From assembly GCA_019694795.1 (NCBI GenBank), contig JAIBBF010000019.1:1-54190 (forward strand): a DNA stretch of 54,190 bases, given 5' to 3'. Below, piece by piece: positions 1 to 54,190 of the stretch (its first letter is position 1; each line of letters starts with the position of its first letter). The DNA is from Flavobacteriales bacterium (GTDB taxonomy: Bacteria > Bacteroidota > Bacteroidia > Flavobacteriales_D > UBA2798). Position numbers and translations under genes: made by a program. Below the pieces are notes generated by a model that did not search any database, was not told where the DNA came from, and saw only the letters and a list, made by a program, of their open reading frames with translations.

Positions 1-1944
1 GATTTGGGTGGATTATTTGTTCCGGACGATAATGGCAATCAAATTCCTCTCAATGAATTGGTCGACTTTATTGAAACGGAATCACCTATGCTCATTTCAA
101 GAGAAGATGCGCGCCGGAGAATTAATATTGGTGTAAATGTGCGAAATCGAGATGTGGCATCGTTGGTGAAAGAAATAGAAGAGAAAATTCATGCACAGGT
201 AAAATTGCCTTCGGGGTATTCATTGAAGTTTGGCGGACAATTCGAAAATCTTGAAAAAGCAAAAGCACGATTACTGATTGCAGTTCCCGTAGCATTAGCT
301 ATGATTTTTATCCTGCTGTATTTTGCATTCGGATCGTTTAAATACGCAACCCTGATTTATTCTGCAGTTCCACTTTCTGCCATTGGCGGTGTGTTTGCGT
401 TATGGTTACGAGACATGCCATTTAGTATTTCGGCGGGAGTAGGATTTATCGCTTTGTTCGGTGTTGCCGTGTTGAATGGAATTGTACTGATTTCGTTTTT
501 TAATCAACTAAAAGAAGAAGGAGAAATGGATATTAAATCTTTAATTCTTTTCGGAGGAAATACACGGATGCGTCCCGTAATTATGACCGCCGCTGTGGCT
601 TCGTTGGGCTTTTTACCTATGGCCATTTCAAATTCCAATGGAGCAGAAGTGCAGAAACCATTGGCCACTGTAGTGATTGGCGGATTAATTACAGCAACAT
701 TTTTAACCCTCATTGTTTTACCTGTATTGTATTATATGGTTGAGCGAAAAAACTACCCTAAAAAAGCACAAATTGGGGTATTAGCTTTATTGCTTTTACC
801 ATTTGCATCCAATGCACAGGGTGATATGTTAAGCATCGATGAAGTGCGCAATTCGGTTATTCAAAATCATCCGCAATTAAAAAATGCACAACTGGGAATT
901 AAACTGGAAGAAGCTTCCCGGGCCGGAGTTTATAAATTAAATCCTGTAGATATCGTATTGCAACATGGTCAGATTAACTATTCCGAACGCGACTATTATT
1001 TAGAAGCCAATCAAAACCTTGGGAATTTCGTTTCATGGTTTAAACTAGATGCGGTAACACGACAAAAAATTCTGTTGGCTAAATCGCAGGAAGAATTATT
1101 GCGAAGAGAATTATTGTATAAAGCGTCAGCAGCCTATACCGACTGGAAGTTTTCATATTATGAAGCCCAACTGTTCGATTCACTCGAAACCATGTATAAA
1201 GGCATTCACGAACGTATGCAGAAGAGAGTTAAAAGTGGAGAGTCGGATGGATTGGAAATGACTTTCTTTTCTGTCCGCTACACCACGTTGAAGAATGAAA
1301 AAGCGGCTGCTTTATCGCGCTTAAATGATGCATGGTCGCAATTGTGTTTATCCGCCTGGCTGAAAACTGAAAACAGAAGTCCTGAACTCTTGCAATGGAT
1401 TATTGCATTAAAAGAAAAAGGAAATGTATCTCCTGTTTTAATGAACACCATGAATGCAACTGCCGAATTAAGTAAAATAGAAACTTCTTACGCACGCAGT
1501 TTTTATGCTCCCGAATACATGGTTGGATATTTTAATCAGTCGCTCGAAAAGGTAACCGGTTATTGGGGATTCCGTGCCGGTATTTCTATTCCTTTATGGG
1601 CATGGTCCACTAAATCCTCGGTGAACCAGGCTAAAATTAAAGAAGAGATCATCATGAATGAAATCGAAATACGTCAGCAGGAATTATCTTTTCAACTCGA
1701 GGCTTTGTTTAAACGTTATGATGTGTTAACCGGAACGCTAAACGGACAAGGCTCGGATTATATTCAAAACCTGGAAGGATTAAAACAAAAAAGTCTGTTG
1801 CAATATGTATCCGGCCAAAGCGATTTTTTATCCTTCGCACAAATTATGGACACTTATCTCAATGCCCGGATTGCACGCATGGAAATGCAGCGTGAATTCG
1901 AACAAGTGATTCATCAAATTGATTTTTTAACTTCTAGCAATTAA
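1..1944 (+). CDS. CusA/CzcA-type heavy-metal RND efflux pump fused to a TolC-like outer-membrane channel (5' truncated)
   Basis: The frame is open from base 1 with no convincing start, so the N-terminal part lies outside the window. Residues about 1-250 are the C-terminal portion of a CusA/CzcA pump: the end of the periplasmic porter domain followed by the last transmembrane helices, including the typical GGNTRMRPV and GFLPMA stretches. A signal-peptide-like segment (bases about 760-816, hydrophobic core rich in Leu, ending Ser-Asn-Ala before Gln) follows. The rest (about 375 residues, rich in coiled-coil heptads) is an outer-membrane efflux protein domain of the TolC/CzcC kind. Such pump-channel fusions are known in Bacteroidota. 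The adaptor gene starts 4 bases after the stop. The role is proton-driven export of metal cations, probably Cu/Ag or Co/Zn/Cd; the metal cannot be told because the metal-binding region is missing. Confidence 0.88.
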   Translation, partial: DLGGLFVPDDNGNQIPLNELVDFIETESPMLISREDARRRINIGVNVRNRDVASLVKEIEEKIHAQVKLPSGYSLKFGGQFENLEKAKARLLIAVPVALAMIFILLYFAFGSFKYATLIYSAVPLSAIGGVFALWLRDMPFSISAGVGFIALFGVAVLNGIVLISFFNQLKEEGEMDIKSLILFGGNTRMRPVIMTAAVASLGFLPMAISNSNGAEVQKPLATVVIGGLITATFLTLIVLPVLYYMVERKNYPKKAQIGVLALLLLPFASNAQGDMLSIDEVRNSVIQNHPQLKNAQLGIKLEEASRAGVYKLNPVDIVLQHGQINYSERDYYLEANQNLGNFVSWFKLDAVTRQKILLAKSQEELLRRELLYKASAAYTDWKFSYYEAQLFDSLETMYKGIHERMQKRVKSGESDGLEMTFFSVRYTTLKNEKAAALSRLNDAWSQLCLSAWLKTENRSPELLQWIIALKEKGNVSPVLMNTMNATAELSKIETSYARSFYAPEYMVGYFNQSLEKVTGYWGFRAGISIPLWAWSTKSSVNQAKIKEEIIMNEIEIRQQELSFQLEALFKRYDVLTGTLNGQGSDYIQNLEGLKQKSLLQYVSGQSDFLSFAQIMDTYLNARIARMEMQREFEQVIHQIDFLTSSN

Positions 1945-1948
1945 CGCC

Positions 1949-3067
1949 ATGAAAAAATATATTTTATATGTTTTGTTTCCCATCGCCATCGCATCATGTG
2001 GAACAAAATCTGAAACTGAAAACAATTCCGAAAGCGCTCCAACCGCCACTGTTTTTACATTGAGCGATGAGCAAATGAAAAAGAACGGAATTGAAACCGG
2101 TCATTTGCAAAAAAAGGAAATGTCGGGCTTTATCAATTGCACAGGTTCTGTGGAAGTACCGCCCCAAAATGTTGCGAGTATTCACACCCCTGTTAAAGGA
2201 TTTATCCGTAGCATCAATGCAATTCAGGGCGATCATTTGCACAAAGGCGATGTTATTGCAAGCATCGATCATCCGGAGTTTGCACGTATGCAGCGTGATT
2301 TACTGGAAAGCAATGCGCGATTAGGTTTTTTGGAAAAAGAATTTGAGCGAAAAAAGGAGTTATTATCCGGCGATGCGGTTTCTAAGCGTGAATTTGAAAT
2401 GGCAGAAAGCGAATTGAAATCGGAGCAAGCGCGTTTCGAAGGATTAAAATCAGAATTGCTTCTGTCTGGATTTTCCGTAGATAAAATTATTTCCAGCGGT
2501 GTAATTCAGCGCAATATTGCCATTGTATCACCTTTTAATGGTTTTGTTTCTAAATTGAATGTCAACATCGGTAAACTGGTGAATCCCGAAGATTTAATTG
2601 CGGAGGTCATTAATACCGATCACCTGCATCTCGAAATTCATGTTTATGCCAAAGATGTTGCCATGGTGCAGGAGGGACAATTAATTCAGTTTACATTACC
2701 GGGATCCGATTCCATTCACCGCGCAAAAGTGTATCTGGTAGGTAAAGCCATTAATCCGGAAAACAATACCGTAATGGTGCATGCCCATTTTGAGGATGAA
2801 TCGAAATATACTGCGGGGACATTTATTAACGGACAAATTTTAACCGGTTCAAGAGAAGTGAATTCCATTTCACTGCAGGGATTGATCAAAGAAGGTGAAA
2901 ACTGGTTTGTATTTGTAAAAACCGATAAAGGTTTCGTTAAATCAAAAGCAGAAATCGGATATAAAGATAACACCCAGGCAGAAATCATATCCATTGAAGG
3001 ATTTACACCGGATGTTGAATTGGTGACCAAAGGTGCGTATTATTTGCAGGGAGCCGCAGAAGAATAA
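1949..3067 (+). CDS. Periplasmic adaptor (membrane fusion) lipoprotein of heavy-metal RND efflux system, CusB/CzcB type
   Basis: A 372-residue protein with a lipoprotein signal (cleavage before the Cys in Ile-Ala-Ser-Cys, residue about 17). The order is typical of the family: a beta-barrel/lipoyl half around residues 60-105 (HTPVKGFIRSI, GDHLHKGDVIASIDHPEF), a coiled-coil hairpin at about 105-165, the second lipoyl half (IVSPFNGFVSKLNVNIGKLV), then beta-barrel and membrane-proximal domains. It would bridge the inner-membrane pump and the outer-membrane channel. It is only 4 bases downstream of the pump-channel gene and is the last gene of that operon, ending at a strong hairpin. No His/Met-rich N-terminal metal-binding stretch is evident. 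Confidence 0.9.
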   Translation: MKKYILYVLFPIAIASCGTKSETENNSESAPTATVFTLSDEQMKKNGIETGHLQKKEMSGFINCTGSVEVPPQNVASIHTPVKGFIRSINAIQGDHLHKGDVIASIDHPEFARMQRDLLESNARLGFLEKEFERKKELLSGDAVSKREFEMAESELKSEQARFEGLKSELLLSGFSVDKIISSGVIQRNIAIVSPFNGFVSKLNVNIGKLVNPEDLIAEVINTDHLHLEIHVYAKDVAMVQEGQLIQFTLPGSDSIHRAKVYLVGKAINPENNTVMVHAHFEDESKYTAGTFINGQILTGSREVNSISLQGLIKEGENWFVFVKTDKGFVKSKAEIGYKDNTQAEIISIEGFTPDVELVTKGAYYLQGAAEE

Positions 3068-3075
3068 AAAATATT

Positions 3076-3110
3076 AAAACGGGAAGTGATTATTCATTTC
3101 CCGTTTTTTT
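3076..3110. terminator. Bidirectional rho-independent terminator
   Basis: A 14-bp stem (3076-3089 with 3094-3107, one G-T pair) with a 4-base loop. It has a T run on the plus strand and an A/T-rich tract on the other side. It serves the efflux operon and the convergent cytochrome gene. The right arm encodes the last codons of the minus-strand gene and the loop holds most of that gene's stop codon. Confidence 0.85.
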
Positions 3111-3665
3111 AAAACTCTGATTATAAAAATCAGTTTTTTCGGGTACGGTAATAAGGATGTATTCGTGTCCCATGGTTTTGTGACAATTATTGCAGGACTC
3201 TGTGAGAACCCGGAACGATGAATTAAAATCAAAATCCTTTAGTTTTAATTCGGTCTGGAATTTACTCAATGCACTCAGGCCGTAATTTTTCATCATATCC
3301 GAAATACTGATGCTGTCTTCATATACTTTCGCATCTTTAATGGCCAACATTTCCTCTTCCATTTCGTGCAGGTAAAATTCCATCAGCGGACGATTATCAT
3401 ATTTTCCCGCCGCATGAAGTTTATAATGGTATTGCTGGAGTCGTACCATGTTATGTACGATTTCTATTTTTTCCCCTTCATTTTCCTGATTGTTTTTTTC
3501 CATTAAATCAGGTCTGGAAGAAGATTTTAAACCCGTTTCCATTTCCAGAATCTTTTTCTGCATATCCACCATCCGGGCATTTACCTGAATCAGGCGTACT
3601 ACCGCATAAATGGCAATTCCACTCGAAAGAAGAATAAGAAACCAAACAAAAGGATTTGTTTTCAT
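3090..3665 (-). CDS. Membrane-anchored monoheme cytochrome c-like protein
   Basis: A 191-residue protein. Residues about 7-27 form an uncleaved N-terminal transmembrane anchor. A Lys/Glu-rich coiled-coil stretch follows, then a mostly helical region (about 70-190). Near the C-terminus is a single haem c attachment motif, Cys-Asn-Asn-Cys-His (residues about 160-164). A helical bundle with CxxCH close to its C-terminal end resembles class II cytochromes c (c'-like); this assignment is inference, since only the motif and topology are visible. It faces the periplasm. It converges on the metal efflux operon and ends inside the shared terminator; no electron partner is encoded nearby. Confidence 0.7.
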   Translation of the reverse strand: MKTNPFVWFLILLSSGIAIYAVVRLIQVNARMVDMQKKILEMETGLKSSSRPDLMEKNNQENEGEKIEIVHNMVRLQQYHYKLHAAGKYDNRPLMEFYLHEMEEEMLAIKDAKVYEDSISISDMMKNYGLSALSKFQTELKLKDFDFNSSFRVLTESCNNCHKTMGHEYILITVPEKTDFYNQSFKKTGNE

Positions 3666-3753
3666 AAGCTGATTTTTAGATTAAAATAGTATTAAATCAT
3701 CATGCGGAGAGTGACCTGAATCATTTTAATGAAAGGGATAGGCTGATTTCAAT

Positions 3754-3761
3754 TATATTTA
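3754..3761 (+). promoter_or_regulatory. Candidate -7 element of the DUF4301 gene
   Basis: TATATTTA matches the Bacteroidota -7 consensus TAnnTTTG at seven of eight positions and ends only 4 bases before the ATG at 3766, which would make the transcript leaderless. No clear TTG at -33 is present. Confidence 0.4.
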
Positions 3762-3765
3762 CCTG

Positions 3766-5226
3766 ATGAATTTAAGCGATAGGGACATACAACGGATTAA
3801 ATTTCATGGACTTTCACCCGAAGAGGTGCAAAGACAATACACCATTTTATGCAAAGGTTTACCCTTTTCTAATCTTCATCACCCTGCCAAAATCAACGAT
3901 GGAATTCTTGCGTTAAATGAAGAAGAGAGAAATCATTTTGCGCATTATTTTGATCAGGAAGCAAAAAATTATGATGTCTTAAAATTTGTTCCTGCTTCCG
4001 GTGCGGCAACACGGATGTTTAAAGATTTATATGCATTTGTGGCGGAGGGACAGTCAACACCTTCAGTAGAAAAGTTTCTTCATTCACTTTCCGAATTTGC
4101 TTTCTTTTCCTTGTTAAAAGAAAAAAAATGGGAAGGACTGGAACAAACGAAAGTGATCGAAATGGTGATTGGAAAAGAGGGATTGAATCTCGGATCCATG
4201 CCAAAGGGATTAATTCCGTTTCATCAGGAAGGTGATCGCAGTTTAACACCTATCGAATCCCATATTCTGGAAGCGATGAATTACAGTCGCTCTACAAACG
4301 GAAAAATTGCCATTCATTTCACCTTATCTCCCGAGCATCTCGAAGAGGGAAAAGCATTGATGTCTAAAACGGAAATTGAAATCAAAAACAATTACGGGAT
4401 AGAATCGCATATCGAGGTTTCCATTCAACATTCTTCCACTGATACCATTGCCATTGACGATAAAAATGAATTAATCCGGAATAATGAAGGAGAGATTGTT
4501 TTTCGTCCGGGTGGACATGGCGCTTTGCTTTCTAATTTGCAATCGCTTGACGCGGATCTTGTTTATTTGAGAAACATCGATAATATTTTACCTCCTTCAA
4601 AAAATGGAGAAAATGTTTTTTATAAAAAAGTATTGGGCGGTTATTTACTGACATTACAACAAGATGTCTTTGCCTTATTGAATTCATTCCATTCCAAAAA
4701 TTCCATATCGCAGGAACAAAAGGAAAAATTTTTAAAACAGTATTCCGGATTTCATGCATTTGGATTATCACTTCAGCATAACGATGATGAATGGTTCCAT
4801 CGTTTAAACCGGCCAATTCGTGTTTGCGGTATGGTTAAAAATGAAGGAGAACCGGGAGGAGGTCCGTTTTGGGTTACAGATAAAAGCGGAGTGAATTTGC
4901 AAATTGTGGAAGCTGCGCAGGTTTCTTCCAATGAAGATCAACAAGCCATTTTAAAAAGTGCTACACATTTTAATCCGGTTGATTTAGTTTGCTCACTGAA
5001 AGATTTTCAAGGGTCGCTGTTCGATTTAAAGCAATTCACTGATCACGACACCGCATTAATCGTAGAAAAATCGGTGGAAGGGAAAAAAATAAAGGCATTG
5101 GAACACCCCGGACTTTGGAATGGTTCCATGGCTAACTGGCTTACTGTTTTCATAGAAATTCCGGTGAGTACATTTAATCCGGTAAAAACGGTAAATGATT
5201 TATTGAAGGACGCTCACCGATCTTAA
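3766..5226 (+). CDS. DUF4301 family protein
   Basis: A 486-residue soluble protein without a signal peptide. It matches the Bacteroidota DUF4301 family as I know it, the clearest marker being KFVPASGAATRMFKDLY near residues 73-89. A second Gly-rich segment (FRPGGHGALLSNL) and a C-terminal GGPFWV stretch are also family-like. The motif pattern suggests nucleotide or sugar-phosphate binding, but no activity is established and I assign none. The gene is a single transcription unit, flanked by a cytochrome gene transcribed away from it and by a bidirectional terminator immediately after it. The ATG at 3766 sits directly after a -7-like box. Confidence 0.8.
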   Translation: MNLSDRDIQRIKFHGLSPEEVQRQYTILCKGLPFSNLHHPAKINDGILALNEEERNHFAHYFDQEAKNYDVLKFVPASGAATRMFKDLYAFVAEGQSTPSVEKFLHSLSEFAFFSLLKEKKWEGLEQTKVIEMVIGKEGLNLGSMPKGLIPFHQEGDRSLTPIESHILEAMNYSRSTNGKIAIHFTLSPEHLEEGKALMSKTEIEIKNNYGIESHIEVSIQHSSTDTIAIDDKNELIRNNEGEIVFRPGGHGALLSNLQSLDADLVYLRNIDNILPPSKNGENVFYKKVLGGYLLTLQQDVFALLNSFHSKNSISQEQKEKFLKQYSGFHAFGLSLQHNDDEWFHRLNRPIRVCGMVKNEGEPGGGPFWVTDKSGVNLQIVEAAQVSSNEDQQAILKSATHFNPVDLVCSLKDFQGSLFDLKQFTDHDTALIVEKSVEGKKIKALEHPGLWNGSMANWLTVFIEIPVSTFNPVKTVNDLLKDAHRS

Positions 5227-5238
5227 TTATTCGAAATA

Positions 5239-5270
5239 AAAAAAGCCTCTGAATTTTCAGAGGCTTTTTT
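5239..5270. terminator. Bidirectional rho-independent terminator
   Basis: A 14-bp perfect stem (5239-5252 with 5257-5270) around ATTT, with A and T runs forming the outer stem. It sits in the 47-base gap between the convergent DUF4301 gene and the large type B cargo gene. Confidence 0.88.
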
Positions 5271-5273
5271 GTT

Positions 5274-8200
5274 TTATCGGATCAAGGTTACATGTCCGTA
5301 CGTTTCATATTTCTTGCCGGTCCATATGTCTTTCGATTTGATTTTCCAGACATACACATCGTTTTTCGCTTTAACGTTTTTATACATTCCATCCCATCCA
5401 TTCGCCATCGATTCGGAGTGGAAAATTAATTCTCCCCAACGATCGAAGATGTAGAAATCAAATGCATCCGGATCAAATCCTTCTCCCAATACATAGAAGA
5501 TATCATTTCTTCCATCACCATTTGGTGTGAAGGAATTCGGAGCATAAATCGTATAAATACCTTGTATCACTACGGTGTTAATCGTTGTATCTGCGCAACC
5601 ATAGTTGTTGGTTACAATTAATGTTACATCGTAGTTGTTTGGATTATCATTCGGGAATTCAAATTGCGGATTAGGATCGGTAGAGGAAGATAATCCGGCA
5701 ATGTCATAATTCCAGGTAATCGCATCACTGCTCGACATGTCATTAAATGTAATGAGTGTGTTGAACAGATTGGTTGGTTGCGGACCGAAAATAAAGTCTG
5801 CAACAGGATAAGGCCATGCACAAACGTAATTGCTAAAAGTCGTGTCGCCAACACATCCGTTAATCGATTCCACTGTTAAAGTAATGTCGTAACAATTAGG
5901 CGTAGAGAAGGTGTGTTGTACGGTTGGACTTTGCGTGGATGTAGTTCCATCTCCAAAATCCCAAACCACTGAACCAACTAATGCAGGATTGGTAGTATTC
6001 GTGAAATTCGTCACCAACGGTGCACATGATCCTAATAAATCGGCAGTGAAATTCGGTTGTGGTACTGCATAATGATAAACGGAAACATATTGTGTATCGG
6101 CAGGCGTTCCGCAGTTGTCGGTGATGATAACCATGTAAGTACTTGGACTCACTGTTGGTGTAACATTGATGTTTGTTCCATTGCCTGCTGCAACACCATT
6201 GAGTGACCATGCATAGTTATATGGACCACCATTACCTCCGATGGCAGAAGCTGTGATGTTTGCAGTTTCTCCCGGACAAATTGTATCGTTTTGTGAAACC
6301 GTTCCTATGATTGGAGGATTTACAAAAATACATACCTGATCACTCGGTGATACACAACCCATCGCATCGGTAGCAGTTACATCATAGCATGTTTGTACCA
6401 ATGGAGAATCAGTGATACTGGCACCAGTTCCGCCATTCGACCATGAATAGGTATACGGTGCTCCATTACCACCGGCAGCAACAGCAGTCATGGTAGCGCT
6501 ATTGGATAAACAAATAATCTGATCTTGTCCTGCATTAACACTCATTACCGGAGGTTGAGTAATGGTAATTACGGTGTCGCGCTGACAAAGAGCTGTATCA
6601 ATAATTTCAATGGTATAAGTACCTGCAGCAAGTCCGGTCATTGCATCAGAAACAGTAACTCCATTTGTAGTTTGAATTAATGTTCCGCCTGAGTTGTACC
6701 AATTCACCGTCCACGGACCAGTTGTTCCTACCATGTTGGCTGTAACTGCTCCATCTGATGCACCATTACAACTTACATTGGTAATAATTGGATCTGGAGG
6801 GAAGCATAGGCAATCTACTACCACCATCACTGAAGATGTTCCTGTACAACCACCATTGTTATTGGTAACGGTAACTGTATAGTTCGTGGTAATATTCGGA
6901 CTTGCATTGGTGGTTAAATTGTTGGGTTGAGCAACAGATGCGCTTGGAGTCCATGAATAGGAATATTGTGTGGTATCCGGAACTGACGGACAAGTTGTAA
7001 ATGCAACTTTTGGTCGGGTGGTTGAAGGTGATCCCCATGAAGGTGCGTAAGTAGTTCCGCAAGCATTTGCAAAATCCTGATACAAATACTGACATTGTAA
7101 TCCGGCTGTTGTAGTTTGTGGAGTAATACTGTTTTGCGTGTAGGAAGGATCAGAGGTGTTGTCGCTACAGATATCTACGATCAAATTAGAAACGCCATCC
7201 CATTCGTAAGGAGTGGTAAAGGCCATGATGTTTGATCCAACAGCAATCGGAACGTTTTGAGGTCCAAACACCGTGGTGAGTCCGGTTTCCCAACCTGATC
7301 CGAATTGTGTAATGTTGGTACATCCCATCTGAATGGTTACACCTTTATACAATGCGGTTCCGTTAATGGCGGTAACCGGTACATCCATTTCAATAATTTT
7401 TCCACCGATAAAGCCCATTGCATTTAATTCGGCGGCGGTAAAGAGCATTTGTGTGTGTCCGGATTTATACCAGTTACCCCAAATTGCAGGATAACTTGTG
7501 GTAGTATTGGCACCGGTTTGTGTTCCCGGACTAATATTGCTTAGATTTCCTGAACATCCACCGGAAGTACTTAATCCGCAAGTAGCAGGAACCCCACCTC
7601 CTAAGTCAACACTTAATACAGTGGTTCCACCACCACATTGTAAGGTATCGAACATGGTGGTTGCCGTTGGAGTAGGAGCATAAGCGGCAGCAACGGTTAA
7701 ATTGACATGATCGGTTTTTACACAACCATCCGGACTCGTAATCGATAAATTGTAACCGTATGTTCCAGGCGCAGTAGCTGTAATGGTAATATTCGGACCG
7801 GTAGTGGTATTTAAATAGGTACCCGGACTCCAAACGAAGTTAAATGCTCCGGTTGGATTGGTTGTTACGTTCACCGAAATCGGATCCATTAAACAGGATT
7901 GAGTTGAAGACTGTGTAATGGTGTAGGTAAAATCAGGAACTACCGTTACAGTTACGGTATCGATATTATCACAACCACCGGTAAGGTTACTGGTAACCAT
8001 ATATGTGGTCGTAGCTGGAGGATTTGCAATTGGATCCGGGCAGTTTGTACAGGAAAAGTTTCCGGGATTTATTGGTGTACCGGAAATAACAGTCCAAACA
8101 AAGTTAGATCCGCCATTCGCTTGTAATTGTACGCCCTGATTCAAACAAATAATTTCATCCATTCCCGCATAGGTGGAGTTGATAACGCTTATCGTAATCG

Positions 8201-9359
8201 GGTAAGAGTTAATTCCAGGAATCGGACAGGCGTCATCTTCTACATCGAATGAAATAATGGATACTGGAGGTGCTCCACTGGCCACGGTGTGACAAACATG
8301 AGCAGTTACAGGATTTGTACCTGTAATAGTAATGGTAGCACCCGGAAAACTGGTAGCAATATTGGAAGTAACTGTTAAAACATTCGATGGATCTGAATCG
8401 GAAAAGGTTAGGTCGAAACAAAAACTGTCGCCTTCGCAAACCTGAATACTGTTGGCACTGGTTTGAACTCCGCCGCCGGTATAATTGGTAATACCACCTG
8501 CAGGCTGACTAGGTACCTGATTGGTACAGGTAATTACTTCAAACTGAAAATCTTGAACAACACTTCCAACAAGATTCCCGTTCGCATCATATTCTTCAAT
8601 TAAAACGGCTACAATAAAATTCCCAAGCACTGTTGGCGTAAAGTTAATTTGTCCCGTAGCAGAATTAATAGTGATACCAGTAATTGGTACCGCCCCTGTA
8701 TATGGTGGGTTATAAGTAATGGTTCCCGTTGCCGAAGTCATGGCCGGTATTAAAGAAAACACCAGGGTATTTCCATCGGGATCCAATGCCGACATGTTGA
8801 AGTTTACAGGCTGATTAGCACATACGTAGGGAATGGGTTGTGATGTAATCTGCGCAGAGGTATTGCATGGGGCATCCGCATTATTTAAGGTAGATTCCCA
8901 ATAATAACTATCCTGATTCGGGGAGTTAATACTGGTGTTTCTGCAGCAGGATGAATAGGCAAAGGTCCAAGAATCACAGGTGTCAGGTAAAGTAACGATA
9001 CCTGTCCACTGATGCATCCAAACACCCGGAAGTGTACCACCGTTACATTCGGACTGACCAATCTGTGCCGGACAAAGCTGAGATACTTCCTGCTGGAAAA
9101 TGGTATTGGTTAGGGTAAGGGAGGTTAACCCTGTAATACCGCAATCATTAGTAATCGTAATCGTTTGGTTACCGTTCGATTCAAATGCAGTTCCGCAGTC
9201 CTCGAAAAGGGTCAGCGTAATCGCATATTGGTTGGGTCCAACACATTCGTAAGTTATATTACCACCCGGAACGTGAGATGCGCTGGCGGTTTGAGCTACG
9301 AATAAAGCAGTGGCCCAAACTGCAGGTAGGTAAAGAAACTTGCGGAAAAAATTCTTCAT
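5274..9359 (-). CDS. Giant secreted adhesin-like protein with SprB-type repeat, PKD-like domains and T9SS type B (gliding-motility-associated) C-terminal domain
   Basis: A 1361-residue protein with a Sec signal peptide (cleavage after Ala-Ser-Ala, about residue 27). The N-terminal domain (about 28-280) has the pattern His-x-x-Gly-Gly-x-x-Thr-Tyr-Glu, an acidic-Asp-Cys motif and Cys-Cys-Arg-Asn, shared with the cargo protein at 37607-40798. Ig-like and Cys-rich modules follow. A SprB-type repeat lies at about 855-937 (VSCNGASDG, then GLAAGTYTIEIID). PKD-like domains are at about 1090-1265 (WDFGDGTT). The last 90 residues are a CHU_C/type B sorting domain (SFTPNGDGRNDIF, FDRWGELIF, GWDGMYKN, ending VTLIR). 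It should be exported by T9SS to the cell surface. It has no PorP/SprF neighbour, unlike the other three type B genes here. Confidence 0.9.
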   Translation of the reverse strand: MKNFFRKFLYLPAVWATALFVAQTASASHVPGGNITYECVGPNQYAITLTLFEDCGTAFESNGNQTITITNDCGITGLTSLTLTNTIFQQEVSQLCPAQIGQSECNGGTLPGVWMHQWTGIVTLPDTCDSWTFAYSSCCRNTSINSPNQDSYYWESTLNNADAPCNTSAQITSQPIPYVCANQPVNFNMSALDPDGNTLVFSLIPAMTSATGTITYNPPYTGAVPITGITINSATGQINFTPTVLGNFIVAVLIEEYDANGNLVGSVVQDFQFEVITCTNQVPSQPAGGITNYTGGGVQTSANSIQVCEGDSFCFDLTFSDSDPSNVLTVTSNIATSFPGATITITGTNPVTAHVCHTVASGAPPVSIISFDVEDDACPIPGINSYPITISVINSTYAGMDEIICLNQGVQLQANGGSNFVWTVISGTPINPGNFSCTNCPDPIANPPATTTYMVTSNLTGGCDNIDTVTVTVVPDFTYTITQSSTQSCLMDPISVNVTTNPTGAFNFVWSPGTYLNTTTGPNITITATAPGTYGYNLSITSPDGCVKTDHVNLTVAAAYAPTPTATTMFDTLQCGGGTTVLSVDLGGGVPATCGLSTSGGCSGNLSNISPGTQTGANTTTSYPAIWGNWYKSGHTQMLFTAAELNAMGFIGGKIIEMDVPVTAINGTALYKGVTIQMGCTNITQFGSGWETGLTTVFGPQNVPIAVGSNIMAFTTPYEWDGVSNLIVDICSDNTSDPSYTQNSITPQTTTAGLQCQYLYQDFANACGTTYAPSWGSPSTTRPKVAFTTCPSVPDTTQYSYSWTPSASVAQPNNLTTNASPNITTNYTVTVTNNNGGCTGTSSVMVVVDCLCFPPDPIITNVSCNGASDGAVTANMVGTTGPWTVNWYNSGGTLIQTTNGVTVSDAMTGLAAGTYTIEIIDTALCQRDTVITITQPPVMSVNAGQDQIICLSNSATMTAVAAGGNGAPYTYSWSNGGTGASITDSPLVQTCYDVTATDAMGCVSPSDQVCIFVNPPIIGTVSQNDTICPGETANITASAIGGNGGPYNYAWSLNGVAAGNGTNINVTPTVSPSTYMVIITDNCGTPADTQYVSVYHYAVPQPNFTADLLGSCAPLVTNFTNTTNPALVGSVVWDFGDGTTSTQSPTVQHTFSTPNCYDITLTVESINGCVGDTTFSNYVCAWPYPVADFIFGPQPTNLFNTLITFNDMSSSDAITWNYDIAGLSSSTDPNPQFEFPNDNPNNYDVTLIVTNNYGCADTTINTVVIQGIYTIYAPNSFTPNGDGRNDIFYVLGEGFDPDAFDFYIFDRWGELIFHSESMANGWDGMYKNVKAKNDVYVWKIKSKDIWTGKKYETYGHVTLIR

Positions 9360-9419
9360 GGTAAAAAATACTTTTCTTTATGACTGAAATCTTGTGAAAA
9401 GGTTGCCTTTTGGTGAAGA

Positions 9420-9427
9420 CAAATTTA
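9420..9427 (-). promoter_or_regulatory. -7 element of the giant type B gene
   Basis: On the minus strand this reads TAAATTTG, a perfect TAnnTTTG, 60 bases before the ATG at 9359. No TTG lies at the ideal spacing. Confidence 0.5.
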
Positions 9428-9518
9428 ACTCATAAATTGAGCTATATCAGATGAACAAGCGAAGAATCAAAAGGTTTAACAATGCGTAAAGGAATTGTGA
9501 AATTTTAGCAATGGTTGA

Positions 9519-10115
9519 ATGAAACAGATATTGGTTGGCATAACAGGAAATATAGGTTCCGGGAAGTCGCTTGTTTCTTCTGTTATACAGGAATTTGGCT
9601 ATCCGGTTTTTGATGCGGATTTATCCGGAAGAACCATTTTGGATCATCATAGGAATGCAATTGAAGCGGTAAAAAAAATACTTGGTGATTCGGTGTATGC
9701 GGATGGAAAAGCAGATCGAAAAAAAATTGCAGCAATTGTATTTAAGGATCCCGAAAAGCTAAAAGCCTTAAACGAAGTGATTCACCCGCTGGTAGCCGAG
9801 GATTTTGAACAATGGCGGAAAAACCAAAAAACGGATTTGATTTTCAGAGAGGCAGCCATCATGATTGAAAGCGGGGCTTATCGAAATTTAGACCATTTAA
9901 TTTTGGTGAAGTGTCCGGAACAAACACGCATTGATCGAGTGATTCAGCGTGATAAATCCACCCCGGAATTGGTTTTGCAACGAATTAAAAATCAGATGCC
10001 GGAAGAAGAGAAGGAAAAATACGCAGATTTTGTCATTGTAAATGATGGTTTCCATGCGGTTATTCCCCAAATTCAGTCCCTCATCCATCAACTTACTAGT
10101 CATGCGCATTCTTGA
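9519..10115 (+). CDS. coaE: Dephospho-CoA kinase
   Basis: A 198-residue protein, normal length for CoaE. It catalyses the last step of coenzyme A synthesis, phosphorylating the 3'-OH of dephospho-CoA. The P-loop GITGNIGSGKS is at residues 8-18, DAD at about 33-35 is the family's early acidic motif, and the late RIKNQMPEEEKEKYADFVIVND stretch is typical of the lid and C-terminal region. An upstream ATG at 9511 is followed by a stop after two codons, so the start is 9519. The next gene starts 14 bases before this stop, so the two are translated as one unit. Confidence 0.93.
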   Translation: MKQILVGITGNIGSGKSLVSSVIQEFGYPVFDADLSGRTILDHHRNAIEAVKKILGDSVYADGKADRKKIAAIVFKDPEKLKALNEVIHPLVAEDFEQWRKNQKTDLIFREAAIMIESGAYRNLDHLILVKCPEQTRIDRVIQRDKSTPELVLQRIKNQMPEEEKEKYADFVIVNDGFHAVIPQIQSLIHQLTSHAHS

Positions 10116-11631
10116 TCCTGCTTCTTTAAAAAAATCGGACGAATTAACGATTGCTTCAGAAGGAATTTCATCTTCCGAACTCATGGAACGAGCGGGGATT
10201 CGCTTTATGGATGAGTTTTTAAATGATGCTTCATTGTTACGTGCATTGCAATATGGAAATGAAGAAATACGAATTGGAATTGTATGCGGACCCGGAAACA
10301 ATGGGGGAGACGGACTGGTGCTTGCTCGTCACTTACACATTCAGGGATTTTCAGTTGAGGTTTTTATTCTAAAAGAAAAAGAAAATCCCAGCGCCGATCA
10401 TTTATTGAATCTGGAGCGATGCAAAGAAAAAAATGTTCCGATACAATTTATTCATTCGGAAAAAGATATTCCTGATTGGAGTGGGTTTCAATTTTTAGTG
10501 GATGCCTTGTTTGGGTATGGACTTAACCGCAAAACAGAAGGACTCGCAAAAAATATCATTCAATCCTTAAACCAATCGTTGGTGAAAATTTACAGCATCG
10601 ATATTCCCAGCGGATTGTTTTGTGAAGATAATTCTCAAAATCCGGCAGATGGAATTATCCGTGCCTGGAAAACATTTACGTTTCACTGTCCGAAACTCTC
10701 CTTTTTATTTCCCGAAAATTCGAATTATGTCGGTCACTGGAAAGTAATTGATATTGGTTTGAAAGAAAATTCCGTTTTAAAAAAAGAACGGATTTTTTCT
10801 ACGCATGAATTAATCGTGAATCATTTAAAACTACGTTCCAAATTTTCGCATAAAGGAGATTATGGTCACGCTCTTTTATTGGCAGGATCAAAAGGAATGT
10901 TTGGCGCGGCGGCATTGTCTTCCTCTGCCGTTTTATTATCGGGAGCAGGATTGTTAACTACCCATTTGCCATCACACGGTGCGCAAATGTTGCATAGCTA
11001 TTTACCGGAAGCCATGGTTAACGCAGACGAAAATGAAGATTTTATTACGGAGATTCCTGATTTAAGTCGGTTTGATGCCATTGGGGTGGGACCCGGAATT
11101 GGAAGGGATAAACAAACAGCCAATGCGCTTAAAGTATTAATTCAGCAATGCAATGTTCCAATGGTGATTGATGCAGATGCACTGAATCTTCTTGCAGAAA
11201 ATAAAACCTGGCTTGCATTTCTTCCGCAGAACACCATTCTTAGTCCACACCCCGGCGAATTCGATCGTCTGTTTGGTAAACACAGTAGCAGTTGGGATCG
11301 TTATTTAACTGCGAAAGAAGAGGCTATAAAAAAAGGAATCATCATCATTCTAAAAGGCGCTCACACACTTGTGGCATTTCCCAATGGAGATGTATTTTTT
11401 AATTCAACCGGAAATCCATCTATGGCCAAAGGTGGATCGGGAGATGTGTTAACAGGAATTATTCTGGGTTTGTTAAGCAGAGGCTATGAACCGGCTACCG
11501 CTGCTGTAATGGCCGTTTATATTCACGGTAAATCAGGCGATATGGCCTTGAATGAGCGTGGACCCGAATCTGTTTTGGCTCGCGATATTCTTGGATTCCT
11601 GCCAATTTGCTTTCAGGATTTGTACAATTGA
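10102..11631 (+). CDS. nnr: Bifunctional NAD(P)H-hydrate epimerase / ADP-dependent NAD(P)H-hydrate dehydratase
   Basis: A 509-residue, two-domain NAD(P)HX repair enzyme. The N-terminal NnrE/YjeF domain (about 1-215) has CGPGNNGGDGLVLARHL. The C-terminal ribokinase-like NnrD domain (about 230-509) has GPGIGRD, DADALNLLAE, LSPHPGEFDRLFG and NPSMAKGGSGDVLTGIILGL with the conserved Gly-Ser-Gly-Asp. The epimerase interconverts R and S forms of hydrated NAD(P)H and the dehydratase restores NAD(P)H using ADP. The frame is open further upstream, but that part lies inside coaE; the ATG at 10102 gives the family N-terminus (MRILDPASLKKSDELTI). It overlaps coaE by 14 bases. Confidence 0.93.
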   Translation: MRILDPASLKKSDELTIASEGISSSELMERAGIRFMDEFLNDASLLRALQYGNEEIRIGIVCGPGNNGGDGLVLARHLHIQGFSVEVFILKEKENPSADHLLNLERCKEKNVPIQFIHSEKDIPDWSGFQFLVDALFGYGLNRKTEGLAKNIIQSLNQSLVKIYSIDIPSGLFCEDNSQNPADGIIRAWKTFTFHCPKLSFLFPENSNYVGHWKVIDIGLKENSVLKKERIFSTHELIVNHLKLRSKFSHKGDYGHALLLAGSKGMFGAAALSSSAVLLSGAGLLTTHLPSHGAQMLHSYLPEAMVNADENEDFITEIPDLSRFDAIGVGPGIGRDKQTANALKVLIQQCNVPMVIDADALNLLAENKTWLAFLPQNTILSPHPGEFDRLFGKHSSSWDRYLTAKEEAIKKGIIIILKGAHTLVAFPNGDVFFNSTGNPSMAKGGSGDVLTGIILGLLSRGYEPATAAVMAVYIHGKSGDMALNERGPESVLARDILGFLPICFQDLYN

Positions 11632-11689
11632 AGAAAGGTGCTCAATTATCGTTTTAGTCATTGGATTCCGATAATTCGTCTATTTTTCT

Positions 11690-11720
11690 TTTGATACGGG
11701 TTTACTCTTAGGTATTTTTA
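11690..11720 (+). promoter_or_regulatory. Candidate promoter of the large type A cargo gene
   Basis: TTTG at 11690-11693, a 19-base spacer, and TATTTTTA at 11713-11720 (seven of eight matches to TAnnTTTG), 29 bases before the ATG at 11750. Confidence 0.5.
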
Positions 11721-11749
11721 CTGGTAACCACTATTTGCCACCAGTACTT

Positions 11750-14700
11750 ATGCCTAGAAGAGAGCGATTTATTCTGGTTATACTCTGTTTGTTTTGGATC
11801 ACTTCTTCCAATGCACAAAGTGTAGCCAATTATGCGGTAAGCAGAACAACGGGTATAACCTATTCCTCCATTTCCACCAGTGGAAGCGCCATTCCCAGTT
11901 GGCGTAATACCACTTCATTTACGCAGGACGATAACCGCAGTTATTTTATTCCAATCGGTTTCGATTTTTGGTACGATGGTACGCGTTACACCCAGCTTTC
12001 TGTTTCTACCAATGGCTTTATTGATTTTTCATCTTCTACCGACGATGGTGGTCCCATAGCTGATGCATTCGGATATGCCAATGCCGCCTTTACACAAGCC
12101 GCTGCAGCCAATGCCACACGTCCCGCCCTCGCTCCTTTTTACGATGATTTAATGGCTCAGGGAGGTACAGATCCATTGGGGAACAGTATCCGTTATTCCT
12201 TAACAGGAAGTGCAGGAAGCAGGGTTTTTACAGTGGAGTGGATCAACATGGCCATTTATACCAACGTAACTCCAAGTCTTAACTTCCAGGTTAAATTATA
12301 CGAAGGCACCGGGGTGATAGAATATTTGTATTCTACCATGAACTCAGGTACACATACCTTTTCCTATACCTGTGGAATTAATGCACCTAACGTAAGCAAC
12401 ACACCAACGGCAGCGCAATTAAAAACACAACAAACAGCCAATACGGCTACTTTTTCGAATACGGTTCAAAATAATTTATCGGTGATGCCCGCAGCTAATT
12501 CAAAACTTAGCTTCGTACCACCGGTACCTGCAAATCCGGTAAGTGGATTAACCTTTTCTTCGGTAACGCAAACATCGATGAATGTTAACTGGACAAACTG
12601 GGCCACCAATGAAGTGGGTTATGCCGTTTATTATTCTTACGATGGAATCAATTATTATTTCGCCGGTCAAACAGCTGCCAATGCTACTACCTATGCAGCA
12701 ACAGGATTATGGCCGGGAACAACTTATCAATGGCGTGTTTTCGCCGTTACCGAAGGAGCATTAAGTAATGCCTCTACAGGAACACAATCGACCTCTGCTG
12801 CAACGGTTGTTTATTCGAATGTGACCAATGGAAACTGGAATACTCCGGGAACATGGACCTCCAATTCGGTTCCCACTGCCGGAGATAATGTGGTTATTCG
12901 CAACGGACATACGGTTACTGTAAACGTGACCAATGCGGCTTCACCTGCAGTATGTAATAATTTGCAAATAGGAGAAGGAACCAGTGGTACGTTAAGAATG
13001 GGAGTAAATGGAAATCCTGTTTATCTGAAAGTGAACGGAAACATTTCAATAAATACAGGCGCAAGTTTTTCTGTGCCTACCAATTCCAACAACCAAACCA
13101 ACATGCTCTATTGTTTCGGTAAAATCCTCAACAATGGAACAATGGATTTTAAACCGGACAATAACAGTTTTGCCAATATAGAATTCAACCGTAATTCATC
13201 ACAATCCTTCACCGGAAGTGCAGCATTAACCCGCTTAAATTTAATTACACTTAATATCGGATCTTCAAGCGATGATCGTTTGGATGTTTCCGTTTCTAAT
13301 TTGAATCTACCCAATAACTTTTTAACGCTGAATTCAGGTACCTTTCATTATTCGGGGAATGATGCTTTAACCATGAATGTATCTACCACCACTTACAGCA
13401 TCCCCTTTAATACAGGTTTGTGGATGGATGGTGCAAATGCTACCATGCAAATAACACAAGATGTAGATTTAAGAGGTGTATTGCGCATTACCCAGGGAAC
13501 ATTTAATGCGGGTACAGTTGCGGAAGCGGATTTAAATTCGAATGGTGGTGATTTATTTATTGAAGGCGGGACTTTAAATGTTGGTGGCCGATATACCAAT
13601 GTGAATCAAAATACCATTTCTAAATTTCAGATTAGCGGAGGTACCATGATTGTTCCTTCTGTGTCCACTGCAATTAACGGACAATCTCCTTTCCAGATTA
13701 CATCACCCGGTGCAGTTTTTAATATGAGCGGAGGTACAATAGTCATTCGCAATAAAGGAGGAACCGGTGCTCAGAATTTAGGATTTACGGTGAATAATGT
13801 TTCATTTTCGAATGTTACGGATGGAACACTTCAAATTGGAAACGCAAGTACAACGGCAAATTCCATCATTAATATTAATACTTCTGTTCCTGTAGGAAAT
13901 CTATTGGTAAATCGTTCAACGGCAACGGCATTGTTAAATACAAATCCGCTTACAGTCGTTAAGAATGTCACCATTACTGCAGGGACATTTAATACCAATA
14001 ACCTGAATGTAACCTTAGGAGGAAACTGGACCGACAACGATGTTTTTGTTCCGGGGACATCAACCGTTACGTTTAATGGAAGTACACAACAAAGCATTAA
14101 TGATCCCAACGGAGAAACATTTAATCACCTTGTAGCAGGTGGTACCGGCGGAGTGCTTTTAAATACTGATATTACAACCAACGGAAATTTGACCATTAAT
14201 TCTTCACTGGATGTTTCAGCGGCGAATAAATTGATTACCACAAAACGAAATTGGACCAACAATGGTTCTTTTGTTGCGCAATCAGGGAAAGTTATTTTCT
14301 CGGGTACGGTAGCTCAAATCATGAATGGAAGTTCCACTACCGATTTTTACGATTTGGAAATAAATAATACAGCCGGAGTTAGTGCGCAAACCTCCACTTT
14401 TGGAGTACGTGATGCTATTTTCCCTGTGGCAGGTAATTTAAATGCTGCTGGAGCGGCTGCATTTATCCTTTATTCCGACGCTGCACAAACAGCCCGAATT
14501 GCACCACGGACAAGTGGGACATTAAGCGGGACATTCACCGTTCAGCGTTTTATTTCGGCACGTGCTGCGGGGTATTCAGATATGTCATCACCCGTGAGCA
14601 ACGCAACCTTTGCAGATTGGTCGGCCGATATGCTGATGATTTACGGTTATAATCCACCCAATGTATATCCATCCGCATGGTCGTACAGCGAAAGTTTGTG

Positions 14701-15832
14701 GGATTATGTTCCGGTGACCAGTGCTGCTACTGCAATTACTCCCGGAAAGGGGTATGAGTTATGGCTCGATAGTTATGGAAATTATACGTCATTCAATGCC
14801 ACCACCATCGATACAAAAGGAATTCCGAATCAGGGAACAATCAATGTGTCATCACAAATTACACACGTAAACGACGGATGGAATCTGATTGGTAATCCTT
14901 ATGCATCATTTGTTTCCTGGGATAATTTATTATCCAGTTCCACACAGGTGGCATCTACCATTATGATTTATGATGAAACGATAGGTGATTTTGCAACCTT
15001 TACTTCCGGTTCAGGCATTGAGTTGGCTCCTCATCAGGGATTCTGGATTCAAACCACAGGAACTTCTGCTGCATTTTCATTTACGGAAAATCACAAAACT
15101 ACTTCCGTCAACAGTTCCTATCGGAATTCGGATGTTGCATTTGTTTTACGTATTAAGCAAAATGATGCAGGAAAATTATTTAGTTCCGGCACACGTTTCA
15201 TTTTTAATGATCAGGCAGAAAATGGAAAAGATGAGCATGATATTACATTTTTAAAACTGCCGCATCCTGAAGCGCCTGCTTTATTTTCGGTAAGTGAAAA
15301 TTATTTTTTACGTGATAATTATTTGCCTTCCTCTTCCTTTATACAGATTCCCGTTTATTGCAAAGTTGGTGTCTCCGGAACCTATACCATGAAACCGGAA
15401 AATCTCGATTATTTGTTAGCAGGAGGATATAGCTGTGCGCGGGTGTACGACAAAAAAATGGCGAGGTATTTCGATTTGTTGTCGGATGAAGAATACAATT
15501 TCGATGCTTCCATCAGCGACGATCCGGATCGTTTTATTTTGGTGCTCTCCAGTGAAGGTTCTGAATGTGTTCCTGATTTGAGTAAATCCAATGGTTCAGG
15601 AAATGTTTCGGTATTGCAAACACCGGATAATATTCGTGTTAACCTCGCATTGGGCGGGAGTGTAAATGCACGTGTGGAAATGATGGATATGAACGGAAAA
15701 TTAATTCATTCTATTGGAGAAGTTAGTCCAACCGGAACCATCACCTTACCTTATCCTGTGGTTGCGGGAATGTATTTAATGTCGGTTAGCTGTGGAGATT
15801 TTGTGAAAACGGAAAAAGTACTTGTCCGTTAA
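11750..15832 (+). CDS. Giant secreted protein with fibronectin type III domain, beta-solenoid-like region and T9SS type A sorting domain
   Basis: A 1360-residue protein. The frame extends upstream only through a TTG, so the ATG at 11750 is chosen; it gives a good signal peptide ending Ser-Asn-Ala before Gln. Order: a beta-rich globular domain with a strand reading SVSTNGFIDF (about 25-255), a fibronectin type III domain (about 260-345, NPVSGLTFSS to YQWRVFAVTEG), a long Asn/Gly/Thr-rich region of short beta strands (about 350-920) that looks like a beta-solenoid, a region with SAWSYSESLWDYVP and GKGYELWLDSYG, and a C-terminal type A tail (last 75 residues, MDMNGKLIHSIGE to YLMSVSCGDFVKTEKVLVR). 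It is exported by T9SS, and attached to the surface or released. Function beyond adhesion-like architecture is unknown. A strong terminator follows. Confidence 0.82.
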   Translation: MPRRERFILVILCLFWITSSNAQSVANYAVSRTTGITYSSISTSGSAIPSWRNTTSFTQDDNRSYFIPIGFDFWYDGTRYTQLSVSTNGFIDFSSSTDDGGPIADAFGYANAAFTQAAAANATRPALAPFYDDLMAQGGTDPLGNSIRYSLTGSAGSRVFTVEWINMAIYTNVTPSLNFQVKLYEGTGVIEYLYSTMNSGTHTFSYTCGINAPNVSNTPTAAQLKTQQTANTATFSNTVQNNLSVMPAANSKLSFVPPVPANPVSGLTFSSVTQTSMNVNWTNWATNEVGYAVYYSYDGINYYFAGQTAANATTYAATGLWPGTTYQWRVFAVTEGALSNASTGTQSTSAATVVYSNVTNGNWNTPGTWTSNSVPTAGDNVVIRNGHTVTVNVTNAASPAVCNNLQIGEGTSGTLRMGVNGNPVYLKVNGNISINTGASFSVPTNSNNQTNMLYCFGKILNNGTMDFKPDNNSFANIEFNRNSSQSFTGSAALTRLNLITLNIGSSSDDRLDVSVSNLNLPNNFLTLNSGTFHYSGNDALTMNVSTTTYSIPFNTGLWMDGANATMQITQDVDLRGVLRITQGTFNAGTVAEADLNSNGGDLFIEGGTLNVGGRYTNVNQNTISKFQISGGTMIVPSVSTAINGQSPFQITSPGAVFNMSGGTIVIRNKGGTGAQNLGFTVNNVSFSNVTDGTLQIGNASTTANSIININTSVPVGNLLVNRSTATALLNTNPLTVVKNVTITAGTFNTNNLNVTLGGNWTDNDVFVPGTSTVTFNGSTQQSINDPNGETFNHLVAGGTGGVLLNTDITTNGNLTINSSLDVSAANKLITTKRNWTNNGSFVAQSGKVIFSGTVAQIMNGSSTTDFYDLEINNTAGVSAQTSTFGVRDAIFPVAGNLNAAGAAAFILYSDAAQTARIAPRTSGTLSGTFTVQRFISARAAGYSDMSSPVSNATFADWSADMLMIYGYNPPNVYPSAWSYSESLWDYVPVTSAATAITPGKGYELWLDSYGNYTSFNATTIDTKGIPNQGTINVSSQITHVNDGWNLIGNPYASFVSWDNLLSSSTQVASTIMIYDETIGDFATFTSGSGIELAPHQGFWIQTTGTSAAFSFTENHKTTSVNSSYRNSDVAFVLRIKQNDAGKLFSSGTRFIFNDQAENGKDEHDITFLKLPHPEAPALFSVSENYFLRDNYLPSSSFIQIPVYCKVGVSGTYTMKPENLDYLLAGGYSCARVYDKKMARYFDLLSDEEYNFDASISDDPDRFILVLSSEGSECVPDLSKSNGSGNVSVLQTPDNIRVNLALGGSVNARVEMMDMNGKLIHSIGEVSPTGTITLPYPVVAGMYLMSVSCGDFVKTEKVLVR

Positions 15833-15846
15833 TACAGCTTAAAACA

Positions 15847-15874
15847 AAAAAGGGGATCCGCGGATCCCCTTTTT
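15847..15874. terminator. Bidirectional rho-independent terminator (perfect 28-bp palindrome)
   Basis: Arms 15847-15860 and 15861-15874 are exact reverse complements centred on CCGCGG, with A5 and T5 ends. It lies between the convergent type A cargo gene and the aminotransferase gene, so it serves both strands. Confidence 0.88.
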
Positions 15875-15889
15875 ATTTAATCAATTTTC

Positions 15890-17116
15890 TTATAAAGCAG
15901 CTGCTTGTTTTGTAGCAGGAATGGTTCTTCCGGGATACACTTTTAATGCATGTTCCAGAATTTCTACCGATTTTTTTAATGCTTCTTTATTCAGTACGTA
16001 GGCTAAGCGAACTTCATTCTGACCCAATCCTTTTGTAGCGTAAAATCCTGTTGCAGGTGCCATCATTACGGTTTGGTTTTCAAATTCAAATTCTTCGAGC
16101 ATCCACTGGCAAAATTTATCGGCATTGTCGATCGGTAATTGCGCCATCGCATAAAATGCACCACCGGGTTTGGGACAGGTAACGCCTTCAATTTTGTTTA
16201 ATCCGTCAACCAAAACATTTCTGCGCTCTACATATTCTTTCACCACATTATCGAAATATTCTTGTGGCGTGTCCAACGCAATTTCAGAAGCAATTTGTCC
16301 GAATGAAGGCGGACTCAAACGTGCTTGGCCGAATTTTAACGCAGCAGCAATCACTTCTTTATTTTTGGTAATCAATGCACCGATACGTGCTCCGCACATG
16401 GAGTAGCGTTTGGATACGGAGTCGACCAAAATCACGTTGTTTTCAATTCCTTCCAGATTCATGGCTGAATACGGAGATGCACCATCATAACAGAATTCGC
16501 GGTACACTTCATCGGCAAATAAAAACAAATCATGTTTTTTAACGATATCACGAAGTGCTTCCAATTCCTTTTTCGAGTAGAGGTATCCGGTTGGATTTCC
16601 GGGATTGCAAATCAGAATTGCTTTTGTTTTGGGAGTAATTAATTTTTCAAATTCCTCAATGGCAGGCAATGCATATCCATTTTCAATTCGCGCTGTAATC
16701 GGTTTTACGGTTACACCGGCCATTACGGCAAATCCATTGTAGTTAGCATAAAAGGGTTCAGGTATAATGACTTCATCACCTGCATTAAGGCAAGTCATGA
16801 ATCCAAAAACCAAAGCTTCTGATCCACCGGTGGTGACAATAATATCGTTATGGTCGATATGAATTCCGTATTTCTCGTAGTATTTAGCCAAACCTTTACG
16901 GTAGCTTTCATTACCTGCACTGTGTGAATATTCAATCACTTTCAGGTCAATCTTTTTCATGCCTTCGCGAACAATTTCAGGCGTTTCAATATCGGGTTGA
17001 CCAATGTTGAGGTGATAAACTGTTCTTCCTTTACGTTTGGCTTCCTCGGCATAAGGAACCAGTTTACGAATAGGAGAAGGAGGCATCATGTGCCCTTTTT
17101 CGGAAATGCTTGGCAT
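15890..17116 (-). CDS. Pyridoxal-phosphate-dependent class I/II aminotransferase (aspartate aminotransferase-like)
   Basis: A 408-residue fold-type I aminotransferase. Visible motifs: HLNIGQPDIETP near the N-terminus, ICNPGNPTGYLYS (the Asn contacting PLP), LFADEVYREF (the Asp on the pyridine nitrogen) and VDSVSKRYSMCGARIG with the Schiff-base Lys and the conserved Gly-x-Arg. A longer frame begins at a TTG (17167); the ATG at 17116 gives the usual family N-terminus and leaves room for a promoter. It transfers amino groups between an amino acid and 2-oxoglutarate in the cytosol; the exact substrate cannot be told. The DUF1573 genes lie upstream on the same strand with a 66-base gap. Confidence 0.88.
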   Translation of the reverse strand: MPSISEKGHMMPPSPIRKLVPYAEEAKRKGRTVYHLNIGQPDIETPEIVREGMKKIDLKVIEYSHSAGNESYRKGLAKYYEKYGIHIDHNDIIVTTGGSEALVFGFMTCLNAGDEVIIPEPFYANYNGFAVMAGVTVKPITARIENGYALPAIEEFEKLITPKTKAILICNPGNPTGYLYSKKELEALRDIVKKHDLFLFADEVYREFCYDGASPYSAMNLEGIENNVILVDSVSKRYSMCGARIGALITKNKEVIAAALKFGQARLSPPSFGQIASEIALDTPQEYFDNVVKEYVERRNVLVDGLNKIEGVTCPKPGGAFYAMAQLPIDNADKFCQWMLEEFEFENQTVMMAPATGFYATKGLGQNEVRLAYVLNKEALKKSVEILEHALKVYPGRTIPATKQAAAL

Positions 17117-17136
17117 AAATAGAATTTTTACGAATG

Positions 17137-17167
17137 CAAATTTCGCAAAGAATCGGCAGGCTGCCAA
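17137..17167 (-). promoter_or_regulatory. Candidate promoter of the aminotransferase gene
   Basis: Minus-strand TTG (17165-17167), a 20-base spacer and GAAATTTG (17137-17144, seven of eight matches to TAnnTTTG), 20 bases before the ATG. Confidence 0.4.
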
Positions 17168-17182
17168 AAAAGAAAGGATGGA

Positions 17183-17572
17183 TTATTTAATAGGGTGCTT
17201 ATTATCGACCATTACCCTGAATCGCACTTCGGTAGGATTCTTTTTGGTATTGGCATAAATCTGAAGAATCCGGTCCTGATATCCGATTTTGCCCTTGGTA
17301 TCGAAACTCACCTTAATTACACCACTTCCTCCCGGAGGAACAGGTTCCTTGGGATATACGAATTTTGTGCAGCTGCATTGCACTTTTATTTCACTGATGA
17401 TTAATGGAGCAGTTCCCTTATTGGTAAACGGAAACTCAAACCGCAAGAGTTCACCCTCGGGTGTTTTAGGAAGCTTTATGTTAGCGTCCTTAAATGAAAA
17501 CTCCGCTACCTGCGCAGTGGCAAGAGCGGAGTTTATCAGTAGTATTAGAAAGAGGATGAACCTCATACTCAT
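17183..17572 (-). CDS. DUF1573 domain secreted protein (third of three paralogues)
   Basis: A 129-residue protein: signal peptide ending Ala-Thr-Ala before Gln, then one DUF1573 beta-sandwich (about 25-129). The hallmark is a Cys-x-Cys-Thr motif (CSCTKFVYPKEPVPPGG) after TNKGTAPLIISEIK, followed by GVIKVSFDTKGKIG. The fold is related to ASH/MSP-like immunoglobulin domains and acts outside the cytoplasm; function is unknown. Its ATG directly abuts the TAA of the upstream paralogue; a second ATG two codons in (17566) is equally possible. It has the simplest C-terminus of the three, lacking the Gly-rich tail. Confidence 0.85.
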   Translation of the reverse strand: MSMRFILFLILLINSALATAQVAEFSFKDANIKLPKTPEGELLRFEFPFTNKGTAPLIISEIKVQCSCTKFVYPKEPVPPGGSGVIKVSFDTKGKIGYQDRILQIYANTKKNPTEVRFRVMVDNKHPIK

Positions 17573-18025
17573 TTATTTTTCAACGGGAGCACCGCCACCT
17601 TCAGTTTTAACAGGAGCACCGCCACCTTCAACAGCTTCAACTGTACCTTTAATGCGAAGTGTTTTAACACCTTCGTTTACGGCATTCGAAGTAACTGTTA
17701 CTGATTTGTTGATCGGACCAACACGCTTAGTGTCGTATTTTACTTTAATTACTGCAGAAGCACCTGGTTTAATTGGATCTTTTGGCCATTCAGGAACTGT
17801 ACATCCGCAAGAACCTTTTGCATCTGAAATGATCAATGGAGCATTTCCGGTGTTGGTGAATTTGAATTCGCACTCACCGTTTCCGTTTTGTTTTACGGTT
17901 CCGTAATCATGCACTTCTTTATCGAAAGAAATGGCAGGACCTTGTGCTGTTTGTGCTTTCGATTCTGTGTTGATTGCAAATACAGAAAGGAAAAGTACAC
18001 CGAAAGAAAGAGCTAACTTTTTCAT
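17573..18025 (-). CDS. DUF1573 domain secreted protein with duplicated EGGGAPV tail (second of three paralogues)
   Basis: A 150-residue protein with a signal peptide ending Ser-Lys-Ala before Gln, a DUF1573 domain with GSCGCTVPEWPKDPIKPG (Cys-x-Cys-Thr) and KVKYDTKRVGP, and a C-terminal tail carrying two copies of EGGGAPV. It is closest in sequence to the paralogue at 18188-18643; the two share the EW-KDPI-PG and KRVG stretches. It heads a two-gene operon with the 129-residue paralogue. Upstream it has a -7 element and two phased direct repeats. Role unknown, periplasmic or surface-exposed. Confidence 0.86.
   Translation of the reverse strand: MKKLALSFGVLFLSVFAINTESKAQTAQGPAISFDKEVHDYGTVKQNGNGECEFKFTNTGNAPLIISDAKGSCGCTVPEWPKDPIKPGASAVIKVKYDTKRVGPINKSVTVTSNAVNEGVKTLRIKGTVEAVEGGGAPVKTEGGGAPVEK
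17586..17630 (-). repeat. 27-bp-period tandem repeat encoding EGGGAPV
   Basis: An identical 18-base stretch occurs at 17586-17603 and 17613-17630, in frame, giving two Glu-Gly-Gly-Gly-Ala-Pro-Val units at the end of the DUF1573 protein. It is a slippage-prone coding repeat. Confidence 0.8.
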
Positions 18026-18062
18026 TGTTATGGTTTTTATTTATTCAACGTTTAGGGTTTCT

Positions 18063-18070
18063 CAAAAATA
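18063..18070 (-). promoter_or_regulatory. -7 element of the two-gene DUF1573 operon
   Basis: Minus-strand TATTTTTG, a perfect TAnnTTTG, 37 bases before the ATG at 18025. There is no TTG at -33, consistent with an activator-dependent promoter given the direct repeats just upstream. Confidence 0.55.
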
Positions 18071-18096
18071 ACGGCTTTTCTACAGAAGGTTGCCTG

Positions 18097-18115
18097 CTTT
18101 AACAAAACTTTAACA
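18097..18115 (-). promoter_or_regulatory. Direct-repeat operator upstream of the DUF1573 operon
   Basis: Two identical 8-base boxes, TGTTAAAG on the minus strand (18108-18115 and 18097-18104), with an 11-base period, that is one helical turn. Their proximal edge is 26 bases from the -7 element. The geometry is like sites for OmpR/PhoB-family response regulators. Confidence 0.45.
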
Positions 18116-18187
18116 GGACCCTTTTTCGATAACCGTGATAACAATTGCAAATGATGTGCCAATTTCTAATTGTTGAGAATGAATGGG

Positions 18188-18643
18188 TTATTGTCCGCCC
18201 GGTACACTGCCCTGACTTTTCACCGGTGCACCCCCGCCTTCTTCTGCGTCAATTTGTCCCTTTATCCGTATCAGCTTAGCCGGTTCATCAGGATCATTGG
18301 ATTTTACGGTGATTGATTTGGTGAACACGCCCACACGTTTGGAATCGTAATGCACTTTAATAACACCTTTTCCGCCCGGAGGAATGGGGTCTTTGCTCCA
18401 TTCGGGAGTGGTACAACCACAGCTGCGTTCCACGTCGCTTATCACCAGCGGAGCGGTGCCGGTGTTTTTAAATACAAATACATGCTCAACCACCGAATTT
18501 TGCTTTTTGTGTTCAAAATCGTATTCGGTTTCTTCAAATACAATGTTAGGTTCAGAAACAGCCTGTGCTTCGCTTTCATTCAATGGAAAGAACACTGCAC
18601 AGAGGAGGAGAGAGGCTAAAATGGATCTTTTTTTCGTTTTCAT
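18188..18643 (-). CDS. DUF1573 domain secreted protein with one EGGGAPV tail (first of three paralogues)
   Basis: A 151-residue protein. The frame opens further only through a TTG at 18661 that overlaps the -7-like element, so the ATG at 18643 (MKTKKRSILASLLL) is chosen. Signal peptide ends Ser-Glu-Ala before Gln. One DUF1573 domain has RSCGCTTPEWSKDPIPPGGKG with Cys-x-Cys-Thr and VHYDSKRVG. The tail has one EGGGAPV unit and ends SVPGGQ. It is separated from the next paralogue by 162 bases that contain a promoter, so it is probably its own unit; it is divergent from valS. Confidence 0.86.
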   Translation of the reverse strand: MKTKKRSILASLLLCAVFFPLNESEAQAVSEPNIVFEETEYDFEHKKQNSVVEHVFVFKNTGTAPLVISDVERSCGCTTPEWSKDPIPPGGKGVIKVHYDSKRVGVFTKSITVKSNDPDEPAKLIRIKGQIDAEEGGGAPVKSQGSVPGGQ

Positions 18644-18658
18644 GGCTTTCGTTTTTTT

Positions 18659-18666
18659 CAAAGAAA
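18659..18666 (-). promoter_or_regulatory. Candidate -7 element of the first DUF1573 gene
   Basis: Minus-strand TTTCTTTG (seven of eight matches to TAnnTTTG), 15 bases before the ATG at 18643 and 25 bases from the phased repeats at 18692-18719. Confidence 0.4.
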
Positions 18667-18691
18667 CAAAGCCCCGCAGAGGATTTTAGGA

Positions 18692-18719
18692 AATTAACGG
18701 AACGCTAACCGGAATTAAC
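18692..18719 (-). promoter_or_regulatory. Helically phased GTTA boxes upstream of the first DUF1573 gene
   Basis: Three minus-strand GTTA cores (complement of TAAC at 18695-18698, 18706-18709 and 18716-18719) recur every 10-11 bases; the outer two extend to GTTAATT. Spacing to the -7-like element matches that of the downstream DUF1573 operon. Confidence 0.4.
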
Positions 18720-18732
18720 AAGTCATTAGCAA

Positions 18733-18764
18733 TTGTGCTTAGCTGAAACTAAATCCTAAATTTG
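18733..18764 (+). promoter_or_regulatory. valS promoter
   Basis: TTG at 18733-18735, a 21-base spacer and a perfect TAAATTTG at 18757-18764, 25 bases before the valS ATG. Confidence 0.6.
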
Positions 18765-18789
18765 CAGGAAATTTGAATTATTACAGTTT

Positions 18790-21432
18790 ATGGAAATCCC
18801 TAAAAAGTTCGAGCCCGAAGCGGTTGAAGGTAAATGGTACAAGCATTGGATGGACAAAGGCTATTTTCGCTCGGTCCCCGATAAAAGGGAGTCCTACACC
18901 GTGGTGATACCTCCTCCAAACGTAACCGGCGTGTTGCACATGGGACATATGCTGAATAATACCATTCAGGACGTACTGATTCGTCGCGCCCGTATGCTGG
19001 GAAAGAATGCCTGCTGGGTTCCGGGTACCGACCATGCTTCGATTGCTACAGAGGCAAAAGTGGTGAATAAACTGCGTAAAGAGGGAATTAAAAAATCGGA
19101 CCTTACCCGCGAAGAGTTTTTACAACATGCATGGGATTGGACCGAAAAGCATGGTGGAATTATTTTAGAGCAATTAAAAAAACTGGGCGCCTCCTGCGAT
19201 TGGGACCGCACCCGTTTTACGATGGATGAACATTATTACAATAGTGTAATTGATGTTTTTATTGATTTATATAATAAAGGAAAAATTTACCGCGGCGTTC
19301 GGATGATCAATTGGGATCCGGAAGCATTAACCGCCGTTTCGGATGAAGAAGTAATTCACAAAGAAGTGAATTCGAAATTGTTTTATGTACGCTATAAAGT
19401 AGATGGTACCGATGATGAGTGGGTAGTTATAGCAACTACACGTCCGGAAACCATTATGGCCGATACCGCAGTTTGCGTTCACCCGGAAGATGATCGTTAT
19501 AAATCGCTCATTGGGAAAAAAGTAATTATTCCGATTGTAAACCGATTGGTTCCCATTATTGCAGATACGTATATCGACAAAGAATTTGGAACGGGTTGCT
19601 TAAAGGTAACGCCGGCGCATGATATTAATGACTACGAACTCTCCAGAAAACATAACCTGGAAATCATCGATATCATGAATGATAACGGTACATTAAATGA
19701 ACATGCCGCACATTTTGCCGGTATGGATCGTTTTAAGGTTCGTAAAGAAATTGAAAAACAACTTGAAGAATTAGGTTACCTGGTGAAGGTTGAAGATCAT
19801 ATTAATAAAGTTGGATTTTCTGAACGTACCGATGCCGTAATTGAACCAAAATTATCGCTGCAGTGGTTTGTAAGTATGAAAGAACTTTCGGAACCTGCGT
19901 TGGAAACGGTAATGAACGATACCATTCGTTTTTATCCGAACAAATTTAAAAACACCTATCGCCACTGGATGGAAAACATCAAGGACTGGTGTATTTCGCG
20001 TCAGTTGTGGTGGGGACATCGCATTCCGGCTTATTACTTTGGTAATGGAGCAAATGATTTTGTTGTTGCAAAATCACCGGCAGAAGCGCTTCAGTTGGCC
20101 ATTAAAAAATCGGGTAACTCCGCATTAACCGAAGAACAGCTTCGTCAGGATGAAGATGTACTCGATACCTGGTTTTCTTCGTGGTTGTGGCCCATTTCTG
20201 TTTTCGACACCGATATATATACCAGCGGTAAAGCGAATGATGAATTGAAATATTATTATCCGACAGCCGATTTAGTAACTGCTCCTGAGATCATGTTCTT
20301 CTGGGTAGCACGAATGATTATTGCAGGATATGAATACATGGATCAGTTTCCATTCCGCAATGTGTATTATACCGGAATTGTTCGCGATAAACTCGGAAGG
20401 AAGATGTCGAAATCGCTGGGTAACTCACCCGATCCGATTGAGTTAATTCAAAAATTCGGAGCCGACGGTGTACGTGTTGGAATGTTATTGTCATCGCCCG
20501 CAGGAAACGATTTGTTATTCGACAGTGGACTCTGCGAGCAAGGAAGAAATTTCAGTAACAAAGTTTGGAATGCTTTCCGTTTGGTTTCGAGCTGGAAAGT
20601 GAGTGATCAGGAGCAACCGCAAGGGAATGCAGTTTCCATCGAATGGTTTGCTTCACGCTTTGAGCAATCGCTGGCAGAGATCAATGATCATTTCGAAAAA
20701 TTCAGAATTTCGGATGCACTGATGAGCATGTATAAATTGGTGTGGGACGATTTCTGCAGCTGGTACCTCGAGATGATTAAACCCGGATTTGAAGCTCCGA
20801 TTGATCAGAAAACGTATGAAGCTACTATTTCCTTCTTCGAACAATTACTGCGTGTTATGCATCCGTTTATGCCATTTATTTCGGAAGAGATCTGGCACTT
20901 AATCCGCGAGCGTTCTGAAGACGATTGTTTGATTATTGCAAAATGGCCGTCCACCGGAAAAGTAAATGACGAGGTGATTCGCCGTTTCGATTTTGCGGAA
21001 AAAGTTATTTCAGGTATTCGAACCATCCGTAACGAAAAAAGCATTGCTCCAAAAGTAAAATTGCAGCTTTCGGTGTTGAGCAGGGAAAAAGATATTGACC
21101 GTTCATTTGATGAAATCATTTGTAAGCTTTGTAATATTTCTTCATTGGAATATGGCAGTGAGAAAATTTCAAATGCCTATACCTTTGTGGTAAAATCGAA
21201 CGAATATTTTATTCCGTTTAATGAAAGCATCGACGTAAAAGTTGAAATTGAATCACTTCGCAAAGAATTGGAATACACCAAAGGATTTTTGAATAGTGTA
21301 ACCAAAAAATTAAGCAACGAACGATTTGTTGCAGGTGCTCCAGCTGATGTGGTTGAACTTGAAAAGCGAAAAATGGCAGACGCCGAGGCAAAAATTAAAG
21401 TGTTAGAAGAAAAAATATCCAGCCTGAACTAA
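18790..21432 (+). CDS. valS: Valine--tRNA ligase
   Basis: An 880-residue class I aminoacyl-tRNA synthetase that charges tRNA-Val. The HIGH-type signature is in [17 protein letters not shown] (residues about 37-53) and the KMSKSLGN signature at about 537-544. Between them lies the CP1 editing domain ([18 protein letters not shown] at about 217-234), which hydrolyses mischarged Thr-t[19 protein letters not shown] and the anticodon-binding helical domain follow. The last 65 residues are the usual C-terminal coiled coil. Length and order are normal. It is followed after one base by a small secreted-protein gene. Confidence 0.97.
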
Positions 21433-21433
21433 T

Positions 21434-21859
21434 ATGAAAAAATTCATTCTCTCTCTTTGTATGGCCATTCCTGCTTTGGTGGGATTCGCACAGGAACAAA
21501 ATTGTATGCCGGAGTCGGTATATGCCGATTCAGCATTTAATGTTGAGGTGGCTCGTGTTATTTATAAAAAGTTCGCTACCAGTAACTCGCCCTTGTTTAA
21601 AGGAAAATATTTACGTCAGGTTGCCACTTCTAATTTTGAGGAAAAGCAAAAGGACGGTAAAGTAATTTACCGCGATATCGATTTTTTAGTGGCCAAGCAA
21701 AACGATAAAGGCGAATGCAAATTGATGAAGTTTACTATTCGTCAGGAATTTTCTGCAGATGGAAAATGGGGAAAACCCATCATTCAATCCTTCGCTCCGG
21801 CTACCGGTTCGCCCGACTGCAATTGTGTGCTGGCTAAAAAGGATTGGTATAAGCCCTGA
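21434..21859 (+). CDS. Small secreted protein of unknown function
   Basis: A 141-residue protein with a signal peptide ending Gly-Phe-Ala before Gln (about residue 20). The mature part of about 121 residues carries four Cys (one near its N-terminus, one mid-way, two as Cys-Asn-Cys near the C-terminus), suggesting disulfides in an extracytoplasmic domain. I do not recognise the family. It starts one base after the valS stop, so it is cotranscribed with valS, and it ends at a hairpin terminator. The link with valS is probably incidental. Confidence 0.75.
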   Translation: MKKFILSLCMAIPALVGFAQEQNCMPESVYADSAFNVEVARVIYKKFATSNSPLFKGKYLRQVATSNFEEKQKDGKVIYRDIDFLVAKQNDKGECKLMKFTIRQEFSADGKWGKPIIQSFAPATGSPDCNCVLAKKDWYKP

Positions 21860-21881
21860 TCGTTTAAACGGATTGAAATTT

Positions 21882-21928
21882 AATCAGGATCTCCTTCACT
21901 TTGGTGAAACGGAATCCTGATTTTTTTT
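21882..21928. terminator. Rho-independent terminator after the valS operon
   Basis: An outer 9-bp perfect stem (21882-21890 with 21914-21922) closes an imperfect inner hairpin (TCCTTCAC / GTGAA), followed by a run of eight T. It lies between the valS operon and the convergent cyclotransferase gene. Confidence 0.75.
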
Positions 21929-21932
21929 GTGA

Positions 21933-23036
21933 TTAAATTTCTGTTTTCACAATTTTCACTTCCCACAGTTTAGGATAGTTTTTTCCGGTGACATAAATTT
22001 TTCCATTGGAAGGATCAAAGGCAATTCCATTAAGGACATCAATTCTCGGATGCATATCCTCTGCTTTTAAAATATCTGTAAACGAAATTTCCCCGGTAAT
22101 TTTTCCGTTGGAAGGATCAATGCGAACTACTGTGTTGGTTTGGTAAATATTCGCCCAGATTTCGCCATTGATGTATTCTAATTCGTTAATGAGGTTTTGT
22201 GGACCCTTATTGTTGTAAACTTCAATCGTTTTTGTTTTTTCGAGCGACTCCGGATTCAGAAAATAAAGTTTGTTGCTTCCATCGGAGTAGATAATGCTTT
22301 TGCCATCGGTGGTTAATCCCCAACCTTCCGTATCGTAATTGAACTCACCGGTTTTTTCAAAGGTCTTTTTATTGTACACAAATCCTTTTTTACTGCGGTA
22401 GGTCAATTGATAAAGCTTATCTCCTAAAATGGTAATCCCTTCTCCAAAATACTGATTGTCGAGTTTTAATTGTTTCTGAATTTTTCCGGTGTAACGGTCC
22501 ACAATACGCAACTCCGATTTTCCTTCCAGACCCGTTCCTTCATACATCGTTCCATTGTCGATAATCAAACCCTGTGTATAAGCTTCCGGATCGTGCGGAT
22601 AGGTATTGATCACCTGATAGGTGTATTGTGCCGGTTCAATATCTGAAATCAAATAAAAATGCGAAACCTGTTCTTCCCGTTCTCCTTTAGAAGAAACTAA
22701 CACCGTCTTCATCGATTTTTTTCCGAGTGATAAACTGTCGGTAGAAAGTTCAAAGGAGTAAGCGTTATTTTTTCCTGCTGTTGAATAAACCAAATGCTGA
22801 TCTACGAAAAAGTAAACACTGTCCGTTTCCGTTGCAGGATTTCTAAGGCTAAGTTCGAGTTTAACTTTAGTACCAACACTTACCTGACTCCCACCATTTG
22901 GTGATGCAATATAAGAGCGTGAACTATTGGCAATGATGGGATCATTTCCCTGATGCCTGGGTTTGTCATCTCCGTTGCATGCTACAAGAACTGCAAGAAT
23001 ACCTGTAAGCGAAATGATGTTTTTAAAGCCTTTCAT
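21933..23036 (-). CDS. Glutaminyl-peptide cyclotransferase (glutamine cyclotransferase), lipoprotein
   Basis: A 367-residue lipoprotein (Leu-Val-Ala-Cys near residue 20). Residues about 35-120 form an Ig-like domain (SPNGGSQVSVGTKVKLEL). Residues about 130-365 are the plant-type glutamine cyclotransferase beta-propeller: NTYPHDPEAYTQGLIID, YEGTGLEGKSELR, NQYFGEGITILGDKLYQLTY, GWGLTTDGKSIIYSDGS and INELEYINGEIWANIY. It cyclises N-terminal Gln to pyroglutamate on exported proteins. In Bacteroidota most signal peptidase I products start with Gln, and most secreted proteins of this window do too. A perfect -7 box sits 4 bases upstream of the ATG. Confidence 0.9.
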   Translation of the reverse strand: MKGFKNIISLTGILAVLVACNGDDKPRHQGNDPIIANSSRSYIASPNGGSQVSVGTKVKLELSLRNPATETDSVYFFVDQHLVYSTAGKNNAYSFELSTDSLSLGKKSMKTVLVSSKGEREEQVSHFYLISDIEPAQYTYQVINTYPHDPEAYTQGLIIDNGTMYEGTGLEGKSELRIVDRYTGKIQKQLKLDNQYFGEGITILGDKLYQLTYRSKKGFVYNKKTFEKTGEFNYDTEGWGLTTDGKSIIYSDGSNKLYFLNPESLEKTKTIEVYNNKGPQNLINELEYINGEIWANIYQTNTVVRIDPSNGKITGEISFTDILKAEDMHPRIDVLNGIAFDPSNGKIYVTGKNYPKLWEVKIVKTEI

Positions 23037-23040
23037 AAAG

Positions 23041-23048
23041 CAAAGTTA
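23041..23048 (-). promoter_or_regulatory. -7 element of the cyclotransferase gene
   Basis: Minus-strand TAACTTTG, a perfect TAnnTTTG, only 4 bases before the ATG at 23036, implying a leaderless or nearly leaderless mRNA. Confidence 0.5.
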
Positions 23049-23088
23049 GAAAATCGGTCGTTCACCCGGGGGCTGGACCAAAAATCGT

Positions 23089-25113
23089 TTAGGATTGCTT
23101 TAAAACGCGGAAAGCAGTACGTCTGTTGCGTTGGTGTTGTTCTTCGTACTTATCCGGATCCGATTTTTTAATGGCTTCAATATCATCGCACTTAAAGAGT
23201 GGCTCGGTTTCGCCGTAACCTTGAGGAATTAAACGCTCGCGCGCAATACCTTTCGAAATCAGATAGTCTACGCACGACTGAGCACGTTCTTGAGAAAGTT
23301 TCATGTTGTAGGCATCCGACCCGCGGCAATCGGTGTGCGATTTTATTTCTACTACCAGGTCATTGTTCAGCATTAAGAAATCGTAAAGCTGATCCAGAAT
23401 TTCTTTGGATTTCGGACGAAGCGTTGCTTTGTTAAAGTCGTACTCAATACCGGGAATTTCAATTTCACCGGCAGGGATCGGACGTAAAAAGAAATCCTGC
23501 TCCAGTGTTTTGCTTTCTGTTAATCCGAAAGTAGTAACTGTGGCAGCATCAGCAAAGAATTTTGTTTTCTTGGCTTTAATAAATAATTCCTGCTCCTGTT
23601 TTAAATCCTGCGAGTAAAAACCGTTTTCATCGGTGGTTAGGAAAATAGGTTCATCCTGACCGTTTACATCGTTAAAGGTTAAGAGTGCATTTGGAATAAT
23701 ATCATCGGTTTCTGCATTGTAAACAAAACCGGTGAGTTTAAACGCAATCGGCGAATTGGTGAATTCATAAATGTCGTAGCAATGACCACCATCGCAAGGT
23801 TCTCTGTCGCTCGAGAAGTACCCGTGTTTTAAAAAACGATCTGCCGTAAAATAAGCATCGTCCTGCGGCGAGTTAAACGGTAATCCGATGTTTCCAGGTG
23901 TGGCATAGGTGGAGTCATCCGGATTGTAATAGCTTTTGAAAATATCTAAACCACCGGTTGAATTATGTCCATTGGAACTAAAGAACAGGGTAGAAGAAAC
24001 GTGATGTAAAAAAGGAGTTACTTCGTCGTATTCGGAATTGATGGTAGGACCCAAATTGCGTGGATTAACGGGATGACCATTTTCATCGATGTCGCAAACC
24101 CAAATATCAAAACCACCCGATCCGCCCGGACGATTACTGGAATAGAATAGTTGTTTTCCATCCATGGATATAAATGGATTTTTACTTTGGTATCCAGGAA
24201 CATTTACACTTGAATCGAGTTTATACGCTTCAAAGAACATGTTGTTCATCATACGTGCTTCGTAGATGTTTACATCATTGCGGTTTAAATCCGACCAACG
24301 GGTGAAATACATAAATCCGTCAATGGACATACTTCCGGCTCCATCATGTAAACCGGTATTTACAGGTCGTCCAAAATTACGAGGGGTCGACCATCCTGCT
24401 TCATTTTTTTCTGCCCAATACAAATCGCAGAGATATTCCGATTGTTGTTTTTCCGGATCAAGTAATACACCGCCTGTACGCGCACTGGTAAAAATTATTT
24501 TTTCATAACCATCCCAATAAATCGCAGCAAAATTCGATGTTCCTTTATTTACGCTCGAAGTATCGAGCATAGTAATGATTACTTCGCTTTTTACATTGTT
24601 TACGTCTTTGGCATAATAACAACCAATCATGTCGCGGTCTGCACATTTCGCCAGTGAATCGGTTCGTTTATCGTTTTGTAAATATTTTTCGAAATGAATT
24701 ACTGCAGTGTCGTACTCCTTGATTTGCATATAGGAGTAACCCAGAAAATATTCGTCCTCCGGAAAATGTCCGGTGGTTAAACTATTTTTAAACGAAGGAA
24801 TAGCAGCACTGTAATCGAAAATGTATTTCTGACACATGGCAATGCGATGCAACACATAACTGCGCATCGGGACTTCAGAACCTTGTTTGTTTTTTAATTG
24901 TCCCAGTTTCTGATTGGAGATTTCAGGTTCGTAGGGACGAATCTGCAGGTTCATTACTGAGGTATCATCGAGCGTTTTTAAATAGTAATTCAATGCAGAG
25001 GAATAATCCTTCGCCTTGTAGTACTGATCGGCATAATGCAACCAGAGTTTTTTAGATTGTGCAAATGTGGAGCACGAAATCAGAAGTAGTAATACGGTTA
25101 TAATTCGTTTCAT
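23089..25113 (-). CDS. PorE-like T9SS-associated OmpA-family protein (E2): TPR, propeller, regulatory-like domain, OmpA domain
   Basis: A 674-residue protein. The frame opens further only through a TTG at 25137 inside the upstream gene; the ATG at 25113 gives a signal peptide ending Thr-Phe-Ala before Gln. Order: TPR-like helices (about 20-185), a PD40/WD40-type propeller (about 190-445, repeats such as SMDGKQLFYSSNRPGGSGGFDIW), a carboxypeptidase-regulatory-like beta domain (about 450-545), and a C-terminal OmpA peptidoglycan-binding domain (about 555-674, EIKSHTDCRGSDAYNMKLSQ, RLIPQGYGETEP, RNRRTAFRV). This is the architecture described for PorE of Porphyromonas gingivalis. It is the last gene of the A2-F2-A3-F3-E2 operon, 8 bases after F3. 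Its OmpA domain is almost identical to that of E1. Confidence 0.87.
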   Translation of the reverse strand: MKRIITVLLLLISCSTFAQSKKLWLHYADQYYKAKDYSSALNYYLKTLDDTSVMNLQIRPYEPEISNQKLGQLKNKQGSEVPMRSYVLHRIAMCQKYIFDYSAAIPSFKNSLTTGHFPEDEYFLGYSYMQIKEYDTAVIHFEKYLQNDKRTDSLAKCADRDMIGCYYAKDVNNVKSEVIITMLDTSSVNKGTSNFAAIYWDGYEKIIFTSARTGGVLLDPEKQQSEYLCDLYWAEKNEAGWSTPRNFGRPVNTGLHDGAGSMSIDGFMYFTRWSDLNRNDVNIYEARMMNNMFFEAYKLDSSVNVPGYQSKNPFISMDGKQLFYSSNRPGGSGGFDIWVCDIDENGHPVNPRNLGPTINSEYDEVTPFLHHVSSTLFFSSNGHNSTGGLDIFKSYYNPDDSTYATPGNIGLPFNSPQDDAYFTADRFLKHGYFSSDREPCDGGHCYDIYEFTNSPIAFKLTGFVYNAETDDIIPNALLTFNDVNGQDEPIFLTTDENGFYSQDLKQEQELFIKAKKTKFFADAATVTTFGLTESKTLEQDFFLRPIPAGEIEIPGIEYDFNKATLRPKSKEILDQLYDFLMLNNDLVVEIKSHTDCRGSDAYNMKLSQERAQSCVDYLISKGIARERLIPQGYGETEPLFKCDDIEAIKKSDPDKYEEQHQRNRRTAFRVLKQS

Positions 25114-25121
25114 GGAGATGA

Positions 25122-26117
25122 TCAGATACGAGGACAAATCTTTTGTGTTTTACTTTTTGGTTTTTTACCGATGTAGGTCAGCGATACTTCAAAGGCACCT
25201 TTTCCGTTGGAAGATGGTTGCAGTGTAGAAATATTAATATCGTATGCCAGCTTACCGGTGAAATTTCCTTTACGTGCACCGAGTGATAGGATGGCAGCAT
25301 CTTTGTTTCTGTACACAACGCCACCAAGTACCATTACCTCACTTTGCTTCATGAAAAATCCGGCATCGCAAGCAGCGGTAATTTCGCTGGCAGATGATTG
25401 CATCATGTATAACACTTTCGGTAATACATAAATGAATTCCGTAATGTTAATCCGAACCCCGGTGTGCGCATAAAAACGCATGGGTAATTTATTGGGACCA
25501 CTAAAAAATGATTCTTTGGGTGTTAAGAGATTAAATGCAGATACTCCTAAAAATGGATTTAAGCGACTTTGTTGTTTGGAGTGATAATACAATAATCCGG
25601 CATTAAGTTGCGGAACCAAAACAGAATTGGATTGGAAATTTTCTCCGCTCGGAAGTGAATTATCAAATCCGCCTCCATTGGTAGTTACATACTGATTATC
25701 GTAAGTGAGCAATTGGTACTCTACCGATTTTTGCGTTACTCCGGCTTGCAATCCCATGGAGAAATTATGCGTTTTTTTGCGATCGAGCGGAACGGTATAG
25801 GCTGCAGAAACTGTTCCTTGTAAGGCATTGTAATTTCCTAAACCTGCACGCATATTTATGATCTGTGCTCCAAATCCCCATTTGCCGGTAGGCATATCGA
25901 AACTTAGCAACGAGGTGTTGTAAGGTTTAAAATTAACCGTTCTCCATTGTGTGCGTTGTTGCGCATGCAATCGCCAGTCTCCTTCAAACACGCCGGTCAT
26001 GGCCGGGTTTAAAAAGAGTGGTCCTGCATCATACATGGATAAATGAAAATCCTGTGTTTTGCCCAATAGCGCAAAGCAGCTGAATCCAAAAATTAATATC
26101 GACTTCTTCATAATCAT
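25122..26117 (-). CDS. PorP/SprF-family T9SS outer-membrane protein (F3)
   Basis: A 331-residue protein with a short signal peptide leading to QDFHLSMYDAGPLFLNPAMTGVF, the N-terminal signature of PorP/SprF proteins. The rest is an outer-membrane beta-barrel with alternating strands, e.g. LPMRFYAHTGVRINITEFIYVLPK. It ends in a Lys-rich segment with CPRI. SprF-like proteins are needed for secretion or attachment of type B cargo encoded next to them. The start codon overlaps the A3 stop by one base (TAATG); a second ATG two codons later (26111) is possible. F3 resembles F1 throughout, including NAGL-Y, NPF-G, PKESFF, NKLP-R and RNKDAA. Confidence 0.9.
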   Translation of the reverse strand: MIMKKSILIFGFSCFALLGKTQDFHLSMYDAGPLFLNPAMTGVFEGDWRLHAQQRTQWRTVNFKPYNTSLLSFDMPTGKWGFGAQIINMRAGLGNYNALQGTVSAAYTVPLDRKKTHNFSMGLQAGVTQKSVEYQLLTYDNQYVTTNGGGFDNSLPSGENFQSNSVLVPQLNAGLLYYHSKQQSRLNPFLGVSAFNLLTPKESFFSGPNKLPMRFYAHTGVRINITEFIYVLPKVLYMMQSSASEITAACDAGFFMKQSEVMVLGGVVYRNKDAAILSLGARKGNFTGKLAYDINISTLQPSSNGKGAFEVSLTYIGKKPKSKTQKICPRI

Positions 26118-29100
26118 TAGCGCATTAGGGTTACGTCACCGGTTTTGTTAAACACTTTTCCGCCGGTAATTACAACTTCAACTGTCCAGGTGTAAACACC
26201 CATAGGTTGATCTTCACCTTTAAAGGTGCCGTCCCATCCTTCATTTTGATCGGTGGTTGAGAAAATAAGTTGTCCCCAACTATTATATACACGGAACACG
26301 ATAGATTCAAATGGTCCTCCTCTTACACGGAACACATCGTTTTCTCCATCGCCATTCGGAGTAAATCCGGAAGGTACTGCAGGGAGAAGCGTCACGATCA
26401 TTTCATTGCGTGCTGTATCGGTACAACCGTTTTGATCGGTTACAATTAAATCGACATAATACACACCGCCGTTGTTGTAAACGTGAGTAGGATTTTGCTG
26501 ATTGATTCCGGCAGAGTCGCCAAAATTCCAATACCAGTCAATGATGGGTGTTGTACCTGTAGATAAATCTGTGAACTGTACAGCCTCCAGTGCAAGTACC
26601 GGATTCGGACTCATGGTGAAAGCTGCATTTGGACGTGGAATAATGGTAACAGGAATAATTACAGTATCGGAACATCCTAATGCAGAAGTTACTTCGAGTG
26701 TTACGTTAAATGTTCCCGTTCCCGGGAATACGTGATTCACTACCTGATTGGTTCCATGCGTAGATCCGTCTCCAAAATCATAATCCCATTGGGTAACTGC
26801 GCCAGTGCTGATGAATGACTGATCGGTAAATGTAACCGGAGATCCTTCACACGGTGTATTCACAGTAAAGTTGGCAATGGGTAATGGATTAACAGTGACT
26901 TGTTTTTGAATGGTATCATAACATCCGTTGCTGGATCCGGCAATTAAGGTTACCGTAAATGTTCCGCTTGCGGTATACGGATGCAATGGATTTTGTGCAA
27001 TGGAAGTAGTTAAGTCGCCGAAATTCCAGTTCCAGCTGTTCACACTATTTGGTGTTGCAACAGAGATATCATTGAAGATGGTATTGTCGCCCACACATTC
27101 GATGCTCGCCGTGAAATCTGCCAATGGAGCAGGTTTAAACGTGATGCTCATTACATCGGAGGCAGGATTACAACCTTGATTATTGGTAGAGGTTAGAATC
27201 AAATCCAATCCACCATTCAATACGTCCAATGGCGAAGGTGTGTAGGTAGTGGTTAAGAAATTGGCACCCGGATTAAATGTTCCTGTTCCCGTAGAGGTCC
27301 AGGTTCCGGTATTGGTCACCCCGGTGATGACACCATTCAATTGTACCACTTCATTAGCGCAAAACGCCTGATCAATTCCGGCAAATGCAACGGGTGGAGT
27401 AGCGAAAACTAAAATCATGGTATCGGTTTGTGCCGGACAAATTCCTGCATTGGTGCTCAAGTAAATTTGAATAAAACCTGCAGTGGTATCAATCGGACTC
27501 ACCGAATAAACCGTACTTAATGAATTGTTCGATGCAATACTTCCTGCACCGTTGGTATTCCATAAAGGTGTATAGCCGGAACTAATTGCACCATCCAGAT
27601 TTACGGTTCCCACATTGGCGCAAACGGTATCTTCAGAAACAATAGCAACAAATGGAACATCCACAAATTGGATTTCGATACTATCGCGAACGGCTAAGCA
27701 ATTTCCATTGTTGGTCGATGTCAACGTGAGGTACACAATTCCATTCGTTGTATCTGTAGGATTTACATTATACACGGTATTTAAATTACCGGCGGGACTA
27801 AATGTTCCTCCTCCGAATGTTGACCATGTACCTGTTGTTGTTGCTCCACTTACAGAACCGCTGATATTTACCTGTGGTGTATTTGCACATAAAACCTGAT
27901 TTGCACCTGCATTTACCATTGGTGGATCAGTAAAGAATACAACCAGCGTATCCACATCGTTCGGACATGCAAAGAAGCTTCCTGCCGAAGTAAGAATTAA
28001 TACCAAACTATCTTGCGATAAATCTGCAGGTGATGGTGTATAAGTTGTACTTAATGCTCCATTATTGGCAAATGCACCACCATTACCACCAGTCCATGTT
28101 GCACCGGCAGCAAATTGTAATGTTCCGCTTACAGGAATATCGGTGATATTGTTTTTGCAATAGATGTTTGCTGTTCCAGCATCAACAACCGGCGATTGAA
28201 TAAAGGTAACACGCATGGTATCCGCCACCGGTTCGCAGTTTCCTGTACTTTGAAGTACGAAGGTTAATGTTCCTTGCGTATAATCTGATGTTGTGGGTGT
28301 ATAGGTTGTAGTTAGATTGGTAGGTGTTGCAAGCGTACCTGAACCATCCAATACATTCCATATTCCCGTTGTACTTCCGCCTTCAACGGTTCCCGATAAA
28401 TTGATTACCGGCTCGCCCGAACAAACGGTTTGATCGTTTCCTGCATTGGTATAAACGCGACGGATAAAGGACGACATATAGTGGTATAAACATCCGGTTG
28501 ATGTTCCTCCATTAATAATTCCTAATCCGAAATTATCAATTGAATTGGTGAGAATGTTAGAAGAACCAGAAGCGATTTGTGCTGTGGTAAACGTTAACTG
28601 CGCAGCCATCCATTGTCCACCTGTACCAGGCACCGCATTAAATGATCCTGCAGGAACTAATGCTCCACTTCCGTTTAATAGGAAACCGCCTTCTGCTCCG
28701 GTTGGACACAAAATATTCAATGAGAAATTCTGTGGATTCGTTCTTGGAAAGGTTACGATGTCGGAACCGGAACAGTTTAACGGAGGAAGAATTGCTTTTC
28801 CTAATTCACAACCGTATCCTGTCATATGTAACACGTACACATTTTTATCTGCAGATACGGATGTTCTTGGTTGCAATAATTGATAGCGATAGGTGTCGCC
28901 CTGATTTAAAATAACGGTTGTTGCTGTACCGTCGTTAATTGTTACGGTGGTGAAGTTTTCAGTAGCTGTAATAAAGCACGATTCTTCTGAACCCGCATTT
29001 AAAAATCCTTTTAATACGATATAGTCTTTACCGATTACATCTGTTGGTACAGTTTGGTCTCCCATTAAATCGTAACATCCTCCACCACCTGATGGGTTAA

Positions 29101-29845
29101 CGGAGTCGTCGGTAACAGTTACGGCAATCGGATTGCTGGCTACAATAACGGTACCTGCTAAATTATTTCCGGGTACTGAAGTGTTTTGGACCATGTTTTG
29201 AATCGTGTAGCATTGTCCTTTTAAAGGCAAGGTCACCGAATACGTTACATTGGCAGGATGTCCGCCTACCACATTACAGCGCGGTGTAATATATATTACC
29301 GTGTTGTCTTCTGTTGCCACTAAATTGATTTGCTGGTAAGGTTGGGTAACTGTTCCATCTCCATTTAAATCCCCTCCCAAGGTTTGATTGTTCCATCTGG
29401 TTTGAAAGGATGCAACGAATTCAGTTCCTAATCCATTTTGACCCTTCAATGAAAAAGTTTCCGGATTGTAATACTGCGGTGCGCGGGTAATTACATCGTA
29501 AACTATGGTAATAGGGAAATCAGATGTGATTTTAAATCCATAGGGTAAAACGGTATTCGCCGGTTTGCTTTCAATGGTATTCATCATATGATGAACCGTT
29601 TTTGAAAACAAGGAATTCGCAGGCACAACAAAAGTGGTATCGTAACCGGTTACGGGTTGTTGCAAACGAATGGTGGTTGGATTACCAAAGGTTGAAAAGT
29701 GGAATGCAATAGGATCTCTCCAGTGGTGATCCGGAGTTACCCATGGTGCTGCAAACCAAAACAAGGTATCAACTTGTGCATGTAGCTTTGATCCGAACCA
29801 GTTAAGTCCGAAAAGCAAAAGGAAAATATATTTCAGGTTCTTCAT
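26117..29845 (-). CDS. Giant T9SS type B cargo protein (A3): IgGFc-binding-like N-terminus, five Cys-pair repeats, three PKD domains, CHU_C tail
   Basis: A 1242-residue protein. A longer frame runs back into F2; the ATG at 29845, one base after the F2 stop, gives a signal peptide ending Leu-His-Ala before Gln. Residues about 25-460 resemble the IgGFc-binding N-terminal domain of Bacteroidota surface proteins (GTEFVASFQ, VIYITPRCNV, GKDYIVLKG). About 465-905 hold five repeats of roughly 88 residues with an early Cys in a C-x-N context and a late Cys. Three PKD domains (WNWNFGD, WDYDFGDGS, WYWNFGDS) lie at about 907-1150. The type B sorting domain starts at GFTPNGDGENDVF and ends VTLMR. It is an exported surface protein, probably adhesive; no enzymatic motif is seen. 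Confidence 0.9.
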   Translation of the reverse strand: MKNLKYIFLLLFGLNWFGSKLHAQVDTLFWFAAPWVTPDHHWRDPIAFHFSTFGNPTTIRLQQPVTGYDTTFVVPANSLFSKTVHHMMNTIESKPANTVLPYGFKITSDFPITIVYDVITRAPQYYNPETFSLKGQNGLGTEFVASFQTRWNNQTLGGDLNGDGTVTQPYQQINLVATEDNTVIYITPRCNVVGGHPANVTYSVTLPLKGQCYTIQNMVQNTSVPGNNLAGTVIVASNPIAVTVTDDSVNPSGGGGCYDLMGDQTVPTDVIGKDYIVLKGFLNAGSEESCFITATENFTTVTINDGTATTVILNQGDTYRYQLLQPRTSVSADKNVYVLHMTGYGCELGKAILPPLNCSGSDIVTFPRTNPQNFSLNILCPTGAEGGFLLNGSGALVPAGSFNAVPGTGGQWMAAQLTFTTAQIASGSSNILTNSIDNFGLGIINGGTSTGCLYHYMSSFIRRVYTNAGNDQTVCSGEPVINLSGTVEGGSTTGIWNVLDGSGTLATPTNLTTTYTPTTSDYTQGTLTFVLQSTGNCEPVADTMRVTFIQSPVVDAGTANIYCKNNITDIPVSGTLQFAAGATWTGGNGGAFANNGALSTTYTPSPADLSQDSLVLILTSAGSFFACPNDVDTLVVFFTDPPMVNAGANQVLCANTPQVNISGSVSGATTTGTWSTFGGGTFSPAGNLNTVYNVNPTDTTNGIVYLTLTSTNNGNCLAVRDSIEIQFVDVPFVAIVSEDTVCANVGTVNLDGAISSGYTPLWNTNGAGSIASNNSLSTVYSVSPIDTTAGFIQIYLSTNAGICPAQTDTMILVFATPPVAFAGIDQAFCANEVVQLNGVITGVTNTGTWTSTGTGTFNPGANFLTTTYTPSPLDVLNGGLDLILTSTNNQGCNPASDVMSITFKPAPLADFTASIECVGDNTIFNDISVATPNSVNSWNWNFGDLTTSIAQNPLHPYTASGTFTVTLIAGSSNGCYDTIQKQVTVNPLPIANFTVNTPCEGSPVTFTDQSFISTGAVTQWDYDFGDGSTHGTNQVVNHVFPGTGTFNVTLEVTSALGCSDTVIIPVTIIPRPNAAFTMSPNPVLALEAVQFTDLSTGTTPIIDWYWNFGDSAGINQQNPTHVYNNGGVYYVDLIVTDQNGCTDTARNEMIVTLLPAVPSGFTPNGDGENDVFRVRGGPFESIVFRVYNSWGQLIFSTTDQNEGWDGTFKGEDQPMGVYTWTVEVVITGGKVFNKTGDVTLMR

Positions 29846-29846
29846 C

Positions 29847-30827
29847 TTATTTCTGTTTTTCCTCTGTTTCACGTTGCTTTTTGTTTTTCTCCATAATGGA
29901 GTTATTGAGTTCTTCATCTTCTTCATCCAACGATTTTTTCTTGGTGGTTAATCGGAAACTGATGCCAATTTCATGGGTTCCGTTTTGGTATGGGTTGATG
30001 GACGATAATGAATAGTCGTAAGAATAACCAATGGTGAGTCGGTTAAACGCAGTGTATCCTACACCAATACTTGCCGCATCTGATAGGCGATAGGTGGCCG
30101 ATACCCAGAAGTTTTTATTAAAGATTCCGCGTAAACTAAAATCTGCCGATACGGGTAATCCTTTGGTATAGCGAACAAGCGTTGAAGGTTGCAACTCAAA
30201 ATTTTTCTTGAAGGCATGTGTGTATCCTCCCATTAAATTGTAGTGCATAGCTAACTGGTCGTTATAGGTAGTAAAGCTGATGCTTTGTCCCAATACCTGA
30301 TTAGCCGATAATCCGACAAAGAATTTTTCATTGTGAATATAGGCCCCGGAATTTAAATCGATGGCGTTGGCAGATAGAACATTTCCGGTCAGCAATTCAT
30401 CTCCTCCGTCAACCACGCGTACATCATATAGGCGGACACGGTATTGCACAAATCCAGGACTTACACCCAATCGCAATGAGGTTGTTTTATTTAATTTGAT
30501 TTTATACGAGTAGTTAATGTAAACTCCGGTGCGAGCGGTGAGTCCTACATTATCCGAAACAATCATTCCCGCAAAGCCATGTTTCTGACGATCTTTTACA
30601 GATCCGATTATACTTGCAGAAAATGTTTTAGGAGCACCATCAAATCCTGCCCACTGATTGCGGTAGTTAATGTTGGCACGATGAAATGCTTCACTTCCTG
30701 AAATAGCAGGATTGTAATACAAGGGGTTTAACAGGTAGTTGGTGTAAATAGCCTGTTGCTGCGAATACACTTTTCCAAATGAAAACAGTGCAAGGCAAAT
30801 CGAAATTATGGATTTAAAATTCTTCAT
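29847..30827 (-). CDS. PorP/SprF-family T9SS outer-membrane protein (F2), divergent subfamily
   Basis: A 326-residue protein: signal peptide to Val-Tyr-Ser, then QQQAIYTNYLLNPLYYNPAISGS, the PorP/SprF N-terminal signature, and NINYRNQWAGFDGAPKTFSAS. A predicted beta-barrel ends in HEIGISFRL. It differs clearly from F1 and F3 and carries a C-terminal tail of about 30 residues that is almost entirely charged (KKKSLDEEDEELNNS and onward) in place of their CPR ending. It lies 14 bases after A2 and one base before A3, so it is coupled to both. It most likely serves A2. Confidence 0.9.
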   Translation of the reverse strand: MKNFKSIISICLALFSFGKVYSQQQAIYTNYLLNPLYYNPAISGSEAFHRANINYRNQWAGFDGAPKTFSASIIGSVKDRQKHGFAGMIVSDNVGLTARTGVYINYSYKIKLNKTTSLRLGVSPGFVQYRVRLYDVRVVDGGDELLTGNVLSANAIDLNSGAYIHNEKFFVGLSANQVLGQSISFTTYNDQLAMHYNLMGGYTHAFKKNFELQPSTLVRYTKGLPVSADFSLRGIFNKNFWVSATYRLSDAASIGVGYTAFNRLTIGYSYDYSLSSINPYQNGTHEIGISFRLTTKKKSLDEEDEELNNSIMEKNKKQRETEEKQK

Positions 30828-30841
30828 GTCTGTATCTGTTT

Positions 30842-33800
30842 TTATCGGATCAATAGAATAGTACCAGTAATCGGTTCAGGCTTCGAAGGGTCTTTCAAAT
30901 CAAGAACGAAGAAATAAGTAGAGGCAGGTAATGGCTCTCCATTAAAGGTTCCATCCCATGGTGTTGTATAACCGTCGGAAGAAAATAGTTTTTGTCCCCA
31001 GCGGTTAAATATTTCTACACTAGCATTCGGATAAAGAATGGAAATGAAGTTGAGTTTCCATACATCATTTTTTCCGTCACCATTCGGTGAAATAGCATTT
31101 GGAATTAATGTACTGATGTCGTTAGATACCGTGTTGATGGAGATATAGACTCTGGCTGTATCTGAACATCCCAGGTTGTCGAACACAATTTGTGTAATCT
31201 GGTATAGTCCATTCGCAAAATAAATATGCGTTGGATCTTGCAATGTAGATCCTCCGGTACCATCCCCAAATTCCCATTCGAAGATGGTAGCATTGGAGGA
31301 GGTGTCGATAAATTCAACTTCAGCTCCAACATTTAATCCACTGGCGGTATTGTAATAGAAACCGGCGCTTGGTCGAGGATTAACGGTGATGGGTGTTACA
31401 ATGGTATCGCGACATCCATTCGTAGTGGAAACGATGTGCGTAATGTAAAATGTTCCTACACCTGTAAATACTTGGGTGGCATTTTGTGCAGCGATATTTC
31501 CTAAACCGCCAAAATCATAATACCAGTAGTTGATCGATCCAGAACTTACTGTTGAGTTATCGGTAAAATCAATCGTCACTTGTGATCCGCTACATGCAGG
31601 TACGTAGCTGAAATTAGCAACAGGAAGAGGATATACAGTTACGGTTTGCGATAAGGTGTCTTTACATCCTGTAGTATTGGTTACAATCAATTCAACAGGA
31701 TAAGATCCGTCGGCCAGATAAGTATGTGTTGGATCTTGAGAGGTAGAAGTATTTCCATCGCCAAAATTCCATTCCCATGTGTTCAATGAACCATATCCTG
31801 GTAAAGAAAAGTCGGTGAATGAATTGCTTTCATTTAAACAAACATTGTTGTAGTTAAAATTCGCAAATGGAGGAGCAACAAAATCAATGCGCATCGTTGC
31901 GGATTCTGCAAGGCAATTTCCGTTTGATGTAGAGGTGAGTGTAAGAATTACATTTCCATTGCTGATTTCCGCTGCCGTTGGTGTATAGCTGGCGTTTAAA
32001 TCGGATGAGGAAGGACTAAATGTTCCCGCTCCGCCGGTCCAGATACCACTGGTGGTGGGACCACTAACTACTCCGGCTAAATCTACTGAAGGATCATTGC
32101 TGCAGGCAATCTGATTAACTCCGGCATTTACGGTTGGATCGGGAGTAAAGGTGACCACAATACTATCGATGGCCGGATTACAAATGCCGTTGTTGGTGGA
32201 TTCAAGATACAGTGTTACACTTCCTGAATTTACATCCGTCACCGAAGGTGTATAGGTGGCGTTGAGTGATAAATTATTCGGAGAAAAAATTCCGTTACCA
32301 GAGGTGGTCCATCTTCCGGTAGTTGCCGTTCCGGAAATAGTTCCGCTTATGGAAATGTTCGGGTTGTTACTGCAGGCTGTTGCTGTTGCAGGACCCGCAT
32401 CTGCTTTCGGTACATCAGTAATGGTTACAACCATGGTATCGCTTACCGAAGCACAGGTACCTATGTTGGTCGCTGTAAGAACTAAGATCACCGTTCCATT
32501 GGCAGTGTCGGTAGAAGAAGCAATGTAATCGGCATTTAAATCGGTGTTTTGCGGACTAAACGTTCCGTTGCCTAGTGTCGACCAAATTCCTGTTGTTGCT
32601 CCACCGGTAACTCCGCCATTCAGATTTACGATAGCGTTGTTTCCACAAACTGTTTGGTCGGCAGAAGCATTTACAATTGGTGCGGGTTCAACAGTTAAAA
32701 TCAATGTGTCGCGTTGTACGGGACAAGGACCGGTAGAGGATAAAATTAATTTTATGGGACTCACAACAGTGTCGAGTCCATTAGGAAGATAATTATTGGT
32801 TAGGCTGGTCAATCCATTTTGGAAACTTCCGAATCCGGTAGAACTCCATGTTCCGGTTACTGATCCGCCACCAACAATTCCGTTTAAGCTAAAAGGAACG
32901 TTGGCACAAACGCTTGCATCTGCACCTGCATCAACAAAAGGATAAGAACTGAATTCGCTGAGGTATGCAAAACCTGATCCGGCAGTACTGCTTCCGTACA
33001 TAATTCCCATTCCGAAAATATCGCCACTATTGGTTACAATGTTGTAACTGTTTTGCGGAATATCGGTGGTGTTAAAAAAGATCAATGCACTTTTATAATT
33101 TCCGCCGGTACCCGGAACAGTTCTAAATGCAGAGGAAGGAATTAACGATGAATTTCCGTTTAATTGAAATTGTCCTTCAAATCCTGTTCTTGTATATAAT
33201 CGCAAAGCGAAAGAGTCGGTAACAGGACGAGTAAATGCGGTGGAGTAGGTTCCTGCGCAAAGTAAATTCGGCACCTGCGCTCCACTTAATTTACATCCAT
33301 TTCCTGATGCATGAAAAACATAAACGGGTTTTGAAGTTTGAATGAAATTTACCGTGTCGGTAATACTGATTTCATAAGCTTCACCCCAGTTGATTAATGT
33401 GGTTGCTGTACCACTATTGTAAACATTAACCGAAGTTCCGTTTTGTGTAGCCAGCACATACACTTTTTCGTTGATGGCTTTTCCTTTGTGAATGATGTAA
33501 TCTTTCCCGATGTATTGCGAAGAAGTAATCTGGTCTGCCATTGTACTTAAACATCCGGTGTTACTCATTGCGCCCATGTAAACAGTTACGGCAACGGGTT
33601 TATCGGAAGAAATAATAGATCCACTTAACGAGGTAGTAGATACCAAATCACTTTCGCGTGCAGAATAGGTTTGTCCCGCATTCAGCGTTATGCTGTAGGT
33701 TGAGTTTACGGCATGTCCGGTTACTGCCGAACGTGGAGTAATTAAAACGGTAGTTGCATTTTGCGTTGCAACAATTTCTATACTGTTAAACGAAGCTGGG

Positions 33801-34258
33801 GTAGTGGAACCGTTGTTCCAGAATTTTTGGAATGGTGTATAAAATTCGGTTCCTAATCCTTTTTCTCCTTTTAATGAAATGGCTTCTTTGTTGGATGCAG
33901 CTCCTATTTCGTAGAAAACGCTAATGTCTGCCGTTGAGCTAATGTGCAGACCGTTGTTGTTAACCGCATTTCCGGATGGACTTTCGATGGATGCCAAAAA
34001 TGCGCTGAGGTTCACATTTTGGGTAGCATTTGCTCCCAGGTTTACCACAATGGGTGTAAATCCGCCATTGGCCGGTTGATTGATGGTTACCGTTGCAGCC
34101 GAGCCATAACTCATGATTCGCAAACCAATGGGCTGGTCACCGAGTGATGCAGAAACCTCAGGAGCCGCCAGCCAGAAATCGGTGTCAATCTGGGCAGATG
34201 TACGGCTAAAAATCCCGCTAAACAGTAAAATTAAAAGAGCAATTCGACTTTTGGTCAT
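30842..34258 (-). CDS. Giant T9SS type B cargo protein (A2): IgGFc-binding-like N-terminus, four Cys-pair repeats, three PKD domains, CHU_C tail
   Basis: A 1138-residue protein with a signal peptide ending Thr-Ser-Ala before Gln. Residues about 25-437 form an IgGFc-binding-like domain alignable by eye with A3 (GTEFYTPFQ, VLITPRSAV, GKDYIIHKG). About 438-793 hold four 88-residue repeats (e.g. VNASADQTVCGNN to NIGTCASVSDTM). Three PKD domains are at about 794-1045 (WEWNFGDGN, WEFGDGT). The type B sorting domain is ISPNGDGKNDVW, NRWGQKLFSS, PWDGTFNGEPLP, ending TILLIR. It is the first gene of the five-gene operon, with its own promoter and a direct repeat in the leader. Confidence 0.9.
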   Translation of the reverse strand: MTKSRIALLILLFSGIFSRTSAQIDTDFWLAAPEVSASLGDQPIGLRIMSYGSAATVTINQPANGGFTPIVVNLGANATQNVNLSAFLASIESPSGNAVNNNGLHISSTADISVFYEIGAASNKEAISLKGEKGLGTEFYTPFQKFWNNGSTTPASFNSIEIVATQNATTVLITPRSAVTGHAVNSTYSITLNAGQTYSARESDLVSTTSLSGSIISSDKPVAVTVYMGAMSNTGCLSTMADQITSSQYIGKDYIIHKGKAINEKVYVLATQNGTSVNVYNSGTATTLINWGEAYEISITDTVNFIQTSKPVYVFHASGNGCKLSGAQVPNLLCAGTYSTAFTRPVTDSFALRLYTRTGFEGQFQLNGNSSLIPSSAFRTVPGTGGNYKSALIFFNTTDIPQNSYNIVTNSGDIFGMGIMYGSSTAGSGFAYLSEFSSYPFVDAGADASVCANVPFSLNGIVGGGSVTGTWSSTGFGSFQNGLTSLTNNYLPNGLDTVVSPIKLILSSTGPCPVQRDTLILTVEPAPIVNASADQTVCGNNAIVNLNGGVTGGATTGIWSTLGNGTFSPQNTDLNADYIASSTDTANGTVILVLTATNIGTCASVSDTMVVTITDVPKADAGPATATACSNNPNISISGTISGTATTGRWTTSGNGIFSPNNLSLNATYTPSVTDVNSGSVTLYLESTNNGICNPAIDSIVVTFTPDPTVNAGVNQIACSNDPSVDLAGVVSGPTTSGIWTGGAGTFSPSSSDLNASYTPTAAEISNGNVILTLTSTSNGNCLAESATMRIDFVAPPFANFNYNNVCLNESNSFTDFSLPGYGSLNTWEWNFGDGNTSTSQDPTHTYLADGSYPVELIVTNTTGCKDTLSQTVTVYPLPVANFSYVPACSGSQVTIDFTDNSTVSSGSINYWYYDFGGLGNIAAQNATQVFTGVGTFYITHIVSTTNGCRDTIVTPITVNPRPSAGFYYNTASGLNVGAEVEFIDTSSNATIFEWEFGDGTGGSTLQDPTHIYFANGLYQITQIVFDNLGCSDTARVYISINTVSNDISTLIPNAISPNGDGKNDVWKLNFISILYPNASVEIFNRWGQKLFSSDGYTTPWDGTFNGEPLPASTYFFVLDLKDPSKPEPITGTILLIR

Positions 34259-34307
34259 AGGTATGTTGACTTTTCTTAACGCAATAAGAGTGTTATGTTG
34301 CTGTTTA

Positions 34308-34334
34308 TCAATTGATTAACATTCAATTGATTAA
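34308..34334 (-). repeat. Two 12-bp direct repeats in the A2 leader
   Basis: TCAATTGATTAA occurs at 34308-34319 and 34323-34334, 15-bp period; each contains the palindrome TCAATTGA. The pair lies between the -7 element and the A2 start, where it could act as an operator or leader element. Confidence 0.6.
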
Positions 34335-34353
34335 ATAGCAGCACATTTGGTCG

Positions 34354-34383
34354 CAAAGGTAGTTAATTAAGCGCGTAAACCAA
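34354..34383 (-). promoter_or_regulatory. Promoter of the A2-F2-A3-F3-E2 operon
   Basis: Minus-strand TTG (34381-34383), a 19-base spacer and a perfect TACCTTTG (34354-34361), giving a leader of roughly 90 bases before A2. Confidence 0.65.
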
Positions 34384-34485
34384 TGAAAATGCCGCATTAA
34401 TCGGACAAAGTCAGGGTTTAGTCTTTTAAAAAACGGGTTTTGGTAGCACTAAAAATGGACGTTGGACAATGAAAAAACGTTGCAT

Positions 34486-34513
34486 AAAAAAAGCCCGGAA
34501 TTGACCGGGCTTT
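34486..34513 (-). terminator. Rho-independent terminator of the A1-F1-E1 operon
   Basis: A 9-bp perfect stem (AAAGCCCGG, 34490-34498 with 34505-34513) with a 6-base loop, followed on the minus strand by a T run. It starts 24 bases beyond the E1 stop and separates the two T9SS operons. Confidence 0.85.
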
Positions 34514-34536
34514 GGGAATTAAGGATGAATGTTTTT

Positions 34537-36591
34537 TTATTCTTGTTTAACAACACGGAAAGCTGTTCTTCGGTTGCGCTGATGCATTTCTTCTTTTTTA
34601 TCGGCATTTTGTTCAGCCTCGATATCATCGCATTTAAACAAGGGTTCCGTTTCACCATAACCTTGAGGAATCAAGCGTTCTTTGGCAATTCCTTTCGAAA
34701 TGAGATAGTCGACACAGGATTTCGCACGGTCTTTTGAAAGTTTGAGGTTGTAATTATCGTTACCGCGGCAGTCGGTGTGCGATTTAATTTCTACTACCAG
34801 GTCATTATTCAGAACAAGGAAGTCGTAAAGCTGATCCAGAATTTCTTTGGATTTCGGACGAAGGGTTGCTTTATCGAAATCGTATTCGATACCCGGAATT
34901 TCTATTTCACCGGTAGGAATTAAGCGCAGGTAAAAATCTTGTTGCAGGTGTGTGGTCTCTGTAATTCCGGTGGTGTTTACGCTTGCAGCATCGGCAAAAT
35001 ATTTGGTCTTTTTACCTTTCATAAATATCTCCATCCCCACATTTAAACCGGTCTTATAAAAACCGTTTTCATCGGTAATTAAAACAATCGGTTCCCATTC
35101 GCCATTTACGTCCTTCAATTCTACAATTGCACCCGGAATCGGTTCTTCTGTAGCTGCATCGTAAACGTAACCCTGAATATCAATTTCAATGGTTCCTTTT
35201 ACAAATCCATACAATTTTTCGCAGTTACCCGAGATTACTTCCGAACTATCGCAAGAGCTGCATTTTTCTCTGTCGGATGCGTAATATCCGCGTTTCTGAT
35301 CCGGAGCCAGAATAAAATAACGGTCGTCTTTATTGGAGTTGATGGGTGCACCCATGTTGATGGGGGTCGACCAAATGCCTTCGTCTTCTACAAATTGAGT
35401 TTTAAAAACATCTAATCCGCCAAATCCTCTGTGACCTGTAGATGAAAAATAAAGTGTATTGGTCAGAAGATGATAATAAGGCGTTGTTTCATCTTCAGCG
35501 GTATTTACAACGGGACCCAAATTCACCGGGTCACCTAGAATTCCGTCTGCATCTACCGGACAATACCAGATATCTAAACCGCCTTGTCCGCCCGGACGAT
35601 CCGATGCAAAAAACAACTTGGTTTCATCCATGTTTAACATCGGCATCATGGTTTTATAACCTTCCATGTTGATGTCGAGTTTTAATGGTTCCATCCAACG
35701 TTTATTGAAACGCTTGCTTACATAGATATAACACTCTTTTCTGTTCTCGGGATTCCAGCGCGTAAAATAAAAAGTGCTGCGGTCAACCGACAACACCGAT
35801 CCGCCTTCATTCATCTCGGAATTCACAGGTGATGCAAAAGGTAATGGTTGATCCCACGATGCACTGTCTTTTTGTGAAACGATAAATAAATCGGAAGTGT
35901 ATTTTCCGTCGTCTTTTTTCGGATCAAGAACCGTATTGCCGGATTTTGCATTGGCAAAAATGAGTGATTCATCCGTAAAGAAATTTACGCCAAAGGAAGC
36001 AACACCAGAATTAAATGTGGAGTCGAGTTTATGAATGAAAATATCGTTGCGCCGGTTTTCTTCATTGCGGGCAAAAGCACAACTGGCAATTTTGTTTTCG
36101 GTGAGTTGTTTCATTTTTTCATCACCGGTTTCATTTAAGAAGGCTTCAAAATAACTTTGTGCTTCTTCGTACTTATCATTATGCATTAAACAGCTAGCAT
36201 AATAATATTTTGCATTCGGGAATTGTGGCGATGGATTTTCCATAGCGGTTTTGTACCACAGTTCTGCATTGTCGTAATCCCTCAACAGGCGGTACGATTC
36301 GGCTAAACGATGAATCACGTAAACTTTTTTCGCATCGGAAGCATCCACTTTTGCAGTGCTGTCGCTTTTTTCCTTTTTTACGGAACGGGATGCGGATACA
36401 ATTTCATACGGATAGGTAAGGTCGTACTTGCCCGGAATGTGTTCAACAATTCGTTTATAGAAATAAACTGCGGAGCCGTAGTTTTCTTTTTGAAAGGCAG
36501 CGTCGCCGAGTTCTATCAGTTCTTTTTTGCTTTGTGCCTGTGCAATCAATCCGATGAACAGGGATACAAGAAGTAGTATATGTCTTTTCAT
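34537..36591 (-). CDS. PorE-like T9SS-associated OmpA-family protein (E1): TPR, propeller, regulatory-like domain, OmpA domain
   Basis: A 684-residue protein with a signal peptide ending Ala-Gln-Ala before Gln. TPR-like helices lie at about 20-190. A PD40-type propeller at about 195-455 includes MDETKLFFASDRPGGQGGLDIWY, broken here by a Cys-rich loop near its end (CSSCDSSEV). A carboxypeptidase-regulatory-like domain at about 460-560 contains GAIVELKDVNGE. The OmpA domain follows (EIKSHTDCRGNDNYNLKLSK, NRRTAFRV). It would tie the outer-membrane secretion machinery to peptidoglycan. It starts 2 bases after F1 and ends at a terminator. Its OmpA domain matches E2 far better than its N-terminal half does. 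Confidence 0.87.
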   Translation of the reverse strand: MKRHILLLVSLFIGLIAQAQSKKELIELGDAAFQKENYGSAVYFYKRIVEHIPGKYDLTYPYEIVSASRSVKKEKSDSTAKVDASDAKKVYVIHRLAESYRLLRDYDNAELWYKTAMENPSPQFPNAKYYYASCLMHNDKYEEAQSYFEAFLNETGDEKMKQLTENKIASCAFARNEENRRNDIFIHKLDSTFNSGVASFGVNFFTDESLIFANAKSGNTVLDPKKDDGKYTSDLFIVSQKDSASWDQPLPFASPVNSEMNEGGSVLSVDRSTFYFTRWNPENRKECYIYVSKRFNKRWMEPLKLDINMEGYKTMMPMLNMDETKLFFASDRPGGQGGLDIWYCPVDADGILGDPVNLGPVVNTAEDETTPYYHLLTNTLYFSSTGHRGFGGLDVFKTQFVEDEGIWSTPINMGAPINSNKDDRYFILAPDQKRGYYASDREKCSSCDSSEVISGNCEKLYGFVKGTIEIDIQGYVYDAATEEPIPGAIVELKDVNGEWEPIVLITDENGFYKTGLNVGMEIFMKGKKTKYFADAASVNTTGITETTHLQQDFYLRLIPTGEIEIPGIEYDFDKATLRPKSKEILDQLYDFLVLNNDLVVEIKSHTDCRGNDNYNLKLSKDRAKSCVDYLISKGIAKERLIPQGYGETEPLFKCDDIEAEQNADKKEEMHQRNRRTAFRVVKQE

Positions 36592-36593
36592 CT

Positions 36594-37589
36594 TTATAAT
36601 CTTGGACAGGTTTTAACTGGGTTCGGATCGATTTTTTTGTTGATGTAGGTAACCGATAATTCTAAACCTCCTCTTCCGTTAGTTGCAGGCTGCAGGGAAG
36701 AAGTATTGATGTCGTAACTAATGCGGTAAGTGAATTTTCCTAATTGTAAACCGGCCATAATTACAGCTGCATCTTTGTTTCTAAAGGTCGGACCAAACAA
36801 TAAAAACGCATCCTGATCCGCGAGGTAGTAATGGATGTCCATGGCATAAGTTAATTCTCTCGCATTTTTTTCTCCCATATAAAATGCTTTTCCAACCAGC
36901 TGAATTTTTTCGGTCAGATTAACTTTTGTTCCCCCATGAGCAACCCATCTTACCGGTAGTTTGTTGTTGGAGTTAAAGAAGGATTCTTTTGGTTGATTGA
37001 TGTGGAAAAATGAAATGCCTGCAAAGGGATTAAACAATGCACTTTCCTTTCCGTAGAAATACATCAGTCCGGCATTAAAATCTCCTTTAAGCACACTGTT
37101 ACCGGCAAAGTTTTCACCCGATGAAACGTTCTGGTCGAAATAACCTCCCTGGTAGGGACTATACTGACTTCCAAAACTGAGTTTTTCGTAGTTGATGCTT
37201 TTCTGAAATGCACCTCCTTGTAGACCGATACTCAAATGGTGATTATTGTTTTTATCTAATTTGATTTTATAAGCTGCTGAAACCAAAAAACTAAATACGT
37301 TGTAGTTTCCGGCTCCTGCTCTGAAGTTTGCAATTTGTGCTCCAACCGAAAACTTTTTTAAAGGCATATCGCCACTAATTAATCCGGTGGTAAATGGTTT
37401 TGTTGCAATGGCCGACCATTGAGTGCGGTAGTGTCCGTGCAATCGTAAATTCCCTTTAAACATACCCGTCATGGCAGGATTTATATTTAAAGGTGCTGCT
37501 TCATATTGCGAAAGGTGAAAATCTTGCGCAGAAACGAGTCCCCCAATGGGAGTAAAAAGCAAGGCTATAATCAGTTTTTTCATTCTCAT
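36594..37589 (-). CDS. PorP/SprF-family T9SS outer-membrane protein (F1)
   Basis: A 331-residue protein: signal peptide to Val-Ser-Ala, then QDFHLSQYEAAPLNINPAMTGMF, the PorP/SprF signature, followed by RTQWSAIATKPFTTGLISGDMP and a beta-barrel. It ends TCPRL. Same length and pattern as F3. The ATG at 37589 is 17 bases after the A1 stop; a second ATG (37583) is two codons later. Expected role: outer-membrane partner needed for export or attachment of A1. Confidence 0.9.
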   Translation of the reverse strand: MRMKKLIIALLFTPIGGLVSAQDFHLSQYEAAPLNINPAMTGMFKGNLRLHGHYRTQWSAIATKPFTTGLISGDMPLKKFSVGAQIANFRAGAGNYNVFSFLVSAAYKIKLDKNNNHHLSIGLQGGAFQKSINYEKLSFGSQYSPYQGGYFDQNVSSGENFAGNSVLKGDFNAGLMYFYGKESALFNPFAGISFFHINQPKESFFNSNNKLPVRWVAHGGTKVNLTEKIQLVGKAFYMGEKNARELTYAMDIHYYLADQDAFLLFGPTFRNKDAAVIMAGLQLGKFTYRISYDINTSSLQPATNGRGGLELSVTYINKKIDPNPVKTCPRL

Positions 37590-37606
37590 GTTACTTCCCT
37601 CCCCGT

Positions 37607-40600
37607 TTATCGTAATAATGTTACATCACCGGTAATCACGTGCTCAACACCGTCTTCTGTTACGGCACGCACCTGGTACACATAAACACTCATTGGTTGC
37701 GGAACATTTTTATACGTTCCATCCCAACCGAGGCAAACATAGGGACCGCATTGCTGAATGTCGGTCGATTCGAAAATCAATTCTCCCCAGTTGTTGTAAA
37801 TACGGTACTCCAATTCTTTGAATGGACCGCCGTAGATATAGAGAAAATCATTATTGCCATCGCCGTTCGGACTAAACGCGTTTGGAATATCCGGTGGAAG
37901 GAAAACAATGATGTCGGATTTAGTTGTGTCGTAACATCCATTTCCATCCTCCACTACCAGAATCACCGAATAGGTGCCACTGCCGTTGAAGCCATGACTT
38001 GGATTCTGATTCAAATCAATGGCAGAACTATCTCCGAAATTCCATTGCCAACTAACGATTTGTCCCGCCGGTGTGGATTGATCCGTAAAGTTTACAACTT
38101 CAAACTGATTCACCGAATAGGATGATGCAATGTAAGCAGCGTTTGGACCCGGAAGTACATTGGTATTTTGAGTTAAGGAATCGATGCAACCGAAAGCTGT
38201 CGTCGCTATCAATGTAACCGAATAGGAACCTGCACCCGGATAAAGGTGATTTGGATTTTGCACTGTAGAAGTTCCTCCATCGCCGAAATTCCACTGCCAT
38301 CCTGTAATGGTTGATCCCACTACCGAACTGGTATCTGTAAAATCGGTTCCGCCATTTAAACATGGATTCGGAGAGTAAAATCCAACTTCGGGCAGATAAT
38401 GAACGTCTACAGGTTGTGTTAACGTGTCTTTACATCCATTGGATGAAGTGGCAATCAGCGTAACATTGTAGGTTCCTGCCTGCGCAAATAAATGAGTAGG
38501 ATTTACAGAAGTAGAACTCTGTCCATCGCCAAAATCCCAGTTCCAGCCAACCACTCCGCCAATGGCAGTAGATCCGTCGGTGAATACTGAAGTAATTCCA
38601 AAGCAAGGTTCTGTAAAACTAAAGGCAGGAACAGGTGATGGAATGATGGCAACATCGATCGTGTCTTTGGCAGCCTGACATCCTCCGTTGTTGATGGATG
38701 TAAAAATTAACGTCACCGTTCCATTGCTAATATCATTTGCACCGGGGTGATAATAAGATCCCACCAATGAATCGGGTGTAAAAATTCCGCTTCCGAGTGT
38801 GGTCCAGATTCCTTGTCCTGTAGTTACATTCACCAACAGTGGAATCGGATCACCGGAACATGCGGTGTCGTTATTCATGATGAGTGCGGTAGGTGGATTA
38901 TAAAATCCGACTTCTACTGTATCGGTTGTTGTTATACAATTTCCAACATTGGTAGCGGTAAGATAAAGAGTAACCGCTCCTGCTGCAGTGTCTGCTGCGC
39001 TTGGAATGTAGGTTGCATTGAGTGTATTTGCATTGGGTGAAAATGTTCCGCTTCCACTGCTGCTCCATGTTCCGCCACCTGCAAATTGCACGGTTCCATT
39101 GAGAGGAACTCCACTGGTATCTTTACAAACCTGAATATCGGCTCCGGCGTTTACATCGGGACCATCCACAAAAACGATGTGTAGAGTGTCAACTGCAGTG
39201 GGACATAATCCATTTCCGGTGGAAGATAAAACCAGGAACATCGAGCCTGCACTCACTTCAGCTGCTGATGGAGTGTAATCGGTAACTAAGGTACTGCTGT
39301 TCGGATTAAAGGTTCCATTTCCATTGAGCCAGAGTCCACCCGAAGCATTGTTTACCGTTCCGTTCAAACTTACCAATGGATTGTTGTTACAGGCAGAAGT
39401 ATCGGGTCCCACATTTACACTAGGCAGCGATTGTACAAATACAGGGTGATTGATCGTATCGCGGCAACCTGAGGATGAATTAATGATGAGTTGAACATTG
39501 TATAATCCACCGCTAGCAAACGTATGTGTTGGATTCGGTAATCCGGAAGTGGGCGATCCATCTCCGAAATTCCAGGTCCATGAATTCACGGTATTATTCG
39601 CAGAAGCTGTAGATGTATTGCTAAAGGAAGCGGGTGAACTGATACAGACGGAATCCGGATTATTGAAATCGGCATTCGACCATGCAATTGGAAATGTTCG
39701 GTAGGCTGTGTCGGCACATGGGGTTCCATATTGTGCAATTAGTTGTACCGTGTAGGTTCCGATTCCGGGATAGGTATGCGAAGGATTGGTTTGTGTAGAT
39801 GTAGGAGATCCGTCACCAAAATCCCATACAAATCCGTTGGCAGTTATGGATGAAGTATTGTTGAACTGAATGGCATTTCCTGCACATCCGTTTACGGGTC
39901 CAATTCCCGCAAGGGCTGGTGGGGGACAAACCACTACGTTAAACTGGAAATCGCGGTATACACTTCCAATTAAAATTCCATCGCGCCACTCATCGCAGCG
40001 AACACCAACTACGTACTGTCCGATATTGGATGGAATTCCATCTACAATTCCACCGCTGCTGATGGTTAGGTTAGCTCCTCCAAGCGGATTGTTTACGCCG
40101 TAACCGGGATTGTAATTTACATATACAAAATTCGGAACGCCGGCAGTAAAGGTTAAATCGTTTGGTGTTAAATAATCGATATCAGAAAGTGGATTGTAAA
40201 AGGAATACACCAATGAATCTCCATCAGCATCCGTAGCACTGTGATCGAAATCGAGTGGTTGCCCCTGACAAACGAATACAGGTGGGAAATTCACCCATTG
40301 GGGTGAACTGTTGGTGAGCAACATAGTGTTATCTGAAATTCTGCAGTAAAATCCTTCTCCCGCATTGAGTGGGTTGTTCAAATTGACAATGGAAGAATTT
40401 CGGCAACAGGTTTCAAAATACAAATGATATCCGCCTGCTACAGGTGGTAAGTTATTTACGATACCGGCATACAAACCCTCCTCTACACAAATACCCGGAT
40501 CTGCTACGCAGGTGTCGAGATTTAGCGGCACTGTTGTGAGCTGAATTCGGTTTAAGGTTACCGAAGCATTGAAGGTACCATTCGCATTATAAATTTCAAT

Positions 40601-40798
40601 CGCTGCTGAAGTTTGCAAATCGGCATGCGGTCCGGTTGCAGGTGTACAGTCGCGATACAGTTTTAACAGAATCCGATAGGTACTTCCTCCCAAATGTTCG
40701 TAGGTGAGGGAACCTCCAACAATATGCGTTGAGTAGGCAGGAGAGAAGGTGATTAAAAAAATAAATACAGAAAGTAGCCTGTAGAGTTTTCCTTTCAT
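37607..40798 (-). CDS. Giant T9SS type B cargo protein (A1): H-x-GG N-terminal domain, PKD and Cys-pair repeats, CHU_C tail
   Basis: A 1063-residue protein with a signal peptide ending Ala-Tyr-Ser before Thr. The N-terminal domain (about 25-290; HIVGGSLTYE, YRDC, ETCCRNSS) is shared with the lone type B protein at 5274-9359. Two PKD domains follow (about 296-457, WDFGDGSP, WNWGDGSP-like with FGDGSP), then three 88-residue Cys-pair repeats (458-718), three further PKD domains (719-965) and a type B sorting domain (AFSPNGDGNNDFL, YNNWGELIFES, GWDGTYKNVPQP, ending VTLLR). It is first in the A1-F1-E1 operon. It is a surface-exposed, probably adhesive filament-like protein. Confidence 0.9.
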   Translation of the reverse strand: MKGKLYRLLSVFIFLITFSPAYSTHIVGGSLTYEHLGGSTYRILLKLYRDCTPATGPHADLQTSAAIEIYNANGTFNASVTLNRIQLTTVPLNLDTCVADPGICVEEGLYAGIVNNLPPVAGGYHLYFETCCRNSSIVNLNNPLNAGEGFYCRISDNTMLLTNSSPQWVNFPPVFVCQGQPLDFDHSATDADGDSLVYSFYNPLSDIDYLTPNDLTFTAGVPNFVYVNYNPGYGVNNPLGGANLTISSGGIVDGIPSNIGQYVVGVRCDEWRDGILIGSVYRDFQFNVVVCPPPALAGIGPVNGCAGNAIQFNNTSSITANGFVWDFGDGSPTSTQTNPSHTYPGIGTYTVQLIAQYGTPCADTAYRTFPIAWSNADFNNPDSVCISSPASFSNTSTASANNTVNSWTWNFGDGSPTSGLPNPTHTFASGGLYNVQLIINSSSGCRDTINHPVFVQSLPSVNVGPDTSACNNNPLVSLNGTVNNASGGLWLNGNGTFNPNSSTLVTDYTPSAAEVSAGSMFLVLSSTGNGLCPTAVDTLHIVFVDGPDVNAGADIQVCKDTSGVPLNGTVQFAGGGTWSSSGSGTFSPNANTLNATYIPSAADTAAGAVTLYLTATNVGNCITTTDTVEVGFYNPPTALIMNNDTACSGDPIPLLVNVTTGQGIWTTLGSGIFTPDSLVGSYYHPGANDISNGTVTLIFTSINNGGCQAAKDTIDVAIIPSPVPAFSFTEPCFGITSVFTDGSTAIGGVVGWNWDFGDGQSSTSVNPTHLFAQAGTYNVTLIATSSNGCKDTLTQPVDVHYLPEVGFYSPNPCLNGGTDFTDTSSVVGSTITGWQWNFGDGGTSTVQNPNHLYPGAGSYSVTLIATTAFGCIDSLTQNTNVLPGPNAAYIASSYSVNQFEVVNFTDQSTPAGQIVSWQWNFGDSSAIDLNQNPSHGFNGSGTYSVILVVEDGNGCYDTTKSDIIVFLPPDIPNAFSPNGDGNNDFLYIYGGPFKELEYRIYNNWGELIFESTDIQQCGPYVCLGWDGTYKNVPQPMSVYVYQVRAVTEDGVEHVITGDVTLLR

Positions 40799-40818
40799 AG
40801 CTTGATAGTTCTAATGAG

Positions 40819-40826
40819 TAAATATA
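40819..40826 (-). promoter_or_regulatory. Candidate -7 element of the A1-F1-E1 operon
   Basis: Minus-strand TATATTTA (seven of eight matches to TAnnTTTG), 20 bases before the A1 ATG. A TTG lies upstream at a short 15-base spacing. The 143-base gap is shared with the divergent SBBP gene. Confidence 0.35.
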
Positions 40827-40941
40827 AATAAAAGGTTCTTACAATAATGCAGAATGAAATTTTTCCAATAATAAAGTCAAACTTTGGTTTTGGTTTGCTT
40901 CCTTTTGTCTATTTTAGCTAGTATTATTGCCATCTTCTGCT

Positions 40942-43419
40942 ATGAGAAAACTATTACTTTTTTCCGGATTCTTGCTGAGTGTTTCAGTATCAGCTCAGAT
41001 CAATGTACAATGGGAATCGCGTTACAATGGCGCAGGTACAAATACGCCTGAAATTGTTGCCGATATGTATGTTGATGCTTCCGGAAATATTTACGTCACC
41101 GGCTCTGCTTACAATGCCATAAGCGGTTATGATATTGTCACCGTGAAGTATAATAATGCGGGAGTAGCACAGTGGACTCAAACCTTCAATGGATCCGGAA
41201 ACGGTTTAGATGAAGCGCGTGCATTAGCCGTGGATGCTTCCGGAAATGTGTATGTTACCGGTTACGCATTTCGCTCGGGATCGAATTACGATTATACCAC
41301 CATCAAATACAATTCCGCTGGAACTCAGCAATGGCAGCAATATTATGATGCCGGCGCAAGTCTGTTTGATGATGCCCGCGACATTGCAGTGGATGCATCA
41401 GGAAATGTTATTGTTACCGGTTCTGCCAATGTAAGTACATCGAATACCAATATCCGCACGGTAAAATATAATTCTGCCGGAACGCAGCAATGGGTGGCTG
41501 ATTTTACTTCTTCCGGAAATAACCTCGATCAGGGGACCATTGTCCTCACCGACGCCTCCGGAAATGTCTACGTTGCAGGAAACGCCTTTAATACAGGTCA
41601 GGATCTGAATTACCGCGTTATTAAATACAATTCGGCAGGAACGCAGCAATGGACCGTTCAATACAATCATACCCTCAATTCCTATGAATACCCCACCGAT
41701 ATGGTGATGGATGCTTCAGGAAATTTATATGTTACCGGTTATGCCTATAATGGAGCAGCCAGTGATGATGATGTTCACACCATAAAAATTAATTCTTCAG
41801 GTACGATTACGAATACAGTCATATTTAACGGAACTGCCAATGCCGCAGATGTTTCGAATGCGATTAAACTGGATGCAAGCGGAAATGTTTATGTTGTAGG
41901 CAGAGCAAAAAATACAGGAACCGCCGAAGATTTTTGGGTGGCTAAATACAATTCAACACTCGGATTAATCTGGACCGATTCCTATAATGGTATTGGTGGA
42001 AATTATGACGAAGCAAGTGATGTTGCCATTGACAATTCAGGCAATGTTTACGTTACCGGTTATAGTTATTTACCCGGATCGAACAATGATTTTATGACCA
42101 TCAAATATGATCCTGCAACAGGAAGCCGTGTTTGGTCGACCCGCTTCAACGGAACGGCGAACAACAGCGACCAGGCTAAAAAAATCAATGTTGATGCTGC
42201 AGGAAATGTTTATGTAAGCGGAGATAGCAAAGGAAGTGGAACTGGTACCGATTACAGCACCATAAAATATTGTCAGCTTACCACCAATGCCGGAAGCGAT
42301 CAGCAAATTTGTTCCGGAGGAAGTGTACAACTGAATGCAACGGGAGGAACTACCTGGTCATGGACACCCAGCACCGGACTTAGCGCAAGCAATATTTCTA
42401 ATCCCTTAGCGAATCCCTCTTCTACCACCACCTATTTTGTGAGCTCCACCGATGGGAATGGTTGCACAGATTTAGATACCATTCAGGTTGTGGTAAATAC
42501 TTTACCGGGTCCTGTAATTACGCCATCCGGACCTACCACTTTTTGTGTTGGTGATTCAGTTACTTTAAATGCATCCGGATTCGCTGCCTATTCCTGGAAT
42601 ACCGGATCTTCCAATGCTTCTATTACAGTTTATACGGCAGGGACCTACACGGTAACCGTTACGGATGCCATGATGTGTAATAACTCAACAAATATTTCAG
42701 TTTCTGTAAATTCGCTTCCTTCAGTAGATGCGGGAACAGCTGCTGATTTTTGTATTGGTAACAGTACCCCTTTAAATGCAAGCGGAGCGGTTTCCTATGT
42801 GTGGGATGCTAATCCTGCATTAAGCAATACCTCCATTGCTAATCCGCAAGCCTCACCAACCGCAGATACCTGGTTTTATGTTACCGGCACCGATGCAAAC
42901 GGATGCAGTAATTACGATTCAGTTTTTGTGAATGTAAATCCTCTTCCAACCACTCCAACCAACACCTTTGTTCAAGCGAACTATACCTGTGTTACCAACA
43001 ATACTTCCGGTAACCAATGGTATTTAAACGGGGTTGCCATTCCGGGAGCTACGGGTCAGGTTTTAAATGTAACGGCCAATGGCGAGTACTGGGTGGTTTA
43101 CTCCGATGCCAATGGTTGTATGAGTGCAAATTCAGATACCGTTACCGTATTAGATGTTAGCGTGGAGGAATTAGGTTTGGAGCATTTAACGATTTATCCA
43201 AATCCGAATAATGGAATGTTTACGGTTGAAATCAATGCTTCCTATTCCATTCAGCAAATGGATGTAATCAATGTATTGGGTGATGTGGTTTATACTATTT
43301 CTCCAAACGGAAAATCATCCATTCAGGTCGATCTTAAAAATCAGAATTCAGGAATATATTTTGTTCGTATTCTTACCAAAGAAAACAAGTACATCACCCG
43401 AAGGGTGATAAAAAATTAA
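40942..43419 (+). CDS. Secreted SBBP-repeat beta-propeller protein with Ig-like domains and T9SS type A sorting domain
   Basis: An 825-residue protein. A TTG lies five codons upstream; the ATG at 40942 gives a signal peptide ending Val-Ser-Ala before Gln. Residues about 20-445 are built from SBBP beta-propeller repeats of 52-54 residues (DASGNVYVTGYAF to the next DASGN). Ig/PKD-like modules follow (about 450-735, e.g. NAGSDQQICSGGSVQLNATGG). The C-terminal type A tail has LTIYPNPNNGMFTVEI and GIYFVRILTKENKYITRRVIK. It is exported by T9SS; the ligand is unknown. The stop codon overlaps the convergent FG-GAP gene by 4 bases. Confidence 0.88.
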   Translation: MRKLLLFSGFLLSVSVSAQINVQWESRYNGAGTNTPEIVADMYVDASGNIYVTGSAYNAISGYDIVTVKYNNAGVAQWTQTFNGSGNGLDEARALAVDASGNVYVTGYAFRSGSNYDYTTIKYNSAGTQQWQQYYDAGASLFDDARDIAVDASGNVIVTGSANVSTSNTNIRTVKYNSAGTQQWVADFTSSGNNLDQGTIVLTDASGNVYVAGNAFNTGQDLNYRVIKYNSAGTQQWTVQYNHTLNSYEYPTDMVMDASGNLYVTGYAYNGAASDDDVHTIKINSSGTITNTVIFNGTANAADVSNAIKLDASGNVYVVGRAKNTGTAEDFWVAKYNSTLGLIWTDSYNGIGGNYDEASDVAIDNSGNVYVTGYSYLPGSNNDFMTIKYDPATGSRVWSTRFNGTANNSDQAKKINVDAAGNVYVSGDSKGSGTGTDYSTIKYCQLTTNAGSDQQICSGGSVQLNATGGTTWSWTPSTGLSASNISNPLANPSSTTTYFVSSTDGNGCTDLDTIQVVVNTLPGPVITPSGPTTFCVGDSVTLNASGFAAYSWNTGSSNASITVYTAGTYTVTVTDAMMCNNSTNISVSVNSLPSVDAGTAADFCIGNSTPLNASGAVSYVWDANPALSNTSIANPQASPTADTWFYVTGTDANGCSNYDSVFVNVNPLPTTPTNTFVQANYTCVTNNTSGNQWYLNGVAIPGATGQVLNVTANGEYWVVYSDANGCMSANSDTVTVLDVSVEELGLEHLTIYPNPNNGMFTVEINASYSIQQMDVINVLGDVVYTISPNGKSSIQVDLKNQNSGIYFVRILTKENKYITRRVIKN
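41074..42270 (+). repeat. Coding tandem repeats (SBBP), about 159 bp period
   Basis: Eight repeat starts of the form DASGN[IV]YV[TAS]G are seen. The half blade at the mature N-terminus (NVQWESRYNG) pairs with the partial last repeat, which would close an eight-bladed propeller. Codons of the repeats stay similar at DNA level (GATGC-TC-GGAAATG). Confidence 0.8.
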
Positions 43420-45446
43420 GGGATATACACCATTGGTAAAACCGCGGTTTTTTGACCAGTTTCCAGTTTTACAAAATAATATCCGAAAGGAATTTCATGA
43501 AGGAGAATCAGCTGATGGTTCTCCTTTGTTGTTGTTGTGTACACCAATTTTCCGCTTAGATCGATCAATGAAATGGTAGCGCTGGTGTTCTCGCTGTTTT
43601 CAAATTTCACATTAAGTATTCCCTGACTTGGATTGGGATAAAGTGAAAATTTTAAATCGTTTGTGCTTTCTGATATACTGCTAAGTGCAGGATTCGATTT
43701 GTTGGAATAGGCACTCACACGACTGGTTTGTCCATTCATACAGGCCCCTGCAGATCGCTGCACCTCGATGTAATAATCGAGTGGAGTAGTGAGCGGAGCG
43801 GAATTATCGGTATAGGTAAATTGAGAGTTGAGCGTTGCATAAATCAAATGAAATGCTCCTGTACCGGTGGTATCGCGCCATACTCTGTAGTAGGGGAATG
43901 AAAATCCGAGTTGAACATCCCAATTAAGAATGGTTTGTCCGGGTGAACCAGGTGTGGTGGTGAGATGAATGGTTTTGTGATAGGATCCGGCCTGACTTTC
44001 CACATTGCAAACATTCTTTGTAGTGAGGTGGTAGGAATATCCGGAGGCAATCAGATTGGCACCATTATCAATGAATTCTCCAACGGAGGAATAGGGTAGA
44101 GTAGTAAGTAAATCATCACCTGTGCCGTTAAAGCGGTACACTAAAAAGCTATCGATATAGGTGGTGTTTCGTTTTTCCCAAATCAGAATGTTTTCATTGA
44201 AATTGGTATTTACGGAGGCCATGCATAATTCCTGCACAGGTAAAAAGGTGCACATTGGATACACATACACCGATCCGCTATTGGTACCATTATCGTCGTT
44301 AAACGGTGCGCCGATGACGATATCCATATTGTCGACCACTGTACATATTCCGTAATTATCATTGGTATTAGCATCGGTAGCGCGCAATGGAAATTCAAAC
44401 ATCCAATTGCTTCCTGTATATCTGTAGATATAAACAGATCCACTTTCCGATCCTAAATCATCATCATGAAATGCACCGGCAACAATGGTTTTTCCTGAAA
44501 TGGAAACGGAATAACCTAACCAGTCATCCGTAGCACCATCAGGGGCTGATAATACTTGTTCCTGATTCCAGCTATTTCCAGTTCTGCGATACACATATGC
44601 AGCTCCACTTGCAGAAGCTAATACATCTTTTCCATAGGCGCCGATAACTGCCAGACTATCATTAATGCCCACGGAAAAACCAAAAGCATCACCTGGTTGA
44701 CCGTCTGCCGGAAATATTTTTTGTTCCAGCGAAAACATGCCGCCATTCCATGAAAAAATATAAGCCGATCCGGAATTAACGCCCATATCGTCATCCTGGT
44801 ATGCACCTACAATCAAACGGTCCTTGTGGATGTCCACATTGTATCCAAAGAAGTCATCGATCTGAGGAGCAGTCCCACTTAATTTTTGCAATTGGGGCCA
44901 ATTGATTCCGTTGTATTTGAAGATGTAAACCGCTCCATTACCTGTTCCTGAAATCACCGAGCGATAGGATCCTACCACTGCAATGCTATCGTAAACAGAT
45001 ACCGAATATCCGAATTCATCTCCTGCAGCTCCGTCGCTGGCAATCAGCTTATCTTCCTGCACCCAAATGGAACCATTGTGGCGGAAAATATATGCTGCCC
45101 CGGCATTGATTCCGTTTTCATCATCGAGGCAAGCACCTACAATGGCAACATCACCAAAAAGATCAACCGAAATTCCAAAACGATCATCCTGATCCGGATC
45201 CAAAGGGGTTACCTTTTGTTCCATGGTCCAGGTTCCATTATTTTCTCTGTAGAAGTATACCGTTCCGCAACCGGGATTGATATCGTTATTTTTAGGAGCA
45301 CCCGCCAATACCACATTTCCCCATTTGGCAACAGCATCTCCGAATTCGTCGGAAGCTGCACCATCGGGAGCCAGTAACTTTGTTTCGGTTTGCGAAAAAC
45401 CAAAAAAAGGAATCAGGGTCAACAGGCAGGCAGGTAGTATTCTCAT
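43416..45446 (-). CDS. Secreted FG-GAP-repeat beta-propeller protein with T9SS type A sorting domain
   Basis: A 676-residue protein. A TTG lies upstream at 45467; the ATG at 45446 gives a signal peptide ending Gly-Phe-Ser before Gln. Residues about 20-390 contain seven FG-GAP-type repeats, each like DEFGYSVSVYDSIAVVGSY, the number expected for one closed seven-bladed propeller. About 390-590 is fibronectin-like. The last 75 residues are the type A tail (FSLYPNPSQGILNVKFE, LIDLSGKLVYT, YYFVKLETGQ). It should be exported by T9SS. The stop TAA overlaps the stop of the convergent SBBP gene in a shared TTAA. Confidence 0.87.
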   Translation of the reverse strand: MRILPACLLTLIPFFGFSQTETKLLAPDGAASDEFGDAVAKWGNVVLAGAPKNNDINPGCGTVYFYRENNGTWTMEQKVTPLDPDQDDRFGISVDLFGDVAIVGACLDDENGINAGAAYIFRHNGSIWVQEDKLIASDGAAGDEFGYSVSVYDSIAVVGSYRSVISGTGNGAVYIFKYNGINWPQLQKLSGTAPQIDDFFGYNVDIHKDRLIVGAYQDDDMGVNSGSAYIFSWNGGMFSLEQKIFPADGQPGDAFGFSVGINDSLAVIGAYGKDVLASASGAAYVYRRTGNSWNQEQVLSAPDGATDDWLGYSVSISGKTIVAGAFHDDDLGSESGSVYIYRYTGSNWMFEFPLRATDANTNDNYGICTVVDNMDIVIGAPFNDDNGTNSGSVYVYPMCTFLPVQELCMASVNTNFNENILIWEKRNTTYIDSFLVYRFNGTGDDLLTTLPYSSVGEFIDNGANLIASGYSYHLTTKNVCNVESQAGSYHKTIHLTTTPGSPGQTILNWDVQLGFSFPYYRVWRDTTGTGAFHLIYATLNSQFTYTDNSAPLTTPLDYYIEVQRSAGACMNGQTSRVSAYSNKSNPALSSISESTNDLKFSLYPNPSQGILNVKFENSENTSATISLIDLSGKLVYTTTTKENHQLILLHEIPFGYYFVKLETGQKTAVLPMVYIP

Positions 45447-45482
45447 TTCTCTATTAAGATACGGCAAAAATCGGACAAATAC

Positions 45483-45511
45483 TTGATATTTCTGAAAACT
45501 TTGTAGATTTA
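45483..45511 (+). promoter_or_regulatory. Promoter of the small membrane protein gene
   Basis: TTG (45483-45485), an 18-base spacer and TAGATTTA (45504-45511, seven of eight matches), ending 4 bases before the ATG at 45516, so the transcript would be leaderless. Confidence 0.5.
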
Positions 45512-45515
45512 CCTA

Positions 45516-46043
45516 ATGCAAACTATACGGTCGTTTTTTCGAATCATTGAATATCTGGCAATTGCGGGAATTCTCGTGATGGGCGTACTGTTTATGACCG
45601 GGCATCTTTCCATTTTTAACGACATTAAACTATTCCTTACCCTGTTTGATGTGTTGCTGGTGCTGTTTATTTTTCTGAATTGTACCGACGATTACAAAAC
45701 ACCTTTCGAAAAGTTATTCAGATTTATTGGCTGGATGGTCCTTTTATCGGGGGTGGTTTTGATTTTTATCATTTACGAAAGCGTGAAACCGGATGCTTAT
45801 TGGCCTTGGTTAAATACGGTTTTGGTGTTGGGACTTTTTGCTGCTCAATTATCTGAAATCAATGAGCTGAAACGTTCAAACGATTTATTAAAGCTGATTA
45901 ATTTTTTGGTTACCCTTGCTGCCTTCGTGGTAATGATCATGCTGATTCACGGTAAAGCCATGCCGCTGATTTTATTGTTTGGATTACTGGGAGCAAATCT
46001 CGTTACCGTATTAGCTACGGTATTGACCGGTAAACTGAAGTAA
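45516..46043 (+). CDS. Small multipass inner-membrane protein of unknown function
   Basis: A 175-residue, highly hydrophobic protein with about six predicted transmembrane helices (near residues 11-30, 37-55, 70-88, 97-113, 127-146, 148-170). A short charged loop (TDDYKTPFEK) follows helix two and another (SEINELKRSNDLLK) precedes helix five. No catalytic motif or known family is recognised. Its stop directly abuts the stop of the convergent propeller/SPOR gene (TAATTA), with no terminator between them. Confidence 0.65.
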   Translation: MQTIRSFFRIIEYLAIAGILVMGVLFMTGHLSIFNDIKLFLTLFDVLLVLFIFLNCTDDYKTPFEKLFRFIGWMVLLSGVVLIFIIYESVKPDAYWPWLNTVLVLGLFAAQLSEINELKRSNDLLKLINFLVTLAAFVVMIMLIHGKAMPLILLFGLLGANLVTVLATVLTGKLK

Positions 46044-47570
46044 TTATTTTTTCTGCCAAACCCAAGCTTCCAGGTTTTCTTTTGATTTGAGTGTCGACAA
46101 TGCCTCAGTTGCTTCTTCTTTGGAATTAAATCCTCCAACTGCAGCATAGTGGAATCCATTGCTATTATCAATTACTTCGCAGGCGTATCCTTTTTTCTTG
46201 AGGTTATCGACCTGACGTTTAGCGTTGGCTTCATTTTTAAATGAACCGGTAATTGCAAAATAATTACCACCGGATGAAACGATTACTTTTTCGGTTTTGA
46301 CTTCCTTTATTTCTTTGGCTTCCGCTTCTTTTTTCTTTTCTGTTTTTAATGCAACAGTGGTGGAAGATTTGAGAATGTTTTCGGAGCCGGATGCAGGATT
46401 GGATGCAGCAGTTTTATCAGGGAAAATTCGCGTGATGCCGCTGAATAAATCATCCACCGCGGGTCCAAAATTAAAATATTCGGCCAGTGTATATTTTGTT
46501 TCCGGTTGATCTAAATCTTCATACACCATCAAACATCCGGAATAACAAGCTACCCAAACTTCATTGTTGCGTTCATCGTAAGTTATGCCAATGGGATTCT
46601 TAGCGGTTTCTGCTTTTTCTACAACGGAAAACGATTTTAAATCCACTTTTGTGATTTGAGCAGAGGAATAATTTACCACATACAAATAGCGATCGTCGTT
46701 ACCGATGGTCATGCTTCGCGGTGTTCCTCCAATGTGCAGTTTTCGAACTGCGCGGTCTTTAATTCGTATGGCAGCGATGTCGCCATCGGAGTTGAGGCTT
46801 ACGTACAAAACCGAATCTTTGGAATCGATGCAAAGGTGACGCGGTCCTTTCCCTATGTCGCAAAATTTTTCACTGGAATAATCGGTGAGGTTTAATCGTT
46901 TTATGATGGTGCTGCCCATAATGGCGATGTAGGCATATTTGCTTTCTGAGTCGATGGAAATACCACGCGGAAATCGTCCGGCATTTACTTTTTTTATCAG
47001 CTTCTCCGTGTTGAGGTCGATAATAGAAATATCTCCGCTGCTCCAGTTGCTGACCAATAATTTTTTTCCGTCGGGAGTTACGGAAACATATTTGGGGACA
47101 CTTCCTGCCGGAAATACACTTTCAATGGCAAGTGATGATGTGTTGATTTTATATATGTAGGATTCATCAAAATCTTTTCCATAACATTCATCGCAACCGG
47201 GATTGCTGTAGCCTTCTCCTTCCATGAAATAATTGCTGACGTAGGCATATTTTCCATCCGGACTAAATGCACATTCCACCGGAGCACCACGATATGATCC
47301 GTTTTTGTCGGCATATCCAAATTCACTCAGCTTAACACGGTCAGAAATGGTTTTTCGCAAGTTGTAATGCTGATCGTAAACGGAAATGGTGTGATTGTAC
47401 ATCATGTTTTGCGCAAAAAACAATCCGTTTCCATTGTGCACAACCGATTTGGGTGAGAGTCCGCCCCTGAGTGTTTTTTTGAGAATAAGTGTAGTATCAC
47501 CATTTCCGCCCCATACTGAAAGGCCGGTTACAACAATGAAAACACCTGTTATGTAAATGCGCAACCGCAT
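46044..47570 (-). CDS. YncE/YVTN-type beta-propeller protein with C-terminal SPOR domain
   Basis: A 508-residue protein. The frame opens further through a TTG (47615), but the ATG at 47570 gives a signal sequence and sits 3 bases after a perfect -7 box. Residues about 30-345 form a 40-residue-repeat propeller (FSPDGKYAYVSNYF, VTPDGKKLLVSNWSSGDISIIDL, GNDDRYLYVVNYS). An insertion in one blade has a Cys-x-x-Cys (NPGCDECYGKDF). A low-complexity Lys/Glu linker (about 400-430) leads to a SPOR domain (about 435-508, YFAITGSFKNEANAKRQVDN, YAAVGGFNSKEEA), which in other proteins binds denuded peptidoglycan at division or remodelling sites. Role unknown; it is presumably periplasmic. Confidence 0.85.
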   Translation of the reverse strand: MRLRIYITGVFIVVTGLSVWGGNGDTTLILKKTLRGGLSPKSVVHNGNGLFFAQNMMYNHTISVYDQHYNLRKTISDRVKLSEFGYADKNGSYRGAPVECAFSPDGKYAYVSNYFMEGEGYSNPGCDECYGKDFDESYIYKINTSSLAIESVFPAGSVPKYVSVTPDGKKLLVSNWSSGDISIIDLNTEKLIKKVNAGRFPRGISIDSESKYAYIAIMGSTIIKRLNLTDYSSEKFCDIGKGPRHLCIDSKDSVLYVSLNSDGDIAAIRIKDRAVRKLHIGGTPRSMTIGNDDRYLYVVNYSSAQITKVDLKSFSVVEKAETAKNPIGITYDERNNEVWVACYSGCLMVYEDLDQPETKYTLAEYFNFGPAVDDLFSGITRIFPDKTAASNPASGSENILKSSTTVALKTEKKKEAEAKEIKEVKTEKVIVSSGGNYFAITGSFKNEANAKRQVDNLKKKGYACEVIDNSNGFHYAAVGGFNSKEEATEALSTLKSKENLEAWVWQKK

Positions 47571-47573
47571 ATA

Positions 47574-47581
47574 CAAAAATA
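47574..47581 (-). promoter_or_regulatory. -7 element of the propeller/SPOR gene
   Basis: Minus-strand TATTTTTG, a perfect TAnnTTTG, 3 bases before the ATG at 47570; it supports that start over the longer frame. Confidence 0.5.
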
Positions 47582-47657
47582 GAGAATCATTTGATGGGAA
47601 TGTCTTTTTTTGCAATTGGAATTTAAAAATCCGATTTTTACTGCATAATCTGATACT

Positions 47658-50336
47658 ATGAAAAAAATAGCGTTTTTACTTCTTCTCTCATTGATCTCGT
47701 TAGTTGTTGTAGCTGATGAAGGGATGTGGGTTCCTTCTCAACTTAAAAAACAGAAGGAAAGTGATTTGAAAGCAAGGGGATTACGAATCGACGTGGAGCA
47801 AATCTGGTCGAAAGATAAACCTTCTTTAAAGGACGCCATTGTAAATTTCGGTGGTGGTTGCACAGCGGAAGTGATTTCATATGAAGGATTAATTCTTACC
47901 AATCACCATTGTGGTTTTGGTCAGATTCAAGCGCACAGTTCTTTAGAACATGATTATTTAAAGAATGGATTTTGGGCAATGGATCGTTCGCAGGAATTGC
48001 CGAATCCGGGACTCACCGCATCGTTTGTTGTGAATATGTATGATGTAACAGATGAGTTGATGCGTGCTGCGAAAAATGAAAATGGAGATCTTGATCCGAT
48101 GGCCATGCAACAAGCTGCAGAGAAAATAAAAGCAGATGCTGTTCGCGGAACACATTATGAAGCGCAGATTAAACCTTTCAATTACGGAAATTCATTTTTT
48201 CTGATTGTATCGGAAACATTTCGTGATGTCCGTTTAGTAGGAGCTCCGCCTTCTTCGGTTGGTAAGTTTGGAGGTGATACCGACAACTGGATTTGGCCTC
48301 GCCACACCGGTGATTTTTCTATTTTCAGAATTTATGCCGATAAGAATAATCGTCCCGCCGACTATTCCCCCGATAATGTTCCCTATAAACCAAAATATGC
48401 TTTACCGGTATCGATGACTGGAATAAAGGAAGGTGATTTCACCATGGTGTTTGGGTTTCCGGGCAGAACACAACAATACCTCAGTTCGGCGGCGGTTGAT
48501 TATATCGTAAACACCTCGAACCCTATTCGGATTAAAATGCGTGAAACGGCACTCAACATTATTGATGCCGATATGCGCAGCTCCGATTTAATTCGTATTC
48601 AATATGCCGCCAAGCAAGCCCGGATTAGTAATGCGTATAAAAAGTGGATTGGTGAAACGGCTGGATTAAAACGTTTGAATGCCGTGCAAGTAAAACGTGA
48701 ACTGGAAAAGGAATATACCGAGCGCGCGAACAAAGATCCGGAGTTTGCACGAAAATATGCTTCGCTTCCTATGGATTTTGCAACGCTTTATCTGAAATTT
48801 TCGGAATACGGAAAGGCCAATGATTATTTTTCTGAAATGGTGTTTTCGGGTCCGGAGTTTATCCGTTATACCCAGGGATTTGAAAAAACCATTGATCAGT
48901 TCGCAGATTTAGAGCGTTCCAATAAATCCGGAGAAATGATTGAGAAACATCGTTCCTCTGTTCGCGGTTATTTTAAAAATTACAATGCTGCCACCGATAG
49001 AAAATTATTCCTGGCGATGTTCCCCATGTATTTAGAAGGTACACCTTCTGATTTATTGCCGGATGAAATCTCAACTTTAAAGAAAAAATACAAAGGCAAC
49101 TGGAATTTATTAGCTGATGATATTTTTAATAAATCAGTATTTACGGATAGTGTTCGCATGAGTGCTACGCTGAATAAGTTTACTGCTTCTACCGTTAAAA
49201 AATTAAAATCGGATCCTGCTTTTTTACTTATGAAAATGATGTACGATGGATATCGGACAAAAGTAGATGGCGAGTATAAAAAGTTGTATGGCAGATCGGA
49301 GCAGATGATGACGGATTATGTTGCCGGATTAATGCAATTGTTTCCTGATAAAACCTATTGGTACGATGCCAATTCTACATTGCGTTTGTCGTACGGAAAA
49401 GTAGAAGGATCCAAACCCCGGGATGGAATGCGTTATGAATATTACACTACTGTTGACGGAATGATGGAAAAATACATTCCCGGAAATGAAGAATTTGATT
49501 TACCTGAAAAACTCATCACCCTGTGGAAAAATAAGGATTATGGTGCTTATGCAAGTCATTATGGAATGCCGGTTGCATTTACCGCCAGCAATCAAACCAC
49601 GGGCGGAAATTCAGGATCTCCTGTTTTGGATGCGGATGGGTATTTGATCGGTATTAATTTCGATCGCAGCTGGGAGAGTACCATGAGTGATGTGATGTAC
49701 GATCCGGAACGTTGCAGAAATATTATTCTCGATATCCGCTATGTATTATTTATCATAGATAAATACGCGGGTGCCGGTCACCTTCTGCGTGAGATGGAAT
49801 TAATGACGCCTGAAAGTATTCGTGCTAAAAAAGAAAAACAGGAAAAGGAAAAGGTATTGCAGGTGACCGACAATATCCGCAATCACCCTGAAGATGTTTC
49901 TTATCTTGTTGAGCGTGCAAAATTGTATTTGGATCTGAACATGCTGCATGATGCCGAACTCGATTTAAAAAATGCGGCCAAGATTCAAGCTCAGAATCCC
50001 GCAGTGCATTATCAGTTAGGTGAAGTGTTGCTGGAGTCGAAACGATATTTAGAAGCACTTAAATCGTACGAAAAAGCTATTTCGCTGGATTCTAAACTGG
50101 CGGATGCCTATTTGAAAAAGGGGATTTGCTTAACGGAGTTGAAGAAGTTTGACGATGCCATTAAGGTTTATACCCAATACATATCCATGAACAGTCTGGA
50201 TCATCGCGGATATTACAATCGCGGGGTTTGTTATTACATCCAAAACAAAACCGTTGAAGGTTGTGCCGATTTTATGGTGGCTGAAAAACTGGGTGGCGAT
50301 AAGGAAAGCTGGTTGCGGAAAGAGTTGTGCCATTGA
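47658..50336 (+). CDS. dpp11: S46 family dipeptidyl-peptidase, DPP11-type (Asp/Glu-specific), with C-terminal TPR extension
   Basis: An 892-residue protein with a signal peptide. Residues about 20-715 are an S46 chymotrypsin-fold dipeptidyl-peptidase: catalytic His in TNHHCGFG (residues 83-84), the catalytic Asp expected in the stretch around 207-228 (DTDNWIWPRH, FRIYAD), and catalytic Ser652 in GGNSGSPVLDADG. Eighteen residues after that Ser is Arg670 (NFDRSWES). In P. gingivalis the equivalent Arg673 marks DPP11 (cleaves after Asp/Glu), whereas DPP7 has Gly there. About 725-892 add four TPR-like units (e.g. PAVHYQLGEVLLESKRYLEALKSYEKAI), absent from the roughly 720-residue enzymes I know. 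It would feed acidic dipeptides to the cell from the periplasm. Confidence 0.92.
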   Translation: MKKIAFLLLLSLISLVVVADEGMWVPSQLKKQKESDLKARGLRIDVEQIWSKDKPSLKDAIVNFGGGCTAEVISYEGLILTNHHCGFGQIQAHSSLEHDYLKNGFWAMDRSQELPNPGLTASFVVNMYDVTDELMRAAKNENGDLDPMAMQQAAEKIKADAVRGTHYEAQIKPFNYGNSFFLIVSETFRDVRLVGAPPSSVGKFGGDTDNWIWPRHTGDFSIFRIYADKNNRPADYSPDNVPYKPKYALPVSMTGIKEGDFTMVFGFPGRTQQYLSSAAVDYIVNTSNPIRIKMRETALNIIDADMRSSDLIRIQYAAKQARISNAYKKWIGETAGLKRLNAVQVKRELEKEYTERANKDPEFARKYASLPMDFATLYLKFSEYGKANDYFSEMVFSGPEFIRYTQGFEKTIDQFADLERSNKSGEMIEKHRSSVRGYFKNYNAATDRKLFLAMFPMYLEGTPSDLLPDEISTLKKKYKGNWNLLADDIFNKSVFTDSVRMSATLNKFTASTVKKLKSDPAFLLMKMMYDGYRTKVDGEYKKLYGRSEQMMTDYVAGLMQLFPDKTYWYDANSTLRLSYGKVEGSKPRDGMRYEYYTTVDGMMEKYIPGNEEFDLPEKLITLWKNKDYGAYASHYGMPVAFTASNQTTGGNSGSPVLDADGYLIGINFDRSWESTMSDVMYDPERCRNIILDIRYVLFIIDKYAGAGHLLREMELMTPESIRAKKEKQEKEKVLQVTDNIRNHPEDVSYLVERAKLYLDLNMLHDAELDLKNAAKIQAQNPAVHYQLGEVLLESKRYLEALKSYEKAISLDSKLADAYLKKGICLTELKKFDDAIKVYTQYISMNSLDHRGYYNRGVCYYIQNKTVEGCADFMVAEKLGGDKESWLRKELCH

Positions 50337-50433
50337 GGATTATTCGGTTTTGGTCACACTTTTAATATTTCTTAAGTAATTTTAACAGTTTATTGGCTTG
50401 GTTTTTGTAATTTTCAGTTACAAAATCTCTGAT

Positions 50434-51624
50434 ATGAAATCTATTTACGCTGTTATCTTTAGTCTTTTGGCTCTAGGTTCATTTGCTCAAACCAGAACCA
50501 CCATTGCCAATGGAAATGCAACCAATCCGTTTACATGGGATTGCACCTGTGTTCCAACCTCCGGAAACGATATTGTGATTAATCACCAATTAACGCTGGA
50601 TGTCGATTTCGCCTACACCTCGGGTTCAGTAACGGTTAATGCCTCCGGTGCTTTACTTGGAAATTCGCCTAACCGGATTCTTGCCGTGGGTGGTGGAGCA
50701 TTTCACAATTATGGAAATGTAAACATTGCCAACATGTATCAAAATGGTGGTACGTTTATGAATCATGCTACCATGACCATCACCAATGCCTTTGGTGTTG
50801 ATTTAACAGCCGTAACTTCTAATATGGGAACCTTCACGGTGTCGGATTCCTTATACATTAATTCATCTGCTACTTTTTCTAACACAGGAACACTGAATGC
50901 AGTGGTTACGGCTTCTGCAGGTACATTAACTACTACGGGATCGTTTACGGGGACAGATCTTTGGACGACAGGTACCGTGAATCATAATTCCGGTAGTTTT
51001 TCCATTGCCAATATTTATAATTCAGGAACGCTTACTACCCAAGCTCCGATGATAGTTTCTAATGATTTCTGGAATGCAGAAAATGTAGATATTAATCATG
51101 ATTTAATTATTTCTCATTCGCTTTACAACGGTGATACTACCGGTGGAGGAGCTACATTTAATAATGACGGATTGGTATCGATTACTCAGGATTTCGTGAA
51201 TTCGAAAACGGTTTCGGGTACCGGTAGATTTTGTATTGGACAAGGAACTACCAATTCGGGTTCTATCAATGGTACATTGGATATCTGCGATCAAACCGGT
51301 GGTTCGATTGATTTGAATTCGGGTACGGTGGCAGGAACGGTAACTTTTTGTGCAACTTCATGCAATGTTGGAGTAGAAGAAACATCGAGTAACGAAGTGC
51401 ATATTGTTCCCAATCCATTTAATGATGTATTCGAAATCCGTAGTGAGCAATCCATGAACTACCAACTCACCGTAGTGAATGCGATCGGTCAGCAAGTGCT
51501 CAGCATGAATTACAATGGTAATGTTATTCGTCTGGATGCTTCAACGCTTTCTTCGGGTATGTATTTTTATCGTTTAGTATCGAACCGCGAATTGGTTTCT
51601 TCCGGGAAATTGATCAAGCGTTAA
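50434..51624 (+). CDS. Secreted beta-solenoid-like protein with T9SS type A sorting domain
   Basis: A 396-residue protein. The frame opens further through a TTG (50398); the ATG at 50434 gives a signal peptide ending Ser-Phe-Ala before Gln. Residues about 20-300 are rich in Asn, Thr, Gly and Ser with regular short strands (NHATMTITNAFGVDLT, NHNSGSFSIANIYNSGTL), suggesting a right-handed beta-helix. Two pairs of Cys flank this region (CTC near the start, CATSC at the end). The C-terminal 75 residues are a type A tail (VHIVPNPFNDVFEIRSE, VVNAIGQQVLSM, GMYFYRLVSNRELVSSGKLIK). It is exported by T9SS; function unknown. A terminator follows. Confidence 0.82.
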   Translation: MKSIYAVIFSLLALGSFAQTRTTIANGNATNPFTWDCTCVPTSGNDIVINHQLTLDVDFAYTSGSVTVNASGALLGNSPNRILAVGGGAFHNYGNVNIANMYQNGGTFMNHATMTITNAFGVDLTAVTSNMGTFTVSDSLYINSSATFSNTGTLNAVVTASAGTLTTTGSFTGTDLWTTGTVNHNSGSFSIANIYNSGTLTTQAPMIVSNDFWNAENVDINHDLIISHSLYNGDTTGGGATFNNDGLVSITQDFVNSKTVSGTGRFCIGQGTTNSGSINGTLDICDQTGGSIDLNSGTVAGTVTFCATSCNVGVEETSSNEVHIVPNPFNDVFEIRSEQSMNYQLTVVNAIGQQVLSMNYNGNVIRLDASTLSSGMYFYRLVSNRELVSSGKLIKR

Positions 51625-51640
51625 TCGTATTGATAAGTTG

Positions 51641-51670
51641 AAAGTCCCGCCTTGTGCGGGATTTTTTTTG
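51641..51670 (+). terminator. Rho-independent terminator
   Basis: TCCCGC (51645-51650) pairs with GCGGGA (51656-51661), extended by A-T and G-T pairs, 5-base loop, followed by eight T. It ends the type A cargo gene. Confidence 0.85.
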
Positions 51671-51678
51671 CCCTTTTT

Positions 51679-51709
51679 TTTGTTTTGGTGATTTTTTAAT
51701 CTATATTTG
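51679..51709 (+). promoter_or_regulatory. Promoter of the LexA/CI-type repressor gene
   Basis: TTTG (51679-51682), a 19-base spacer and a perfect TATATTTG (51702-51709), 34 bases before the ATG. Confidence 0.65.
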
Positions 51710-51725
51710 ACTATATTTCTGTCAA
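51707..51725 (+). promoter_or_regulatory. Candidate autoregulatory operator (TTGAC-N9-GTCAA)
   Basis: A perfect 5-bp inverted repeat, TTGAC at 51707-51711 and GTCAA at 51721-51725, overlaps the -7 element and the expected transcription start of the repressor gene, the usual place for self-repression. Confidence 0.5.
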
Positions 51726-51743
51726 TATTTAACCGAGTCGCCT

Positions 51744-52556
51744 ATGTTTTTTGCCCCGAATCTCAAGCTGTTACGCCAACGAAAGGATCATTCCCAGGAG
51801 GAATTGTCGGGTCGTTTGGAAATTACCCGCTCTTCTTTGAGTGGCTATGAAAACGGTACGGCCGAGCCCAACTTCGCTACCCTGATTCGTATTTCGAATT
51901 TTTTTAGAGTCAGCATCGATAAACTGCTCAAAACGGATTTATCCTCTTTATCGGATGCGCAGTTGAGTGAAATAGAATCGGGTTATGATATTGATTTGAA
52001 TGGAAACCGTCTCCGTGTATTGGCTACTACGGTGGATCAGGATGATCAGGAAAATATTGAATTGGTTCCTGAAAAAGCGAGAGCCGGTTATATGGCGGGT
52101 TATTCCGATCCGGATTTTATTAAAGTCCTTCCAACCTTTAGTCTTCCCTTTTTATCGCGCGATAAAAAATACCGCACCTTTACCATCAGTGGCGATTCGA
52201 TGCCGCCGGTAGCTTCCGGTTCATTTGTAACCGGTGAGTACGTGCAAAACTGGAACACCATAAAGAGTGGGTATCCGTATATTTTGGTAACCAAAGACGA
52301 TGGGATTGTTTTTAAAATCGTTTACAACAAACTCAAAGAAAATAAATCCTTGCAATTGGTTTCTACCAATCCATTGTATGATCCTTATGAAGTAGATATC
52401 CGCGATGTGCTAGAGGTATGGAAATTCGTGAATTTTATTTCGAATGAATTGCCGGATCCGAAGGTGGACAAAGACGATTTGTCTTCTGTGGTTCTTAATC
52501 TTCAAAAGGAAATCCGTCAGATAAAAAATGTATTGAAGGACAGAAAAGATGCTTAA
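51744..52556 (+). CDS. XRE-family transcriptional regulator with S24 (LexA/CI-like) peptidase domain
   Basis: A 270-residue protein. The N-terminal helix-turn-helix (about 5-62) reads LKLLRQRKDHSQEELSGRLE, then TRSSLSGYENGTAEP, typical of Cro/CI domains. A linker with KARAGYMAGY (two Ala-Gly bonds, candidate self-cleavage sites) precedes an S24 fold: FTISGDSMPPVASGSFV with the candidate nucleophile Ser, and GIVFKIVYN with a candidate general-base Lys. The last 30 residues form a Lys-rich helix. It would be a dimeric repressor inactivated by self-cleavage, or a repressor using the fold only for dimerisation. It has a strong promoter with an overlapping inverted repeat. Similar stand-alone regulators occur in Bacteroidota chromosomes; no phage genes are nearby. 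Confidence 0.88.
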   Translation: MFFAPNLKLLRQRKDHSQEELSGRLEITRSSLSGYENGTAEPNFATLIRISNFFRVSIDKLLKTDLSSLSDAQLSEIESGYDIDLNGNRLRVLATTVDQDDQENIELVPEKARAGYMAGYSDPDFIKVLPTFSLPFLSRDKKYRTFTISGDSMPPVASGSFVTGEYVQNWNTIKSGYPYILVTKDDGIVFKIVYNKLKENKSLQLVSTNPLYDPYEVDIRDVLEVWKFVNFISNELPDPKVDKDDLSSVVLNLQKEIRQIKNVLKDRKDA

Positions 52557-54070
52557 TGATGGCTGAAGAACTGCATTTCAGCTAAGCAATGGTGTTGCCT
52601 GAGATAATCTTCGCACATAATGTAAACATATCCCTTAGGCGATTGATACAATAATTCGGGATTAAGACTCATCGGTACGGAATGATTGCTGTGCAATTGG
52701 AGCAAGGGGTTATTGGTTATGCTGCCATCCGGACAAATCATCGACCAGGTACTGCCGTAAAATGTTTTATCGCCAAATTCGTCGGCTTTTTTTCTCTTGC
52801 CGGTTTTTGTAAGTTGATCGTCGGGGAATACTTTATTGTAAATGAGATTTAGCGTGTCGTTGTGAAGCCAGAAATTATAACTGCTCCATTTTGCATGATC
52901 GTTAATGCTTTCTTGTTTCTTCTTAACCCCTTTTCCCCATTTTACATTTCCATTGTGATCGATGTTTAAAACCAGGATGTCCTCATAAAGAAAAGCATCC
53001 AGATTATTATTGGTGGTGATGGAAGATTTTTCTGCCAACACATATAATCCGCCATTGTCTTGTGCTACTAAATGCTGCAATGAAAATCCGCTCAAAAATG
53101 CTCCTGCTTTACTGGCTTCTTTTTTACTCATGAAGTTGGAAAGGATATCGGAGTTCAGCATTTCATGATGTTTTGCCGCAACGTTTCCGCCTGGATCAAA
53201 AGCAAAATAAAACATGCCTTCGTAATCGGAATAATTTTGTGAGGAATAAAATCCCAATACCACCAGATTTCCGTTGTGTAATAATCCCGCCTTAATATCG
53301 GAGATGAGTAGTCCCGTTACCGTAATTGGTTTTATACCGAGGTGACGTGTGCTTTTATCAATAGAAACGATTAAAAATTTATACTGCGTTTTATCGCGGT
53401 CCTTCTTAATGATAAACACATCGCCATTGTTGTTGATGAAGGGGAGGTTGACCGGATTAGGTCGGCTCGGAATATCGAAGAGGTGATCTTTGTGATAGGT
53501 TTCTTTTAAATCCTGATCGAAAATATGGATGGAAAGCGATTCGTTTTTCGTTTTATCGGAAGGGAATTCATGCACCAGCACCAGATTTTTTTTATCGGGC
53601 GAAATGTTCAGACGAAATTTTCCGGTGTTGCCGACATTAAATGCAGGCATACGGTCAATTTCCATTTTCCCATTTTCCTGAATACCATCTTCCGTTATAG
53701 GATAGGCATTGAGTACATGTGTTTTTTCGGTGGCATTAAATCGCGAAATAAACAACCAGTTTTTTTCACCCAGGGTGATGGTTTCTACATAATACAAACG
53801 ATCCGTTTCGGGAATACTAAAGGTGTGCGTGGAAAATCCGATTTGGGTATTGGATTCATCAAAAATCTCGAACGAATAGCGGGTAGCATTGCTTTGGTAA
53901 TTACTGCGAACCACTAGTTTATTTCCGTTGGTCAATTCAGAAATGGAGCAAATGTTGAGATCACTGTGCGTTGAATTGATTTCCGGTCCGAAATTGAAGC
54001 GCGGGAATTGCGCCATTGTATTCGAGAGGAGAATGCTGTTAAGAATGAAAAAAAGTAGAAGTCTTCTCAT
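52553..54070 (-). CDS. Secreted protein of unknown function, possible beta-propeller
   Basis: A 505-residue protein with a signal peptide ending Thr-Met-Ala before Gln. The mature part is beta-rich with recurring hydrophobic strands alternating with Asp/Asn-rich turns (NNNGDVFIIKKDRDK, NGGLYVLAEKSS, DHNGNVKWGKGVKK), which suggests a propeller. It ends without a T9SS tail, so it probably stays in the periplasm or outer membrane. I do not recognise the family; similar large uncharacterised secreted proteins are common in Bacteroidota. Its stop overlaps that of the convergent repressor gene in a shared TTAA. Confidence 0.75.
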   Translation of the reverse strand: MRRLLLFFILNSILLSNTMAQFPRFNFGPEINSTHSDLNICSISELTNGNKLVVRSNYQSNATRYSFEIFDESNTQIGFSTHTFSIPETDRLYYVETITLGEKNWLFISRFNATEKTHVLNAYPITEDGIQENGKMEIDRMPAFNVGNTGKFRLNISPDKKNLVLVHEFPSDKTKNESLSIHIFDQDLKETYHKDHLFDIPSRPNPVNLPFINNNGDVFIIKKDRDKTQYKFLIVSIDKSTRHLGIKPITVTGLLISDIKAGLLHNGNLVVLGFYSSQNYSDYEGMFYFAFDPGGNVAAKHHEMLNSDILSNFMSKKEASKAGAFLSGFSLQHLVAQDNGGLYVLAEKSSITTNNNLDAFLYEDILVLNIDHNGNVKWGKGVKKKQESINDHAKWSSYNFWLHNDTLNLIYNKVFPDDQLTKTGKRKKADEFGDKTFYGSTWSMICPDGSITNNPLLQLHSNHSVPMSLNPELLYQSPKGYVYIMCEDYLRQHHCLAEMQFFSHH

Positions 54071-54086
54071 AATTTTCAGTGCTCTA

Positions 54087-54094
54087 CAAATATA
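54087..54094 (-). promoter_or_regulatory. -7 element of the unknown secreted-protein gene
   Basis: Minus-strand TATATTTG, a perfect TAnnTTTG, 16 bases before the ATG at 54070. Confidence 0.5.
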
Positions 54095-54142
54095 GCAGAA
54101 TTGACCATTTTTGGTAATGAACTGACAAGAATCAGGCCAAAT

Positions 54143-54190
54143 CTACTTGAGCTCTGCGGTAACCACCAATCGTTTATTGGGCGGGAATCC
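54143..54190 (-). CDS. 3' end of a CDS running off the window
   Basis: The minus strand reads GFPPNKRLVVTAELK and a TAG stop. A basic-then-hydrophobic ending of this kind occurs in OmpA-like or receptor-type outer-membrane proteins, but 15 residues are too few to assign a family. The codon use looks like real coding sequence, and the 72-base gap to the next gene holds a promoter. Confidence 0.4.
   Translation of the reverse strand, partial: GFPPNKRLVVTAELK

Follow-up and report, generated by a model that had tools for sequence, protein, structure and literature searches.

We propose that eight consecutive minus-strand genes of a Flavobacteriales bacterium form a locus for static adhesins, in which outer-membrane carriers may be clamped by a disulfide to anchors that grip the cell wall. 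The genes and their domains are conserved among relatives, and cysteines of carrier and anchor occur together; from these observations we infer the complex, its stasis and the disulfide, with a probability of about 0.5. The genes stand as A1-F1-E1 and A2-F2-A3-F3-E2 in the window (the whole analysed stretch of 54,190 nucleotides), where A is a cargo, F a carrier and E an anchor, and all eight were found where the initial annotation had placed them:

37607..40798, minus strand: A1, type B CTD cargo of 1063 aa with five PKD domains (Pfam PKD_4, CHU_C; TIGR04131 37.9 bits)
36594..37589, minus strand: F1, PorP/SprF-like outer-membrane carrier of 331 aa, tail ...KTCPRL (TIGR03519 170.0 bits)
36606..36608, minus strand: codon of F1 Cys328, the terminal cysteine, at position -4
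34537..36591, minus strand: E1, PorE-like TPR/propeller/CRD/OmpA anchor of 684 aa, signal peptide without lipobox (NF052230 335.9 bits, PF00691, PD40, TPR)
35221..35262, minus strand: last-blade cysteine loop of E1 (C444 at 35260-35262, C447 at 35251-35253, invariant C457 at 35221-35223)
34490..34513, minus strand: intrinsic-terminator-like hairpin with T-run, 3' of E1 (9 bp stem, 6 G-C)
34354..34383, minus strand: Bacteroidota -33/-7 promoter-like site, 5' of A2 (TTG-N19-TACCTTTG, exact match)
30842..34258, minus strand: A2, type B CTD cargo of 1138 aa with N-terminal IgGFc_binding domain and PKD (PF17517, PF18911, TIGR04131 71.7 bits)
29847..30827, minus strand: F2, 326 aa, PorP/SprF-like carrier of a different class, tail acidic/lysine-rich and free of cysteine (TIGR03519 258.6 bits)
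26117..29845, minus strand: A3, type B CTD cargo with N-terminal IgGFc_binding domain and PKD (PF17517, PF18911, TIGR04131 47.8 bits)
25122..26117, minus strand: F3, PorP/SprF-like carrier of 331 aa, tail ...KICPRI (TIGR03519 169.3 bits)
25134..25136, minus strand: codon of F3 Cys328, the terminal cysteine, at position -4
23089..25113, minus strand: E2, PorE-like anchor starting at ATG 25113 (NF052230 305.4 bits, PF00691)
23779..23796, minus strand: last-blade cysteine pair of E2 (23794-23796 and the invariant 23779-23781)

The genes are tightly packed. The A3 open reading frame as listed, extending to 29926, overlaps F2, and its true start is the ATG at 29845. The annotated spacings of -1 to 17 bases held once the starts of A3 and E2 had been corrected: the sequence gives 17 bases for A1-F1, 2 for F1-E1, 14 for A2-F2, 1 for F2-A3 with the A3 ATG at 29845, -1 for A3-F3 and 8 for F3-E2 with the E2 ATG at 25113. 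The terminator proposed after E1 was confirmed as a strong hairpin with a T-run at 34513-34490, and the promoter proposed before A2 as a perfect consensus match at 34383-34354. The consensus scored, TTG-N19-TAnnTTTG, has two exact matches in the window against 1.55 expected by chance, so that it is the position before A2 that counts for the promoter.

All three cargos pass the cut-off of 35 bits for the type B sorting domain TIGR04131, which identifies them as T9SS type B cargo. They were announced as giant and are simply large, at about 1,060-1,250 aa. The C-terminal domains (CTDs) of A1 and A3 are 52% identical, and the CTD of A2 is 37% identical to both. In F. johnsoniae, crosstalk was observed at 68% identity and not at 43% (PMC12618676). 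The idea that each cargo has a partner of its own is thus likely for A2/F2 and less certain for A1 and A3. All three carriers clear the cut-off of the PorP/SprF family TIGR03519 (90.55 bits) over the full model; a comparison of the F1 sequence with PDB chains gave no match. F1 and F3 fall within a PorP clade with a lone-cysteine end, CPR[LI], and Cys328 is the sole cysteine of F1. The Cys-X-Cys tail of SprF is found in none of the three, the tails of F1 and F3 having one cysteine and that of F2 none. The F2 tail type is conserved in two related loci (L071 and L092). Both anchors contain TPR, PD40 and OmpA domains according to Pfam, and E1 also a CRD-like domain; the OmpA part of E1 best matches the structure of the peptidoglycan-binding domain of PorE (6TOP). 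We call them PorE-like rather than PorE because their 335.9 and 305.4 bits lie below the cut-off of 600 bits of the PorE model NF052230. The signal of E1 (...GLIAQAQSKKEL) has no cysteine and hence no lipobox, and that of E2 (...LLISCSTFAQSKK) can be read either way.

The two operons had been described as duplicated cassettes. This description fits A1-F1-E1 and A3-F3-E2, with 48% identity between F1 and F3 and 47% between E1 and E2, and fails for A2-F2, since F2 shares 26-28% identity with F1 and F3 and falls in another class. Two identical duplicated cassettes are therefore ruled out; the two triads are paralogous, with A2-F2 as an additional pair.

Among Flavobacteriales, a locus of this type is nothing unusual. 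The eight-gene arrangement is conserved in a genome of the same genus, UBA2798 (G001; loci L071 and L151), in whose assembly A1 and A2 are apparently interrupted or split. A2-F2-A3-F3-E2 is present in another family of the order (G004, L092), and the A-F-E order occurs also in Vicingaceae, Crocinitomix, Maribacter and Flavivirga. The neighbourhood search suggested by the initial annotation thus recovered linked cargo-PorP/SprF-PorE triads in relatives, and the recurrence of the unit, the cargo upstream of most E-adjacent carriers (see below) and the resemblance of the E1 OmpA domain to 6TOP bear out the view of a dedicated cargo-carrier-anchor locus. That it would be self-contained did not hold, as the T9SS/gliding core lies elsewhere in the genome, for example gldK, which is on contig C1, and gldJ, on C27; GldK has several cysteines. 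The PorP gene beside gldK ends in ...TVRFL and the one beside gldJ in ...CKPKKRSFRTISCPSF. Across the genome as a whole, the PorP/SprF model matches 22 stretches and the PorE model 35, and there are 54 matches to the type B sorting domain. Nor is a PorE-like gene within a cargo operon as unfamiliar as it had been considered, having been described in F. johnsoniae (PMC9143113, PMC12618676).

The carrier tails fall into classes. We took a census of the genome of the window and 11 related genomes from its order, in which 149 carriers had a judgeable downstream flank. An E gene adjoins 49 of these 149 (median distance from F to E, -1), and a type B cargo lies upstream of 47 of the 49. No E gene adjoins any carrier whose tail has two or more cysteines (0/24 against 49/125 of the others; Fisher p = 2.9e-5), and this holds also when only carriers with a cargo are considered (0/9 against 47/96; p = 0.004). 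Tails of E-adjacent carriers are of two kinds, class a, mostly [S/T/N]PR[FY][FL], and class b, a lone-cysteine CP motif in a divergent PorP clade including F1 and F3. Terminal-cysteine carriers of family f12 and of the IPCAKF class occur without an adjacent E. A broad sample of the phylum added little, with few or no PorP/SprF in most of the genomes drawn.

In an alignment of the anchors, Cys457 of E1 is invariant in 17/17 class-b E proteins and missing from 11 class-a E proteins. After wider sampling, 155 adjacent F-E pairs could be scored. The E loop holds at least two cysteines in 100/100 pairs whose F has a terminal cysteine, and a loop pair occurs in 1/55 and is absent from 54/55 pairs whose F lacks one, although these counts are not independent, given the kinship of the sequences and the use of class-b queries in the wider sampling. 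On its own, the census gave 7 terminal-cysteine carriers with the loop pair and 0 without; for the other carriers the numbers were 1 and 36. In 100/100 the F cysteine stands at -4 or -5 with Pro as the next residue, and in 82/100 the mature carrier has no other cysteine and hence no partner for it within the chain. One loop cysteine of E is invariant across 63 aligned rows. There is a real exception, L142, whose E has CC and whose F tail is SERL; L201, also listed as an exception, was not scorable.

The co-occurrence extends to unlinked genes. An E with a CC loop was found elsewhere in the genome in 6/6 checked members of the clade whose Cys-tailed F has no E beside it (G011, G068, G087, G145, G258, G273), two further genomes having been left out of this set because their F and E turned out to be adjacent (G269, G284). 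In G224 the best E match has no cysteine loop despite a Cys-tailed F. As a control, 12 genomes of the class with only weak relatives of class-b F had the pair in 0/30 E-like loci. Many independent origins of the pairing are not supported by the trees. The loop-cysteine E proteins form one clade, and the E tree needs one change for the loop cysteines and two for the F cysteine, so that the association is largely at the level of clades and the pair counts overstate independence. Three changes of the terminal cysteine are seen on the F tree, where nested Cys-less carriers have either no adjacent E or an adjacent E without loop cysteines (L283, L288, L298). Sign tests of the pairing had too few independent pairs.

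We also modelled with AlphaFold2 an F and an E that are in-frame neighbours in nature (L157), reading through the stops. The model has a confident barrel, TPR, propeller, CRD and OmpA part (mean pLDDT 85.2, pTM 0.61), with the cysteine loop between the last two strands of the propeller. The F tail (residues 320-337) is unstructured at pLDDT <50, and the model neither shows nor excludes its docking. Foldseek returned the C-terminal domain of PorE (6TOP) as the best match; FadL-type barrels and a chain of a T9SS complex (8gl6_F) were among the other matches. Natural fusions are also found: in the genome of the window, a PorP-SPOR fusion follows a type B cargo (L012; SPOR 32.8 bits, cut-off 21); two other loci (L110, L114) match SPOR more weakly, and on a Bacteroidales contig (L180) a PorP fused to CRD repeats and OmpA likewise lies behind a type B cargo. 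SPOR and OmpA domains bind peptidoglycan, so these fusions lend support to the general idea that such carriers can be tied to the cell wall.

In the mechanism that we favour, the locus would hold three surface adhesins still on the cell. Each A protein would be exported across the outer membrane by the T9SS translocon and stay bound by its C-terminal signal domain to the barrel of F. On the periplasmic side, E1 and E2 would hold F1 and F3, while their OmpA domains would grip peptidoglycan. The F-E joint is probably covalent in this clade, Cys328 of F forming a disulfide with Cys457 of E1 in the loop of the last propeller blade. For the donor disulfide, the probable site is the second cysteine of the loop (C444/C447 in E1; a vicinal CC in relatives). 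Such a clamp would mirror SprF-GldK with the roles swapped: in gliding the pair of cysteines belongs to the carrier and the track moves, and here the pair would belong to the anchor and the wall is fixed. A2-F2, without a terminal cysteine, is probably a non-covalent neighbour.

A static complex of cargo, carrier and PorE-like protein could also be held together non-covalently, with the loop cysteines of E bonded internally and the terminal cysteine of F free or put to other use. The PorE-PorP-PG1035 complex of P. gingivalis is a tripartite precedent (PMC9143113), the two or three loop cysteines could well pair among themselves, class-a pairs dispense with them (54/55 adjacent pairs without a terminal F cysteine), and the predicted F tail is undocked. 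We nevertheless consider this main rival less likely, since it leaves unexplained why F and E-loop cysteines co-occur, even where the genes are unlinked, and why carriers keep the F cysteine so strictly, mostly as their only one. It would be a greater surprise if the terminal cysteines of F1 and F3 bonded GldK of the moving track, making A1 and A3 mobile gliding adhesins and leaving E a separate role. The genome does encode GldJ and a cysteine-containing GldK, and the single-Cys PorG bond is a precedent (PMC12635249). However, the census found no E beside twin-Cys carriers, the single-Cys clade nearly always has an adjacent E, a wall-bound E would oppose movement, and in F. johnsoniae the single cargo tested that has a PorE homologue next to it is static, unlike the mobile cargos, which have none (PMC12618676). 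Equally improbable in our view is that E1 and E2 are general outer-membrane/peptidoglycan tethers, co-expressed with the carrier and making no contact with it. OmpA-domain proteins are commonly general tethers, and the PorE model matches many stretches of this genome; the upstream cargo of E-adjacent carriers, the near-zero F-E spacing, the PorE-PorP cross-linking in P. gingivalis (PMC9143113), the carrier-OmpA and carrier-SPOR fusions and the matched cysteines all argue against mere co-expression.

Type B adhesins have been proposed to be either propelled (SprB-SprF on the track) or fixed (PorP-PorE), with no sequence rule separating them. The tail classes point to a rule of this kind that can be read off the sequence, and they offer a concrete cysteine pair to mutate. 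Slightly more tentatively than for the locus itself, we suggest that a carrier class disulfide-locked to a peptidoglycan-bound PorE-like anchor may exist across the Bacteroidota, with tail chemistry (lone Cys, twin Cys, PRYF-type, SPOR/OmpA fusion) deciding whether a cargo is fixed or moved. As far as our literature search shows, the tail code and the matched cysteines are undescribed; the search, mainly at the level of titles and abstracts, found no report of a PorP-PorE disulfide. Permanent intermolecular disulfides between proteins of the periplasm are described as almost unknown beyond SprF/PorG-GldK (PMC12635249), and a second, static use would therefore be of note if true.

The published sets of P. 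gingivalis and F. johnsoniae indicate that the triad is of a known kind. In P. gingivalis, Gorasia et al. 2022 demonstrated the PorE-PorP-PG1035 complex, including PorE-PorP cross-linking, and postulated that mobile cargos use a PorP-like protein alone and that PorE is added for fixed cargos (PMC9143113). Our locus resembles that system in its type B CTD cargo, its PorP barrel and a PorE with TPR, propeller, CRD and OmpA domains, and differs in the scores of E1/E2 (336/305 bits against the PorE cut-off of 600), the absence of a lipobox in E1 and the placement of the genes in one operon; in our locus, E-loop cysteines match the lone-Cys carrier end. In F. johnsoniae, six porP-like genes adjoin porE-like genes (PMC9143113), and Paillat et al. 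2025 described five operons with a PorE homologue, a type B substrate and a shuttle; Fjoh_3952, the only cargo beside a PorE homologue to be tested, formed static foci only, and the mobile cargos lacked such a homologue (PMC12618676). The order cargo, SprF-like carrier, PorE-like protein of Fjoh_3952-3951-3950 is that of our triads, the static foci having been seen in F. johnsoniae. Unlike those operons, two units lie side by side here with an extra A-F pair. The likeness to SprB-SprF on the GldJKN track lies in a periplasmic C-terminal carrier tail with a cysteine; the bond to a periplasmic partner is that of SprF, whose Cys-X-Cys tail is disulfide-bonded to Cys343 of GldK, a single-Cys partner being sufficient for the track bond in P. 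gingivalis PorG (Liu et al. 2025, PMC12635249). In contrast to the moving, GldK-bonded SprF, F1 and F3 have a single cysteine and F2 none, and F1 and F3 lie beside a wall-binding E.

Between the two PorE-like TPR/propeller/OmpA anchors of the window, E1 (34537-36591, minus strand) and E2 (23089-25113, minus strand), the OmpA domain is 88% identical in protein and 82% identical in DNA, and outside this domain the identity is 36% and 52%, respectively. When a genome of the same genus (G001) is included, the OmpA domain is about equally close in every pair of paralogues and orthologs, a pattern resembling homogenisation through gene conversion. The best PorE match in the window's own genome (482 bits; model NF052230, cut-off 600 bits) lies at C61:6279-8723; a type B cargo is found immediately upstream of it, and no carrier is listed in between.

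Further T9SS genes of the window and PorP genes elsewhere in its genome:
5274-9359, fourth type B cargo of the window, with PKD and a weak SprB repeat
40927-43419, 43416-45467 and 50398-51624, three type A (Por_Secre_tail) cargos
C27:1-735, PorP gene adjoining gldJ, twin-Cys tail CKPKKRSFRTISCPSF
C1:299142-299978, PorP gene adjoining gldK, C-terminus TVRFL, cysteine at position 19 counted back from the end

The fourth type B cargo has no adjoining PorP/SprF gene, and the type A cargos are located immediately upstream of the type B cargo gene A1 (37607-40798, minus strand) and then further out. Both PorP genes lack an adjacent cargo or PorE-like anchor, and the one beside gldJ is kept throughout the order.

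Some PorP carriers themselves contain a coiled coil and have SPOR as their C-terminal domain (L012:9128-10540 on contig C8 of the same genome, L110 and L114; the SPOR match is above the cut-off in L012 only), with a type B cargo upstream and no adjoining PorE-like gene. An additional class of single-cysteine carriers, ending in [IV][IMV]PCA[KR]F (L069, L070, L086, L097, L109 and L117), is likewise found without an adjacent anchor. In a Bacteroidales MAG, a type B cargo precedes a single gene in which the PorP barrel is fused with CRD repeats and with an OmpA domain that binds peptidoglycan (L180:2721-4700). At L158, a single contig carries the order cargo-carrier-anchor-carrier-anchor, in which an anchor follows each of the two Cys-tailed carriers and one cargo is apparently common to both.
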